Shown one piece after another: positions 1-64,000 of a DNA stretch of 64,000 bases (positions within the stretch are counted from its first letter, which is position 1; each line of letters starts with the position of its first letter). The DNA is taken from contig CM059577.1 in NCBI GenBank assembly GCA_030386875.1, forward strand, positions 24,873,038 through 24,937,037. Direction: 5' to 3'. The stretch is from Morinoia aosen. Lineage: Eukaryota; Arthropoda; Malacostraca; Amphipoda; Talitridae. The notes under the pieces are model-generated. The model made no database searches, was not told the origin of the DNA, and saw nothing but the letters and a program-made list of their open reading frames with translations. Both the position numbers and the translations under genes were made by a program.

Positions 1-50
1 AGAGGTGGAGTACCTGCAGAGGTGATGAGTACCTGCAGAGGTGAAGAAGG
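1..50 (-). repeat. Tandem duplication of a splice-donor junction (19 bp, cut by window edge)
   Basis: On the minus strand the junction CACCTCTGCAG/GTACTC occurs at 33/32 and again at 14/13, 19 bp apart, and the next unit starts as the window ends. The unit is the last nucleotides of gene A exon 2 plus the first of its intron, so every copy holds a candidate donor. The array probably continues left of the window. Confidence 0.75.
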
Positions 51-177
51 TGCAGTTGGAGAGCTGCCGGCAGAGGAGGAAGCAGTGGATGCGGCCCGAC
101 ACGCCCCACTGCAGGTTCACCTCCGTCACCGTCGGCACGCACAGCCCCTCGTAGTGAGGCTCCATCGCCAGCTCCAC
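33..177 (-). CDS. Gene A exon 2: PAN/apple-like domain exon
   Basis: Minus-strand exon with acceptor TTGCCCGGCAG before 177 and donor GCAG/GTACT after 33; 145 nt, phase 0 in and phase 1 out. It encodes about 48 residues with four cysteines spaced C-x18-C-x3-C-x5-C and ending in a CTFF motif, a pattern like the first half of a PAN/apple (extracellular adhesion) domain. It joins in phase to the signal-peptide exon at 2593-2703. Lectin exon 2 at 15801-15948 has the same phases, nearly the same length and the same W..., C...C.....CTFF layout, so the two genes look paralogous. Codons are strongly GC3-rich against the AT-rich surroundings. Later exons lie outside the window. The exact donor is uncertain because it is duplicated. 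PAN assignment is by pattern only. Confidence 0.7.
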
Positions 178-2592
178 CTGCCGGGCAAGGCAGAGACGCT
201 CATGAGTAGTAGCAAGCATGCACCACCTGCTTCAGCTGCTCGGAGAAGTCACAGATGCTCGTGAGGAATGGCAACCACGCACCGCGTGTTCGCTTTACTT
301 TCTCGCTTCTTTTCTTTCTGGGTGTGGGCCGAAGTGCTGTCATGCTGAAAAGGAAATTTTCCCCTTTAGGAGTGAGGACCAAAACACTATCGGGATAAGA
401 ATCATATAACTCTTGCTAGATTAGAATCGTCAAATGAACCGGAAACACTTCAAAAATATTTCTGTTTTTTTTATAAGGAATAACTGCTTTTTAAGATATT
501 TGTTCTCTATTTCCATGACAAATTTATTGAGAAATATCCGGTAAAATTGCGAAAGATACATCTAGTACAATCCCCAATAGAAAATCTTATCAAATAATTT
601 TAGATAGTTGTTTCAAACATATTTTTTACCCAGAAAGACTAAAATTATGTGATTTCAAAACCGTCAGTGGTTACTAAATTCAAATATAATAATTGAAATT
701 CCAAGAAAGTTAATCATTTCTGTCAGTGTTCATGCATCGTCAAAAATGACTCCGAAAGCTCGATCTTCTTGTCACATTTCTGTACATGAGATGTAAATCC
801 AAACGGTATGAAGAGGAATAAATAAACACAATAATAACTTTCTGACTACTTAAACATCTGGAAGTATGTGGTTAGCGTATGTGCGACAAAAACTCAACTT
901 CCTCTTTAGTTTTCCTTGCATTAAAACTCCAGGTGCGGACACGAGGCAAATGTCTCCGGCTAAAAAAATTACAAGTCAAAAAAATAAATTTGCAGTCATT
1001 ATAGAGAACTCAGGTGCTCACGTTGCAGTCAGTGTCAGTCTCAGTAAATTAAGATATTATGTAACATGTTTGCGTTTCTATTAATTTATAATTGGAACAG
1101 AACATTTCCTGGTTTGCATTGCTGTTAATTAGAACAGATAGGTCAAGCAAGCCACGAACAAACATTTTGTGCTTTATTATGCACGGTGTGAAAGGTATTT
1201 GAGGAGAGTCATGGTACGTTAATGAACAAGCATATTTTATATTGTCAGAAATTGTCAAATTATATATGTGAGGATATAAAATAATTGCATTAAACTTCCT
1301 AAGCCATTTATCTTATGCAGTCACCTTCAGTGTCAACGACTGGTTCAAAGCAGAATTGGAATCGCGGACACTGTGTGACCTTTATTTATTTTGGACATCA
1401 CCTGACAATGAGGGAACTCATAAAGTTGTAAAGGTAACGTTCAGTCTCCAATTCTACAAAGCTCCAAGCGCAGTAGAGGCATAAATCTGGCGAGTTTGGA
1501 GGCCACACATCGGTCGTTACCTGATCACGAAGATTATTTGAACACAAGTCTTGTGCTACTGGGCTGGATGAGAGGGCGCTGACTTTTGATGAAATGCGTT
1601 AGGACTTCCAACGCGTACTCCATCATCCCAGGGTGTAAAGACTGCCTCCTGTTACTCGATGTATTCAGCACCAATAAGTTCACGATCGTAAGTAATGAAG
1701 TGAGGAAGCATCGTGGGACCTTTGCTGCTTACCACAACTGAGCTCATCAAGCCGCACGAAATTTATCGTGCATCACTCTAGGTACATCACACAGATGTAT
1801 AGTACATCACTCTAGGTACATCACACAGATGTATAGTGCATCACTCTAGGTACATCACACAGATTTATAGTGCATCACTCTAGGTACATCACACAAATGT
1901 TTAGTGCTTCGCTCGAGGTACATCACACAGATGTATAGTGCATCACTCTAGGTACATCACACAGATGTTTAGTGCATCGCTCTAGGTACATCACAAAGAT
2001 TTATAGTGCATCACTCTCGGTACATCAAACAGTTGCATAGTGCATCGCTCTAGGTACATCAAACAGTTGTATAGTGCATCACTCTAGGTACATCTCACAG
2101 ATGTTTAGTGCATCGCTCTAGGTACATCACACATGTACACCCTATCAGATGTCCTTTACTGTGTTCTCTTTTGCTCATAACTATATTATTTATTCCGAAC
2201 GATCTCTTATGCAATATTTAGAGACTTGCCATTTTCTTAAAACCTGCACTTGATTTAAACCGAAAAGGTTTTTAAGCAACCAGAATGCCCTTTGCCCGTT
2301 CCTGTAGATTTTAAAACGTATTTCCATGACCATGGCATATATTTCATTTCTTATAAAATGTGTACTCCAATGTGATCTGTGAAGTTCACTGCCGAGTGGT
2401 ACTTTCTTCCTCACCTGATGTCGGTGACAACCTGATGCCAGTGCCCGTCTAATAACAGTAAAATGCAGTAAAAAGCAGTACCCTCGTACCTGAGTTCAGT
2501 TAGGTACACCCTCTTACAGTAAAATGCGTCGATAAATTTGCGCAGTGGAGGGCTGAGACGCAAAACAGAATTGAATTAGTGACCACACTCAC
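178..2592 (-). other. Gene A intron 1
   Basis: AT-rich intron between the two gene A exons. Apart from the 34-bp array at 1767-2134 I see nothing recognisable. A frame around 1325-1435 ends in a GTAACG donor-like site but has no homology I recognise. Confidence 0.55.
1767..2134. repeat. 34-bp minisatellite, about 11 copies
   Basis: Repeats of the pattern TGCATCACTCTAGGTACATC followed by ACACAGATGTATAG, at a steady spacing of 33-34 bp with scattered substitutions. It lies within gene A intron 1, away from both exons. Confidence 0.9.
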
Positions 2593-2703
2593 CTTTTGGA
2601 AGGTGGAACTCGGCAGCACCTGCGCAGTCACCAGCGCGCCGACCAGCACCAGCAGCACAGCGGGCAGCCCCCGCGCTGCGGCCTGGTCGCACTTGCCTCT
2701 CAT
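2593..2703 (-). CDS. Gene A exon 1: start codon and signal peptide
   Basis: ATG at 2703-2701 opens 37 codons ending at AAG/GTGAGT (phase 0), a strong donor. The peptide has a short basic start (MRGK), then a hydrophobic core rich in V, L and A around residues 14-27 and a likely cleavage region near TAQ at 26-28: a classical signal peptide. It joins in phase to exon 2 at 177. This ATG is chosen because it is the only start giving a signal peptide with a good donor and matching phase. The product should be secreted. Promoter modules shared with the IGF-binding-domain gene lie upstream at 2851-2884 and 2988-3010; I see no convincing TATA box. Confidence 0.72.
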
Positions 2704-2850
2704 TTGTGGGAGGTGCGGCGACTGCTTGGAAGTGTGCAAATTACCTAGGGCTTATTTGACCGGCGGATAGTGAGGCTTCAAACGCATCGTGTTGCACCTC
2801 GCGCTTCGCTGAGGGTATTTAAATATTAAAATGTTTATAGTATACATAGT

Positions 2851-2884
2851 GTGCACGGCCCGTCGAAAATAACGGGATTCAATA
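2851..2884 (-). promoter_or_regulatory. Upstream module 1 of gene A (shared with IGF-binding-domain gene)
   Basis: The core GGCCCGT..AAAATAAC.G.ATTC, written on the plus strand, lies about 150-180 bp upstream of the gene A ATG. The same core, in the same orientation, lies about 180-210 bp upstream of the IGF-binding-domain gene ATG (46250-46284). By eye about three quarters of 32 positions match. A transcription-factor or initiation role is inference. Confidence 0.45.
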
Positions 2885-2987
2885 CCATTCGTGAAAGTTT
2901 TTCCCAGAAGTGGATGACAAACAAATATATCCATCCTAACAGTGCCCGCGATAAAAAATATTATTGTACTTGTGCATTGGTAAAACT

Positions 2988-3010
2988 CGTATCACAGATA
3001 CGGTCATTAT
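2988..3010 (-). promoter_or_regulatory. Upstream module 2 of gene A (shared)
   Basis: TCACAGATACGGTCAT at about 285-305 bp before the gene A ATG; TCACAGATACGCTCAT is found at 46570-46592 upstream of the IGF-binding-domain gene, same orientation and same order relative to module 1. Each copy is preceded, at different distances, by a TGCCCGYG stretch with TAA-rich sequence. Confidence 0.45.
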
Positions 3011-3019
3011 AACTATCCT

Positions 3020-4920
3020 TACGAGCGTGACAGAGAATTGGAAGAAGCGGACTCCAAACAAATAAACAAGGGTATTATCGAGTAATTGCAGGTCTCATGA
3101 AAATTCCACGGACATGTCATCGTTAAGCAAGTGCTAATTATTGTGCACTTGTACAGCAAAAACGAGTGTGTTAATTTACCAGTAAACTGAAACCAAGACC
3201 GCCAGGGCTAATTTCTTCCTATGTATTCTTAAGAGCGTGAAACGAAACATATAAATAAATAAATATATGAATAAATATATATAAACACACCAAGGTCATT
3301 CTTAGTATTAGATTTTTGGAATATAAGAATGTCTATAGCATAATTATTGCTGCGCATACTTGTGCGTTACCGTGTTGGTGGGTGCCTGTGTGCATAAAAC
3401 TCATGAATATAAAGGTAATAATCTCAATTGCTTCCTTTCTATATTAAGGTGTTTGTAATTTTATTGCTTCGATAAGAGTACAATCATATTTTTTCTAATT
3501 TATTATCAAACAGATGAAATGATACATTCTTTGTTCATTACTGACTTTAATCATATTCATTTCTCAACTGTGCTCCGACAATTTTACTTCTGCCATGAAG
3601 TATTCTGGATAGGATGTAACCATTATAGGAAGGGTAAAGGCTGACATCAGCAAAGCAATATCAGTTTTGCTTTACTTTTGAACGGCTAATAAATTTACTG
3701 CTGATTACACTATGCATGAGGTAGAAAATGTGTCAGATCTCTGGATGACGCACATTACGCAAAGTCATAATATTTCAAGTCAAGTAACCATTTGCAAAGA
3801 AAGAAAATTAAACTAGTAATTATACCTCAGAATGCTTAAACTCTTGATTTAGGGGGAGCGACTGAACTGTAAAATTTAACTTGGTGAAAAATTTAACAAA
3901 CTGTAGTGGGCGAATGTGCAAACATACATGTTGACTTCTGTCGGCTGAGAAGTAAGCAAAGAAGAATTCCCAGGAAAATGTAAAGTTGCTGATACTCTCC
4001 CACAAAAATAAACAGAGAAAGCGCTTTACAGAAGAAGCTTACGCCCCAAAAATTTTGACGTCTCTCTTCAGGTCGAGGGCAGCATTCCGTTTTATGAAGC
4101 ACGGCCATCTGCCAGGCGCGTCACGCTGTAATTGGAGTAAATCACGCCACATGGTCCTAAGTACATGCGTGTGGTACCGTGAGGAAATTCTTTATTCCAT
4201 TTGCTCTCAGTAAGATGCAGAACTACCCAGAATAGCATTTTAATGGAAGTGTAGTGTAAATACTGAGACTCTGATGCAAGATATTCGTGTTCTATTTTAT
4301 GATTTTATTTGGATGAGAACTGAATGTTGTCAGAAATTTGCCGTGAACTGCATAAAATTGAACAGTTAATTCATTAGCACCGTAAAATAGATCATAACGC
4401 GCCAGTGAAGAAAGCACTCAGTGTAGTATGCAGTGGTGAATATAGCAGTAAAAGTACTATACCGGGTGTTCTGAAGAAGACGAAACCTCCAACAACGAAA
4501 CCAAAATTCAGATCAATAGTTTACTATTAGGAAACGTCAAACAACGTGACAAAAATTATGAGAACATTGATCTTATTTATTACGAATACTCTTCCTTCGA
4601 GCTCAAGCTCCATCATTAGTTCATTAAAAAGATAATCAATACATATCTTAAATAAAAGATGAAACGGCAACGAATTAGAAACATTATAAAAATGTTCATC
4701 AAGCGAAATGAAATTCAGCAGGCTTAATAAAGAGGTAGATCTCCATTAACTTTTTGGAAGGGATACAAACTGTCTGTATTATTGAAGTTTTGCTTTCACT
4801 AAAAATATAAATATTCTAGAACCCTAAGATGATTTGAAGTCGAACCTGCATCTTATATTTTAAAATTGGCAGTAGATACAGGAACATTTTAGTTTACTGC
4901 CTAACTACGTACTGCTGAAT
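3020..4920. other. No gene seen
   Basis: AT-rich sequence with a short (AATA)n/AT tract at about 3250-3293. No exon-like GC island, no transposon motif recognised. Confidence 0.5.
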
Positions 4921-4932
4921 GAGATGTGTGCT

Positions 4933-5080
4933 CTAACTGCACCATGTACGACAGTTCCTACCACTGCGCTCCGCCGCTCTCATGTAGAAGTTCCGTGAGG
5001 TCATGCCGACGTACGGCGTTGTGCACCCCATGCAGCTGGAGTAGTGAAGCAGGGCAGCTCGCTTCTCATTGGAGTGCATA
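4933..5080 (-). pseudogene. GIY-YIG nuclease-like fragment, probably Penelope-like element
   Basis: The minus-strand frame from about 5080 to the stop at 4935-4933 encodes a piece with C..C, then PYVGMTSRNF, then a basic stretch ending near GRNCRT. This resembles the GIY-YIG endonuclease module (C..C...YVG.T.R....R..EH.G) of Penelope-like retroelements. The usual EH pair is degenerate (ERSG), and no reverse transcriptase is seen upstream, so it is a relic. A related fragment lies in opposite orientation at 5910-6100. Other GIY-YIG proteins cannot be excluded. Confidence 0.5.
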
Positions 5081-5909
5081 TTTTTGTATTTGGAGAAGGA
5101 AGTAATTTGAAATTTATTGAAATCAATGAAACGTAGCTGAAAATTCTAAAAGCATCTCGCACAGAGTAATTTTAACACGTGCGACAACTTTTCAGAGGGA
5201 GCTCCGAGATACGGAAATGAACAATATAATTTATCCCTATTGTTTTCTGTAAAAACTTATTGTGCGTATTTCTTCGACCAAAATTTTTTTAAAGATACTC
5301 ACTGGAAACTCATACGATGTAATAAATGTACGTAGAAATTTAAATGCACGGGATATATTTTTTAAGTTATGTAGCCCTCACTGATTAGTGTTTGCATGCA
5401 GTTAGTGTTGATTTTTGATGAGCAAAAACTTGAGAAACTGGTGTATAATTCCGTAAGAATGGATTTGATTATCGTTTTTTACGACTCTGCAGTTTAGAAA
5501 ATATATGCATTATTCCTCTTAACTTCCACTGCAAATTTAAATAATTTATGCTTCAGATTAAAGTGTTGCAAAAAATGTTCAACATGCGATACACGTCTAA
5601 GTAGAGCCAGCGTATCATTAAAATAGCGAATGTTGAATACTGGTTAAAAATTAGGTAACAATCTGCTTACCATTGTACTTCGTGGTGACACGTAAAAATA
5701 TAGGCAAGTATTGTTGTCAATGGAAGTTCCTTAGCAAGATCGTCTTTTTTGTTTATGAATTTTAGCTGCAACCTAGAACAAAGAGTGCATTACTGGTAAT
5801 TTGAACATAGTTTTGAGAAAATTTCGAATAAGCTCGTTCAGTTTTGCATAATTTTTATAATCATTTTAAGATTGCTCCGTTTGTCGCAACAGAAATACCT
5901 TTACCACTG

Positions 5910-6100
5910 CGATGCGAGCCTCCCTGGCTTACAATTACAGTTGTGTGCACTGCACATCGGCGTACGTGGGCATGACGATACGAATTTATTTCTCAGTGGA
6001 GGAGCACAGAGGACTTTCTTCAATGTTCTGATTTTTATCTCCCTTTAGTACGAATTTTGTTATCAGAGTGGCGGAGCATAGAGGAGTATTCGTAGTATTG
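5910..6100 (+). pseudogene. Second GIY-YIG-like fragment, inverted relative to the first
   Basis: The plus-strand frame around 5921-6015 gives SCVHC, then AYVGMTIRI, then EEHRG, matching the same C..C...YVGMT.R....EHRG pattern as 4933-5080. A second AEHRG-like stretch follows near 6070-6090, after a stop codon. Broken frame and lack of other domains mark it as a relic. Confidence 0.48.
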
Positions 6101-6109
6101 ATATTACTT

Positions 6110-7320
6110 TCTATTCTAGGAAATTGACTATGGTACTCCTCCCTGAGGCTTTTTTTATTTTGTGAGTAAAATTCCAAATTTTGACAGTAAATTTTTTACT
6201 TTCACACTTTTAGTATTCTTGCCATTTAAGCATCCTGACAATCCTTTATTTGCGCAGATTGTACACAGCAACAGACAGTAACCATCGTTAGTACGACCGT
6301 AGAGAGAGACTGTCGGTTGTTGAATTGGGTGATTGTCCATTTCTTTTTTTCCTTGAAAAATTGTACAAGCTCGTTGACTCGAACAAGCCGCTGCAAGATA
6401 GCGAAAACATTGATTTCCTATCACCAGGAGCGGATGTCGCACCTGTACTGCGAACCTTTTTTCATCGCCTGCAAAATATTTTAACTTGCATAAGTACAGA
6501 GTATGGTTACGGTCGTGGTTATGAATTCTGTTGTTAGTTGCTAGGAAAAGTTAAGGTGGGAGATTTTCTTTGCTGTAGGACCCAGTCTGATGCTTCGATG
6601 ACTTCAGTGTACTCTACGAGCTATTTCTTAGACATACATGAAGAAATATTGCAATGATATAATTTGTAACTATTAAATTTTACGGCAATGCTTAAAGAAA
6701 TTAAGGCATCGAACAAACTTGGAGTTATGAACACTGAAGGAACTGATACAAGGTGAGATGACATTGAAACGAGATGCATTTTTGCATTTTTATTTCTTCA
6801 GCTATCTATTTTTCTTTCTCGTATGATGTTTTAAAAGAAAATCTGCATGATAATTGACTATTTTATGTGTTTATCGCCCAACGTAGCTCAAAGCTCAACT
6901 CCGCATCTTCTATGCAGGATAAAAAAAACTTGCTTCCAAGAAACTGAGAGAATAAATTCTAATATGCTCCAATGAAGTGCACTGTAATTCGCCTCAATTA
7001 TTCCTAGACTCAACTAACGGTTGAAATAATCTCAACTCCACGACTCACTCGGAAGTTCTCGATTCTTCACATTGTGAATAATTCCTAGATTTGATCCTTG
7101 ATGTTTCTCCGCCCTGAACATTTTCCTTTGATCAGACCATCCAACGATTCTCTACCTTCTCATTCTCTGCGGTCGGATAACAATTGAATAAATCTATATA
7201 TTAATACGCTTAAAACTAAATTCGTGGGTAACGCTCTAATCCGAGTTTGCTGTATCATAGATACCAAATTTCTGAGGGCTTCATAATAAGATTGCCTTTA
7301 CATGAATTGATACGTTTGAC
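6110..7320. other. No gene seen
   Basis: AT-rich, no repeat, exon or transposon motif I can support. Confidence 0.45.
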
Positions 7321-7369
7321 ATTTTATCAGGATAGGATAGGTACGATGGGTTAAATTAGGTTAAGGTGG

Positions 7370-8035
7370 GATAATTATTATTTTTATCATGTTTTCATTT
7401 ATTTTCATTTTGTAATAATTTTTGGTATATTACTTATATATTCAATTTTTATTTTTTATTTATTAATTTTTGTTTTATTCATTTAATGTTATTGTTTGTA
7501 TGTTTTTGTTATTTACATTTTTTTATTTTTCATTGTTTTTATATATTTTTTTCAATTATTTTTATTTTTTAATTTGTTCCATTTTTTCCATTTTCTCTTT
7601 TATTTTTAAATTTTCAATTTTTTCATTTTTTTCCATTGCTCTTTTATTTTTAAATTTTTAATTTTTCCATTTTTTCATAAGTTTCATTTTAATTTTTTAA
7701 TTTTTTTATTTTCAATTTTTTCATTTTTTTAACTTTTTAATTTTTTCATTTCTTCATTTTTTAATTTTTTTATTGTATCATTTATTCAATTTTTTTATTT
7801 CATCATATTTTTATTCATTTTAATTTTTCATTTTTCCTTTTTTATTTTTTCATTTTTCATTTTTCCTTTTTTTATTTTTTCATTTTTCTTATTATTTATT
7901 TCTTCATTTTTTCATTTTTTATTTTTTCATTTTTTTTATTCATTTTAATATTTAATTTTTCATTTCTATTTTATTTTTTCATTTCTTTTAATTTTTATAT
8001 ATTTTTTTTCAATTTTTGTATTTTTTATTTTAGCA
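7370..8035. repeat. T-rich low-complexity tract
   Basis: About 660 bp of runs such as TTTTTCATTTTTTAATTTTT with almost no G. Any reading frame here is compositional. Confidence 0.9.
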
Positions 8036-9375
8036 TAGGTTAGGTAATGATGAAATTTTTCCACGTGTCCATAGTTTTTTCATGTTTGACATATCAGAAT
8101 AGCTTTGGTTAGAATAGCTTTGGTTAGAATTGGTTACGTTAGAATAGGTAGGATGTGTTAGGTTAGGATGGGTTAGGTTAGAATAGGTAGGATGTGTTAG
8201 GTTAGGATGGGTTAGGTAGAATGTTATGTTTGAATTTCTTAGGAAATGTTAATTCATTGTTTTCAGAGGTCCACCTAGCTTAATGATGACATTGGTTAAG
8301 TTAGGTTAGGATAGGTTGGGTTAGGATAGGGTTAGGTAGGTTAGGATTGGGTTAGGTAGGTTAGGATAGGTTAGCAGAAGTTACTTAATGGACCTTTTGA
8401 ATATGTAATGTTAGAATTTGTTAGGTAATGTTGAGAAAATTTTTCTCGGGTCCATGTTTTTTATGTTCGACATATTATCAGGATCGGTTTGGTTAGGGTG
8501 GGTTAGGATATGTTATTAAAGGTTAGGTTAGGTGATACTGACGGAATTTTTTCCATGGGTCTACGTTTTTATACGTTTCACATATTATCAGGATCGGTTT
8601 GATTAGGATAGGTTAGAATATGGTAGGATAGGTTAGGTTAGGTTAAGATAGGATAGAATAGGTTAGGTTTGATAGATTAACATAGGTTACGTAATGTTGA
8701 CGACATTTTTCCACGGGTCAACATTTTTTTATGTTCAACATATTATCAGGATAGCTTCGGTTGGCATAGGATGGGTTAGTATATACTATGTTAGATGGCT
8801 TACCATGGATGGCTTACTTTAGAATATGTTGTTAGAATTTGTTGGTTAATGTTGACCGAATTTTCTCACGGGTCCACCTAGCCTAACGATGACATTGGTT
8901 AGGTTAAGTTAGGATAGGTTAGGATAGGATAGCGTTTGATAGGTTAGGAAATTTTTAGTTTTAGTTTTGTCAAGTAATTTCGACAAAAATTTTTACTTGT
9001 CCACGGTTTTCTTTATGTTTGACATATTATCAGGATAGGTTCACTTAGGGTTGGTTAGGATATGTTAGGTTAGAATAGGTTAGGTTAGGAAAGGTTAGTA
9101 AAGGTTAGGTTGGTAAATGTTAGTTTAGTATAGGATCGGTAATGTTGATGGAATTTTTAAACGTGTCCACGGTTTTTTACGTTTGACATATTATCAGGAT
9201 CGCTCGGTTAGGATAGTATAGGTTGGCTTAGAATATATTATGTTGGAACTATTAAGAGAATGTTGGTAATATTGGTATTGGTAATGTTGGTATTAAGGTA
9301 ATGTTCACCGATCGACCTTGCGTAACAATGGTATTTTCCGTCTAATTTCCACGGGTCCTGCTAGTAATGATAATT
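8036..9375. repeat. Composite satellite of TTAGG-type repeats and a conserved non-telomeric core
   Basis: Stretches of degenerate GGTTA/TTAGG (for example GGTTAGGTTAGG, GGATAGGTTAGG) alternate with a recurring core of about 60-80 bp: TAATGTTGA.GAAATTTTT, CCACGGGTCCA, ATGTT.GACATATTATCAGG. Core copies are visible near 8045, 8415, 8525, 8690, 8975 and 9130; a variant form with CCACCTAGC..AA.GATGACA occurs near 8265 and 8870. A stray copy of the end of the core lies at about 7320-7340. TTAGG is the canonical insect telomere unit. Confidence 0.8.
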
Positions 9376-9519
9376 TTCATAATCACTCCCAAACGTGGCC
9401 AGGGAAGATTATTCTACGCAAAATTCTTGAATTGAGACAAAAAAAAAACATCCGGCAACACTGGCACACATCGGTGTTGCTAAAGTGACAGAGAAAAGTC
9501 ATTGAGAACATTCAGGATC

Positions 9520-10256
9520 GTGTATATCAGTATCAACTGCATCAAATGCACCAACAGCATCAACTGCACCCACAACATCAACAGCATCAACTGCACCCAT
9601 AACATGAACCACACAAACAACAACAATAGCATTAACTGCGCCCGCTACAAAAGCTACATAAACAACATCAACTGCACAAACAACATCAACTGCACCAACA
9701 ACATCAACTGCACCAACGGCATCAACTGCAACAACAGCATCAACTCCACCCACAACATCAACTGCACCAACAACATCAACAGCACTAACAGTAACTACAG
9801 CAGCATCAGCATCAACTGCATCAACTGCAACAACAGCATCAACTGCAACAACAGCATCAACTGCAACAACAGCATCAACTGCAACAACAGCATCAACTGC
9901 AACAACAGCATCAACTGCAACAACAGCATCAACTGCAACAACAGCATCAACTGCAACAACAGCATCAACTGCAACAACAGCATCAACTGCAACAACAGCA
10001 TCAACTCCACCCACAACATCAACTTCACCAACAACATCAACAGCACTAACAGTAACTACAGCAGCATCAGCATTAACTGCGTCAACTGCAACAACAGCAT
10101 CAACTGCAACAGCATCAACTGCAACAACAGCATCAACTGCAACAACAGCATTAATAGCATCAATGACATCAAAAAGAAGACTGTAACTATAGCATCAACT
10201 GCATCAACTGTACCAACAGCATCAACAGCTTCAACTGCACCAATAACATCAAAAGC
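9520..10256. repeat. 18-bp minisatellite (CAACAGCATCAACTGCAA)
   Basis: Near-perfect 18-bp units in the middle (about 9825-10000) with degenerate trinucleotide-like flanks. A second, shorter run lies near 10080-10150, and the block between the two is a larger duplication. Because 18 is a multiple of 3 both strands stay open over hundreds of bases; composition and lack of splice or start context argue against a gene. Confidence 0.9.
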
Positions 10257-10339
10257 ATCCATAAATTATGAGGAAGACTGCGACTTTCAGCTAAATATAA
10301 AGTCTATTCGAAACAATGAATATTTTCTGCCAAAATGAT

Positions 10340-11660
10340 GCCACATGTAACAATTCAAAAGATCCATTCCGGAAGATATGTTCATTCAAAGATGCATTTC
10401 AATAAACTTATTGAAGCCGACGCTAAGCCATTTGGTGCTGCGCAGCGGCTCGCTCGTCGAATACTGTTTTTATTTTTTGCTTAGAAATAACTCATGTTTT
10501 TCAACGTAATTTGTCAAATTCCCCAACTCATGAAGTATCACACGAAATATTGTATATTGAATTTTATTTTCAAGCGTTAGTGGCTTGATTAGGTGAATGG
10601 AATACATCTGACGCTCATATTTTTACTTCACAAAGCACTTCCACACCACTTCTTAAAGTCCCATCACTTGACGCTTCCGTAGCGTATTTCTTATCAAGTA
10701 AAATACCTTAAAAATTTTGTATCACAGTAATGCAAATCAATTCCCACTCCTGAAATCTTTCTGGCGCATTCAAAAAACCGCACGGTCCATTTGAACAATT
10801 ATATTATCAATACCTACTTAATTGCTCATAAAGCGCAGTGAGCCACAATATATCTACCTGGCTGCAAGTGAGCAGAAGAGGTCACTTGTCTTCTCACTGA
10901 GCTAGCACCGCACTAACCCACTCACTTATTTCCTCTTCTTGGTTGAGAAACTGGACAAGCATTCGTGTAACCTGAAACTCAATTCCAATATTTGAGTGAT
11001 CGATAGAAATGTTTCTTGGGAAAAAATGATGGCTGAGCAAAAAGCCATTGTGACTGTGAAGAGAAATAGCCTCTATAATATGCTTCGCGATGCAATTCAA
11101 AGACAAAAATGCAGTAAACGAACAGGATGAATTTGAAAATAGTATCCGCTCCATCGTAGTTTGTGGGCGGCACTAAGTGAAGTGCAATATACAAAAAAGG
11201 TGCTGAATCAGCGGCTGATCAACAATGCACATTTAATAACCTTAAAAAGATATCATCTAACTGTCTGCATTTCGTGATTGATGGTGAGTGAAGAACTTTC
11301 TGCGGGGCCAGCCTATTCTGAAGATAGCGTTGGGCTTAAAGAACAATTATAGAAAAACGGTGAAACAATCAATTTATCAAAATTAGACATGCATCGTATT
11401 TTTTGCGGCCTATACTGACCTTTGATGGCCGACACCGGACAGACATGCGGTGCTCGATACGAACGCTCACGTACTTCAATTTACTCTTCAAAAGCAACGC
11501 TTCACAAATTTAGATGCATTTCTTGCAGCCCTCGGACGTATCAATTTCTTTTAGTTTGTCCCTTTTTTTCTTTCCTAACGATGCAGTCATCGTTCAGCAG
11601 GCTGATCAAAAATCGCCTGGCACACTTGTGCTTCTGCTTCCTTCAGCGTCGTGTGCGTGG
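10340..11660. other. No gene seen
   Basis: AT-rich; a weak tRNA-like stretch near 10895-10935 was considered and not accepted. Nothing else recognised. Confidence 0.45.
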
Positions 11661-11664
11661 GTTA

Positions 11665-11760
11665 TTTTAAACAATTTTTGAACAATTTATTTACTACTAG
11701 CCAATCAGCAGTAGATTGTTTCTTAAATCTAGCACAATCGTTCACAATGGTGCAAATTTA
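11665..11760 (-). mobile_element. 5'-truncated LINE 3' end, same family as 28888-33840
   Basis: TTTAAACAATTTTTGAACAATTTATTTACTA followed in register by GTAGATTGTTTCTTAAATCTAGCACAAT aligns with the 3' end of the large LINE at 28893-28975 (ACAATTTATTTACCA, GTAGAATGTTTCTTAAGTCTAGTACAAT). Same orientation (LINE on the minus strand), and the same AAT/TGAAC-type tail. Only about 90 bp remain. Confidence 0.7.
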
Positions 11761-11858
11761 GGACTTGTTGCGTAATCCATTCTTTATTCATTTAAATAGT
11801 GTAGTTTGTTTTTTCTTCGAAATGCAATTTATAGTTTTAGTTCCCGATACAGACAATA

Positions 11859-11915
11859 ATGTTATCCTTAATGCCTGTAGTAACTTTGTTGGGATTTCCT
11901 TCGCTTTTGAGCAAT
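11859..11915 (+). CDS. Weak candidate for lectin exon 1 (signal peptide)
   Basis: ATG followed by 18 mostly hydrophobic codons and a consensus GTAAGT donor in phase 0, which is the phase needed by lectin exon 2 at 15801. Against it: codons are AT-rich at third positions, unlike all confident exons here, and the cleavage site is unclear. It could be chance; the true first exon may be elsewhere in 3-15.8 kb or unrecognised. Confidence 0.2.
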
Positions 11916-11919
11916 GTAA

Positions 11920-13190
11920 GTGAACCTTTACAAGCTTTTCTGCACAAAAAAGTTGGTTCTGAAGCTGTGCGATTTAACATGTTTCATTTCCTGACACAAA
12001 TTTGCATGCTAACGACAATCATCGTTCACTCATTATTTTCTCACTGCAAAGTATATTGATGTGCGTTAGTGTACAATTCGACTCCGATGAACACAATCAC
12101 ATGAACGAATTTTTCCTTCGTAAACTTGTCTTTGCCACTGTGATTTGCAAGAAGGTTTCTACACTCAAGTCAGGCAGTTTTAGTTCCCAGTGTTTGAAAA
12201 TTTGCTCATAAATTTCAGGCTCTGTCAAAGCAATTCAAAGGCTAATGCTGCGTCATTTTGACGAATTTAGGCTGGTAATTTTGAGGTCATGTTCGAGATA
12301 AAAGTCTCGCCGTTTTACCTCAATACAGACACGCTAGCGCACCATCTTGCCATTCGCGAATTTGAGTTTCTGAGGCTATTTCGGTATATTTTGGAAATAT
12401 ATATGCGGATTCGGCTTAGAATTTGCAGATTTTAATTAAAGTTTGAGTGTAAGAGAAAGAAGGTATTAGATTTTTTGAATATTATTTATAACTCGTGTGT
12501 TATAGTTAAGGCTCAGGTGTAGTTTGAAGCACATGTGTGCGTTGAAATGGAGGAGTAAGTTGATGGTTGGAGTAATTACGTGCACACTACGAGTCAAAGT
12601 GAGGGTTAAGCTGCAGTCTGGACACACCATGAGTCGACTTATGAGTATGAGATCAGATAACGTTAATGAGACAAAGCAATCGAAACTTTCAGACTAAGGT
12701 CTTTCCCTTTAGAGAATGTTTCCCAAAGGTCAGAAAACTTTTGGGCATTTGTGATGTAACACGATAAAGTGATCAGGCCTGAATCTTCTAATACAAATTT
12801 TTGAAACATTCTAGCTGATTTCAGTGATAGAGTAATTCAAATTACGGGCTGTGAAAAAAAGGAGACTTAAAACTGTCGTTTTTTCATAAAAAGATTATAG
12901 GATACACAACTGGGAAACTACTCTGAGCAGCGCTCCTTAAAAATATCTCAACTATTTCACATCTACGATTTCGGCTGCACGATATGATTCTAGTTTTAGA
13001 ATTCTTTCCCAAGCCAGTCACACAATATTTCCAAGAATTTTTGGTTTCGTAGGCAATTTCCATAATAATTCATGGCAAAAACCAGATTACTTATAAAGTT
13101 ATTAGTGCCTAAGACTAAAACGACTGGATAATATATTTTGAGTAAAAAGGTGCGCATATCAGAGCTTTTACAGTATATTTTGACTTGATA
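11920..13190. other. No gene seen
   Basis: AT-rich sequence without recognisable element. A TA/GTATATA microsatellite follows at about 13195-13270. Confidence 0.45.
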
Positions 13191-13194
13191 ATTG

Positions 13195-13270
13195 CGCGTA
13201 TATACAATATATTTTATTATATATATATATGTATATATATATATGTATATGAGAAGTTTATATATATACA
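13195..13270. repeat. TA-rich microsatellite
   Basis: Runs of TATATATATATGTATATATATATGTATATG. Confidence 0.85.
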
Positions 13271-13959
13271 GCTATCCCCGTTTTGGAGTTTCTTTTTATA
13301 TATTGTGCGCAGAATAAATACAACCTTGGAAGTTTCTGAGACATGGAACTTGTTCGAAGCTTCTGCTATCCGTTTCTCATCCCAGCCGCCATCTTGTTTT
13401 CTTGGTATGAGATAACGCTATCAGTCCGCATCGATAGCACCTTCCAAGAGGTCAGTGGTGGTAAAATCAATATTGTTGAGTACTGATAACATCCATAATA
13501 TTGATATTCTTTGATTATAATTTGATTGTATTAATTATGAATTTCTGGGAGAAATAGTTTACAATGGTGATAAATTAATTTGAGGTTTGTGTCATTTCGA
13601 GGGAGTTTTTGCGTAGAATTTGAAGACAAGAAATGTGTTTGTTGAAATTCTGGTACGCTTCACTGGGAGCTTTTTCCTTGAAGCTTAATATCATTTTTCA
13701 ACATTTAACATATATAATGGTATCAATCCAAACCAGAAACGTTACATGGAATGAATTTACTAAATTTTGAGAATTTTTGTGTCAATCTATTGATAATATG
13801 AGCTGTTGAGTGTAAATTACTGAAATCATTTAATAGCTTCACTATTTTTCTGGAAACCGGCTCTACACCGACGCGCGGCCCACACTTCCAACAGCTCTGA
13901 CCTAATATTGGTACATGTGTAAATACAGCGCTGGGTGACTGGACTGTGATTAATTTGTA

Positions 13960-14415
13960 GTGAAGTATTAGGACTGTGCGGTATGTGGACTGGGAGGTAT
14001 TTGGACTGAGAGGAATTCGGACTGTGCGGTATGTGGACTGGGAGGTATTTGGACTGAGAGGAATTCGGACTGTGCGGTATGTGGACTGTGAAGCATTTGG
14101 ACAGGGAGGAATTTGGACTGTGTGGTATGTGGACTGTGAAGTATTTGGACTGAGCGAAATTTGGACTGTGCGGTATGTGGACTGTGAAGTATTTGGACTG
14201 GGAGGAATTTGGACTGTGCGGTATGTGGACTGTGAAGTATTTGGACTGAGCGAAATTTGGACTGTGCGGTATGTGGACTGTGAAGTATTTGGACTTGGAG
14301 GAATTTGGACTGTGCGGTATGTGGACTGTGAAGTATTTGGACTGGGAGGAATTTGGAATGTGAGGTATTTAAACTCTGAGCTATTGGGAGTGTGCAATAT
14401 TTGGACAGGGAGGAA
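13960..14415. repeat. 48-bp higher-order minisatellite built of 16-bp submonomers
   Basis: The 16-bp submonomer GGACTGNGNGGTATTT is arranged as triplets such as GGACTGTGCGGTATGT, GGACTGTGAAGTATTT, GGACTGGGAGGAATTT. Triplets recur at 48 bp about eight times, then degrade. Since 48 is a multiple of 3, long frames appear on both strands; these are not taken as genes. The stretch 13275-13955 before it shows nothing recognisable. Confidence 0.9.
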
Positions 14416-14904
14416 CGCCGAGAGCGAGTTATCACCATTCGTATTTAAGAGCAATAAATTGTGAGTAAAAAAACTCATAAAATTAATCTCCACCTCCATC
14501 GGTGAGTAACATAAGTAAAGTACGTGGACACCTTCATCCCTGAAGTCTCTAAGTTGTTCCTATTTAATTAACGTTTCTAAACAAGCTAGTGGTGTCGGTG
14601 ACGTGGCATTCCTCACAAACATATAGCTGACGTACATTATGTACCAAAAAGAACGTTATAGATTCTTATAAACAGTAACTTTGCAATTAAGAAATTACGC
14701 CATGCTACTGAGCGATTCATCCAACTTTGAACATGGAATTAAATACAATTATAAATATATTTATGCATTAGTTCTGTACAAAGAATTTATGTACTCACGC
14801 ACACGGCCAACGAGCCTATGTTCTATTCATCCAATTTGTACAACGCATCGCATAGTTGGACACTGTTTGTTTATTTGATGCGGTTTTCATTTACGTTAAT
14901 GGTA

Positions 14905-15178
14905 GGGAACATGACCTCAGTCTATGAACCTGATAACAATTCATGAACATGACCTCAGTCTGTGGACCTGATAACAGTTCATGAACATGACCTCAGTCTG
15001 TGGACCTGATAACAGTTCATGAACATGACCTCAGTCTATGGACCTGATAACAGTTCATGAACATGACCTCAGTCTGTGGACCTGATAACAGTTCATGAAC
15101 ATGACCTCAGTCTATGGACCTGATAACAGTTCATGAACATGATCTCAGTCTATGAACCTGATAACAGTACATAAACAT
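14905..15178. repeat. 38-bp minisatellite, about 7 copies
   Basis: Units GAACATGACCTCAGTCTGTG + GACCTGATAACAGTTCAT. Degenerate relatives (ATGAACATG, TTTATGAA) trail to about 15460. Confidence 0.9.
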
Positions 15179-15459
15179 GATTTTTGCTTATAAGTATGAT
15201 TAAAATTTATGAATATAATTACAGTTTTTGAATATAATTACAGTTTATGATTTTGAACATTGTTTTTGAACTTGCCCATAGTTAAGGAAATGACCCTCTT
15301 CATAAATATGATCATTTTTTATGAACATTCCAAAGTTCATGAACTTGAAGTCAGTTTGCGATCAGGATTACAGTTTGTTGACATACACAAACTTTGTTAA
15401 CATGAATGCAGTTTTTGGACATGTCCACAGTTTTTGAACGTGAACATAGTTCACTTGAT

Positions 15460-15790
15460 GAACACAGTTGACGTGATCACGGTTGACACAGTTGACGAAA
15501 TTGCAGCCCGGTTAACACACTGGACACAGTTCACACAAGTGGCACACATGATACACTTGACACAGCAATAGACACATCTGACACACTCGCAGACAAAATT
15601 GACACAATTACCACACTTGACACACCAGTTGACACAGCAGTTGACTCAGTTGGCTCAGTTGGCACAGTTGACACAGTTGACTCAGTTGGCTCAGTTGGCA
15701 CAGTTGACACAGTTGACACAGTTGATACAGTTAACACTGTTGACACAGTTGGCACAGGTAACACAGTTGACACAGCAGTTGACACAGTTG
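15460..15790. repeat. 9-bp minisatellite (GTTGACACA) ending at the acceptor of lectin exon 2
   Basis: Units GTTGACACA, GTTGACTCA, GTTGGCTCA, GTTGGCACA in tandem, most regular at 15640-15790. The array stops 10 bp before the exon, and its last unit leads into GCCACCCCCAG. Confidence 0.9.
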
Positions 15791-15800
15791 CCACCCCCAG

Positions 15801-15948
15801 TTCCGCCTGGCCCACTCGCTGTACTACAACACGGTCTGCCCGCCCGTGAACTTCTCTCTGACGTACAACAGGTGGGCGCTACCCACCCACCTGCTCTGCC
15901 TCGCACACTGCGCCCACACGCCTACCTGCACCTTCTTCTCATACATCG
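15801..15948 (+). CDS. Lectin gene exon 2: PAN/apple-like
   Basis: Acceptor TTGCCACCCCCAG/TTC; donor ATCG/GTGGGT; 148 nt, phase 0 in, phase 1 out. It encodes 49 residues with cysteines spaced C-x19-C-x3-C-x5-C and the ending CTFFSYI. It aligns with gene A exon 2 (shared LA..., YY/HY, C.P.V, W, LC...C.....CTFF). An earlier GT at AACAG/GTGGGC would cut the exon at residue 24, but then phase fails with exon 3, whereas ATCG/GT fits exactly (G plus CA gives Ala). The donor is the first unit of the 26-bp array that follows. Confidence 0.75.
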
Positions 15949-16330
15949 GTGGGTGTAGCGTTTCATACATCGGTGGGTGTTTTGCTTCTCATACATCGGT
16001 GCGTGTGTTACTTCTCATACATCGGTGGGTGTGTGGCTTCTCGTAAATCGGTGGGTGCTTAGCGTCTCATACGTCGGTGGGTGTGTAGCTTCTCATACAT
16101 CGGTGGGCGTGTTGCTTCTCATGCATCGGTGGGTGTGTAGCTTCTCATACATCGGTGGGCGTGTTGCTTCTCATACATCGGTGGGTGTGTAGCTTCTCAT
16201 ACATCGGTGGGCGTGTTGCTTCTCATACATCGGTGGGTGTGTAGCTTCTCATACATCGGTGGGTGTGTAGCTTCTCATACATCGGTGGGCGTGTTGCTTC
16301 TCATACATCGGTGGGTGTGTAGCTTCTCGT
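15935..16330 (+). repeat. 26-bp minisatellite seeded on the exon 2 splice donor, about 15 copies
   Basis: The unit contains TTCTCATACATCG, the last 13 nt of exon 2, directly followed by GTGGGTGTGTAGC, the intron start. Every unit thus recreates exon end plus GTGGGT. Variants have GTGGGC, GTGCGT or CGTAAATCG. The array begins at the exon itself. Confidence 0.92.
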
Positions 16331-16339
16331 ACACAAATG

Positions 16340-17185
16340 GGTGTTTAAATTCTCAATTCATATTTCATTCTGTATGAAATAAATGAAATGAAATAAAATG
16401 AAATGAGAAAATGAATAGAATCCTCAGGGTTAAATTTATTCAATAATTCATCCTGAATTACAGCAGCGTCAAAAATGGCAGCAGCTTCTACATTGTTTGT
16501 GCAGTGGATTTGCAGTGATGCTGACGTCATGTTCGTTTCTACAAAAAAATTATTGCCTTATGGCTTTTCACTTTGGTGCGGTAATTTCGGCAGCAAGTGC
16601 TACAGTAAAGCACCAAGCGATAGTGGCCTGCTGGTCGTTTAAATTTCTTAATTGCGATCTAAGGACTGTATAGTTCAGTGATACGAGAGTAGACTTACTG
16701 CGCTGCACAGCCAGGGACCACGATTGATACAATGTAGTGAAGGAAATTATTCCCCTCAGTCAATCTAAACTAGTCTTATTGCGCTGAAATGGAGTAGTAC
16801 ATTGAAAATGTCCCAACAATTTTCAGCAAGGTATCTTACAATATTTTCATTTTATCTAACCAACTGAAGTAAATTTTTGACAAGATAAATATCATCAACT
16901 GCGCTAAACTGCACCGAATCTTTACTATGGAGACACTTCACCGATTTTGGATGTGTTTATGGGTTACAGCTGCTATTCGATCAACCAAAATTAAAACGTC
17001 TCTAGTGAAATTGTGAAGTTAAAAAGAGCACCGTTTTCTGAAATTGGCATTCGGTAGAAAATAAAGGAAGAAATGAAGAAAACAGTTTATTTCCAATAAA
17101 AAATGAAACCAGAAACATATGGGTATTTTAAACATCTGAACATAAAGACTCTCAGTTGACAAGCACACATGGGTATCGTAACGTC
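16340..17185 (+). other. Rest of lectin intron 2
   Basis: Short AAATGAAATG tract at about 16370-16415; otherwise AT-rich with nothing recognised. Confidence 0.5.
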
Positions 17186-17188
17186 CAT

Positions 17189-17417
17189 TTCAATTGTGGT
17201 TACAAATGATTGTGAGAAAAATCGTTTTTAAAATTTCAAAAGAATGTAACACAAGGGTGACGTTATAAATGTACATGCCAATCATAGAGTAAATGATTCT
17301 GAGGAAAATCGGGCTTCAAATTTCAAATGAGTGGAATACATTGATACATGTCAATTATCGAACAAATGGTTGCGAGAAAAATCGGCTTCAAGATTTCAAA
17401 AGAATGCAGGCAGTTGG
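17189..17417. repeat. Degenerate tandem repeat of 65-92 bp, three copies, just before exon 3
   Basis: Three copies of AAATG.TT..GAGAAAAATCG...TTCAA.ATTTCAAA.GA.TG joined by TACATG(C/T)CAAT(C/T)AT. The last copy ends about 15 bp before the acceptor of exon 3. Confidence 0.7.
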
Positions 17418-17432
17418 ACTCTATTTTTGCAG

Positions 17433-17624
17433 CACCAGTGTGCCTGCTGTGGACGTTCGAGCTGGACCCGAGCTACTACCAGGGAGGTTTCCTCTACAAC
17501 ACCATCGCCTCGTACGGACCGAGGTCTCCCCAGGTCCTCCCCCCCACCGACGTCGCTATGGGGAAGGCTGCGTTCCACGGAAGTCTTCTCGACGGCTTCA
17601 CCACTTCGCAAATGATCGTCAGAA
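17433..17624 (+). CDS. Lectin gene exon 3: end of PAN and start of F-lectin-like domain
   Basis: Acceptor TGGACTCTATTTTTGCAG/CA is strong. Enters in phase 1 from exon 2 and reads PVCLLWTFELDPSYYQGG, which continues a PAN-like domain, then YNTIASYGP and DVAMGKAAFHG, resembling the opening of F5/8C and fucolectin domains. Exit must be phase 1 to reach exon 4. Two donors do this: GGAA/GTCTTC (exon end 17582) and AGAA/GTTTGA (end 17624); neither is a strong consensus, so the 3' border is unsettled. Codon use is GC3-rich. Confidence 0.65.
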
Positions 17625-18129
17625 GTTTGATCTTAAACCTAAAATTTATTAAATTAAGGGGGTTGAAAGTGTGTAGGCGATGTATGTAGATTAATGTTTT
17701 TGCAAGTGAATTTAGCTGTGTTTTTATTTGGCGTCTATATAGAGTGATTCTATGCTATTGATAGCTAGTTACTGTGCGCCTTTTAAGAGAAGTTTGAATT
17801 TATAATATTGCCTAAAATTTAATATTGAAGACCAGTAAGGTATGATTTTATCCAACGACAAGTTGGACGCTGAGAGGCTAGGAATACTAATTCTAACTTT
17901 GATTTACTTCCTTTCTTCTGCTAAAAAATATGCTGTGCAGCAAGTAGTATAGTTCTCACAAGCAGTTTTCTAGCAGTTTTTGAAAAGCTAATAGAAAAGT
18001 GAAAAGTTAAAAACCCAAAATATTTTAAATTGGATATATTCCCCATGATACAACTTATGAAGTTCATGTTAATTAAAACATTTTCCAAAAGTTTCCCAAT
18101 GTTTTTATTTAGCTATCGTGATTATTTCA

Positions 18130-18690
18130 ACGTTTTTAAAATCAATACCGAGAATGAAATGAGGCATGAAGCGTTTGGGCTGCTTTCGAATGATGGTCGG
18201 TAATTCAAATTTGGTTTATGAACATTTCCTGGTTTCAACAAGATGGAGCTGCACCTCATACAGCAAAACAGCCAATGCCTGCAGTGAAAATAGTTCTCTG
18301 TACTGATTAATTTCATATTACGGCGATGTGTTTTGACTGCATCGATGTCCAGATTTAAATACTTGCAGTTTCTGCCTTGAATAAGTTTGGAAGAAAAAGT
18401 TTACATGAAAAACTCAACATCTTACAGAAATTAAAACGCAACATTTTTGAAGAAGTTGACAGGGAAACTCCATGGGTCTTGGCACAGAAATGAGCAATGC
18501 CATTGAAAGTGCACGCGTTCATTTGAGCAACAATGGTTGTCATTTAAAATATTTTATATTTCATGTTTACCGTATAAATAAAATTCCTAACATTATTCTT
18601 TAGCTTTAAATTGCCGAGAAGCCTTCAAATTTAAAGATTTTTTCGCTATTGATTTTTAAAAAGGGCAAGTTACATTTGGGTCACCCTTCA
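18130..18690 (+). pseudogene. Degraded mariner-type transposase, C-terminal half
   Basis: At about 18224-18262 the frame reads SWFQQDGAAPHTAK, the catalytic-region signature of mariner-like DDE transposases. It is followed after shifts and stops by LISYYGDVF, a HRCPDLN remnant of the usual PRSPDL, and near 18390-18560 by a KSLHEKL..L...I..E stretch typical of the C-terminus. The tail GGGTCACCCTTCATA near 18675-18690 resembles a mariner terminal repeat. Multiple stops and frameshifts; no function expected. Lies in lectin intron 3. Confidence 0.75.
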
Positions 18691-18699
18691 TATGTACGG

Positions 18700-19300
18700 T
18701 TACCTAATGCAAAACTTCCTCATGTTTGTGGAGAAGTGAATAGCTCATTTCTACCGGGACGGAAAGCAAAAATGCTCTCATGCAAAAAAGTCAACGTCTG
18801 ATTAGCATTTATTATTTGACTTTAGTAATTTCAAAGGGCTATTGATGACGCTCATCGATTGCAGATAGCCCTGGGATGCAAGAATTGCGTCTAATGTAGG
18901 AGTCTCAAATGCTCGACTTTTCTGATTGAGGCTTTCAATATAACAAAAAAGGACAAAATGCTCTGAATCAATATCTTGATTTTTATCAAAATTTTCGGTT
19001 TAAATGGCTACATCGACAAGATTCCTGGACATAGGTTTGATTGCAATGCTGGAACACTCGCATCCTTACAAACGACGATGTTACATCAAACTAGCGCCAT
19101 AATTCAGTCGCAAAAACCGTTTTTGAAACAACTGCGTAAGCGAAAGTTTTCTCTGTCCGATTCCTCCACTTCTGCGATTCCACAATGTACAGATAAATTT
19201 AGTTATTGTATTTCAAGAATGGAAGTTTGCACACGTTCTGTAAAGGTCAGGCTCACAGCGCATGACTGGGCACCGGGTGATAAGCCGGCCAATCCAGAAA
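18700..19300 (+). other. Lectin intron 3, no further feature
   Basis: Nothing recognised apart from AT-rich sequence. Confidence 0.45.
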
Positions 19301-19304
19301 TCAA

Positions 19305-19690
19305 ACACGCAAGCCAGCAACCAAACGAGAAAGTAAACAAGCAATCAAGTAAGCAAGAAAGCGACGAAAGCGAAAACAAAAATGGAAAAGAGCAAACAAG
19401 TAAACTAGCGAGAAATCTATGAAGCAAATCAGCAAATAAGCAAGATAACAGATAAACAAGGAAGCAAAAAAGTAAAAAAACGAGCAAGCAAGCAAGAAAG
19501 AAAGTAAACAAGAGAGCAAGAAGGCGAGCAAGCAAGAAAGCAATCGATCAAGAAAGCAATCATGCAAGAAAGCAATCAAGCAAGATAGCAATCAAGCAAG
19601 AAAGCAAGCCAACCAGAAAGCAAGAAAGTCTACAAGCACAAAGTTTGAAAGAAAGCCATCAGGTAGGAAAGCAAGGAAACGTGTAAACAA
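19305..19690. repeat. Purine-rich tetranucleotide-like tract (AAGCAAGAAAGCAATC)
   Basis: Degenerate (AAGC/AAAG)n and CAAGCAAGAAAG runs. Long frames across it are compositional. Confidence 0.85.
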
Positions 19691-19994
19691 GCACTGAAGC
19701 AACACCCAGCATTATCATACCAGGAGACATTACTCCTCTAAAGCTATGTAGAACGGGGTCAATTTAACACGTCTATGATCAGCCAGCCGCCCAACAGGCT
19801 CCGTAACCAAGTCGTCACGTCTTTCTTTATGAACTATTTTTTTTTACGTATTGCCTCTTCACGGAATTCGGAAATGGGCTTGCGTTTCAAAACTGCTTTC
19901 CTAGTATCCTTAGCAACCTGTTATACATGTAAGGCGTGTAATTTCTCTTTTGACCTTTTTCCGTAATGGGCTTCATTCAAACCTTGGGTGCCAG

Positions 19995-20050
19995 ATTACG
20001 AATTGCTGTCACAGCTCTTCTGTAACGGTCTCTCATTCATCACGTGGCCG
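19995..20050 (+). CDS. Lectin gene exon 4 (56 nt)
   Basis: A pyrimidine tract (TTTCTCTTTTGACCTTTTTCC) precedes acceptor GGGTGCCAG/AT. Phase 1 in, phase 0 out at CCG/GTAACGG. It encodes YELLSQLFCNGLSFITWP, where LFCNGL sits at the AVDGN-like position of F5/8C domains. Exit phase fits exon 5 exactly. Short and found by phase and context, so moderately sure. Its last 29 nt are the founding unit of the array that fills intron 4. Confidence 0.6.
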
Positions 20051-20960
20051 GTAACGGTCTCTCATTCATCACGTGGCCGGTAACGGTCTCTCATTCATCA
20101 CGTGGCCAGTAACGGTCTCTCATTCATCACGTGGCCGGTAACGGTCTCTCATTCATCACGTGGCCGGTAACGGTCTCTCATTCATCACGTGGCCGGTAAC
20201 GGTCTCTCATTCATCACGTGGCCGGTAACGGTCTCTCATTCATCACGTGGCCGGTAACGGTCTCTCATTCATCACGTGGCCAGTAACGGTCTCTCATTCA
20301 TCTCGTGACCGGTAACGGTCTCTCATTCATCACGTGGCCAGTGACGGTCTCTCATTCATCACGTGGCCAGTAACGGTCTCTCATTCATCACGTGGCCATT
20401 AACGGTCTCTCATTCATCACGTGGCCAGTAACGGTCTCTCATTCATCACGTGGCCAGTAACGGTCTCTCATTCATCACGTGGCCAGTGACGGTCTCTCAT
20501 TCATCACGTGGCCAGTAATGGTCTCTCATTCATCACGTGGCCAGTGACGGTCTCTCATTCATCACGTGGCCAGTGACGGTCTCTCATTCATCACGTGGCC
20601 AGTAACGGTCTCTCATTCATCACGTGGCCAGTGACGGTCTCTCATTCATCACGTGGCCAGTAACGGTCTCTCATTCATCACGTGGCCAGTGACGGTCTCT
20701 CATTCATCTCACGTGGCCAGTAACGGTCTCTCATTCATCACGTGGCCAGTGACGGTCTCTCATTCATCACGTGGCCAGTAACGGTCTCTCATTCATCACG
20801 TGACCGGTAACGGTCTCTCATTCATCACGTGGCCAGTAACGGGCTCCTAAACATCACATAGCCAGTAACGGGCTCCCATACATCACATAGCCAGTAACGG
20901 GCTCCCATACATCACATAGCCAGTAACGGGCTCCCATACATCACATAGCCAGTAACGGTC
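20022..20960 (+). repeat. 29-bp minisatellite filling lectin intron 4, about 28 copies plus 4 variants
   Basis: Unit: GTAACGGTCTCTCATTCATC then ACGTGGCCG (or CCA). The first copy is the last 29 nt of exon 4; the following GTAACGG is both the intron donor and the start of the next unit. Copies are nearly identical to 20840, then four variant units with GGGCTCCCATACATCACATAG lead to the exon 5 acceptor. Nearly every regular unit holds the palindrome CACGTG. Confidence 0.93.
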
Positions 20961-20978
20961 CGCGTTACCACGAGTCAG

Positions 20979-21143
20979 GTGATGGGCACGTCGTGCTACC
21001 CCAACGCGACGTCGTGCTTCGCGTCCGCAGCGCACAGCGCGGTTGTGAGCGTCGACCTGCTGCAGCCGCTGCCCGTGCGGCGCGTCGTGCTCACCGCCCC
21101 GGCCGCCGCCATGCTCGCAGCCTTCCGTGGCAAGGTCGTGCGT
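20979..21143 (+). CDS. Lectin gene exon 5: core of F5/8C-fucolectin-like domain
   Basis: Acceptor CACGAGTCAG/GTG; donor GTGCGT/GTGAGT (strong); 165 nt, phase 0 at both ends. The 55 residues include MGTSCYPN and SVDLLQPLPVRRVVLTAP, matching the core strands W.VDL....V..V.I of the galactose-binding-like fold, followed by LAAFRGKVV at the position of NF.V.V. GC3 is extremely high. Its donor is followed by a degenerate GTGCGTGTGAGTGT array. Confidence 0.8.
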
Positions 21144-21446
21144 GTGAGTACGCGTGCACGTGCGTGTGAGTGTACACGTGCGTGTCGTGAGTGTGGGGGT
21201 GCGCGTGGGTGCACACGTGCGTGTGTCATGAGTGTAGAATACAGGGCGGACATAAGTGTGTGGGCCTGTGAGGGCCTTTCACACGATCAGTTTTCTCGTC
21301 AGTGACACTCACACTCACGGTTCCGCAACACCATATTTAGGCATGCGTGCTCTCTTTAGCTCTTTCGGCACTCTTGGCGATGTTGGCTTGACTGTCGCTC
21401 TGCTCCCATTTTTGCATGTCAGTGTCTGCCCTGCGGGCGTCTAGTA

Positions 21447-21686
21447 ATGATGTTTGTTGCTGCTCCTGCAAATCAAATGGTCTCCGCTTGGTCTCGAGAA
21501 GGGACGGCTTCTTTTATTAGTTATTTTCGGGAGCAGCCCGCTTTGTGGAAAGTGCACAGCAATGAATACAAGAACAGAAATATAAAAAGCAAGTCGCTCA
21601 AAAATGTTATTGAAGCAATGAATCAACACAGTATTAGTTTACATGAGAATGGGTTGAAGGAAAAAATTAATACGTTTCAAAAATAG
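21447..21686 (+). pseudogene. MADF-domain protein fragment
   Basis: About 79 codons: after an N-terminal stretch, FISYFREQPALWKVHSNEYK gives the MADF signature (Y...P.LW......Y.N), then a helical segment with KEKINTFQ. A TAG interrupts where the family normally continues; the codons after it (FRKEFRASASKK) still look like MADF, so this is a nonsense mutation. MADF proteins bind DNA and accompany Harbinger transposases. Confidence 0.6.
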
Positions 21687-22561
21687 TTTAGGAAAGAATT
21701 TAGAGCCTCTGCTTCCAAAAAAATTGTTATTTAGCAGAGGATAACACCTGGATTCATAGGTGCGGAGAACAATAGTTTATTTTTTACAAGCATATCATAA
21801 TGCATTCGTCTTTTTGTTGTGTCAGCGCCATTTACAAAAGATTTCCAATATTATTTAATATTCACTCAGAAAATACTGCAAATGTATATTATTTTTGTTC
21901 ATTAGAATGAAAAATCTAAATATTTACCCGAAGTGCGATTTCAACAATTTTTCCGGCATTTTCAAATAAAATAAAAAACTTTTTCCATGAATTCTCCTTA
22001 ACATTTAATTTCAGTATGAAAATGTTTCCTGAAATAAATCTAAACATTTATTAGTTTATCCGTACCGCTGTCACATTCACATGCATTATTAGATATTATC
22101 ACGCAGTAATTTGAGAGGCTTATTATATTTTACAATATTTGCTTGCGGATGCCAGATTTACGCGTGTATTCTATCATACAGTTCTAATGAATGTGCGCTA
22201 GATTTCAATTGTTATTTCTATATCCTTGTCACTGTGTCGCTAGGAAATGACCGAATATAGTTCTTCAAGAAAAAAATTCAATTTACGAGCTGTACTATTA
22301 CACGCTGGTGCATGCAAAACTGTGTGGACCGAGCGAAAAAGATTACCTGCAGTTGAAGTTATTATGAAGTAGATTATTATATTGTAGTAGTTGCAGTATT
22401 AGTTAGATTTGGTGTGACCAAATTTTACAAATGCTGAGAAAAGGAAAGAATGCGACAAATAATTAGTGAGCGAAATTTGGATATTTAGCCCTAACTTACT
22501 ACAAATCCGGTTATAACTGCCATTTTCTGGATGTTTAGCCAGCCAATCTTATGCCCACTAT

Positions 22562-22680
22562 CTATTTACGGTGTTTTTTCTTCTCTATGACCGCAAAGCC
22601 GACGAGTATGCTTGCTTTGACTACGACGAATCTTTCTCGAAAACGCATAGTGAAGCACTGCCAAGCTTGCCAGTGACGCG
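22562..22680 (-). pseudogene. Possible PIF transposase N-terminal remnant
   Basis: The minus frame reads VVVKASILVGFAVIEKKKHRK then stop: an aliphatic segment followed by a basic EKKKHRK run, as at the start of PIF transposases. Too short for a firm call; position inside the TIR element supports it. Confidence 0.3.
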
Positions 22681-23125
22681 CAACTTCAGTCACGCGAACG
22701 TACGTGTGAACGCGAGTGTTTAGACCACACTCTGTGAGTGTGAGTGTCACTGACGAGAAAACTGATCGTGTGAAAGCCTCTTAAGAATGGACGTACGTGT
22801 GTTGTGAGTGTGGATATGAGTTTGGGCGTGTGTATGAGTGTGGACGTAGATGTGAACTGAGTTTGGACAAACGTGTGAGTGTAGAGCTTGAGTTTCTTTG
22901 GAATTGCTGGTTTCTTTAGAGTTAGCGCTGGATATTCTCTTTCAGCAATAGCAACGAGCATTAGCAATCAGCATCCAACATTGTGGCATCAAACATGGCC
23001 ACCCCCATTATCATCCTCCAATAACATTCAGCCCTAAGTTTCAGCATCAGCAACCATCGTTACAACTCATGATCAAATGCCTGCACTAATAATTAGCGTA
23101 AGTATTCAGAGTTACGAGCGTTGAC

Positions 23126-23286
23126 TTAGCCAGCCCGCCCACTGATGCGATGCAATTGGTGCAATGCCTTGCGAAGTCGCACGGTTCATTTCTAGCACCG
23201 TAGGAATAGCATTGTGTTGGCTAGCTCACTGCCGACTTAAACGAATCGCATCGCATCGAATCGCATCAGTGGGCGGACTGCCACAG
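23126..23286. mobile_element. MITE with about 17-bp inverted ends
   Basis: CCGCCCACTGATGCGAT at about 23138-23154 matches in reverse complement ATCGCATCAGTGGGCGG at about 23260-23276. Flanks GCCAG and CTGCC also tend to pair. No coding content. Confidence 0.6.
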
Positions 23287-23696
23287 CCGCAAAATGAGAC
23301 GCTTCTAATATCTCCATGACAGATTTTTTTTTATTTTCCTACCAAATTCTGATGTTGGATTCCCAGGTCAGGTTTCCGTACACGATTACGATGTCAGGTC
23401 CCAACGCGTGATTCTATCGTCGTTTGCCGTGTAGAATGAACTATATTTATCAATTTTACATAGATTTATTAATGACACAGAACTCAACTTTTTCTTTAAG
23501 GAACATATTGCAAAGAGAAATTTAAATTTTCTTTTTTCTTTTCAGCTGCGGCATTCACGGTGCCACTCAAAGCACACATCAATATTTACTAATCTAGACA
23601 CAGTGAAGTCTTTCCTCATCGTCAAAAGTCTTGACAGATTTAAAAGTATTAATTTGCAGCAAGCATGCACATTGTAGCACGAGAGATAAGAAAATT

Positions 23697-24225
23697 AATT
23701 CCAAACCGTAAACAAAAAAATTAATTCCAAACCGTAAACAACAAAATTAATTCCAAACCGTAAACAACAAAATTAATTCCAAATCCGTAAACAACAAAAT
23801 TAATTCCAATTCCGTAAACAACAAAATTAATTCCAAATCCGTAAACAACAAAATTAATTCCAAATCCGTAAACAACAAAATTAATTCCAAATCCGTAAAC
23901 AACAAAATTAATTCTAAATCCGTAAACAACAAAATTAATTCCAAATCCGTAAACAACAAAATTAATTCCAAATCCGTAAACAACAAAATTAATTCCAATT
24001 CCGTAAACAACAAAATTAATTCCAAATCCGTAAACAACAAAATTAATTCCAAATCCGTAAACAACAAAATTAATTCCAAATCCGTAAACAACAAAATTAA
24101 TTTCAAATTCGTAAACAACAAAATTAATTCCAAATCCGTAAACAACAAAATTAATTCCAAATCCGTAAACAACAAAATTAATTCCAAATCCGTAAACAAC
24201 AAAATTAATTCCAAATTTGTAAGCA
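23697..24225. repeat. 27-bp minisatellite, about 20 copies
   Basis: TTAATTCCAAATCCGTAAAC + AACAAAA, nearly identical copies. A 9-residue-period frame on the minus strand is a consequence of 27 being a multiple of 3. Confidence 0.93.
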
Positions 24226-24239
24226 TTACTTTTCCGATT

Positions 24240-26515
24240 TCCTGCGAGGCTTCTGTGACAAATTCGTTCTTTTCCATTGGTGATCGAAGAAAATTAGAAA
24301 ATAACCATAAAAGCGATACAAAATGTACATTTGTGAAGCATAAAATAGGGTCACTGCTAAAATTCGGCTCAACATTCACAGCACGCCTCGGTTGTTCGAA
24401 CGCTTCATCAAATTTGCTCCGTGGCGCTCGTGTTGCGCTAATCTCGTCGCTTCGGGCTCAATGGTGCGAAATTTAACTCAATTTACGATCAAAGCGTACC
24501 GTTAAAAAGCAATGTAATATGCGCTGCAGCGAACGTTTCAGGAACAGAGCAGCGATTGAATCGTGACTTTTGATCGGGATCGCAGCAGAATTTTGGTCCC
24601 TTAAAAGTTACAAAAATATGACGAATATTATGTGAACAATTAAAAATTGGCAGATAAAGTTAGCTAATACTCTCTTAAAAGGATGTATCAGTTTTATGTT
24701 TCATAAAATTTATTTTACTCACTCAAAAATTTTAATTCGTTTTTTGATTGGAGATCAAATGAATGGAAAGTGTGGCTTCAGAATTTTTTTGGTAAGCATT
24801 GTTGTGTTTTGAATTTTGAGAAATCTGGATCAAGTCCCGTTAATGATAAAGTGATAAGCAGATTTCTAAGGTTAATTCAACTCAAAAGTTTGACCACTTT
24901 TTTCATCTAATGAAGGATCATTTTATAAATAATTTTCAGTACATATCCAGGTGCAAGTCAGTTGCTATCGAAACCTTAAAGCCTTGCACTCAAAGCTATT
25001 AGTTAGCAATCATTAACTTCGCAGGCGTTGATTGACATGAAATATGCGCTGCTAAGAAAAATACACAGGCACGGAATGAAAAAATTCAGTTTATAAAATA
25101 ATGTTCTGCATTGGAGATAACGATGATTTTTTCCTCCCTTAGTGGGACAAAAAAAATTTAGCCCAGCATATCTAGAGGTACAGAAAAAGTTGCAGCTATT
25201 CCAGCGCTGACTTAGTTCGTGCGTTAGCGTTTTTTAGTGCTTGTGTGCAGAATTTTAGTCTTCGATTCGTAGATAACTAACACTCAAATGTTGAACAAAA
25301 GTACATAAATAGTGTCCAAGTATTGTTGTTCTCGGACTAGGGTTCCCAGACTGGGTTTTCTGCTGGTCAAAATTATAAAAATTTAATAATTTCTTAAATA
25401 GAATATGGATATGAACACTCGCTAAAATCGTCAAATCTGTCAATTTCAAATATACATCTAATCGGACCACAAAGGTTCACCGAAATTTTTAATTTTTGCA
25501 CTTTCAAAAGAAGATATTGCTGAGACTAAATTTACGAATTTTTCTCGCAAGAAAAACGGATAATTTTGGATACAGAAAAATATTTTCTACTTGACCATTT
25601 CCATTGCATATACATTTCTATTTGGGTATAACATTGAGTGATTGAATGATAGGAAATGATTGAGTGGCACAAAATGTAGCGGACTCTAAATTCCTTACAG
25701 CATGGCAGAGTAGAATCGATAGGTTCGACGTTCCTGTCACGCCGCTCTATAATGCTACGAGCTGACACGTAAGGTCGAACTCTGTACTTATTTGATTCGA
25801 TCGCTTACTGGGCATGCATGTCATTAACCACTAAAACGCGGACAAAAAAAAATTTGGTAACTTTTCTGAAAGAGGGCGCTAAAATTAGTCATTTTTCCAT
25901 ATGCTACTAACTTCATGGCAAATTTTTTAATTAGTTTTTTGTTCATATTAAATAGCTTTTGCAGGGTTGAAAATTATTTTTGGGTATTAGATATAACTCG
26001 ACGGGTGTTCACTTCAAGTACAATTCATCGTGAAAGAAGGTCAAATAACTCAGTTTGAAAGATCATCAGAAGTGCGACAGACAATAGTTACAGGTATCAC
26101 AGTATATTTCAGTACGCCTCGAAGAAACACGATTTATGAATTTGCTCAATTGGACCAATTCACACAATATATTTATGACTGCAATCAAACAAGAATTTCT
26201 TATACTGATTTTGTATTATCATGCACCCTGCCCTAAAGAAATTCTTCTTCTATTTCTTCTCTCTGTCGAGCGTTGTGTCTCGTACTCGGCTGATGAACAA
26301 TCTTAACAACCCATCAATAAATAACATGAACAATAGGCACAGCAGGGAATATTAATATTATTGGTAGTAATGCAGAAACAACACAGGTTATTAGTACCAG
26401 TTACAGGTAATACTATTGAACAGCAATTTCGAAATGTGTATTTTTTCGAGGAATTTAAGATGGCATTGGACGGTATTAGCAGAATCCGAGTCTGATCATA
26501 ACTCTGAATGACTTG
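24240..26515 (+). other. Lectin intron 5, nothing recognised
   Basis: A moderately GC-rich patch at 24370-24600 has no splice-compatible frame I can support. The rest is AT-rich. Confidence 0.45.
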
Positions 26516-26527
26516 ACGAACTCTTCA

Positions 26528-26660
26528 GCTGCGACTGCAGTGGTTAAGAGTGCTCGATCTTCTTGCTGAGGGCTCGAAAATACGCAGTGCGAGCCCGGTG
26601 TTTCTCCCTTTGGGGCAAAGAAAAAAGACGGCTGAAATCCCACTCTCTTCCCATATGTTT
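26528..26660 (+). mobile_element. Degraded tRNA-derived SINE
   Basis: GCGACTGCAGTGGTTAAGAG (A-box-like) and GGGCTCGAA (B-box-like) are followed by GTGTTTCTCCCTTTGGGG..AAGAAAAAA and CCCACTCTCTTCCC. This body aligns with the SINE at 38021-38215 (TTTCTCCGTTGGGTACAAGGAAAAAA, CCCACTCTACCC). Confidence 0.55.
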
Positions 26661-26811
26661 GAAACGAATACCATTGTATTCATGCGTTATTTATTACACA
26701 TTTAAAATTATATACTTTATTAACCAACATACAAGATGATTTGTATTCTTTAGATTGGAATAAAACATCATCCAATTATATTGGAATAAAACATCCCTTT
26801 TCCTACCCCAG

Positions 26812-26899
26812 GCTGGAACGACGGGTACCCTACGTGATCCCGTGGTGGGCATCATACCTACGTTCGGTCTCAAGGGTCACCAAACCATCACTTTTTCAG
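26812..26899 (+). CDS. Lectin gene exon 6 (88 nt)
   Basis: Excellent acceptor CCCTTTTCCTACCCCAG/GCT; donor TTTTTCAG/GTGCTG. Phase 0 in, phase 1 out, exactly what exons 5 and 7 need. It encodes AGTTGTLRDPVVGIIPTF and then GLKGHQTITF, filling the segment between the F.V.V strand and the YVRV strand of F5/8C domains. Other frames meet stops. Confidence 0.65.
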
Positions 26900-28798
26900 G
26901 TGCTGTGCGCTGTTAGTGTCCTGTTTATTCCATACAACCAGTTGTAGTGCCTTGAGTGGTGTAACAAATTTATAGCTTAAGATCTGGTCTGTAGAATCAA
27001 TAAGTGGTGCAACCCATTTTTGTACCAAGGATTTCATAACAAATTTAAATTTTTAGATATGGTGCACAGAATCAAAATTTGGTGCGACATATTGTTTTAC
27101 TTTATTTATACGTCAGTCAAATGCCTTAGCATCAGGTAATCGTGCCGAAAAACCAACTGATGCACCAGGATCATTTCAACTTCAGGATTTTAAGTCTCAC
27201 AATAACTCTCAAACTCAATTATCGGACAAAATTTATCGACTCAACTTTTTGAGGCCTATTTTTTCATCCACGTAGCTGGAAAACTGAACCAGGAGTCACT
27301 GTAACAATTCGGAAGCACTTTGAAAAAAAGGCTCCCATTCCCCATCACTCCTACATGTCCTATTGTAGTCGTTGAATGCGTATTGTAGTGGATGAATGAG
27401 TATCCCAAATTCTTCTAGTCATTTTCAACACCGCGCGATGAAGCCATATATCTACATTAAAAATACAAGTGGGTTATGCAGCATAAAACTTCCAGTATTG
27501 GGGTTTACATATAATAGATTAATTACGATCATATTGTGTATATTTAATTTTGAACTTTTGCCACTTGTAAGGATGTACTGCAGTAGATTTCATGGAATTC
27601 ACGAATATTTTGTTCGAAAGTCTCTGTTTCAAAACTCATTAAACATTCCGTATAATTTGAAACAGTTCCAGATTAAATTCTGCTATTTAGTGAGTATGCA
27701 ATTATCATACTTGAAAGACCTTAAAAGAACTCATCATTAACAAGCTTCATTTTGAAAATTGGACTCGCAGCCCCACCAACGTAAAGCAGATGAAGAAATG
27801 TTACTCGGACGGAGGGGAATTTATGAACTCTAGACAGCTAGCATTTACAACTTGAAATATATCTTCGTGCACCCAGCGCTCAGATGCACATTACATCACA
27901 GGCACACGTTTTTAAAGACCACAGCTACATTTATCGTTTCCACGGAACACGACGCTCCAGACTCGAGCTATTTAACAGCTGTCATTGTTAGGAACATGAT
28001 GGGAATACATGTGAAAACATAAATGGTGTACAGACTCGCAGTATTGGTGCTCGTTTATTCAGGGAAGTCGTATTACTAACCAAGAAACAATAACACTCAT
28101 GGATCGCCAGTACTTGTCGCGTTATCGTACTGACGTCAATATGATCTATTTGAACAAGATTCCACTTTTAAAATCTGTTTATTCTGAGACAATCTGCTCT
28201 TAGTACTGCTAGTTCTATATTTACTCTTCCCAAAAGTATTACTGTATTACATGGTCGAGTAAAATGTATAATTTATTCTAACGTCCTTTCGAAAAACTAG
28301 AACAATTGATTGAAAAAACTGGGACAATTGACTGACAAAAACTAGTATAAAACTAGGGGCAATTGATATTTTTTTACTAACATTGTAATCAAGACCGTGT
28401 GACATATGAATTGCACATGCAATACCTTGTAGCCTTTAGCGAGTAAAATTACTTACGCATTGGGACTGCGAACGTTCAAGTCTACGTGACCTGTAGCTGT
28501 CGCGTGACGCTGTGTTTCTTCACCAATCAACTCATCCCGAAGTAAACAGAGTGTCATTGCAGCTTTATTACAAATTTATGCTCTGACATTCAAGGCTCAC
28601 TAAAGTGCCAAGTTAATAACGAATTAATTTGGAACGTAAAAATTGAGTAAAAAATTTAGCAAACCTTAAAATAAATCATATTATACATGAATAAAATACT
28701 AAATTAATTTTAATTCAAGTATTAAATTGTGTAAAGCGTTCGCTGTTTGTGTTTATAGTTTAGGTAGGGAAGTTGTAAGCTTTGTGTGTTGTGTGCAG
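26900..28798 (+). other. Lectin intron 6
   Basis: Begins GGTGCTGTGCG and within 200 bp shows degenerate GGTG(C/T)AAC...AGAATCAA...  units near 26955, 27005 and 27060-27085, perhaps an old array like those at the other donors. Remainder AT-rich, nothing recognised. Confidence 0.45.
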
Positions 28799-28887
28799 TG
28801 TCCGGCAGTGTGCGCTACGTGAGGGTCGCTGATGAGAAGGATGACTTGACGGGCGTGGCGCTCTGCAAGGTGCAGGCCTACCTCTGA
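28799..28887 (+). CDS. Lectin gene terminal exon 7
   Basis: Acceptor TTGTGTGTTGTGTGCAG/TG; phase 1 in. It reads SGSVRYVRVADEKDD then LTGVALCKVQAYL and stops at TGA (28885-28887). YVRV followed by L.LC.V is the conserved C-terminal signature of F5/8C/fucolectin domains (L.LCEV.V), so the protein ends with the domain. High GC3. No AATAAA is seen shortly downstream; LINE sequence starts 4 bp after the stop. Confidence 0.8.
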
Positions 28888-29301
28888 ACACAATTTAAAA
28901 CAATTTAAACAATTTAAACAATTTATTTACCACAGGAGATACAGAGGTAGAATGTTTCTTAAGTCTAGTACAATGGACAAGTTTGAATATAATAGCTACC
29001 TGTGGGCCCGAATAAGTTCAGCGACTTCTGGGGCATCCTACCATCAACATTATTCTAAGGTGTACAATAATGTTTAACCTAAATCACTTAACCTAGTTTC
29101 ACATTAGACTGATCAGTGAGACAATTCAATCGATATCAGATATTTCATTTTACAATATAGATTATATGGACTATATTTAACAGTACATTCGATAAAAGAT
29201 TTAACAGCAGACTGAAGGCGAATTACATATTACCCATGGCAAATTTCATTATTGGAAACAGTCATGTTGGAGACAAGATTTGACTTGGTGATCTTACATG
29301 A

Positions 29302-32300
29302 CTAATATTCCGATAGGAAGTGAGTCTCGAGATTTCTTTTGAATACCTTGTAAGAATTACTATCACGGATCTCCGCAGGTATTGAGTTCCAAGTTTTAGT
29401 TCCAACGAAGAGGATACTGTGTTGCGACCGGGCCTTTGAATAATAAGGAAGCATGAATTTACTTCTATTTCGGGTTAAATGGTCGTGATGACCAGTTTGC
29501 GCGCTTAATAATAGTTTCAGGCTATTGTCGCCATCATTTCTTAATGTTTTGTAAATGAAATTACAAATGGAGATTTTATAGAGATCTGGAAGTTTAAGTA
29601 TTTGTAAATTTTTGAATGAATCATTTGTGTGAGCATTATATTCTAGATTCTTTACCGCTCTGATTGCTCTTTTTTGCAGAGTAAAAATTATATTGGTTTT
29701 ATTTTTATCAGTTCCGTGCCATGTTTCTATTCCGTACTGCAAGTATGGTGAAATGAGCGTTCGGTAGAGCATTCGTAAAGCTGTTTCAGGCAGGTAATTT
29801 TTAACTTTATTCAGGATTCCGATGGATTTCGATAATTTAGAACAAATATGAGCGATGTGCTCTTTAAAGGTCAGATGTTTATCTATTATGATGCCCAGAA
29901 ACTTGCATGAGTTGGTTTCTTCGATTTCACCTTCGCCAATTTTTATGTGTGGGAGAGATATGCTTTTCTTGTATGAGAATGTAATATACTTTGTTTTTCG
30001 ATGTTGAGGCTTATTTTATTAGCTTTAAGCCATAATGAAACCTTATGGAGTTCATTATTTATGCTCTCCGCAATCATAACGGGATTTTGGCTCGGAAGGA
30101 CCGTAGAAAGCGTGCTGTCATCGGCAAAAAGTATGAATTTGAAAAATGATGTTGATTTGATAATATCATTTATAAATATCAGAAATAGGAGAGGCCCTAG
30201 GACAGACCCTTGTGGAACTCCATGGCTAATTGTCTGTGGGTCCGATTTTGCGTCGTCAACGACAACGTATTGCTTCCGATTTGTTAGGTATGATTTGAAC
30301 CAATCATGGGCAATTCCTCGAATGCCATAACAGTGTAGTTTCGAGAGTAATATCTTATGGTCCACACAGTCGAATGCTTTTCGAAAGTCAAGAAAAACGG
30401 AGAAAACAAGCTTTCCTTCATCTATATTAGAGTAAAGGTACTGTAAATGATTTAATACAGCTTGTGTCGTTGATTTCTTAGAACGAAAACCGAATTGTCC
30501 GTCATAGAGAAAAGATTTTTGTTCAAAATACGAATACACTTTTTTATACACAATTTTTTCAAATATTTTGCTCATAATTGGTAAGACAGAGATAGGTCTA
30601 TAATTATTAACGCAGTTTTTATCACCGTTTTTAAAAATAGGGGTGACTCTGGCAGTTTTGAGAGAGTTGGGGAAGATACCTTGAGAAAGCGAATGGTTGA
30701 TAATATCAGATATGCACGGTGCTATTATATCAGCAATAGACTTAATAATTTTAGCTGAAAATGTATTTAATCCATTTGATTTATTTTTCAAGTTGTTTGT
30801 GCATGTAATTACATCGGAGGGGTTAGTTGGCGGGAAAAAGAAAGAATTGTGTTCACGGACATGGTCCATGTATTGCAAGTGGTCTTTAGGTTTACTAACG
30901 ACACTATCGGCTATATTTTTTCCTATATTTATAAAAAAGTTGTTGAACACTGTTGCAATATCTTGTTCATCATGATATTTTACATTTTCGTGAACGATGG
31001 ATTCAATTGTTTTTTTAGCGTTATTATTCGGTCTATAGCATGAATTAAGCAGGCGCCAAGTTTTTTTAATATCAGTTTTGTAGTCAGTGAATTTGCGCGT
31101 AAAGTAGTTTTGTTTCGATGTTCGTATTTGATTTGTCACATGATTCCTGAATCTGTTATACGTTAATCTAGAGATTCGTCCTTCGTATAGTAAGGCTAAG
31201 TGTGCTTGACGTTTCTTTATATTGATCACGATATCTTCAGTAATCCAAGGTTTTTGTCTATTTTTCGGCGTAATTGTGCGGGTGATTATTGGACAACATT
31301 GGTTATATGCGGTCGTTATAGTTTCAGTTAGTTTTAGTATTGCTTGGTCAATGTTAATCGCATTATTGTCTAGTTCATAGATGTCCAATGATGGCATTAA
31401 TTCTTCTAGAACAGTTCGCATTGTCCCCAAGTTATATTCGTTTATACAACGATATGAAAAAGTCTCAGCATGTGGGCTGTTGCAGGGACTATAGACATTC
31501 TTCTTGATGAGAAACACCGGAAAATGGTCAGATAAGTCAGAAATTATTATTCCTGTAAGAAAATCAGTCGGATCTAACATAAAAATATTATCGAGCAACG
31601 TGGCAGATTCGGATGTAATACGCGTAGGTTTCGTAAAGATTGGAAGGAAGGAGTTAGACTGAAAAACATTTATGAAGTTTGAGATTTGTTCACAGCTTTC
31701 ATATTGAAGAAGATCGTAGTTGAAATCCCCGCAAATTATTATGTCATTGCATAGAGATTTGTTAAACTGAGATATTATGCTTTGAAGCTCGTTCAGGAAA
31801 GAAATGTTGCAAGCTGTTGGGGGCCTATATACAGTCCTAAGTACAATCCGTTTACCATTTTTCGTTAGTTCTATAAATAGAGTCTCAATATGTTCACGAT
31901 TCATAGTTGCACTTATAATGTTTTTCGATGATATGTGTTTAGATATGTACGTACTGATGCCACCACCACGTTTGTTGCTACGGAGTGAATGATGGCTATT
32001 ATAGTTCTGAATTTGAATTAGGTCTTTAGTTGAGTCATCTAGCCAACTTTCGGTGAAACTGAGAACATCAAAATTGCTGTTTAGCTCAGTGATAGTACAA
32101 GATATTTCATCTATTTTCGGATAAATGGACCTACAGTTCCAACATAATACTGAGAGATCGTTACAGGTTTTTATCATCGATTCATTGAATTCTTTAATAT
32201 TTAGGTATTTACAATTCCCAGTTTCATTTAGGTTTGGATGCAGTCTATTCAAATGATTGAGATCTGGATCAATATCATCGAAAATATCAACATGGTCAGT

Positions 32301-32303
32301 CAT
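29302..32303 (-). pseudogene. LINE ORF2: endonuclease/reverse transcriptase, one frameshift
   Basis: About 1000 codons in two frames. The first 786 residues carry endonuclease motifs (LCWNCRSI near 53-60, FTESWL near 81, VYRPP near 158, GDFNYD near 192, LSDHFPVF near 258) and the reverse transcriptase (NYRPISVLP, GFRSKKST, FLDFRKAFDCVDH, GVPQGSVLGPLLF, FADDS). The frame breaks at an A run on the minus strand (29994-29998); loss of one base there restores the downstream frame, which stays open through the C-terminal PYLQYGIETWHG region to the stop at 29302. The two frames together make a normal-length CR1-group ORF2, so the copy is recent or the break is a sequencing indel. Start is the first Met, about 50 residues before the endonuclease. 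Confidence 0.88.
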
Positions 32304-32905
32304 AAAGATTAAGAAACAGTAAGTAAAATGTGACGTAAAAAATAAAGAAGATGATACAGACTATACAAGATCAAGTTAAAAGTAAAGACATTCCTATTAT
32401 AGTAAAATTTAAGAAATAGAGAGAAACTAAAACACACAGAGATTATTAGTCTAAATTATTTAAAATCTAGAATGATTTCATAACGAGATGGCTAACTCAG
32501 TCCATGAGTGGGAGCATTAGAGATCATAAATTGCGAATAGTGTAGTTACAAGGCTGTCATACCAGTGGTATCTGCATATAACACATACGATATAGCAAAG
32601 AACGAAGTGGATTAGAATCGAAGTGACAGCGAAGTTATTTAATTAATATAAAGATCTTGAGTATCTAGATTATTTTCAGATTTTGAGACAGGTGGTAACA
32701 TAATATTTAAATCAGAGTAGAAAATCCGGCATGAGCCTTCTATGAATAATGAGAAAAAGTAGATAAAAAAACAATTTAGTGAGCAGTAAAACAAAGTTGC
32801 AAATTCTGCGTGGTTGCTTTGAAGAGCCAAAGGCGATTCTATCAGAAAACAAAAGAAATCATGTGGACAGAGATCAAAATGCTATTAAATTCAGTACATA
32901 AGTCT
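32304..32905 (-). other. LINE inter-ORF spacer
   Basis: About 600 bp AT-rich sequence between the two ORFs, unusually long; no recognisable domain. Confidence 0.5.
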
Positions 32906-33769
32906 CTAATTACGAATAATTTCTTCTGAGGACTTGCCGACACGTTGTAGTAAGTACTGGTCAAGTGATTCAGGTGTGTTGATGGTGTGAGGTCTAGGAG
33001 TTTCTTGTCCAGGTATCCGAGGAGAGTAGACGTTGATATTACCATCCAGAGTTCTTGCGAGACCTATTTTGTCGGGAAATTTTCGTTTGGCCAATCTCAG
33101 AGTGTACATAATATTAGCTCGCGAAGGGATGAGGTATTCGTTTACGTAAAATTTCGGCTTGGTCACTCGGCAGGCTGACAAAACTTCTTGTTTCTTTTCG
33201 TATTGTCGTAGCTCAAAGGTAATGTTTCTCCTATCGACGTTTCCAGGGGCAGGTTTTTTACCCAGTCTAGTCGCTGTAGTGATGTCAGAGTTACTAAGGT
33301 TGACGTTGATTTGGTCCTTCAGGAGCTCCCGCACAGTCTGTTTACAGTCTTCATCAGAATGTGATTGCGGTAGTTCCCCTGTGATAACCAGAGTGCATTT
33401 TCTGTTTTCCAACTCTTCCCGTTCTTCTTTCCTTTCGAATTGCTCTAGACGGGAGACTAGCCTGTCTATCTTTTTATTTTGCTCTTCAATCACTGCCTTT
33501 TGATTTGATTCTTTTTTCGTTAGTGTTTCAATCATCGTTTTCAAGTCACTAATTTCACTTTGAAATTTCTCCATTACTGAGTTAAAGTGATCAATTATGA
33601 TGGAGGCCATTTGCTTATTTTGTTTTGACAGGTTTTGTATGTCTGGACAGTCAAGCTCCAGCGTACCCTCATTGTTCTTCTTGTTTGCCTTTCTTTCCGC
33701 CATCTTGTGAGAAAGGAGACACTTGCGAAAAAGAAGCAAGGGTTGAGTGCTATTTTGAGGGAATATCAC
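32906..33769 (-). CDS. LINE ORF1: coiled-coil plus RRM-like RNA-binding protein
   Basis: About 287 codons, intact. A lysine-rich start (an inner Met at 33703 beginning MAERKANKKN may be the true start) is followed by a long coiled coil (about residues 50-125, heptads of L, I and charged residues), then an RRM-like segment (CTLVITGELP near 130) and a basic C-terminal domain with FYVNEYLIPSRANIMYTLR and RKFPDKIGLARTLDGNI, resembling ORF1/FP-like proteins of insect LINEs. Such proteins bind the element RNA in cytoplasmic particles. No zinc knuckle or esterase is seen. Confidence 0.8.
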   Translation of the reverse strand: MIFPQNSTQPLLLFRKCLLSHKMAERKANKKNNEGTLELDCPDIQNLSKQNKQMASIIIDHFNSVMEKFQSEISDLKTMIETLTKKESNQKAVIEEQNKKIDRLVSRLEQFERKEEREELENRKCTLVITGELPQSHSDEDCKQTVRELLKDQINVNLSNSDITTATRLGKKPAPGNVDRRNITFELRQYEKKQEVLSACRVTKPKFYVNEYLIPSRANIMYTLRLAKRKFPDKIGLARTLDGNINVYSPRIPGQETPRPHTINTPESLDQYLLQRVGKSSEEIIRN

Positions 33770-33934
33770 ACTTTTTGTTCGATTGTTTGGATTTTGGTCA
33801 GATGAAATTTACTTTCGGATTCTCATGGTCTGAGTGAGCACTCTTTTTGGTTAGAAATGCATGTTCATTAACCAATTGTGCACTTTGATTCCGAGCAAAG
33901 ACAAAGTACGTCCTCACTTCACGGAGACACTGTT

Positions 33935-34112
33935 GACACTCTTCGGGCAATTGTCCGGTAGTTTTGGTGCAGGGATTCCTTTGAAGATGTCGGGCAATTG
34001 TTCGGCTAATTTTGGGATAGGTGTTTCTCTGAAGACATCGGACAATTGTCCGGGTAATTTTTTACAATGTGCTGGAGTTCCTCTGAAGAAATTGGTCAAT
34101 TATCCAGGATAA
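33935..34112. repeat. Tandem repeat of about 48-54 bp, 3.5 copies
   Basis: TCGGGCAATTGTCCGG...TT.GG....TTC.TCTGAAGA recurs three and a half times, just outside the presumed LINE 5' end. It could be a promoter-type repeat of the element or unrelated. Confidence 0.75.
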
Positions 34113-34599
34113 TTTAAAATGTGTAAGTCCAATTTTATTTCCTGTCACTGGACCGTTTAAAAATTTCATTTTTATGAAATAAAAATCTTTCCGCCCAACG
34201 AGACATAGTATGGTTATTTTACCAACTCAAATAACCTAACTTAATCTTACATTTTGTGCACCAATTCATTTTTTCATAATCGTAATTACATCTCAAAAGT
34301 TCAATAATATCTGTAAATGTTTTACATAACAAAACTTATATATCAAACATTCTCATAGATTATTATGTGGATTTCTACCATTACGTAAAGGTATTTGCTC
34401 TGATTTCCTTACTTCTCAAAACTTCTTCGGATGAGCCAGACTTTGATTCATTTTCGAAATTTCACAAAATTTTCTGAGTTTTATGATAGCTTCCTTAACT
34501 CACACCCAATATGTATCGACACATGAACATCAAATATGAGCGTGTAATGTCTATGTTTTAACTCCTGTGCATCAATATTATATGTGTGACAACTGCGCG

Positions 34600-34885
34600 T
34601 ACGTCAGTGTTACTTGCACACTTACATCAGTGTCATCAGTGTTACATGCGCACGAACATCAGTGTTATCAGTGTTACATGCGCACGAACATCAGTGTTTT
34701 CAGTGTTACATGCGTACGAACATCAGCGTTATCAGTGTTATATGCGCGCGAACATCAGTGTTATTAGTGTTACATGCGCACGAACATCAGCGTTATCAGT
34801 GTTACATGCACACGTACACCACTGTTATCAGTGTTACATGCACTCGTACATCAGTGTTACACGAATGCATCAGTCTTTTCAGTGT
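34600..34885. repeat. 32-bp minisatellite, about 9 copies
   Basis: ATCAGTGTTATCAGTGTTAC + ATGCGCACGAAC with internal near-duplication ATCAGTGTT. Since 32 is not a multiple of 3 the same peptide words appear in all three plus frames. Confidence 0.9.
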
Positions 34886-35394
34886 TATTTGTCTTCTCAT
34901 TGTTAGAATCTGTCCTCGAATGGAAAGCACTCAACCGGTTTCCGTTCATTGAAACGAAATCCAGAAGCTGTTTTGACGCAGCGGTATTTACGAGAATGTC
35001 TAAGTTCTGAAAACTACTTGACTTTTTATTGAAGAGCGCTTCGGTATAGGGAGCAAGTGTAGGTGCTTCCGAGGCCTAAGCAATACCTACCGCAAGTTCT
35101 TTTTTAAATGCAATGCCAATTCTTTTTTAAATATACCTACCGCAAATGTTTTTTACACGACCGCTGTTAAAGTACGTCATATCTCTCGAAAGCTACGAAA
35201 TGTTCCAGGCAAAAATTTACATCGATGTTTTTGCTCACTGCATCAACGATTTGGCCTTAGTTTTCACATTTTTTAAACTTCTAGCCACTAACTATGAGAA
35301 CGACCTACAGGCATGTACTGACTGCAACAAAAGCGGTAAACTGTTAATTGAGTTTTAATAGAAAGACATTTAGGGACTGTCAATCGTGCATTTG

Positions 35395-35610
35395 CTGAAA
35401 TATCATGTCTAGGTTACTGTAAACTGTGTGGTAGAGCTGTCATCTGTGTGCTAATGTATCCAGGATAATGTATCCAGGATACTGTCAGCTGTGTGCTAAT
35501 TAAAATGTATCCAGAATAGCGTACACTGTGTGCTAAGTAAAATGTGTCCAGGATACCATCGACCGTGGGCTAATTAAACTTCATCCAGGATACTGTTAAC
35601 CGCATCGCAT
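35395..35610. repeat. Degenerate repeat of about 50 bp, 4-5 copies
   Basis: TGTGTGCTAATTAAAATGTATCCAGGATACTGT..AC recurs with length variation. Confidence 0.75.
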
Positions 35611-35614
35611 GCAA

Positions 35615-36540
35615 TCGCTGGATTGCAGCGGTCATGATTCACTGCTTTGCTTAGTGTTCTACGTGGCGCTCAATACTTGAGCGCACGAAAACATTTATTT
35701 ATAGTTAAAAAAACTGATTTAAACTTGAAAGTTCAAGCACTAATTATTTGGTAGAATAGAGGTGTGTCATGAAGACGTTGTTTTTAGTTTTCTCCTGTAT
35801 AATTTAGAAATTCTTATAAATTAATAAATAATATCATATAACGTGATGGAATTCGGGCTTTGACAGCCTCCATATACTTTCACAAACATGTTCTCTCTCG
35901 AAATAAATGTACAAGCTTCTGAAATTCATTTCAGTTTTGAGATGATGTTGCTGTTGAAATCATGTTAGCTTTCTCTGGAATAATTCATGAATGAGGTGAA
36001 AAATGCGATATTTTTTCCGATGTAAAGTGAAATTTCTCAACGTTCAATGTTGCAGGCAATTGCTGTGAGGTACCAGAATGTTTTTTTTTTGGTACAATTA
36101 CGGACATTCAAATGAAGAATACACGTATGTATAATGCATATATGTTCAATGGTACATATATAGCGTCTTACACAGACTCTGTTTTATGCCCACACAAGTT
36201 TTATGTATCGTTCAGATAATGTTCACAAATGGGTTAAATACACGCTCTAAAATCATCGGTTGAATATTATTTCACTCACTAATAATGCCTTTGAGGAGTT
36301 ATTCTCTGCCCACTTCATTTCTATAAGCAAAGTGGTATTCACGGACTTCAAAGCACTCAAGTCACGTCCGCAGTGAAATGCACCGTGCACTTCAGAAATT
36401 CTTGCACCTCACTTAGCGCTGCTTCTGTTTTAAATCGATGACTTAGTGGCGTGATGAGCGAGCTGAGCAGTGCACATGGTTGCATTACTCCGTGATGTTT
36501 AATGATGAATCACGTCTGATCCGCCGTGTCCGACCGCCAT
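35615..36540. other. No gene seen
   Basis: AT-rich; nothing recognised. Confidence 0.45.
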
Positions 36541-36544
36541 GCTT

Positions 36545-36890
36545 ATTAAGCCAAGTCTAATGGACCATGGCTACTGAATCGGGTTCCACCAAGCATATTT
36601 TAGCATGTTGACTCAATATATTTTGCAAACCATGCCTACAGAACCTGGGTTTGCAACCATCAATAAATAACCATGACAACGGAGCCTTAATTCTTTCGTA
36701 ACTATCAATATATAACTAAACTCAGCAGAATTTTGATAACCATTTTTAAATAACTGTATCCCCAGAATAATTTTTTCGTCATGTTAATTTAACTGAAAAC
36801 CTAGTTTCGTTACCATGTCTACCTAACCAAAACCGAGATTTACTATCCCATGTCTGAAAACCGTATTTATGCCCATAAAATGTTATTAAC
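36545..36890. repeat. Very degenerate repeat around ACCATGTCTAC/AACCGAG..TTT
   Basis: Words such as CCATGGCTACTGAATCGGGTT, CCATGCCTACAGAACCTGGGTT, CCATGACAACGGAGCCTTAATT, CCATGTCTACCTAACC recur at 40-70 bp. An old minisatellite. The interval 36900-38010 holds nothing recognised. Confidence 0.5.
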
Positions 36891-38020
36891 CACATCTTAA
36901 TAACTTTATCTTTCCGAGTTCAAAGCAAGTTTCATTATGAGCGAATATTTCCAAAAAGGTACTTTTACAATGCATATAAATTTAATAATTTGTAAATATC
37001 TCTTCGCGGGTAAAGAAAAACTTACCACATGTAGGCAGACGCCAGAGTTTGACATGCATAAGAATTTTAGCATACCGTATTCAGATAGATTATATAAGAT
37101 AAAATAAAATTTCTGCTAATTTAGCGAATACTTTCGAATTCTCTTTGTATTATTACGATTTAATTCCCATTGAATGTCATCTAAGCGTTGTGAGAAATAG
37201 AACAAAGAAGTTGAAAACTATTCTCCGGAGGCAAAAAAATTTGGTGCAACCAACTGTATCGAACTGGATGTAAAGTGTATCTTGGTCAATATTGTCATAT
37301 GATCTTTCCAGAATTTTACGATGTATATTCTACGCCGAGAAGATTTTCTCAAAAGAAATGCTCGTCAGGGAGAAAATGCTTGAGGAAGTGATACAAAAAC
37401 AAGAATGATTTACTCTTCCCTGAACCATTTAAAATGAGTATGAAAAAAATATGCATTTGTACGGAGGAGATGAGAGCAAAGAGCCTTCTATTTGAAAAAA
37501 ACTACCCTAATAGCAAATATCATGGGCGTGTTATACGCTGCACATGGAAGAGAACCGTAATTTAGTATTTAGTATTTTGATAATTCAATTTTTTACTTCA
37601 CTTTATATAATCTGGTTGGATTGGCTGAATAACTCATGCGCTAAGTACGGAGCTTCAGTCATACATGAGGTGGCTTGTATCGAATTCATTCTGCACATTT
37701 TATCCCTACAATTGCATCATCTCTGTCATGAATAACTTTCTGAAGTTAGAGCTATAATTCAATCGTTGAAAATACGCTCAAATAAACGTTCATGAGTGAA
37801 TTTTTTCTTGATTCTTCCTTATTTAGTCATAACTTTTCTCGATTGAATTTCAAAATATGTGAACTGCAATTAAAAAATTGGAACTGGTGGCACATTATGT
37901 GCTATTGTGTTCAAGTATCCAGTATACAGAGTGGCACTAGGGATCGAGAGCAAGTATCAAATATACTCTGCACCGTTAAAAAAGGAGATCGTACTAGTAT
38001 TATAGTAGTTACTAGTCTGC

Positions 38021-38215
38021 TCGTCGTAGCCGTGTGGTTAAAGTACCCGCCTTTCCGTGAAGGTGTCGAGGGTTCGAATCCCGGCGCAGTGAGGCGACTT
38101 TCTCCGTTGGGTACAAGGAAAAAACTCAAAGCACAATACCCCACTCTACCCAGGTGTCTGAAGTGGGCACCGGTCTTGACCGGGGGAAACCGTCATGACA
38201 TCCTGACAGTAGTTA
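38021..38215 (+). mobile_element. tRNA-derived SINE with pol III A and B boxes
   Basis: A box TAGCCGTGTGG (38027-38037) and B box GGTTCGAATCC (38071-38081) lie 34 bp apart in a tRNA-like head (serine/leucine-like). A non-tRNA body with TTTCTCCGTTGGG, AAGGAAAAAA, CCCCACTCTACCC and CGTCATGACATCCTGACAGT follows. A second, degraded copy lies at 26528-26660. The head does not fold as an intact tRNA that I can support. Confidence 0.72.
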
Positions 38216-38219
38216 TAGG

Positions 38220-39660
38220 CATTTGAAAAACCAATGTACAAGGTTATATGTATCATGCTTGATTGGAAATAAAGCATCCTTAGATGCCGATGCTTGTTTG
38301 TTTGAAGGCTTGATTTCCTTTGTTAGGATGTTTTTACAGAGGAATGAGAAAGAAACATTTCGTAAGGACAACGGAAAACGTAATTTCTATGCACAAGGTG
38401 TGGTCCCACTCAAGCTATCCTGCACATGGAAACAGCAAGTTAGGATGGGAGAGAAAAGAAAGAAAAACAAGAAATAGCGAAGAGGAAGTGAAAACTTGAA
38501 GAAGCAAAGTGTAAGGTCATCATGCAGTGTAGATAGTTACTAACTTAAGCTAGAGTGAGGAAGCTGATTATCACCCACTTTGCGCCGTTAAAGTAATGCA
38601 TGTCTTGTCGCAGAAGAACATTTCATGACGTGCAACGCAAAAAAAAAAACGATTATCTTTCCTCAACTTTTCTAGTTTAACGCTTATTTTGAACTGTGAT
38701 TACTCGAATATTTACTGGGTGGGGTAAAAATGATACCTGCTATTTTATAAGTTGTTCCAGCAAGCTAAAAAAATTAACGTGAACTTGTCTACTTCACCAT
38801 GTCTACTTCACCATGTCTACTTCACTTGCAGGAAAATTTACGAGAAAATTATTATTTTAACATATTCATGCAAACATTTAATGCATACGCAAACAATCAA
38901 CTCGTAAAAGGGGACTTATTTAAATAGAAACAAATAAAACAAACAATTTCCCTTAATGATCAACTATTTCAGCGGGATGAAAAGAATATGAATTGAGTTC
39001 ATTTTGTTAATACATGATTTAAAAAATGGTCCATTATTAACGTATAATATTATCGAAATGGTATATCATCAGCGCATAAAATTATCGCAATGTTATATCA
39101 TTAGCGTATATTATTAGCTCAATCGTGTATCAACGTAAGATATCGTCTCAAAGGTGCATCATAAATACATAACATTTTTTAAATTGAATATTAGTACTTC
39201 AATAGTACACTGATAGCGAGAGTCACGTACAGGGACGGATTTATGATCATTTATTATCAAATTCGTTCATTTATTTGCCACATATTTAAAATTAATTTAT
39301 ACCTTCTATTCATTGCTCCGATGGCCCGCAAGAATTCACTTTAATCTCCTAACCTAATTTTCAATTACCGCTGTCGTAAATTTAAAAAATGAATTATGGT
39401 TTTGGAAAAAATTAAGGTGTTAAGTGTTAATCTTAACACTTAAAAAACATACACAATCCAAAATTCACTAATTCGGTCCAAAATTTTAAACCAAATACTT
39501 GTTTTGAAATTTTTTTAAGATGTTCATTGTTACTGTGAACATTAAAAAAACAAATGCAATCTAACTTACACTATCCAATCCATGGTGTAGAGCTGATAGC
39601 TCACAGCTCAAGGCGCTCATGTAACACTATCAATGTAATTTTTATTTTACGACATTTTTA
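38220..39660. other. No gene seen
   Basis: AT-rich; a short triplicate of CTTCACCATGTCTA near 38795-38825 and a poly(A) run at 38639. Nothing else. Confidence 0.45.
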
Positions 39661-39664
39661 ACGC

Positions 39665-39842
39665 GACTTCATCAAACACTAAACAAAGTTCATCGACTCT
39701 AAGCGTCTCTAGCATCAAATTCTACATGATCTTCATCAAATACGAACTCGTGCTCCATCAAACCCTAAAATCTCCACCAAGCACAAACCCCTGCTTCATC
39801 AAAGCCTAACTCATGTTCATCAAATGGGAGTTCCATCAAACA
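39665..39842 (-). repeat. Degenerate TCATCAAA repeat at the 3' border of the candidate exon 4
   Basis: TCATCAAA-type words recur roughly every 20-25 bp (39668, 39711, 39733, 39756, 39795, 39818, 39834). On the minus strand this is TTTGATGA, and the first copy overlaps the stop region GTTTGATG of the exon, so the array starts from the exon end. Confidence 0.6.
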
Positions 39843-39966
39843 GCGACCCCTTGGGCTCGCAGCAGCCGCTTGATGTGCTCAGGGATGCCTCCGAAGTCGC
39901 GATGACGGTGCACTTTCGCCTGCACCCTCGCCAGCCCCACGCGTCGGCCCGTGTTGAGGCTGCGTT
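39836..39966 (-). CDS. Candidate C-terminal exon of the IGF-binding-domain gene
   Basis: A minus-strand GC-rich island with one GC3-rich open frame: RSLNTGRRVGLARVQ, then HRHRDFGGIPEHIKRLL, and TGA at 39838-39836. It fits if exon 3 is spliced at A/GTGAGT (41154) and enters here in phase 1 after CCCCAAG/AA, although that acceptor has a poor pyrimidine tract. If exon 3 instead runs to its own TGA, this would be an alternative exon or belong to another minus-strand gene. The peptide is basic, without cysteines; I do not recognise it. Confidence 0.42.
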
Positions 39967-39969
39967 CTT

Positions 39970-40915
39970 GGGGTACAATGTTCACTTAAACATCGTGTAT
40001 ATTCCATGTACATATGTGTACATATATGTATTTATCGTATCGTGTTAGGGAAAAATTACGCAAATATAGCATAGCCTGAAGTGAGTACTTAATTGTACTA
40101 CACATAAAGCATGATAATAATAAGTCCTAGTTACATTGTTCACTCATATTTCTCAATATTGGAGGTTTGAATTATTGCACGAGTGTTTCCCACAATAACG
40201 AAGATGTAACTTATATGTGTAGGTTACGCTATGGGGCACGTGATGTACTGCCCGACTTGCACAGTTCTATTTGCTTTGTTCATGTCTGAGCTGGTACTTG
40301 CTCAAATTATGAGTTCAAGCTCAAAAAATTAGGAAAATAAATAAAATTCAAATAAATGTACATAATTGGGCAATTTTTATAAAACTGAATCAATTTTGGC
40401 ATGCAAATCGAAAATATTTTGATTTTTTTCGTGAAACACTGACGACCGAATCGTAAGAAGTATTTTCTGCTCTGGATTGTATACAATTTTTTTTGTCAAA
40501 AAGAACATCAGGAAAGAAGCACGGAATACATTGAATAGAATGGAATAGAAACATTCTAAAATATATTAAAAAATATACGGAATTCAAAATAGTAGGAAGA
40601 ATGGGGAGTATATTACAAGATAGGGAATGTAAGATTATAGATCAAGCTATAGTCGGTGAGGTACAAAAATTGCTCTACGTGGTAGATATGGAACAACATC
40701 TTTCGTGCACGTGAAATGTGATATAACGTTGAATTAGGTCTTTGATATCGAAAAAGCCAATTTTATTGTTTCTCTCATTAATTTAATTTTTAACATCCTA
40801 ATAAATGGGTGAAGTACAATTATTGTTTTCCCCCATTAATTACGTATAAAATTTAATTTAAGTTTTAGCAACCTTATAATTGGGCGATGTACAACAGCAC
40901 GTTTCTCCCGGAGAG
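39970..40915 (-). other. Intron 3 of the IGF-binding-domain gene (if exon 4 is used)
   Basis: AT-rich, nothing recognised. Confidence 0.4.
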
Positions 40916-40919
40916 ACTT

Positions 40920-41140
40920 AATAAATGGATAAAACCGAACACTATAAAGTAGCACAAAACAGAACAGAGTAATAAGAAACTACACAAAGTAATACAAAAT
41001 AGCAGAGAGTTGTATTGAAATTTCAGAGAACTACAAAAACTATTATAAAAGAGCGTAGATTAAAATATAAAAGCGTAGAGTAATCTAAAAAAGTATAGAG
41101 TATCAGACAGGAGCGTAGAATATGAAGCACAAATTAGAAG
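40920..41140 (-). repeat. Degenerate 20-25 bp repeat beside the exon 3 donor
   Basis: On the plus strand AGCGTAGA(G/A)TA..A.AAAA, AGAGTAATA, AGTAATACAAA recur; on the minus strand TACTCTACGCTTTT. It starts within about 15-30 bp of the exon 3 end. Confidence 0.5.
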
Positions 41141-41142
41141 AA

Positions 41143-41286
41143 TCAGAACTCACTGGATCGCTCGATCTCGTTGTCGCGCTCGTCAGCACAGTAGGACTCG
41201 CCGTAAGGGCCGCTCTGGAGGCAGCTCAGGCCACCCCCGCACTCCCCGTACACGTTCCACGGCCCCCCGCACGGCTCTCCTTCTCC
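41143..41286 (-). CDS. IGF-binding-domain gene exon 3: second half of the domain
   Basis: Acceptor CCAACTGGTGCCCAG/GGA; phase 0 in. It reads GEGEPCGGPWNVYGECGGG, then LSCLQSGPYGESYCADE, matching the GE.CGG....G.C..GL.C......C end of IGFBP N-domains with four cysteines. The frame stops at TGA (41145-41143). Inside the last codons the sequence TCCA/GTGAGT is a near-perfect donor, 9 nt before the stop, so splicing can replace the last three codons by another exon (39966-39836). Confidence 0.8.
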   Translation of the reverse strand, partial: GEGEPCGGPWNVYGECGGGLSCLQSGPYGESYCADERDNEIERSSEF

Positions 41287-41314
41287 CTGGGCACCAGTTG
41301 GGGTACATAAAATA

Positions 41315-41900
41315 GGTTCCTTTCATGTTCCTTGTCTATATGGGGGGAATCAATGTTCCTTAAGGGGAAAATTTAGGTTATTTGGGGAAAAAATTTATGT
41401 TCTTTCTGGGAGGATAATTATATTTTCTATGGGGGAGGATTGTTGACGCTTGTATGGTTCGTTTTCTGCGTGTTTTCTCTGTAGGAAACGTTTGTGGAGT
41501 ATGAAATATTTTCCTTTTATGTTCCTTGTCTATACGAGGAGAATAAATGTTCTCTCTGGGAAAAATCTATGTTCTTGTTGAGAAGAATCTATGTTGGAAA
41601 GAATTATATTTTCTATGGAGAGCGTTGTTGGCCCTCACAAGGTTTTTTCCCTACTGGGGAGTGTCTTGTATATCCCATGTTTCCTTTCTACATCCCCATT
41701 TTGTCTGGTAGACTTCATATTTATTTTCTCTCGGGGAAGAATAATATCCTACAACACAGTTTTCCCTCTTGGAGAGAATTGTGGTGTATGACAAATTTCA
41801 TTTCCGTGGTCAATTTCTGTCTGGGGAGGAAGACAGAATGATCTCTTTCCTGAAGGAGAAGAGTTGAGGTGAATTTTGAACTTAATTTCTATCCTGCCAA
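41315..41900 (-). repeat. Degenerate repeat of about 180-190 bp upstream of exon 3
   Basis: TTCCTTT(C/T)ATGTTCCTTGTCTATA...GG.GAATAAATGTTC...GGGA and AATTATATTTTCTATGG.G occur at about 41330-41460 and 41505-41640, with weaker continuation. Within units TCTATGTTC...GGGGA words repeat at shorter spacing. Confidence 0.65.
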
Positions 41901-42309
41901 AATTATTGGTCTCACAAAAAAAGCTTCCCTTCTGCTTGGGGAGGACTAATGACGTGTGAAATGCATGTTATGTCCTTTATCTAGAAGAATATTATACTAT
42001 TCTTTACCTGAGAAGTAGTAATCGACTAACCTAGCAAAGTGGGACAAAGTTCTGAAAAAATTCAACATGAGCCAAAGTTAATTTTTGCATAAATTTCGAT
42101 ATGTTTAGAACAACAAATTTGCTATATTTTTTATCAGGAAGTTTCTAAAATTTATCATACTTTGTTAAATGAATAGGAATGAACACATTGCATAAAGATC
42201 ACGTCGCCGCACGCGCAACTTTGGGAAACTCTGCGCCTACCTGTCGGTACTCACAACTTTGCACAGCGCGCACCGTCACGCATCACACTCACAACTCTGC
42301 ACACTGATC

Positions 42310-42991
42310 ACTGCCTGCACACCTCGTAGCACCCACACACCCCCGACTGGGTGCCCCACTCACCGGCCTGCACACCTCGCAGCACCCACACACCCCCGAC
42401 TGGGTGCCCCACTCACCGGTCTGCACACCTCGCAGCACCCACACACCCCCGACTGGGTGCCCCACTCACCGGCCTGCACACCTCGCAGCACCCACTCACC
42501 CCCGACTGGGTGCCCCACTCACCGGCCTGCACACCTCGCAGCACCCACACACCCCGACTGGGTGCCCCACTCACCGGTCTGCACACCTCGCAGCACCCAC
42601 ACACCCTCGACTTGGTGCCCCACTCACCGGTCTGCACACCTCGCAGTACCCACACACCCTCGACTGGGTGCCCCACTCACAGGCCTGCACACCTCGAGCA
42701 CCCACACACCCCCGACTGGGTGCCCCACTCACCGGCCTGCACACCTCGCAGCACCCACACACCCACGACTGGGTGCCCCACTCACAGGACTGCACACCTC
42801 GAGCACCCACACACCCCCGACTGGGTGCCCCACTCACCGGCCTGCACACCTCGCAGCACCCACACACCCCCGACTGGGTGCCCCACTCACCGGCCTGAAC
42901 ACCTCGCAGCACCCACACACCCCCGACTGGGTGCCCCACTCACCGGCCTGCACACCTCGCAGCACCCACACACCCCCGACTGGGTGCCCCA
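42310..42991 (-). repeat. 53-bp minisatellite made of IGFBP exon 2 end plus splice donor, 13 copies
   Basis: On the minus strand each unit is TGGGGCACCCAGTCGGGG... to GTGCAGGCCG, the last 48 nt of exon 2, followed by GTGAG, the first 5 nt of the intron, after which the next unit starts. Thirteen copies of GACTGGGTGCCCC (plus strand) are countable from about 42345 to 42990; a few are 51-52 bp. Frames rotate every unit, giving long open frames on both strands without meaning. Confidence 0.95.
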
Positions 42992-43058
42992 CTTGCACCC
43001 GACGGGCTCCTCGCACTGAGCTTCATAGCACGGGAAGCACGTGAGGCCTTCCGACTCC
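42944..43058 (-). CDS. IGF-binding-domain gene exon 2: first half of the domain
   Basis: Acceptor TTGTGTGTGCAG/GGAG; phase 2 in, phase 0 out at CCG/GTGAG. It reads ESEGLTCFPCYEAQCEEP, then VGCKWGTQSGVCGCCEVC: the CxxC...C...GC...CGCC..C pattern of IGFBP N-terminal domains, eight cysteines. The exon end given here is the first possible donor; twelve further donor copies lie in the array that follows, so the true exon length may differ in vivo. Use of donors n units later adds 53n nt and shifts phase unless n is a multiple of 3. Confidence 0.82.
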
Positions 43059-43084
43059 CTGCACACACAACAAAACACTTGTTA

Positions 43085-43330
43085 ATGTTACAACTGTTTA
43101 TTAAACTTGCTTTAATTGATTTATTTCATTTGTTATGAAACATTTTAATTTGTTGACAAACTTGCATTGATTAGTTTAATTCATTTGTGATTAAGCATGT
43201 TAATTTGTTATTAGATTTACTTTGATTAAGTTAATTAATTTTATAATAAAATTGTTTTAATCAATTTAAATATTTTGTTCATAAACATTTTAATGTGTTA
43301 TTAAATTGGCATTAATACCGTGATGAACTA
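43085..43330. repeat. Degenerate repeat of about 55-60 bp, 4 copies
   Basis: TTTGTTATTAAACTTGCTTTAATTGATTTAATTCATTTGTTATGAAACATTTTAAT-type units, AT-rich. Confidence 0.6.
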
Positions 43331-43449
43331 ATTTTAAATTGAATCATTGTGATCTGCTTCGTGGACCTTATATTGTATTGCTGGGGCTAGTACACAATAA
43401 TACACGCAATAATTTATTTCCTCTGTGTGTTTTTTACGACGAAAAAAAT

Positions 43450-43870
43450 TGTATTTATGTAACGGAATAGCTGGCCTACTTGATACGAAATAACGGATAC
43501 GTATTTATGATACGGAATAACTGGTATCTATATTAAAAAATAATATGTAGCTAAATTGTTAAATAACTGATATCTTTGTTCAAATTATAAAGGTATTTAG
43601 ATTATAGTAGCAAGTCGTACGTTGTGAAATAATTGTTTTCAATGTTGCAAAATCACTGGTTTATGATGTTGCAAAATAAATGTGACTTAATAAGTCGTAT
43701 CTATTGTTCAAGATCATTTGTTTTTATGTTGCAAAATAAGATAGATCTATATAACAAAATTGTTGAAATCTTTAATGCAAAATCCCCGGTATCTATGTTA
43801 CAAAATAGGAGTGTCTATGTTACAAAGACTCACATTTACGCTGTAAAAAATAAGTAAATAACTGGTATTT
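43450..43870. repeat. Degenerate repeat around ATGTTACAAAATAACTGGTATCT
   Basis: Words TATGTTGCAAAATAA, ATGTTACAAAATA, CTGGTATCTATGTT recur at 30-50 bp. Confidence 0.6.
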
Positions 43871-46026
43871 TCAAGACGTAATAGAAATGAACAGCAAACT
43901 ATATCATTCTTTGTTTAATTTTTCCCATCGATTCATTTAAAACCAATAACTCTTACCTTCCGATTTGTTATTAGAATGTTACTCTGCACATAAAGCGGTG
44001 AGACATGCACATACGTTGCTCGTGTAGGATCGATCCTTCATTCATGCGCTTACATCTCAAATCATGGTGACCATACTCATGTATAACTGGCCTACACGTA
44101 ACTCGTTGGACCCCTTCATGTCATACTCAGGTCAAGAAATACAAATGTATAAAAATTGATTTGTTCATTTCATCAACTCTTAGAGAGAGGCGTACAGTTA
44201 GTACATTTGTCCAGACAAGGTAGCTCACCATAAGAGCGCCCCAAAACAAACCACTTTTATCTCATTTATCATCTCTTAAATTCATCGATAGAACATCATG
44301 AAATTTTGTTTTCGCGAAAACTCTTCCCTCAAAATGACGTCGCGCAGGTTCAACGAGGGTCTCTAAAATCGCCAGATCTGACACCCTGCGGTTTTTGTGG
44401 TTAAACTCGAAGATTTACGATATCTATTTAAATTTGGACAGATTTCATCGAAACTACATAAAAATTTAATGAACAAGCCAGAAGAGCTCCACGCAAATAA
44501 ATAAGCGATGAAGGTCAAAGAGAAAATGCTAAAATACCTTAATAATCTAAGCCCATTATGTAAGGCAGTTTCCATCTTATATTGATTGATGAATGACATT
44601 CGACTTTGTTTTCTATATCTCTAACATGCAGTTATAAGCAATTTTCTTCATGAATTGAGGAACAGAAATTATACGAGTAATTTACTGATTATGTGAAGAG
44701 TAACAAGTTGTTAAAGAAATGATTAGAATGATTGAAAACACCCAGTTTGTTTGAGTGGAAAATCGTAAATAATATATTTTGGTCGTAAATGTGAAATGTT
44801 GTGGATGTGCACGTACATATTATAAGGATGTGCACATATTATGTAGATATATCCGTATAACTGAGAAGCAGATTCCCGGTCTTCATGTGCGTAAGAAAAT
44901 GTATTCTAAAGCGCACATTCTAATTAAAATCGAATGCTTTGATCCTTCAAGGGAGACGCATATAGTCACAACTGATGGCTCCAATATTGCAGAACGCAGA
45001 GAATTGATTAGAACGGGCTGACGACCCAACAATCCACTGCTCACTTCACAAAAGAACAACACAAAAGAACAACAAAGTAGGAAGCTCCATTGTAAACTCT
45101 GTGCAATTGATATCCGTTCGTATTTCAATATGTAAACATTATGATTTTATGCGTATTTGAGAGAACAATAGTTTTTGAGTCATAAAGCCTAATCTTTGCG
45201 GGAACAAAGAATAATTGCGATCCTATATTGAGGTCGATTTATGATTCAGATGATCCATTCAGGGGACATGAAAGCCTGAAAGGCACAATTGAAACAAAGA
45301 CTGCAGTACGCCAACAAAATTGAAAATGTAAATCCTGCGCAACGATCATATTTACTCAAAAATATGACACTTTAAGAAGACCTTTCGATACAAAAATTCC
45401 CACGTGTTAGAGTAATTCATTTTCAAGTGTTATGCGTAAAAATTATGAGGTTATGATTTGCTTTCACACTTTAAATACTATATTCTATAAACCGCCAAAT
45501 GAACAATTTGGAAATGACAACTGCGCTAGCTACGTTGAAAATGACTGCATTGGCTTCGAAATGGCTCTTTGCTAATTCTGTGTGTGGCAGTACATGCCTA
45601 ATATTCCACCACTTCATAAATGAGTAAATTCTTTCTCTCATAGTAGTATTTGATAGCTCACTGCTTCCACGACATTGGTCAGAGTTTCTTCTGAGTATAT
45701 AAAACTATTTAAATAAACAGATTTATTAGCTTGTAGATCATAATTTTGTGAGTTACGATTTAAACTCCAAAATAACTGTAAGTGCACATGAACGCAGTAA
45801 TTGCAATTAGCTAAATAATTAACTACTTGTAGACGCATATTATCAAAATGGCGTCCTAACTACGCATTCAACTACCAAAATCTCAATAAATACATCAATC
45901 AATTTTAAAAATAAGAGAACCACTAGGGGTTCTCTAAATGTGCTACGGAAGGATACTAGCCCTAACTTGAAATTAACGACATCGATTTGACTGCACGGGA
46001 AAACTTGCATGGAACAGTTCACTCAC

Positions 46027-46073
46027 CACAAGCTAACGGCGACGAGACAGAGCGTCACCCAGATGAACTTCAT
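46027..46073 (-). CDS. IGF-binding-domain gene exon 1: start codon and signal peptide
   Basis: ATG at 46073-46071, context ACAAGATGA; MKFIWVTLCLVAVSL is a textbook signal peptide (one lysine, then a hydrophobic core). Donor TTGTG/GTGAGT, phase 2, joins exon 2 to give a Trp codon and then ESEGLTC. A TATA box lies about 70 bp upstream of the ATG. Confidence 0.82.
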
Positions 46074-46111
46074 CTTGTCTCGAGGAGCTGCGAATTTCAA
46101 GTTTAAAAATA

Positions 46112-46149
46112 GAATGATTCGAATAATGACGGTCGTTGCGGCTTATATA
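46112..46149 (-). promoter_or_regulatory. Core promoter of the IGF-binding-domain gene: TATA box and possible initiator
   Basis: TATATAAG on the minus strand (46149-46142) is followed about 32-34 bp downstream by TCATTC (46117-46112), which fits the arthropod initiator TCAKTY. The ATG follows about 40 bp later, giving a short 5' UTR. Confidence 0.65.
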
Positions 46150-46249
46150 CCCCGGCCGATATCCGCTATACTCCGCTATCTCGCACCGCATCCTTCCCTT
46201 GCGCTTGGTTGAGGAGGCTTCCTAACGGTCGCATTTGAATATTCCTACC

Positions 46250-46284
46250 GTACATGGCCCGTGAAAAATAACAGTATTCGTTAC
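46250..46284 (-). promoter_or_regulatory. Upstream module 1 of IGF-binding-domain gene (shared with gene A)
   Basis: CATGGCCCGTGAAAAATAAC and then AGTATTCGTTAC on the plus strand; matches 2851-2884 at GGCCCGT..AAAATAAC.G.ATTC..TAC. Confidence 0.45.
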
Positions 46285-46569
46285 TGCGCAGCAAAAGAAC
46301 ATGAAATCCATCTAGCTGAGCTTTTATTAATTTAAACCAGCAGTGCGTTTTGAAGACGTGTAGCGGTAAAATTGTCTGAAAAGTACAAGAATATTATTAA
46401 TCTCGGTCAGTTAAAAAGATATATAACTGAGCGCGTTTGTGATACAGGATTTATTGCCGCTTGTTTTCGTCTTTCAAATGTGAAAACCCAACGAAATAAT
46501 TGATATATTAATGCATGTGATGTAAATATCACATATACACTCGTATATGCCCGTGGGGTAATAAAGCCT

Positions 46570-46592
46570 GAGTCACAGATACGCTCATCAAG
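46570..46592 (-). promoter_or_regulatory. Upstream module 2 of IGF-binding-domain gene (shared with gene A)
   Basis: AGTCACAGATACGCTCATCA; matches 2988-3010 at TCACAGATACG.TCAT.A. A TGCCCGTGGGGTAATAAA stretch lies just before it. Confidence 0.45.
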
Positions 46593-46699
46593 CACTTCCA
46601 GCTATGTCAGGAAAAAGTATTGATGGCTGTCGGAAAAATTAATTAACATAAGTTTATCTCGATCCCCAGGGTAGCACATAGGTAACTCATCCTTGTTGA

Positions 46700-46890
46700 A
46701 AATTCAACTAATTATTTCTTTTAATATAATTCAGTATTTAATTTACTATAATTTAATAATTAATTTAATACGATTTTATATTTAATTTGCCATAACCTTA
46801 TATTCAATATACTATAATTTTATATCTTATTTGATATAATTTCACATATAATTTAATATAATTTTATATTCAGTTTAACTAAATTTATTT
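46700..46890. repeat. AT-rich degenerate repeat (TTTAATATAATTTTATATT)
   Basis: Five to six variants of TTTAAT.TA.TATAATTTTATAT at about 30-35 bp. Confidence 0.6.
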
Positions 46891-46964
46891 CTTAAGAGGA
46901 AACTACGAAACATAAAAGTTCACGATTCTTCAAAATGATGCAGTAGAGTTTGAATTTCATTTGT

Positions 46965-47275
46965 AAGTTAAGTAGGTACAGAATATCTTTTAGGTGACCT
47001 CCTTCTTTAAATTAACACGTGCTTTTTCCAACGATACCGTTTGTTACTGCACCCAAAACCTCTGAATATATATTGCTAAATTCTTGAGAGATGCTGCCAT
47101 TTCTTTCCTGTTATGCAGTGGAGTGAGAATTTTATTTATATTCTAAGATTTATGAGTTAAGTATGTATTAAAATATCTTTTACATGACCATCATCATAGC
47201 TCGAACTAACACGTGTTCTTTTAACGATAATGTTTATTACAGAAGTTATACTGTTACGCTTTTGAGAGACGATGC
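46965..47275. repeat. Diverged tandem duplication, period about 190 bp
   Basis: AAGTTAAGTAGGTA..GAATATCTTTTA..TGACC, TTAACACGTGCTTTTCCAACGATA and TTGAGAGATG at 46965-47095 recur as GAGTTAAGTATGTATTAAAATATCTTTTACATGACC, CTAACACGTGTTCTTTTAACGATA and TTGAGAGACGATG at 47155-47275. From here to 48080 nothing else is recognised. Confidence 0.6.
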
Positions 47276-48083
47276 GCTTTTATCCGTCAGACATAAGTTA
47301 TTTTGGTGTGAACTCTTTGCTTCAAATATCCCCGGAGGGAGAATTTGCATGGATTTAAATCTGAAGATCGAGGTGGCCACGACACGTCGCCGTTACGTCA
47401 AATTAATCAATGCTGAAACATTGTTTTTCGTAAAGCCGTTAACTTTTTTGCTGTACGAGGTGCAGCGCCGTCTTGTTGAAACCAATAGTTTTCCATGTTG
47501 GTACTATAAATTTTAAGCTTTATTTAACATTTAGAACCATCCTGATTTCTCTGTGCTTCATAGTATTCTTGGAATTATTTTCAAAAAGGGCATTATTTGT
47601 TGAGTATCCTGCACATGCGTATTTTAGCTCTCATGCGATCTTGTTCGTTCGTTTGTTTTCAAGCTTGGTTGTCACCTGTCAAGCTCAACAACTAGCTTTC
47701 AGTAATAACATAATGCCAAATTCAAAAACCTTCTTTTAGTAATAAAGAGGAAAAAATTGGAGCTCGTTTTAAAATTTTCAATAAATCATGCCTTCAAGTG
47801 CCCCGTGAGAGCAATTCACGCCTACGTTCGTTCAACTCATAGCATCATACATTAGTACCACACGTTGCATTGTGGGTACGGACTTCTACAAATGTTGATT
47901 TTACGGAAAATATTTCCCATGGACTTCTAAGTCAGAGTTTGTAGGAATATTTTTTTATTGTCTGTAAATTAGTGAATTTGCATAAAAAATGGCATTTTCA
48001 ATTAGTCATACAAACATCCTGACCGTAGAAGTGACGGGTAATGGTATATCCACATGAAAATGCACGGTGACTATAGATTTACA

Positions 48084-48232
48084 TACAGGGTGTCCACAAA
48101 ATGTATCCACTGACCAATATACATGTATGCATATATGATTCTGAAAATAAATCAGAATTACACTGTTGTATGGTTCCGGTATCATATATACATGTATCGG
48201 TCAGTGGGTATATTTTTTGTGAACGCCTTGTA
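48084..48232. mobile_element. MITE, Tc1/mariner-like ends, TA flanks
   Basis: Begins TA-CAGGGTGTCCACAAAATG, ends CATTTTTTGTGAACGCCTTG-TA type. The two arms pair over about 30 bp with mismatches (both contain CCACTGACC / GGTCAGTGG). About 149 bp, non-coding. Confidence 0.65.
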
Positions 48233-48265
48233 TCGAAACGCTTGTAACAACGTAGGTCGGTCTCT

Positions 48266-48540
48266 ACCACGGTAGAGGAAACAAGGTAGATTCAAACCAA
48301 TCTTTTTTTGTTGACGATGTGGTTTTGCCGACGTCACGGCAACGAACCAATAGCAGCGCTCATTTTGCATCTGGTAGCACTGCTACCCCCGAATCTGGCT
48401 CCACTACTGGCCTAACGACATTGCGTTTTGGTGACGTCATAAAGTTTGTTTGAAATAAAACCTTTCTATTTGCTAGCCGAACAAGAGGAGGTGCATTTTC
48501 TCTCATAAAAATAACCCTACCTTGTTTCCTCTACCGTGGT
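48266..48540. mobile_element. 275-bp MITE with perfect 24-bp inverted ends
   Basis: ACCACGGTAGAGGAAACAAG+GTAG at 48266-48289 is the exact reverse complement of 48517-48540. The interior has two TGACGTCA-like sites (GACGTCAC, TGACGTCAT). No coding content and no clear target duplication. Confidence 0.85.
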
Positions 48541-48889
48541 CTTTACCTTCACCTTGGTTTCAAACTTTCAATAATTACACGGGTAAAAGTTACCCTGTAA
48601 TAATTGCATAAACCAAATTTTCCATTCTGCTGATGAAATCCGTATAATAGACATGCGACAGCCAGAATTAATGGATCCCGCTGAACATTTTTCTTTATTG
48701 TTTTTAAAACCGCCACAGAATGAACAATAAAAATTCTAGGCATATATCCGAGGCCAGTTAGCATCATTGTTAAATCAAGTTAAAAAACCTAGATTATCTT
48801 CGCTAACCCTGATTGTTTCCTTTTCCCTGGATAATCCTTGAAATATCCATAAAAAGGTACAGATCTGCCAGTATGAGAAGAGATCCCCT

Positions 48890-48907
48890 TATACCACGGT
48901 GAAGGAA
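48890..48907. mobile_element. Relic of the 24-bp MITE end at the border of the macrosatellite
   Basis: TATACCACGGTGAAGGAAACC resembles the MITE end TACCACGGTAGAGGAAACAAGG at 48265; homology to the large array starts inside it. Confidence 0.4.
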
Positions 48908-50610
48908 ACCAGGCACAGCCCGCTAGGGGCGAACACAGACATTCCTCTGTACAACACTATCATAATAATGATAGACACGCAGACACGTGATAGACACGCA
49001 GACACGTTCAAACACACACGCACACACACTTATGTACACACGCACATGCACACACTTTTCAAATCACCACAAATCACAAGCAACGCAATGAGATACACCA
49101 TCGTGTCAAATGCCAAAATAATATACGTATCTAAATGCAATGCTATTTACATCAATTTCTATGTTTAACTTTCAAACACCACAACCATTTCATTTTTCAA
49201 CACTAATACCATTGCTGAATTGACGAAACAAATCACCACAATGCAGAAGCCACCCACTTACAGACAACATCGTCTCACAAAACAAACCACTATATATACC
49301 CAATGTCTTTCACTCTAAACTCTATGTCGAACTTGAAAACACCACAACAATTTCATTTAGCATAAGCAATATCATTCACATATAAATATATACTAACAGT
49401 AATATCAACCTAACTTGCCACTAACAAACTGGTGCGAAATTAGTTCTCTAAACCATTCACATGAAAAACACACAGCCTATCCAAAACGATGATACCCTCA
49501 TTCATAGTATTACACTGACTAAACGTATGTCTTACAACCAACAAACTGGTGAAAAATCAATTCACCAAACTATTCCCATGCTGATCACCGCCTAACCAAA
49601 ACGATGGCACCCTCATTCGTAGTATTACACTGACTATATACGTATGTGTTACAGCTCATCAAATCTTTAAATCAGTTTGCGTGTCACACTCTATCTAAAG
49701 TAATATAACGTACTCTAAGCCAACCTAACTCAAGGCAAAGTCACCTAACCTCAACTAACGAAACATGGTCTAAACTCACATAAAGAAATCTAATTCATCG
49801 TAACCTACTCTAACCTAACTCAATTTAATCTATCTTGCTCTAAATATGACGTGAATTAACTTACTTGACACCATTCCAACTCACCTACATACGACTAAAC
49901 TTTACTAATTCAGGGTTCCCTGTCCTGTTCTAAACTTCCAATTTCGGTAGCACCTATTTTATCTGATTTATTTCTTACGCGATTGCCCTTATTCCTCACG
50001 AATTCCTAACCTCTATGTGCGCTAAAATATCCTTCCATCCAACTGTAACTTATAACAAATTGATATTCTATTGGTCACAAAATGAAAATGCGTTCCATAA
50101 CTATTTCACCGGCAGAGACATTCTGGCTCCTATATTTTCTCGTTTAATTATGTGGATTAGGGTTTGATTTGGTTTCTTCAAAATTTTACCTCACGAAATA
50201 TTGTCACGAAACATTTATTACATTTCGGTTTATGAATGGGTGCGCATCACTAACCTTTTCCTTGGTTTCGAAGTTGACTAGTTTAATTCGTTCTAATCGA
50301 CAATTCATCAAATATCCAACCTACATACTCAACAGAAATTAAATGTCACGAAGAAATGACGTCACAACGATGCATATTTCGAAATAATAGATAAAATCTT
50401 TATTTTGCGGTAAGCTACTTTTCAAAATTCAAGCATGAATCTTTACGTTCGAAACAGCGTAATAAAACAGTTATCATTAACAATTCATTCTAGGTCTAAT
50501 CAGCAAAGTCTCTTATAACTGTGCATCACAACTCCTTCAACGAATATATATACAACGCGCTATCGCGCGCTAAGTTGAACGCCGAAGAAATAAACTCTCC
50601 ATTTTGGGAA

Positions 50611-50642
50611 CGCTTGGCGAGATCTCAAGCTCTCGCCAAGCG
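50611..50642. other. Conserved perfect hairpin in unit A
   Basis: CGCTTGGCGAGA, 8-nt loop TCTCAAGC, TCTCGCCAAGCG: a 12-bp perfect stem preceded by CTCTCCATTTTGGGAA and followed by AAAGCGTT. The same stem is kept in units B (55401-55432) and C (60269-60300) while the loop changes to TCTCACGC and CCTGAAGC. Confidence 0.85.
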
Positions 50643-53499
50643 AAAGCGTTATTGTGTTGAAGTCAGTTAATACAAAAAAAGAACGCATTCGCAGCAAATC
50701 TCATGGAAACTTTCAACAATATTTGAGCATTTGTCACTCATCTATAATTTTGAGTGCACTTACAACTTACATACAACTACGAACTTTCTAAAAGCATCAT
50801 TGACACCAAATCAAACTCTTCATATCAGAAATCAAACTTAGGAATTCCCCATTCATTACGACAACATCATATCCGAACATATTTCTGACATTTCTCAAAC
50901 AAATTTATCTGTGAACACCTGCGGCTATAGCTTTGAATCACTGATGTGTTTCCTAATAGACATCATTTTCGCCACAACATTTATTAGTTCACGAATGTGA
51001 ACAATTTCAACCTCTTTCTAATCATATATTTCTATTGTGGATCGATACAGAAACATTCAATTAGGCTGAGTGGAATTTATAAATTATTATTGCAAATACA
51101 TTAGTTATACCATTTCAAATTCAATAAATAACATCATTCAAACACACAAAACCTGCACAAGATTTCGTTGTCTTCGGGGACACATATTCACCAAATATTA
51201 ATCATCAGTTATCACCTCGTAATCTTGTCTATACTCACTCAAATGATGACTTCCTGAAATTCACGCATGCAATGTGAGCGATTTTGAGGCCTTCAAACAA
51301 CGACTTTTAATTAGTATTATTGGAGATCGAATTTTTCGTGAACACTTGACAGGTTCTTTTTCGTGAAGATCCAGCAATGTTACATCCCAACCATAAAAAA
51401 TTATGATACAAATATTCACTCAAACTATACCCTTACTAGAAAATGCCTCGTTCAATCAAAGCATATGTCGACATGAACCATTTTCGTGTTGTTTGAACCA
51501 ATATATCGAGAGATTCGTTCTTCAATGATCTTTATTAATTTAGAAAATGAAAAGTCAAATTCTTGGACTATGAGCTCTTTCAATTTCAAATTTCTAACGT
51601 CAAAAAACAAGTTTCAAACACAACACAAATAGGCACAAAGACCTGTGCCGAACGAAAAATATTTAGAACCTATATCTCTATAGAGATGACTAATTTCAAG
51701 TGTATCACCTTTGAATTATAGTTCAGTTACGAAGTTTAACCTATATTCGCCTTGTTTTCCGGTGACACAATTTGCGATGAAAAATATTATAAGATTGCTA
51801 TAAAATTGCTCTCAACAACGCTAGCACAGTAGTTGCCGAATTTTTGGCGTCGAAAACTACTCGCTTTGCGTATTTGAACTCATACTACGAAGTAACGTCG
51901 ATGATGCTGACACTTTAAAGTAAAACACTAGATTGAACATTGAATTTGTAATGTGATGAAGTGACGACAACATATAATAGGTCATCAAAAAGAAATGAAG
52001 CTTAACTGAAATCAGCACCTCGAACGAATATCAGCATCTTTTCTCGTCAAAAACGCATCAACAGCAATAGTTACGCCTCTACGCAACATCTGATTTGCGA
52101 TTTATGTCACTTTATATTACTTCAACTTGATAATTATAGTACAATTATTATAAGAAGCTGCAAATTTACGTCTCAACTACTAAACCTCATTACTATATTG
52201 CCATTCAAAGCGGCCATACCGCTTCAAATTACTCTTACATTCATGGAGACTCAAGAAGCAGGGTAAATAAAACGCGTAACCATAATTTTTTCTCTTCTGC
52301 CAAACATGTTAGAATTGAAATAATACTACCATAACCTGAATCACAAAGTCTAAACACATTTATTCTCTATAAAGTTCCAAGTTAAACCAGTTTCAACACT
52401 TGAAAACGATGATTGACTAGTCATGACTGCAAGTAATGCGAATCTATAAGCGAAAGAACCGAGTTCGAGTATTGAGTTCCACGTCAAAATAAATTTATAA
52501 TAACTATAACAACACTGTAGACCTATAACAAATTATCAACAGCGTCTCCAATTCGAAAAAAATTGGTTAAACTTTGAACTTTAACAAACAATCGAAAGAT
52601 ATCGGATCAAACTCCACAAAAAATAAAACATAACCGTCATGATGTTCAAGATCCTTATACAGCCCTCACAACACGAGCAAGCTGGGGTGCCTCAACGCAG
52701 TCACCCATGGTTTTCATTGCGGAGACTTCAATGCCTTCATTGGAATAATCCGTGTCAAAAATCTGCGGAGATTGAAAGACCTTTTCACTGGCACATTTTG
52801 CGTCCAGGGGAAATTCATTTCGATGTTTTTTCCATTTTTCTCAAAAACTTGAAAAGCTACGACTTATAGACACGTATCATTATAGAAAGATTTCCTTGAG
52901 ACGCATCAGTACAGAGTATTTAAAAGCCCTCAAGAGTAAAGCAGGGGGCGTGAGAGGGGTAAGAAAAGTCCTAATTACGTGAAAAACATGTTTTTTTCAT
53001 ATATACATGGAACGGTTCATGCGATCGTTTCACAAAAGCTTTTTTGTGTGTAGCGTGAAAAAACGAGCAAAAAGTGTTCAACAACTTTGCCTGTAAAACG
53101 AAGCGTTCTCCAATGTCTTTGGTTTAAGTGAATTTTCAGACAAAAAGGACTATTTTTAAATCGCTCATTTTGAGAAAAGTATCGCACTTGTGGCTTCATG
53201 AATTTGATAGATTTTAGAAAAAACTCCAATCTACATTCTATCAAATTTTGGAAGGCGAAAGCTCATCGAAAACGCCGCAACTGGCAGCCAAAGTGACACT
53301 TGAAAAACGGCCGTTTTTTTACCCAAAAGTTTTTCATTCATTGAACATTTTCCAGAATACTTTTCGACGTAACGATCACACCGTCGTAAAGCCCGAATTT
53401 TTCTCTACCATTTCCGACCAATTCAGCTCCTCCGACGGCGCAATGAAAAATATCTTCATGTTTGAAATGACCCTATTTTCGGTGGGTTTTCGATTTCTC

Positions 53500-53536
53500 G
53501 GGGGTCTCCTATGGGGTCTTGGGGCCTGGAAAGGGG
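53500..53536 (+). other. Putative G-quadruplex motif in the conserved 3' block (units A, B, C)
   Basis: Four G-runs (GGGGG, GGGG, GGGG, GGGG) separated by 8, 4 and 8 nt; same arrangement at 58293-58329 and 63370-63406. Loops of 8 nt slightly exceed the strict limit of 7. Confidence 0.6.
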
Positions 53537-53763
53537 TCCGTAGGTCTTAGAATTTTCCCTTGTACACGCTCACCAAATTTGAAAGCGCTGGCACCTCGGG
53601 AAGTCGGTTTTGGCTCGAGTTAGGGAGTGATTTGCTATATCTCCGATGCTCCACCTTTATGGCGACAAGCAATTCCGATCTTGGTGCCACTTAAAATTTT
53701 TTCACGGGTACTATTTTTAGTCTCTTCTCGCAACACTACTACAAAGTTCGCCCGCCGCAAGTA

Positions 53764-56700
53764 ACCAGGCACAGCCCGCTAGGGGCGAACACAGACATTC
53801 CTCTGTATACCACTAAGCACAACACAAACAGACATTCCTCTGCACCACTATCATAATAATCACAACACACACAAACACACACACACACTCACGGAGAGAC
53901 ATTCACACATTTACACAAACACAAACGCAAACAGTATACTCGCACATGCATATGTCGTGCACAGTTTTCAAAGCACCCCAAATCAGAAGCAACGCAATGA
54001 TATACACCATCGTCTCAAATGGCAAAATAATATATATTGATATTCAATGCTTCACCAACTCAAACACCATTGATGAAGAAACTTAATTCACTTTCATTCA
54101 ATTGAGGTGAAACGTAATTCAATTAACGAAACTTAACAAATCACCACAATTAAGAAGCAACCCACTTTCACACACCATCGTCTCAAAAGACAAACCAATA
54201 TATATACACGTCTTTCAACCTAAACTCTACATCGAACTTAGAAACAACTCAAGAATATAATTTACCAAAAGCAATATCATTCGCGTATATACTAACAGTA
54301 ATATCAACCTAACCTTGTCACTATAACAAACTGATGCGAAATAATTCCTCCGAACCATTCACATGAATAACAAAGCCTAACCAAAACGATGGCACCCTCA
54401 TTCATAGTATAACACAGACCATACGTATGTGTTACAACTCATCAAATCTTTAAATTAGCTTTCGTGTCACACTGTCACACCCTATCTAAAGAAATATAAT
54501 GTTCTCTAACCGAACCTAACTCAAGGCAAAGTCACCTAACCTCAACTAACGAAACATGGTCTAAACTCACCTAAAAAAATCTAATTTATCGTAACCTACT
54601 CTAACCTAACTCAATTTAATCTATCTTGCTCTAAATATGACGTGAATTAACTTACTTGACACATTTCCAACTCACGTACATACAACTACACTTTACTAAT
54701 TCAGGGTTCCCTGTCCTATATACTTACAATTTCGGTAGCACCTATTTTATCTGATTTATTGCTTACGCCTTTGCCCTTATATTCCTCACGAATTCCTAAC
54801 GTCTATGTGCGCTAAAATATCCTTCCATCCAACTGTAACTTATAACCAATTGATATTCTATTGGTCACAAAATGAAAATGCGTTCCATAACTATTTCACC
54901 GGCAGAGACATTCTGCCTGCTATATTTTCTCGTTAAATTATGGGGATTAGGGTTTCATTGAAAATTTGTTCCAAATTTTACCTCACGAAATATTGTGACG
55001 AAACATTTCTTACATTTCGGTTTATTAATGGGTGCGCATCACTAACCTTTTCCTTTGTTTCGAAGTTGACTAGTTTAATTCGTTCTAATCGACAATTCAT
55101 CAAATATCCAACCTACATACTCAACAGAAATTCGATGTCACGAAAAAATGACGTCACAACGATGCAAATTTCGAAATAATACATAACATCTTTATTTTGC
55201 GGTAAGCTACTTTTGAAAATTCAAGCATAAATGTTTACGTTCGAAACACCGCAATAAAAGAGTTATCATTCACAATTAATTCTACGTATAATAATCAAAG
55301 TCTCTTATAACTGTGCATCACAACTCGTTCAACGAATATATACAACGCGCTATCGCGCGCTAACTTGAACGCCGAAGAAATAAACTCTCCATTTTGGGAA
55401 CGCTTGGCGAGATCTCACGCTCTCGCCAAGCGAAAGCGTTTTTCTGTTGAAGTCAGTTAATACAAAGAAAGAACGCATTCGCAGCAAATCTCATGGAAAC
55501 TTTCAACAATATTTGAGCATTTGGCACTCATCTATAATTTTGAGTGCACTTACAACTTACATACAACTACGAACTTTATAAAAGCATCATTGACACGAAA
55601 TCAATCTCTTCGTATCAGAAATCAAACTTAGGAATTCCCCATTCATTACGACAACATCATTTTCGAACATATTTCTGACATTTCTCAAACAAATTTATCT
55701 GTGAACACCTGCGGCTATAGCTTAGAAACAATGATGTTTCCTATTAGACATCATTTTCGCCACAACAATTATTAGTTCACGAATGTGAACAATTTCAACC
55801 TCATTCTAATCATCATATATTTCTATTGTGGATCGATACAGAAACCTTCAATTAGGCTGAGTGTAATTTATACATTATTATTGCAAATACATTAGTTATA
55901 CCATTTCAAATTCAATACATAACATCATTCAAACATAAAAAACCTGCACAAGATTTGGTTGTAGTCGGGGACACGCATTCACCAAATATTAATCATCAGT
56001 TAGAACCTCGTAATGTTGTCTATACGCACTCAAATGATGACTTCCTGAAACTCACACATGCAATGTGAGCGATTTTGAGGCCTTCAAAGAACGAGTTTAA
56101 ATTATCATTATTATCATTATTATCATTGGAGATCAAAAAATTCGTCAACACTTGACAGATTCTTGGTCGTGAAGATCCAAGAATTTTACATCCCAACCAT
56201 AAAAATTTATTAGCCAAATATTCACTCAAACTATACACTTCGTAGGAAATGCCTCGTTCAATCATAGCATATGTCGACAGGAACCATTTTCGTGTTCTTC
56301 GAACCAATATAACGAGAGATTGTTCCTCAATGAGCTTTATCAATTTAGAAAATAAGAAGTCAAATTCTTGGACTATGAGCTCTTTCAATTCCAATTCTCT
56401 AACGTCATAAAACAAGTTTCAAACACTACACAAATAGCTGTGCCGAACGAAAAATATTTAGCCACTATACCTTTATACAAATGACTAATTTAAAGTGTAT
56501 CACCTTTCAATTATAGTTCATTTACGAAGTTTTACGAATACGCCTTGTTTTGCGATGACACAATTTGCGATGTCGAAATATTATAGGATTGCTATAAAAT
56601 TGTTCTCAAGAACGCTAGCAAAGTATTTGCGGAATTTTTGGCGTCGAAAACTACTCGCTTTGCGTATTTGAACTCATACTACGAAGTAAGGTCGATGATG

Positions 56701-58551
56701 CTGACACCTTAAGGTAAAACACTAGATTGAACTTGTGATTTGAAACGTGATGGAGAGAGAGGACAACATATAATACGTCATAAAAAATAAATAAAGTCGA
56801 ACTGAAATGAGCACCTCGAACGAATGAGCATCATTTCTGGTCAAAAACGCATCACGAGCAATATTTATGCCTTTACGCAACGTTTGATTTGCGTTTTATG
56901 TCACTATATATTACTTCAACTGGATAATTATAATACAATTATTATAAGAAGCTGAAAATTTAAGTCTCAAATACTAAACCTCATTACTATATTGCAATTC
57001 AAAGTCGCCATACCTGTGAAAATGTGTGTCTGAAATTCATGGACCTTCAAGCACCGAAAATAAAACGCGTAACCATCATTTATTCTCCATTGCAAAACTT
57101 GTTAAAATTAAAATAATACTACCTTTAGGTGAATCAAGTATTTTAAACACATTTGTTCTCTATAAATTTCCATATAAAACCAGTTTAAACACTTGAAAAG
57201 GATTATTTACTAGTCATGACTGGAAGTTATGCGAATCTCAAAGCGAAAGAACCGAGTTCGAGTATTGAGTTCCATGTCAAAATGAATTTATAATAACTAT
57301 AAGTACACTGTAGACCTATAAGAAATTCTCATAAGGGTCTCCAATTGGAGAAAATTTGGTAAAACTTTCAACTTTAACAAACAATCTAAAGATATCGGAT
57401 CAAACTCCACAAAAAATAAAACATAAGCGTCTTGATGTTCAACATCCTTATACAGCCCTCACAACTCGAGCAAGCTGGGGTGCCTCAACGCAGTCACCCA
57501 TGGTTTTCATTGCGGAGACTTCAATGCCTTCATTGGAATAATCCGTGTAAAAAATCTGCGGAGATTGAAAGACCTTTTCACTGGCACATTTCGCGTCCAG
57601 ATTAAATTCATTTCGATGTTTTTTTCATTTTTCTCAAAAACTTGAAGAGCTAGGACTTTGAGACAGATATCATTATAGAAAGATGTCCTCGAGACGCATC
57701 AGTACAGAGTACTTAAAAGCCCTCAAGGGTAAAGCAGGGGGCGTGAGAGGGGTAATAAAAGTCGAAATGACATGAAAAACATGTTTTTTTCATATATATA
57801 TGGAACGGTTGATGCGATCGTTCCACAAAAACTATTTTGTATGTAGCGTAAAAAAACGAGCAAAAAGTGTTCAACAACTTTGCCTGTAAAACGAAGCGTT
57901 CTCCAATGTGTTTGGTTTAAGTGAATTTTTAGACAAAAAGGAGTATTTTTAAATCGCTCATTTTGAGAAAAGTATCGCACTTGTCGCTTCATAAATTTGA
58001 TAGATTTTACAAAAAACTCCAATCTACATTCTATCAAATTTTGGGAGGCGAAAGCCCATCGAAAACGCCGCAACTGGCAGCCAAAGTGACACTTGAAAAA
58101 CGGCCGTTTTTTTACCCAAAAGTTTTTCATTCATTGAACATTTTCCATAATACTTTTCGAAGTAACGATCACACCGTCTTAAAGCCCGACATTTTCTCTA
58201 TCAGCTCCCACCAAGTCAGCTCCTCCGACGGCGCAATCAAAAAATTCTTCATGTTTGAAATGACCCTATTTTCGGTCGGTTTTCGACTTCTCGGGGGTCT
58301 CCTATGGGGTCTTGGGGCCTGGAAAGGGGTCCGTAGATCTTAGAATTTTTCCTTGTACACGCTCACCAAGTTTGAGAGCGCTAGGACCTCGGGAAGTGTG
58401 GTTTTGCGCGAATTAGGGGGTGAATTTTTATAATACTCGAGGCTCCACCTTTCGGCGACCAGCATTTCGATGTTGGAGCCAGGTATGATTTTTTCACGGG
58501 TACTATTTTTAGTGTGTTCTCGCAACCTACAAAGTTCGCCCGCCGCAAGTA
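53764..58551. repeat. Macrosatellite unit B
   Basis: Collinear with A but with a single copy of the ACCCTCATTC module near 54370-54430, an ATTATC microsatellite at 56105-56128, and a diverged middle (GTGAAAATGTGTGTCTG near 57017). Confidence 0.85.
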
Positions 58552-61500
58552 ACCAGGCACAGCCCGCTAGGGGCGAACACACAGACGTTCCTCTGTACAC
58601 CACTAAGCACAACACAAACAGACATTCCTCTGTACAACACTATCATAATAATGATAGACACGCACACACGTTCAAACACACACGCACACACACTTATGTA
58701 CACACGCACATGCACACACTTTTCAAATCAACACAAATCACAAGCAACACGCAATGAGATACACCATCGTGTCAAATGCCAAAATAATATATGTATCAAA
58801 ATGCAATGCTATTTACTTCAATTTCTATGTTTAACTTTCAAACACCACAACCATTTCATTTTTCAACACTAATACCATTGCTGAATTTACGAAACAAATC
58901 AACACAATTCAGAAGCCACCCACGTACAGACAACATCGTCTCACAAAACAAACCACTATATATACCCAACGTCTTTCACTCTAAACTCTATGTCGAACTT
59001 GAAAACACCACAACAATTTCATTTAGCAAAAGCAATATCATTCACATATATACTAACAGTAATATCAACCTAACCTTGCCACCAACAAACTGGTGCGAAA
59101 TTAGTTATCTAAACCATTCACATGAAAAACACAGCCTATCCAAAATGATGATACCCTCATTCATATAGTATTACACTGACTAAACGTATGTCTTAAACAA
59201 CCAACAAACTGGTGAAAAATCAATTCACCAAACCATTCCCATGCTGATCACAGCCTAACCAAAACGATGGCACCCTCTCATTCGTAGTATTACACTGACT
59301 ATACGTATGTGTTACAGCTCATCAAATCTATAAATCAGTTTGCGTGTCACACTCTATCTAAAGTAATATAACGTACTCTAAGCCAACCTAACTCAAGGTA
59401 ATGTCACCTAACCTCAACTAACATAGTCTAAAATCACCTAAGCAAACCTGATTTAACGTAACCTACTTTAACCTAACTGAAATTAACCTATCTTGCTCCA
59501 AATATGACTTGAATTAACTTACTCGACACACACTTCCAACTCACCTACATACAACTAAACTTTAATAATTCAGGGTGTCCTGTCCTGTTCTATAGTTCAA
59601 ATTTCGGTCCCACGTATTTTACCTTATTTAATTCTTATGTCTTTGCCCTTATTCCTCAAGAATTCAAAATCTCTTTGTACGCTAACATCCTTCCATCAAA
59701 TTCTAAATAATAACCACTTAAAATCCTAATGGTCAAATAACGAAAATGCGTTCCATCACTATTTCGCCATCAGAGACATTCTGGCTGCTATATTTTCTCG
59801 TTCAATTATATGGAATAGGGTCTGCTTGAATTTGTTCAAAATTTTACCTCACGAAATATTGTGACGAAACATTTCTTACATTTTGGTTTATTCATCGGTT
59901 CGCATCACTAGACTTTCCCTCTGTTTCGAAGTTGACAAGTTCACTTCGTTCTAATCGACAATTCATCAAATATCCAACCTACATACTCCAAAGAAATTCG
60001 ATGTCACGAAGAAATGATGACGTCACAGCGATGCCAATTGGGAAATATTACATAAAATCTTTATTTTGCCAATAAGCTAATTTTCAAAATTCAAGTCTAA
60101 AGCTTTACGGTCCAAAAATCGTAATCAAACACTTATCATTAACAATTAATTATAGGGCTAGCAATCAAAGTCTCTTAACTGTGCATCACAAATCGGTAAA
60201 CGAATATATACACACCGCGCTATCGCGCTAAGTTGAAGGCCCAAGAAATAAACTCTCCATTTTGGGAACGCTTGGCGAGACCTGAAGCTCTCGCCAAGCG
60301 AAAGCGTTTTTGTGTTGAAGTCAGTAAATACAAAGAAAGAACGCATTCACAGCAAATCTCTTGGAAACTTTCAACAATATTTGAGCATTTGGCCTTCAGC
60401 TACAATTTTGAGTGCACTTACAACTTACATTCCACTAAAAGCTTTCTAATGCATCATTGACAAGAAATTCATCTCTTCAAATCAGAAATCAAACTTAGCA
60501 AGTCCACATTCATTACGACAACATCATATCCGAACATATTCCTCACATTTCTCAAGCAAATGAATCTGTCAACAACTGCGGCTATAGCTTAGAATCACTT
60601 ATATTTCCCAATAGACATTATTTTCACCACAACAATCAATTCTTTCAGGAATGTGAACAATTTGAACCTCTCTCTAATCTTCTATTTCTATTATTCATCG
60701 ATACAGAAACCTTCAATTAGGCTGAGTGGAATTTATAAAACATTCTTGCAAATATATCACTTATACCATTTTGAATTTCATAAATAACATCATTCAAACA
60801 TACAAAACCTGCAAAATATTTGGTTGTCTTCGGGGACAAATATTCACCAAATATTATTCATCAGTTAGAACCTCGTAATGTTGTCTATACTCACTCAAAT
60901 GATGACTTCCTGAAACTCACGCATATGCAATGTGAGCGATTTTGAGGCCTTCAAACAACGAGTTTTAATTATTATTATTAATGGAGATCGAATTTTTCGT
61001 GAACACTTTACAGGTTCTTGGTCGTGTAGATCCAGCAATTTCACATCCCAACAATAAAAAATTATGATACAAATATTCACTCAAACTATACCCCTCCTAG
61101 AAAAGCCTCGTTCAATCAAAGCATATATGTCGACATAAACCATTTTCGTGTTGTTTGAACCAATATATATCGAGAGATTCGTTCCTCAATGAGCTTTATT
61201 AATTTAGAAAATGAAAAGTCAAATTCTTGGACTATGAGCTCTTTCAATTTCAATTTTCTAACGTCATAAAACAAGTTTCAAACACTACACGAATAGCTGT
61301 GCCGAACGAAAAATATTTAGCCACTATACCTTTATACAAATGACTAATTTAAAGTGTATCACCTTTGAGTTATAGTTCATTTACGAAATTTTACGAATAC
61401 GCCTTGTTTTGCGATGACACAATTTGCGATGTCGAAATATTATAGGATTGCTATAAAATTGTTCTCAAGAACGCTAGCAAAGTAGTTGCGGAATTTTTGG

Positions 61501-63628
61501 CGTCGAAAACTACTCGCTTTGCGTATTTGAACTCATACTACGAAGTAAGGTCGATGATGCTGACACCTTAAGGTAAAACACTAGATTGAACTTGTGATTT
61601 GTAACGTGATGGAGAGAGAGGACAACATATAATACGTCATAAAAAATAAATAAAGTCGAACTGAAATGAGCACCTCGAACGAATGAGCATCATTTCTGGT
61701 CAAAAACGCATCAAGAGCAATATTTACGCCTTTACGCAACGTTTGATTTGCGATTTATGTCACTTTGTATTACTTCAACTGGATAATTATAATACAATTA
61801 TTATAAGATGCTGAAAATTCAAGTCTCAAATACTAAACCTCATTACTATATTGCAATTCAAAGTCGCCATACCTGTGAAAATGTGAGTCTGAAATTCATG
61901 GACCTTCAAGCAGCGAAAATAAAACGCGTAACCATCATTTATTCTCCATTGCAAAACTTGTTAGAATTAAAATAATACTACCTTAAGGTGAATGAAATAT
62001 TTTAAACACATTTGTTCTCCATTAATTTCCATGTAAAACCAGTTTAAACACTTGAAAAGGATTATTTACTAGTCATGACTGCAAGTTATGCGAATCTAAA
62101 AGCGAAAGAACCGAGTTCGAGTATTGAGTTCCACGTCAAAACGCGTAACCATCATTTTTTCTCTTCTGCCAAACATGTTAGAATTGAAATAATACTAACA
62201 TCAGCTGAATCACAAAGTCTAAACACATTTCTTCTCTATAAAGTTCCAAGTTAAACCAGTTTCAACACTTGAAAACGATGATTGACTAGTCATGACTGCA
62301 AGTTATGCGAATCTATAAGCGAAAGAATCGAGTTCGAGTATTGAGTTCCACGTCAAAATAAATTTATAATAACTATAACAACACTGTAGACCTATACAAA
62401 ATAAATAACACAGCCTCAAACGGTCAAAAATTGGTTGAAACTTTGAACTTAACAAAGAATCGAAATATATCGAATCAAACTCCACAAAAAATAAAACATA
62501 AGCGTCTTGATGTTCAACATCCTTATAGAGCCTTCGCCACGCAAGCAAGCCTAGGTTGCGTCATCGCTGTCACCCATATGATCTCGGTGTGGAGACTTCA
62601 ATGCAAAACAAGAAATAATCCGTGTCATTAATCTACGGAGATTGAAATACCTTTTCACTGGCACATTTCGCGTCCAGGGGAAATTCATTTCGATGTTTTT
62701 TGCATTTTTCTAAAAAACTTGAAAAGCTACGACTTTGAGACACGGATCATTATAGAAAGATGTCCTCGAGACGCATCAGTACAGAGTATTTAAAAGCCCT
62801 CAAGGGTAAAGCAGGGGGCGTGAGAGGGGTAATAAAAGTCGAAATGACTTGAAAACCATGTTTTTTTCATATATACATGGAACGGTTGATGCGATCGTTC
62901 CACAAAAACTATTTTGTATGTAGCGTGAAAAAACGAGCAAAAAGTGTTCAACAACTTTGCCTGTAAAACGAAGCGTTCTCCAATGTCTTTGGTTTAAGTG
63001 AATTTTCAGACAAAAAGGAGTATTTTTAAATCGCTCATTTTGAGAAAAGTATCGCAATTGTCGCTTCATACATTTGATAGATTTTAGAAAAAACTCCAAT
63101 CTACATTCTATCAAATTTTGGGAGGCGAAAGCCCATCTAAAACGCCGCAACTGGCAGCCAAAGTGACACTTGAAAAACGGCCGTTTTTTTACCCAAAAGT
63201 TTTTCATTCATTGAACATTTTCCCTAATACTTTTCGAAGTAACGATCACACCGTCTTAAAGCCCGACATTTTCTCTATCAGCTCCCACCAAGTCAGCTCC
63301 TCCGACGGCGCAATCAAAAAATTCTTCATGTTTGAAATGACCCTATTTTCGGTCGGTTTTCGACTTCTCGGGGGTCTCCTATGGGGTCTTGGGGCCTGGA
63401 AAGGGGTCCGTATGTCTTAGAATTTTCCCTTGTACACGCTCACCAAGTTTGAAAGCGCTGGGACCTCGGGAAGTGTGGTTTTGCGCGAATTAGGGGGTGT
63501 ATTTTTCTAATACTCGAGGCTCCACCTTTCGGCGACAAGCATTTCGATGTTGGTGCCAGGTATGATTTTTTCACGGGTACTATTTTTAGTGTGTTCTCGC
63601 AACCTACAAAGTTCGCCCGCCGCAAGTA
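58552..63628. repeat. Macrosatellite unit C, mosaic of A-like and B-like sequence
   Basis: The 5' part (58552 to about 59350) carries the A-type duplication; from about 61260 to 62100 it follows B nearly base for base. It then has an extra 217-bp module: 61921-62137 is B-like (TCCATTGCAAAACTTG), 62138-62354 is A-like (CTTCTGCCAAACATG). Confidence 0.85.
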
Positions 63629-64000
63629 ACCAGGCACAGCCCGCTAGGGCGAACACACAGACATTCCTCTGTACAACACTATCATAGCAATGAGATACAC
63701 CATCGTGTCAAATGCCAAAATAATATATGTATCAAAATGCAAATCATAGCAATGAGATACACCATCGTGTCAAATGCCAAAATAATATATGTATCAAAAC
63801 GCAATGCTATTTACTTCAATTTCTATGTTTAACTTTCAAACACCACAACCATTTCATTTTTCAACACTAATCTCTATTCAACACTAATCTCTATCTCTAA
63901 TCACTAATGCTCAATTGACGAAACGAATCACCACAATTCAGAAGACACCCACTTACAGACAACATCGTCTCACAAAACAAACCAATATACAACGTCTGTC
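63629..64000. repeat. Macrosatellite unit D, start only
   Basis: Starts normally, lacks the CA-rich tract, and has a local 62-bp tandem duplication (63681-63742 and 63743-63804, starting ATCATAGCAATGAGATACAC). Confidence 0.85.

Follow-up and report, generated by a model that had tools for sequence, protein, structure and literature searches.

Minisatellite arrays spanning 5' splice sites in an amphipod resemble the exon-boundary repeats of lancelets

The original description of the exon-boundary minisatellites known as mirages is reportedly a 2002 paper in Nucleic Acids Research (30:2871) on the Adh gene of amphioxus. The parts of two reports that deal with these repeats record them in the amphioxus genes Adh3, BflGb6 and BflGb9 (both globins), TnC and PGBD5, with units of varying length, and regard them as harmless to splicing (PMC3087553, PMC3902484). 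As described there, mirages are minisatellite-like tandem duplications that lie over exon/intron boundaries in several genes of a single genome; AG/GT signals are present in many of their units, and both 5' and 3' boundaries are affected. A repeat is likewise positioned over a donor in the human IFI6 (6-16) gene, where, according to the passages of two papers that report it, the minisatellite provides multiple splice donors and its units are able to act as such (Turri 1995, via PMC3618361, PMC4526556). Local tandem duplications carrying splice signals also figure in the creation of introns, at least in the sections of the two reports drawn on here (PMC4974935, PMC2891723); those duplications yield a new intron out of exon sequence, whereas at the locus analyzed here the edge of an existing intron is lengthened.

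Exon-boundary minisatellites are thus an already-known oddity, best described in lancelets, and are encountered here in another animal group. We analyzed 64,000 nucleotides of the genome of Morinoia aosen (the window, to which all coordinates refer), for which a first-pass annotation had claimed donor-associated tandem arrays at five exon ends in three different genes. The arrays at positions 33 (minus strand), 15948 (plus strand) and 42944 (minus strand) stood up to closer analysis, while the one at 21143 (plus strand) is weak and the one at 20050 (plus strand) is left without exon support. The genes concerned are two look-alike paralogues (A and B) and one unrelated IGFBP-domain gene (E), rather than three different genes. 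The unit lengths given for the five arrays were reproduced by TRF (19, 26, 29, about 18-27 and 53 bp); however, the arrays were said to start exactly at the exon/intron junction, and this is wrong since those at 33, 15948 and 42944 contain 12, 14 and 50 exonic nucleotides, respectively, and hence span their junctions. In ten dinucleotide-shuffled windows, no TRF row scored 70 or higher, the maximum being 59.

We consider it probable that these arrays are mirage-type minisatellites that span exon boundaries, originate from local duplication, and expand nearly neutrally while their intronic copies are spliced out. Features of the amphioxus repeats that are present in this single 64-kb window are units spanning the exon/intron boundary (junctions 33, 15948 and 42944), the occurrence in several genes of one genome (the A/B paralogue pair and gene E) and splice signals within the units, CCG/GTGAGT or CCT/GTGAGT being found in 12 of the 13 units of the gene E array. 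The last of these is by itself a weak criterion, because the consensus unit of 7 of the 21 arrays of the window contains a donor-like site scoring at least 5.3 (all splice-site scores were computed with a donor matrix that is only approximate). Unlike the amphioxus mirages, the arrays described here belong to an arthropod and are described from genomic sequence; their units measure 19-53 bp, and at the three well-supported donors the copy number goes up to about 15. Among the matches listed in our literature search, which mostly covered openly accessible papers, no title referred to a donor-spanning minisatellite in a crustacean. The extension of these repeats, described mainly from lancelets, to a crustacean would mean that the underlying process is not peculiar to cephalochordates.

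Gene E (minus strand) consists of four exons. Exon E1 (46027..46073) encodes a signal-like start, E2 (42944..43058) and E3 (41154..41286) encode the first and second half of an IGFBP domain, and E4 (39836..39966) contains the stop codon; E2 ends in phase 0 at CCG/GTGAGT. Use of the first E2 donor (42944) yields a complete four-exon reading frame of 141 amino acids, whose product matches the Pfam IGFBP family (E 4.6e-6, with a score of 27.6 bits that narrowly misses the cut-off of 28) and SIBD-1 (PDB 3zxb; E 9.4e-8). In keeping with a SIBD-type protein, a single N-terminal IGFBP-type cysteine-rich domain follows a signal peptide (the peptide was judged by eye). The E2 donor array (42313..42993, minus strand; TRF, units aligned) comprises 12.9 copies of a 53-bp unit, the first of which is formed by the last 50 nucleotides of the exon. 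This exonic unit is identical to the consensus of the 13 units, which show 95% matches among each other, and the junction hexamer carries four changes in its six columns (mean 0.67 per column vs 0.32 elsewhere in the unit). We count both properties, an exonic unit equal to the consensus and a junction no better kept than the rest, in favor of the mirage explanation. At the edges of the duplication, the tetranucleotide AGTG occurs both in the exonic sequence AAGTGGGG and in the donor sequence GTGAGTGGGG, as judged by eye.

When the 141-amino-acid product of gene E served as the query, one homologue was found among 10 candidates, the protein P0123 of Trinorchestia longiramus, with 70% identity; a protein search with a 61-amino-acid SIBD query gave no match. 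P0123, a predicted protein and not a DNA sequence, contains VGVQCAEVVCRP twice in tandem, an insertion of two times 12 amino acids positioned exactly at the E2/E3 join. The tandem unit at the end of E2 is therefore equivalent to 36 bp in Trinorchestia as compared with 53 bp in Morinoia, and a different unit at the same exon end points to a repeat that probably arose as an array separate from that of gene E. Tandem repeats make up 6.18% of the T. longiramus assembly and are its largest repeat class, according to the part of the genome report that covers them (PMC7062882). Together with the three solid sites in the window, the different tandem unit of the Trinorchestia homologue bears out the earlier proposal that unrelated units recur at different donors.

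Gene A (minus strand) begins with exon A1 (2593..2703), which contains an ATG followed by a hydrophobic, signal-like start and ends at the donor AAG/GTGAGT. Exon A2 (33..177) ends with CTFFTSA in phase 1 and is similar to exon B2 in an alignment made by eye; searched alone against Pfam, it gave no match at E values up to 1. The 19-bp repeat spanning the A2 donor (1..44, minus strand; TRF; last exonic base 33) is cut by the window edge, so that only 2.4 copies are visible, and its score was reached by none of 2000 local shuffles.

Gene B (plus strand) may encode a fucolectin-like protein of PAN and F5/8-type make-up; the matches bearing on this composition (PAN_1, E 0.0027; F5_F8_type_C_2, E 0.037-0.14) all fall short of the curated cut-offs. 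With one composite, no F5/8 match was obtained in Pfam, and the F5/8-like piece gave no match in the PDB. Exon B2 (15801..15948) encodes a PAN-like segment (PAN_1, E 0.0037, again short of the curated cut-off) and ends in phase 1; its donor at 15948 is in phase with the next exon, B3 (17433..17617), whose 3' end is uncertain (17617 or 17582). The B2 donor array (15935..16333, plus strand; TRF, units aligned) comprises 15.4 copies of a 26-bp unit. Its junction hexamer TCG/GTG shows no change in any of the 15 units, the sole one of the 26 six-column windows to do so, an invariance that a purely neutral array does not favor. Donor positions are thus without special conservation at E2, and this does not hold for B2. 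B3 can be joined in frame to exon B4 (20953..21143), although the donors that this requires are very weak, scoring 0.08 or -4.53, and gene B may therefore hold an unseen exon. B4 is F5/8-type-like (F5_F8_type_C_2 in the region at E 0.037-0.14, below cut-off), starts at 20953 or 20979, and ends at 21143 or at a later copy of the same motif, e.g., 21165. Over its 3' end lie weak GT-rich tandem repeats (21137..21225, plus strand) with units of about 18-27 bp and TRF scores of 56-64; 12 out of 2000 local shuffles attained a score of 64. Position 21143 would provide a phase-0 donor, whereas the next recognized and last exon B5 (28799..28887, ending in a stop codon) needs phase 1; the motif one copy on, at 21165, fits. 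We therefore rejected 21143 as a used donor on its phase with B5, barring an unseen exon between them.

The remaining array, 32 copies of a 29-bp unit (20022..20960, plus strand), had been claimed as a donor array at 20050. Five AGs upstream of 20050 were tried as acceptors: with one of them no frame stays open, with two a single frame does (137 and 117 nucleotides), and with the remaining two there are two open frames (56 and 36 nucleotides); the 137- and 117-nucleotide stretches gave no Pfam match at E values up to 10, and the shorter ones were too short to search. These tests lend no support to an exon ending at 20050. The array extends as far as the 3' splice-site side of exon 20953/20979-21143, and abuts or includes the candidate B4 acceptor CCAG/TAACGG at 20953, with the acceptor lying at either 20953 or 20979. 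Its units end in CCAG/TAACGG in 22 of 32 cases, in CCGG in nine and in CCAT in one. An Rfam scan gave no match at gathering scores. Exon ends free of arrays, noted in the first-pass annotation, were borne out: the nearest array is 460 bp away from the A1 donor (2593), 686 bp from the E1 donor (46027) and 1202 bp from the end of B3. A further such end is that of E3 (41154), with the nearest array 52 bp from the donor.

Donors themselves (GGTGAGTG/GGTGGGTG-like motifs), or R-loops forming at transcribed exon ends, might instead nucleate the arrays in a junction-directed process that would leave an enrichment at donors genome-wide; we regard this as unlikely. The chance expectation was estimated by rotating the arrays in the 64-kb window relative to eight donors, with the B3 end set to 17617 and the B4 start to 20953, both of which are uncertain. 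Arrays span four of the eight donors at TRF scores of at least 50 (P 0.004) and three at scores of at least 60 (P 0.04), vs one of eight acceptors at each threshold (P 0.49-0.67), values that are in line with nucleation at donors, as are the unlike units that two amphipods carry at an orthologous exon end and the presence of arrays with differing units (by eye) at the ends of both paralogous exons, A2 and B2. However, at thresholds of at least 100, 200 and 400 only two donors are spanned (P 0.19, 0.13 and 0.09, respectively), two of eight donors have an array within 50 bp at scores of at least 100 (P 0.33), and acceptor sides have an array within that distance about as frequently (three of eight). 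The rotation test is moreover post hoc, with a tiny sample of eight donors that were examined because arrays had been noticed there. The donor enrichment within the window is weak and depends on the TRF threshold. G-rich exon ends were considered as nucleators and rejected, since array-bearing ends have no consistent G-skew (-0.60 to +0.44) and share no common base composition. With a window test that fails at stringent thresholds, one site without an exon and another that is weak, the donor-directed genome-wide habit proposed in the first-pass annotation is not demonstrated.

Alternatively, the extra copies could be kept as a reservoir of donors that buffers splice-site mutations or provides useful length isoforms. 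This would follow the example of human IFI6, which in the relevant part of one report splices from downstream repeat units (PMC4526556), and we consider it improbable. It would agree with the invariant B2 hexamer, with the two extra units within the predicted P0123 protein, with a second B2 donor (15972, adding 24 nucleotides) that keeps the frame and with the second-copy donor at 21165 that is in frame with B5. In contrast to IFI6, later copies mostly break the frame here. None of the 38 donor-like sites scoring at least 5 downstream of the E2 donor gives an intact reading frame; all 38 lead to premature stops, which makes the suggested buffering unlikely at 42944. Downstream of the B2 donor the frame is kept by one of 17 sites, so that at best a single copy is usable there. 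None of the consensus unit lengths (53, 26, 29 and 19 bp) is divisible by three, and at E2 the junction hexamer is more variable than the remainder of its unit. Mis-assembled copy numbers or placements are most improbable: near-identical units such as those of E2 are difficult to assemble, and one amphioxus mirage is noted in the pertinent section of its report as wrongly assembled in a draft (PMC3087553), but the units carry private differences and indels, several unrelated arrays are involved, and a repeat is present at the same exon end in a second species.

Under the preferred explanation of mirage-type minisatellites, short local duplications in a genome rich in tandem repeats would sometimes take in the last exon bases together with the donor GT, possibly by slippage during replication or by unequal exchange at short matching stretches. 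The first copy would stay exonic, its sequence kept by selection on the protein, while the remaining copies would be intronic, be spliced out, and expand and homogenize nearly neutrally. One donor would mostly be used, and a later copy whose phase fits might occasionally be adopted, resulting in a longer exon. We infer the duplication mechanism, the use of the copies in RNA and their near-neutrality.

A more far-reaching proposal, about which we are rather doubtful, is that amphipods repeatedly and independently acquire minisatellites on 5' splice sites, that new units arise at the same orthologous exon end from one species to another, and that in-phase copies are captured as coding sequence. 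If true, donor-anchored repeats would continually supply exon-end extensions and new peptide repeats. The amphipod pair, with its 53-bp unit and its unit equivalent to 36 bp, offers a test of the rebirth of an array at the same junction and of copies becoming coding. Repeat copies that have turned coding, in P0123 and possibly at 21165 and 15972, do not fit with strict neutrality.

Gene models were built from the window sequence, tandem repeats were listed, exon/intron junctions were placed exactly and reading frames were tested. Gene E, on the minus strand, consists of four exons (46073-46027, 43058-42944, 41286-41154 and 39966-39836) that together yield a complete 141-amino-acid open reading frame and a stop codon. 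Its product matches the structure of SIBD-1 (3zxb; E 9.4e-8) in a structure-sequence search and the Pfam IGFBP domain with E 4.6e-6 and 27.6 bits, under the cut-off of 28; a predicted protein of the amphipod Trinorchestia longiramus, 70% identical over the whole length, was its sole match at E<=0.01. An amphipod origin of the window is thus most probable, with the 70% identity pointing to a species other than T. longiramus. Gene A, also on the minus strand, is cut off by the left end of the window. The plus-strand gene B encodes PAN-like and F5/8-type-like segments, with every Pfam match under the curated cut-off; one composite sequence of this gene gave no F5/8 match in the Pfam search, and no PDB chain matched its F5/8-like piece. 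The gene B product may be fucolectin-like. TTSQ is encoded in similar contexts at the end of exon B3 (17600-17617) and the start of exon B4 (20965-20985; by eye, the DNA is about 60% identical across 20 nt), and the true B3/B4 join is therefore ambiguous.

The first-pass annotation had proposed that five donor sites in three different genes seeded minisatellites. Three of these stand, in that the array spans the junction. At the end of exon E2 (42944, minus strand), the 53-bp unit of the array at 42993-42313 comprises the last 50 exonic nucleotides plus GTG, and the exonic unit is identical to the consensus of 13 aligned units. At the end of exon B2 (15948, plus strand), 14 exonic nucleotides lie inside an array of 26-bp units (15935-16333), and at the end of exon A2 (33, minus strand) 2.4 copies of a 19-bp unit, truncated by the window edge, include 12 exonic nucleotides. 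The repeats at 21143, a candidate end of exon B4, are weak and GT-rich, yet local composition alone is unlikely to account for them (12 of 2000 shuffles). No support was found for an exon ending at 20050 when five upstream AGs were tried as acceptors: four gave some open frame, and the two open stretches of searchable length had no Pfam match. The 29-bp array there terminates against exon B4; its 32 units carry CCAG/TAACGG (22 units), a possible acceptor, CCGG (nine, eight of them within the first ten units) or CCAT (one), and their consensus scores poorly as a donor (2.17 with an approximate matrix; 5.3 for the CCGG variant). As to the genes, E is separate, while A and B look like paralogues, since exons A2 and B2 can be aligned by eye and each ends near CTFF and in phase 1.

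Repeats flank exons B2, B4 and E2 on both sides, in the case of B2 and E2 because arrays also sit just upstream of the acceptors. A 9-bp array (within 15478-15794) stops 7 positions ahead of B2, and a 55-bp array (within 43098-43241) 40 positions ahead of E2. None of ten window shuffles reached a tandem-repeat (TRF) score of 70, so far do the real arrays exceed shuffled sequence. Tandem repeats make up 7.5 to 13% of the window, depending on threshold, and the overlap of arrays with splice sites therefore needs a test of its own; in T. longiramus they form the largest repeat class, at 6.18% of the assembly (PMC7062882). When the arrays were rotated, post hoc, against eight donors and eight acceptors, P for arrays spanning donors was 0.004, 0.04, 0.19, 0.13 and 0.09 at TRF scores of at least 50, 60, 100, 200 and 400, respectively; one of eight acceptors was spanned at every threshold, as expected by chance. 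Arrays lay within 50 bp of four of eight donors (P 0.052) and three of eight acceptors (P 0.22) at TRF>=50, and of two (P 0.33) and three (P 0.12), respectively, at TRF>=100. Donor enrichment in this window is suggestive at best.

The arrays are not a general reserve of donors, although single copies may have been taken into exons, as judged from the frame tests and from junction conservation, which is mixed across arrays. Of the 42 donor-like sites near E2 that score at least 5, it is the first donor of the array (10.12) that yields the full reading frame; all 38 downstream sites lead to a stop at codon 72, 81 or 91, and of three upstream sites two are in frame but lose domain residues and one leads to a stop. 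Only one of 17 sites downstream of B2 is in frame (15972, adding eight residues), three shift the frame without a stop in the tested piece, and 13 run into a stop at codon 81. The phase 0 donor at 21143 does not join B5 in frame. Nine of the sites listed do, and the best-scoring of them is 21165, the 21143 motif one copy later; a further exon that escaped detection is another possible explanation of the mismatch. The E2 junction hexamer CCGGTG shows 0.67 changes per column versus 0.32 in the rest of the unit. At B2, TCG/GTG is invariant in 15 of 15 units, the sole unchanged six-column window of 26, and half of the columns outside it vary (15953-16333); extended to +6 the junction is no longer outstanding, 13 of 26 windows being as low.

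We favor a process in which ordinary local tandem duplication incidentally includes the exon/donor junction; the duplication would be tolerated because the outermost donor still functions, and the array would then grow within the intron. AGTG, common to exon and donor at the E2 duplication edges by eye, would fit slippage or microhomology-mediated duplication. No uniform base composition was found among the array-bearing exon ends.

The predicted T. longiramus homologue reads ...CCTVCRP VGVQCAEVVCRP VGVQCAEVVCRP GKGEQCGG..., with two tandem copies of a 12-residue unit inserted precisely at the position of the E2/E3 join. This unit seems to combine the final four residues of the exon (VCRP) with eight further ones, in contrast to the E2 unit of 50 exonic and three intronic nucleotides, and the arrays of the two species thus look separate in origin, as far as a predicted protein can tell; the T. 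longiramus annotation drew on RNA-seq and Iso-seq hints (PMC7062882). The earlier belief that no genome is known to have this habit was wrong, given the amphioxus minisatellites spanning exon/intron boundaries, a set to which PMC3902484 adds PGBD5, with a citation for troponin C, and IFI6, the human case of such a minisatellite. Within a limited literature search, what appears to be new is the occurrence in an apparent crustacean, together with the comparison of two species at the same exon end.

Several other elements occupy the window. About three tandem copies of a unit of ~4.8-5.1 kb (spacings 4790-4806, 4855-4868 and 5077; 67-97% identity in families of 200-300 nt) cover 49039-63989 with strong negative GC skew. 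Degenerate TTAGG/GGTTA-type arrays of period 5 and multiples lie internally at 8122-9134 and resemble the arthropod telomere repeat, and a period-9 array (ATCAACTGC-like) at 9528-10259 falls within a 284-amino-acid stop-to-stop open frame that may be coding. The stretches 21270-21330 and 22700-22770 seem by eye to be inverted copies of one another; a repeat search with minimum length 60 listed no such pair. The stretch 38000-38210, with a GATTCGAACCC-like B-box on the minus strand, is possibly a tRNA-derived SINE. At 29943-32360 (minus strand), a non-LTR retrotransposon (LINE) reading frame encodes endonuclease and reverse transcriptase domains; among the best 120 of its 226 relatives, the closest is 63% identical and the crinoid Antedon is represented.
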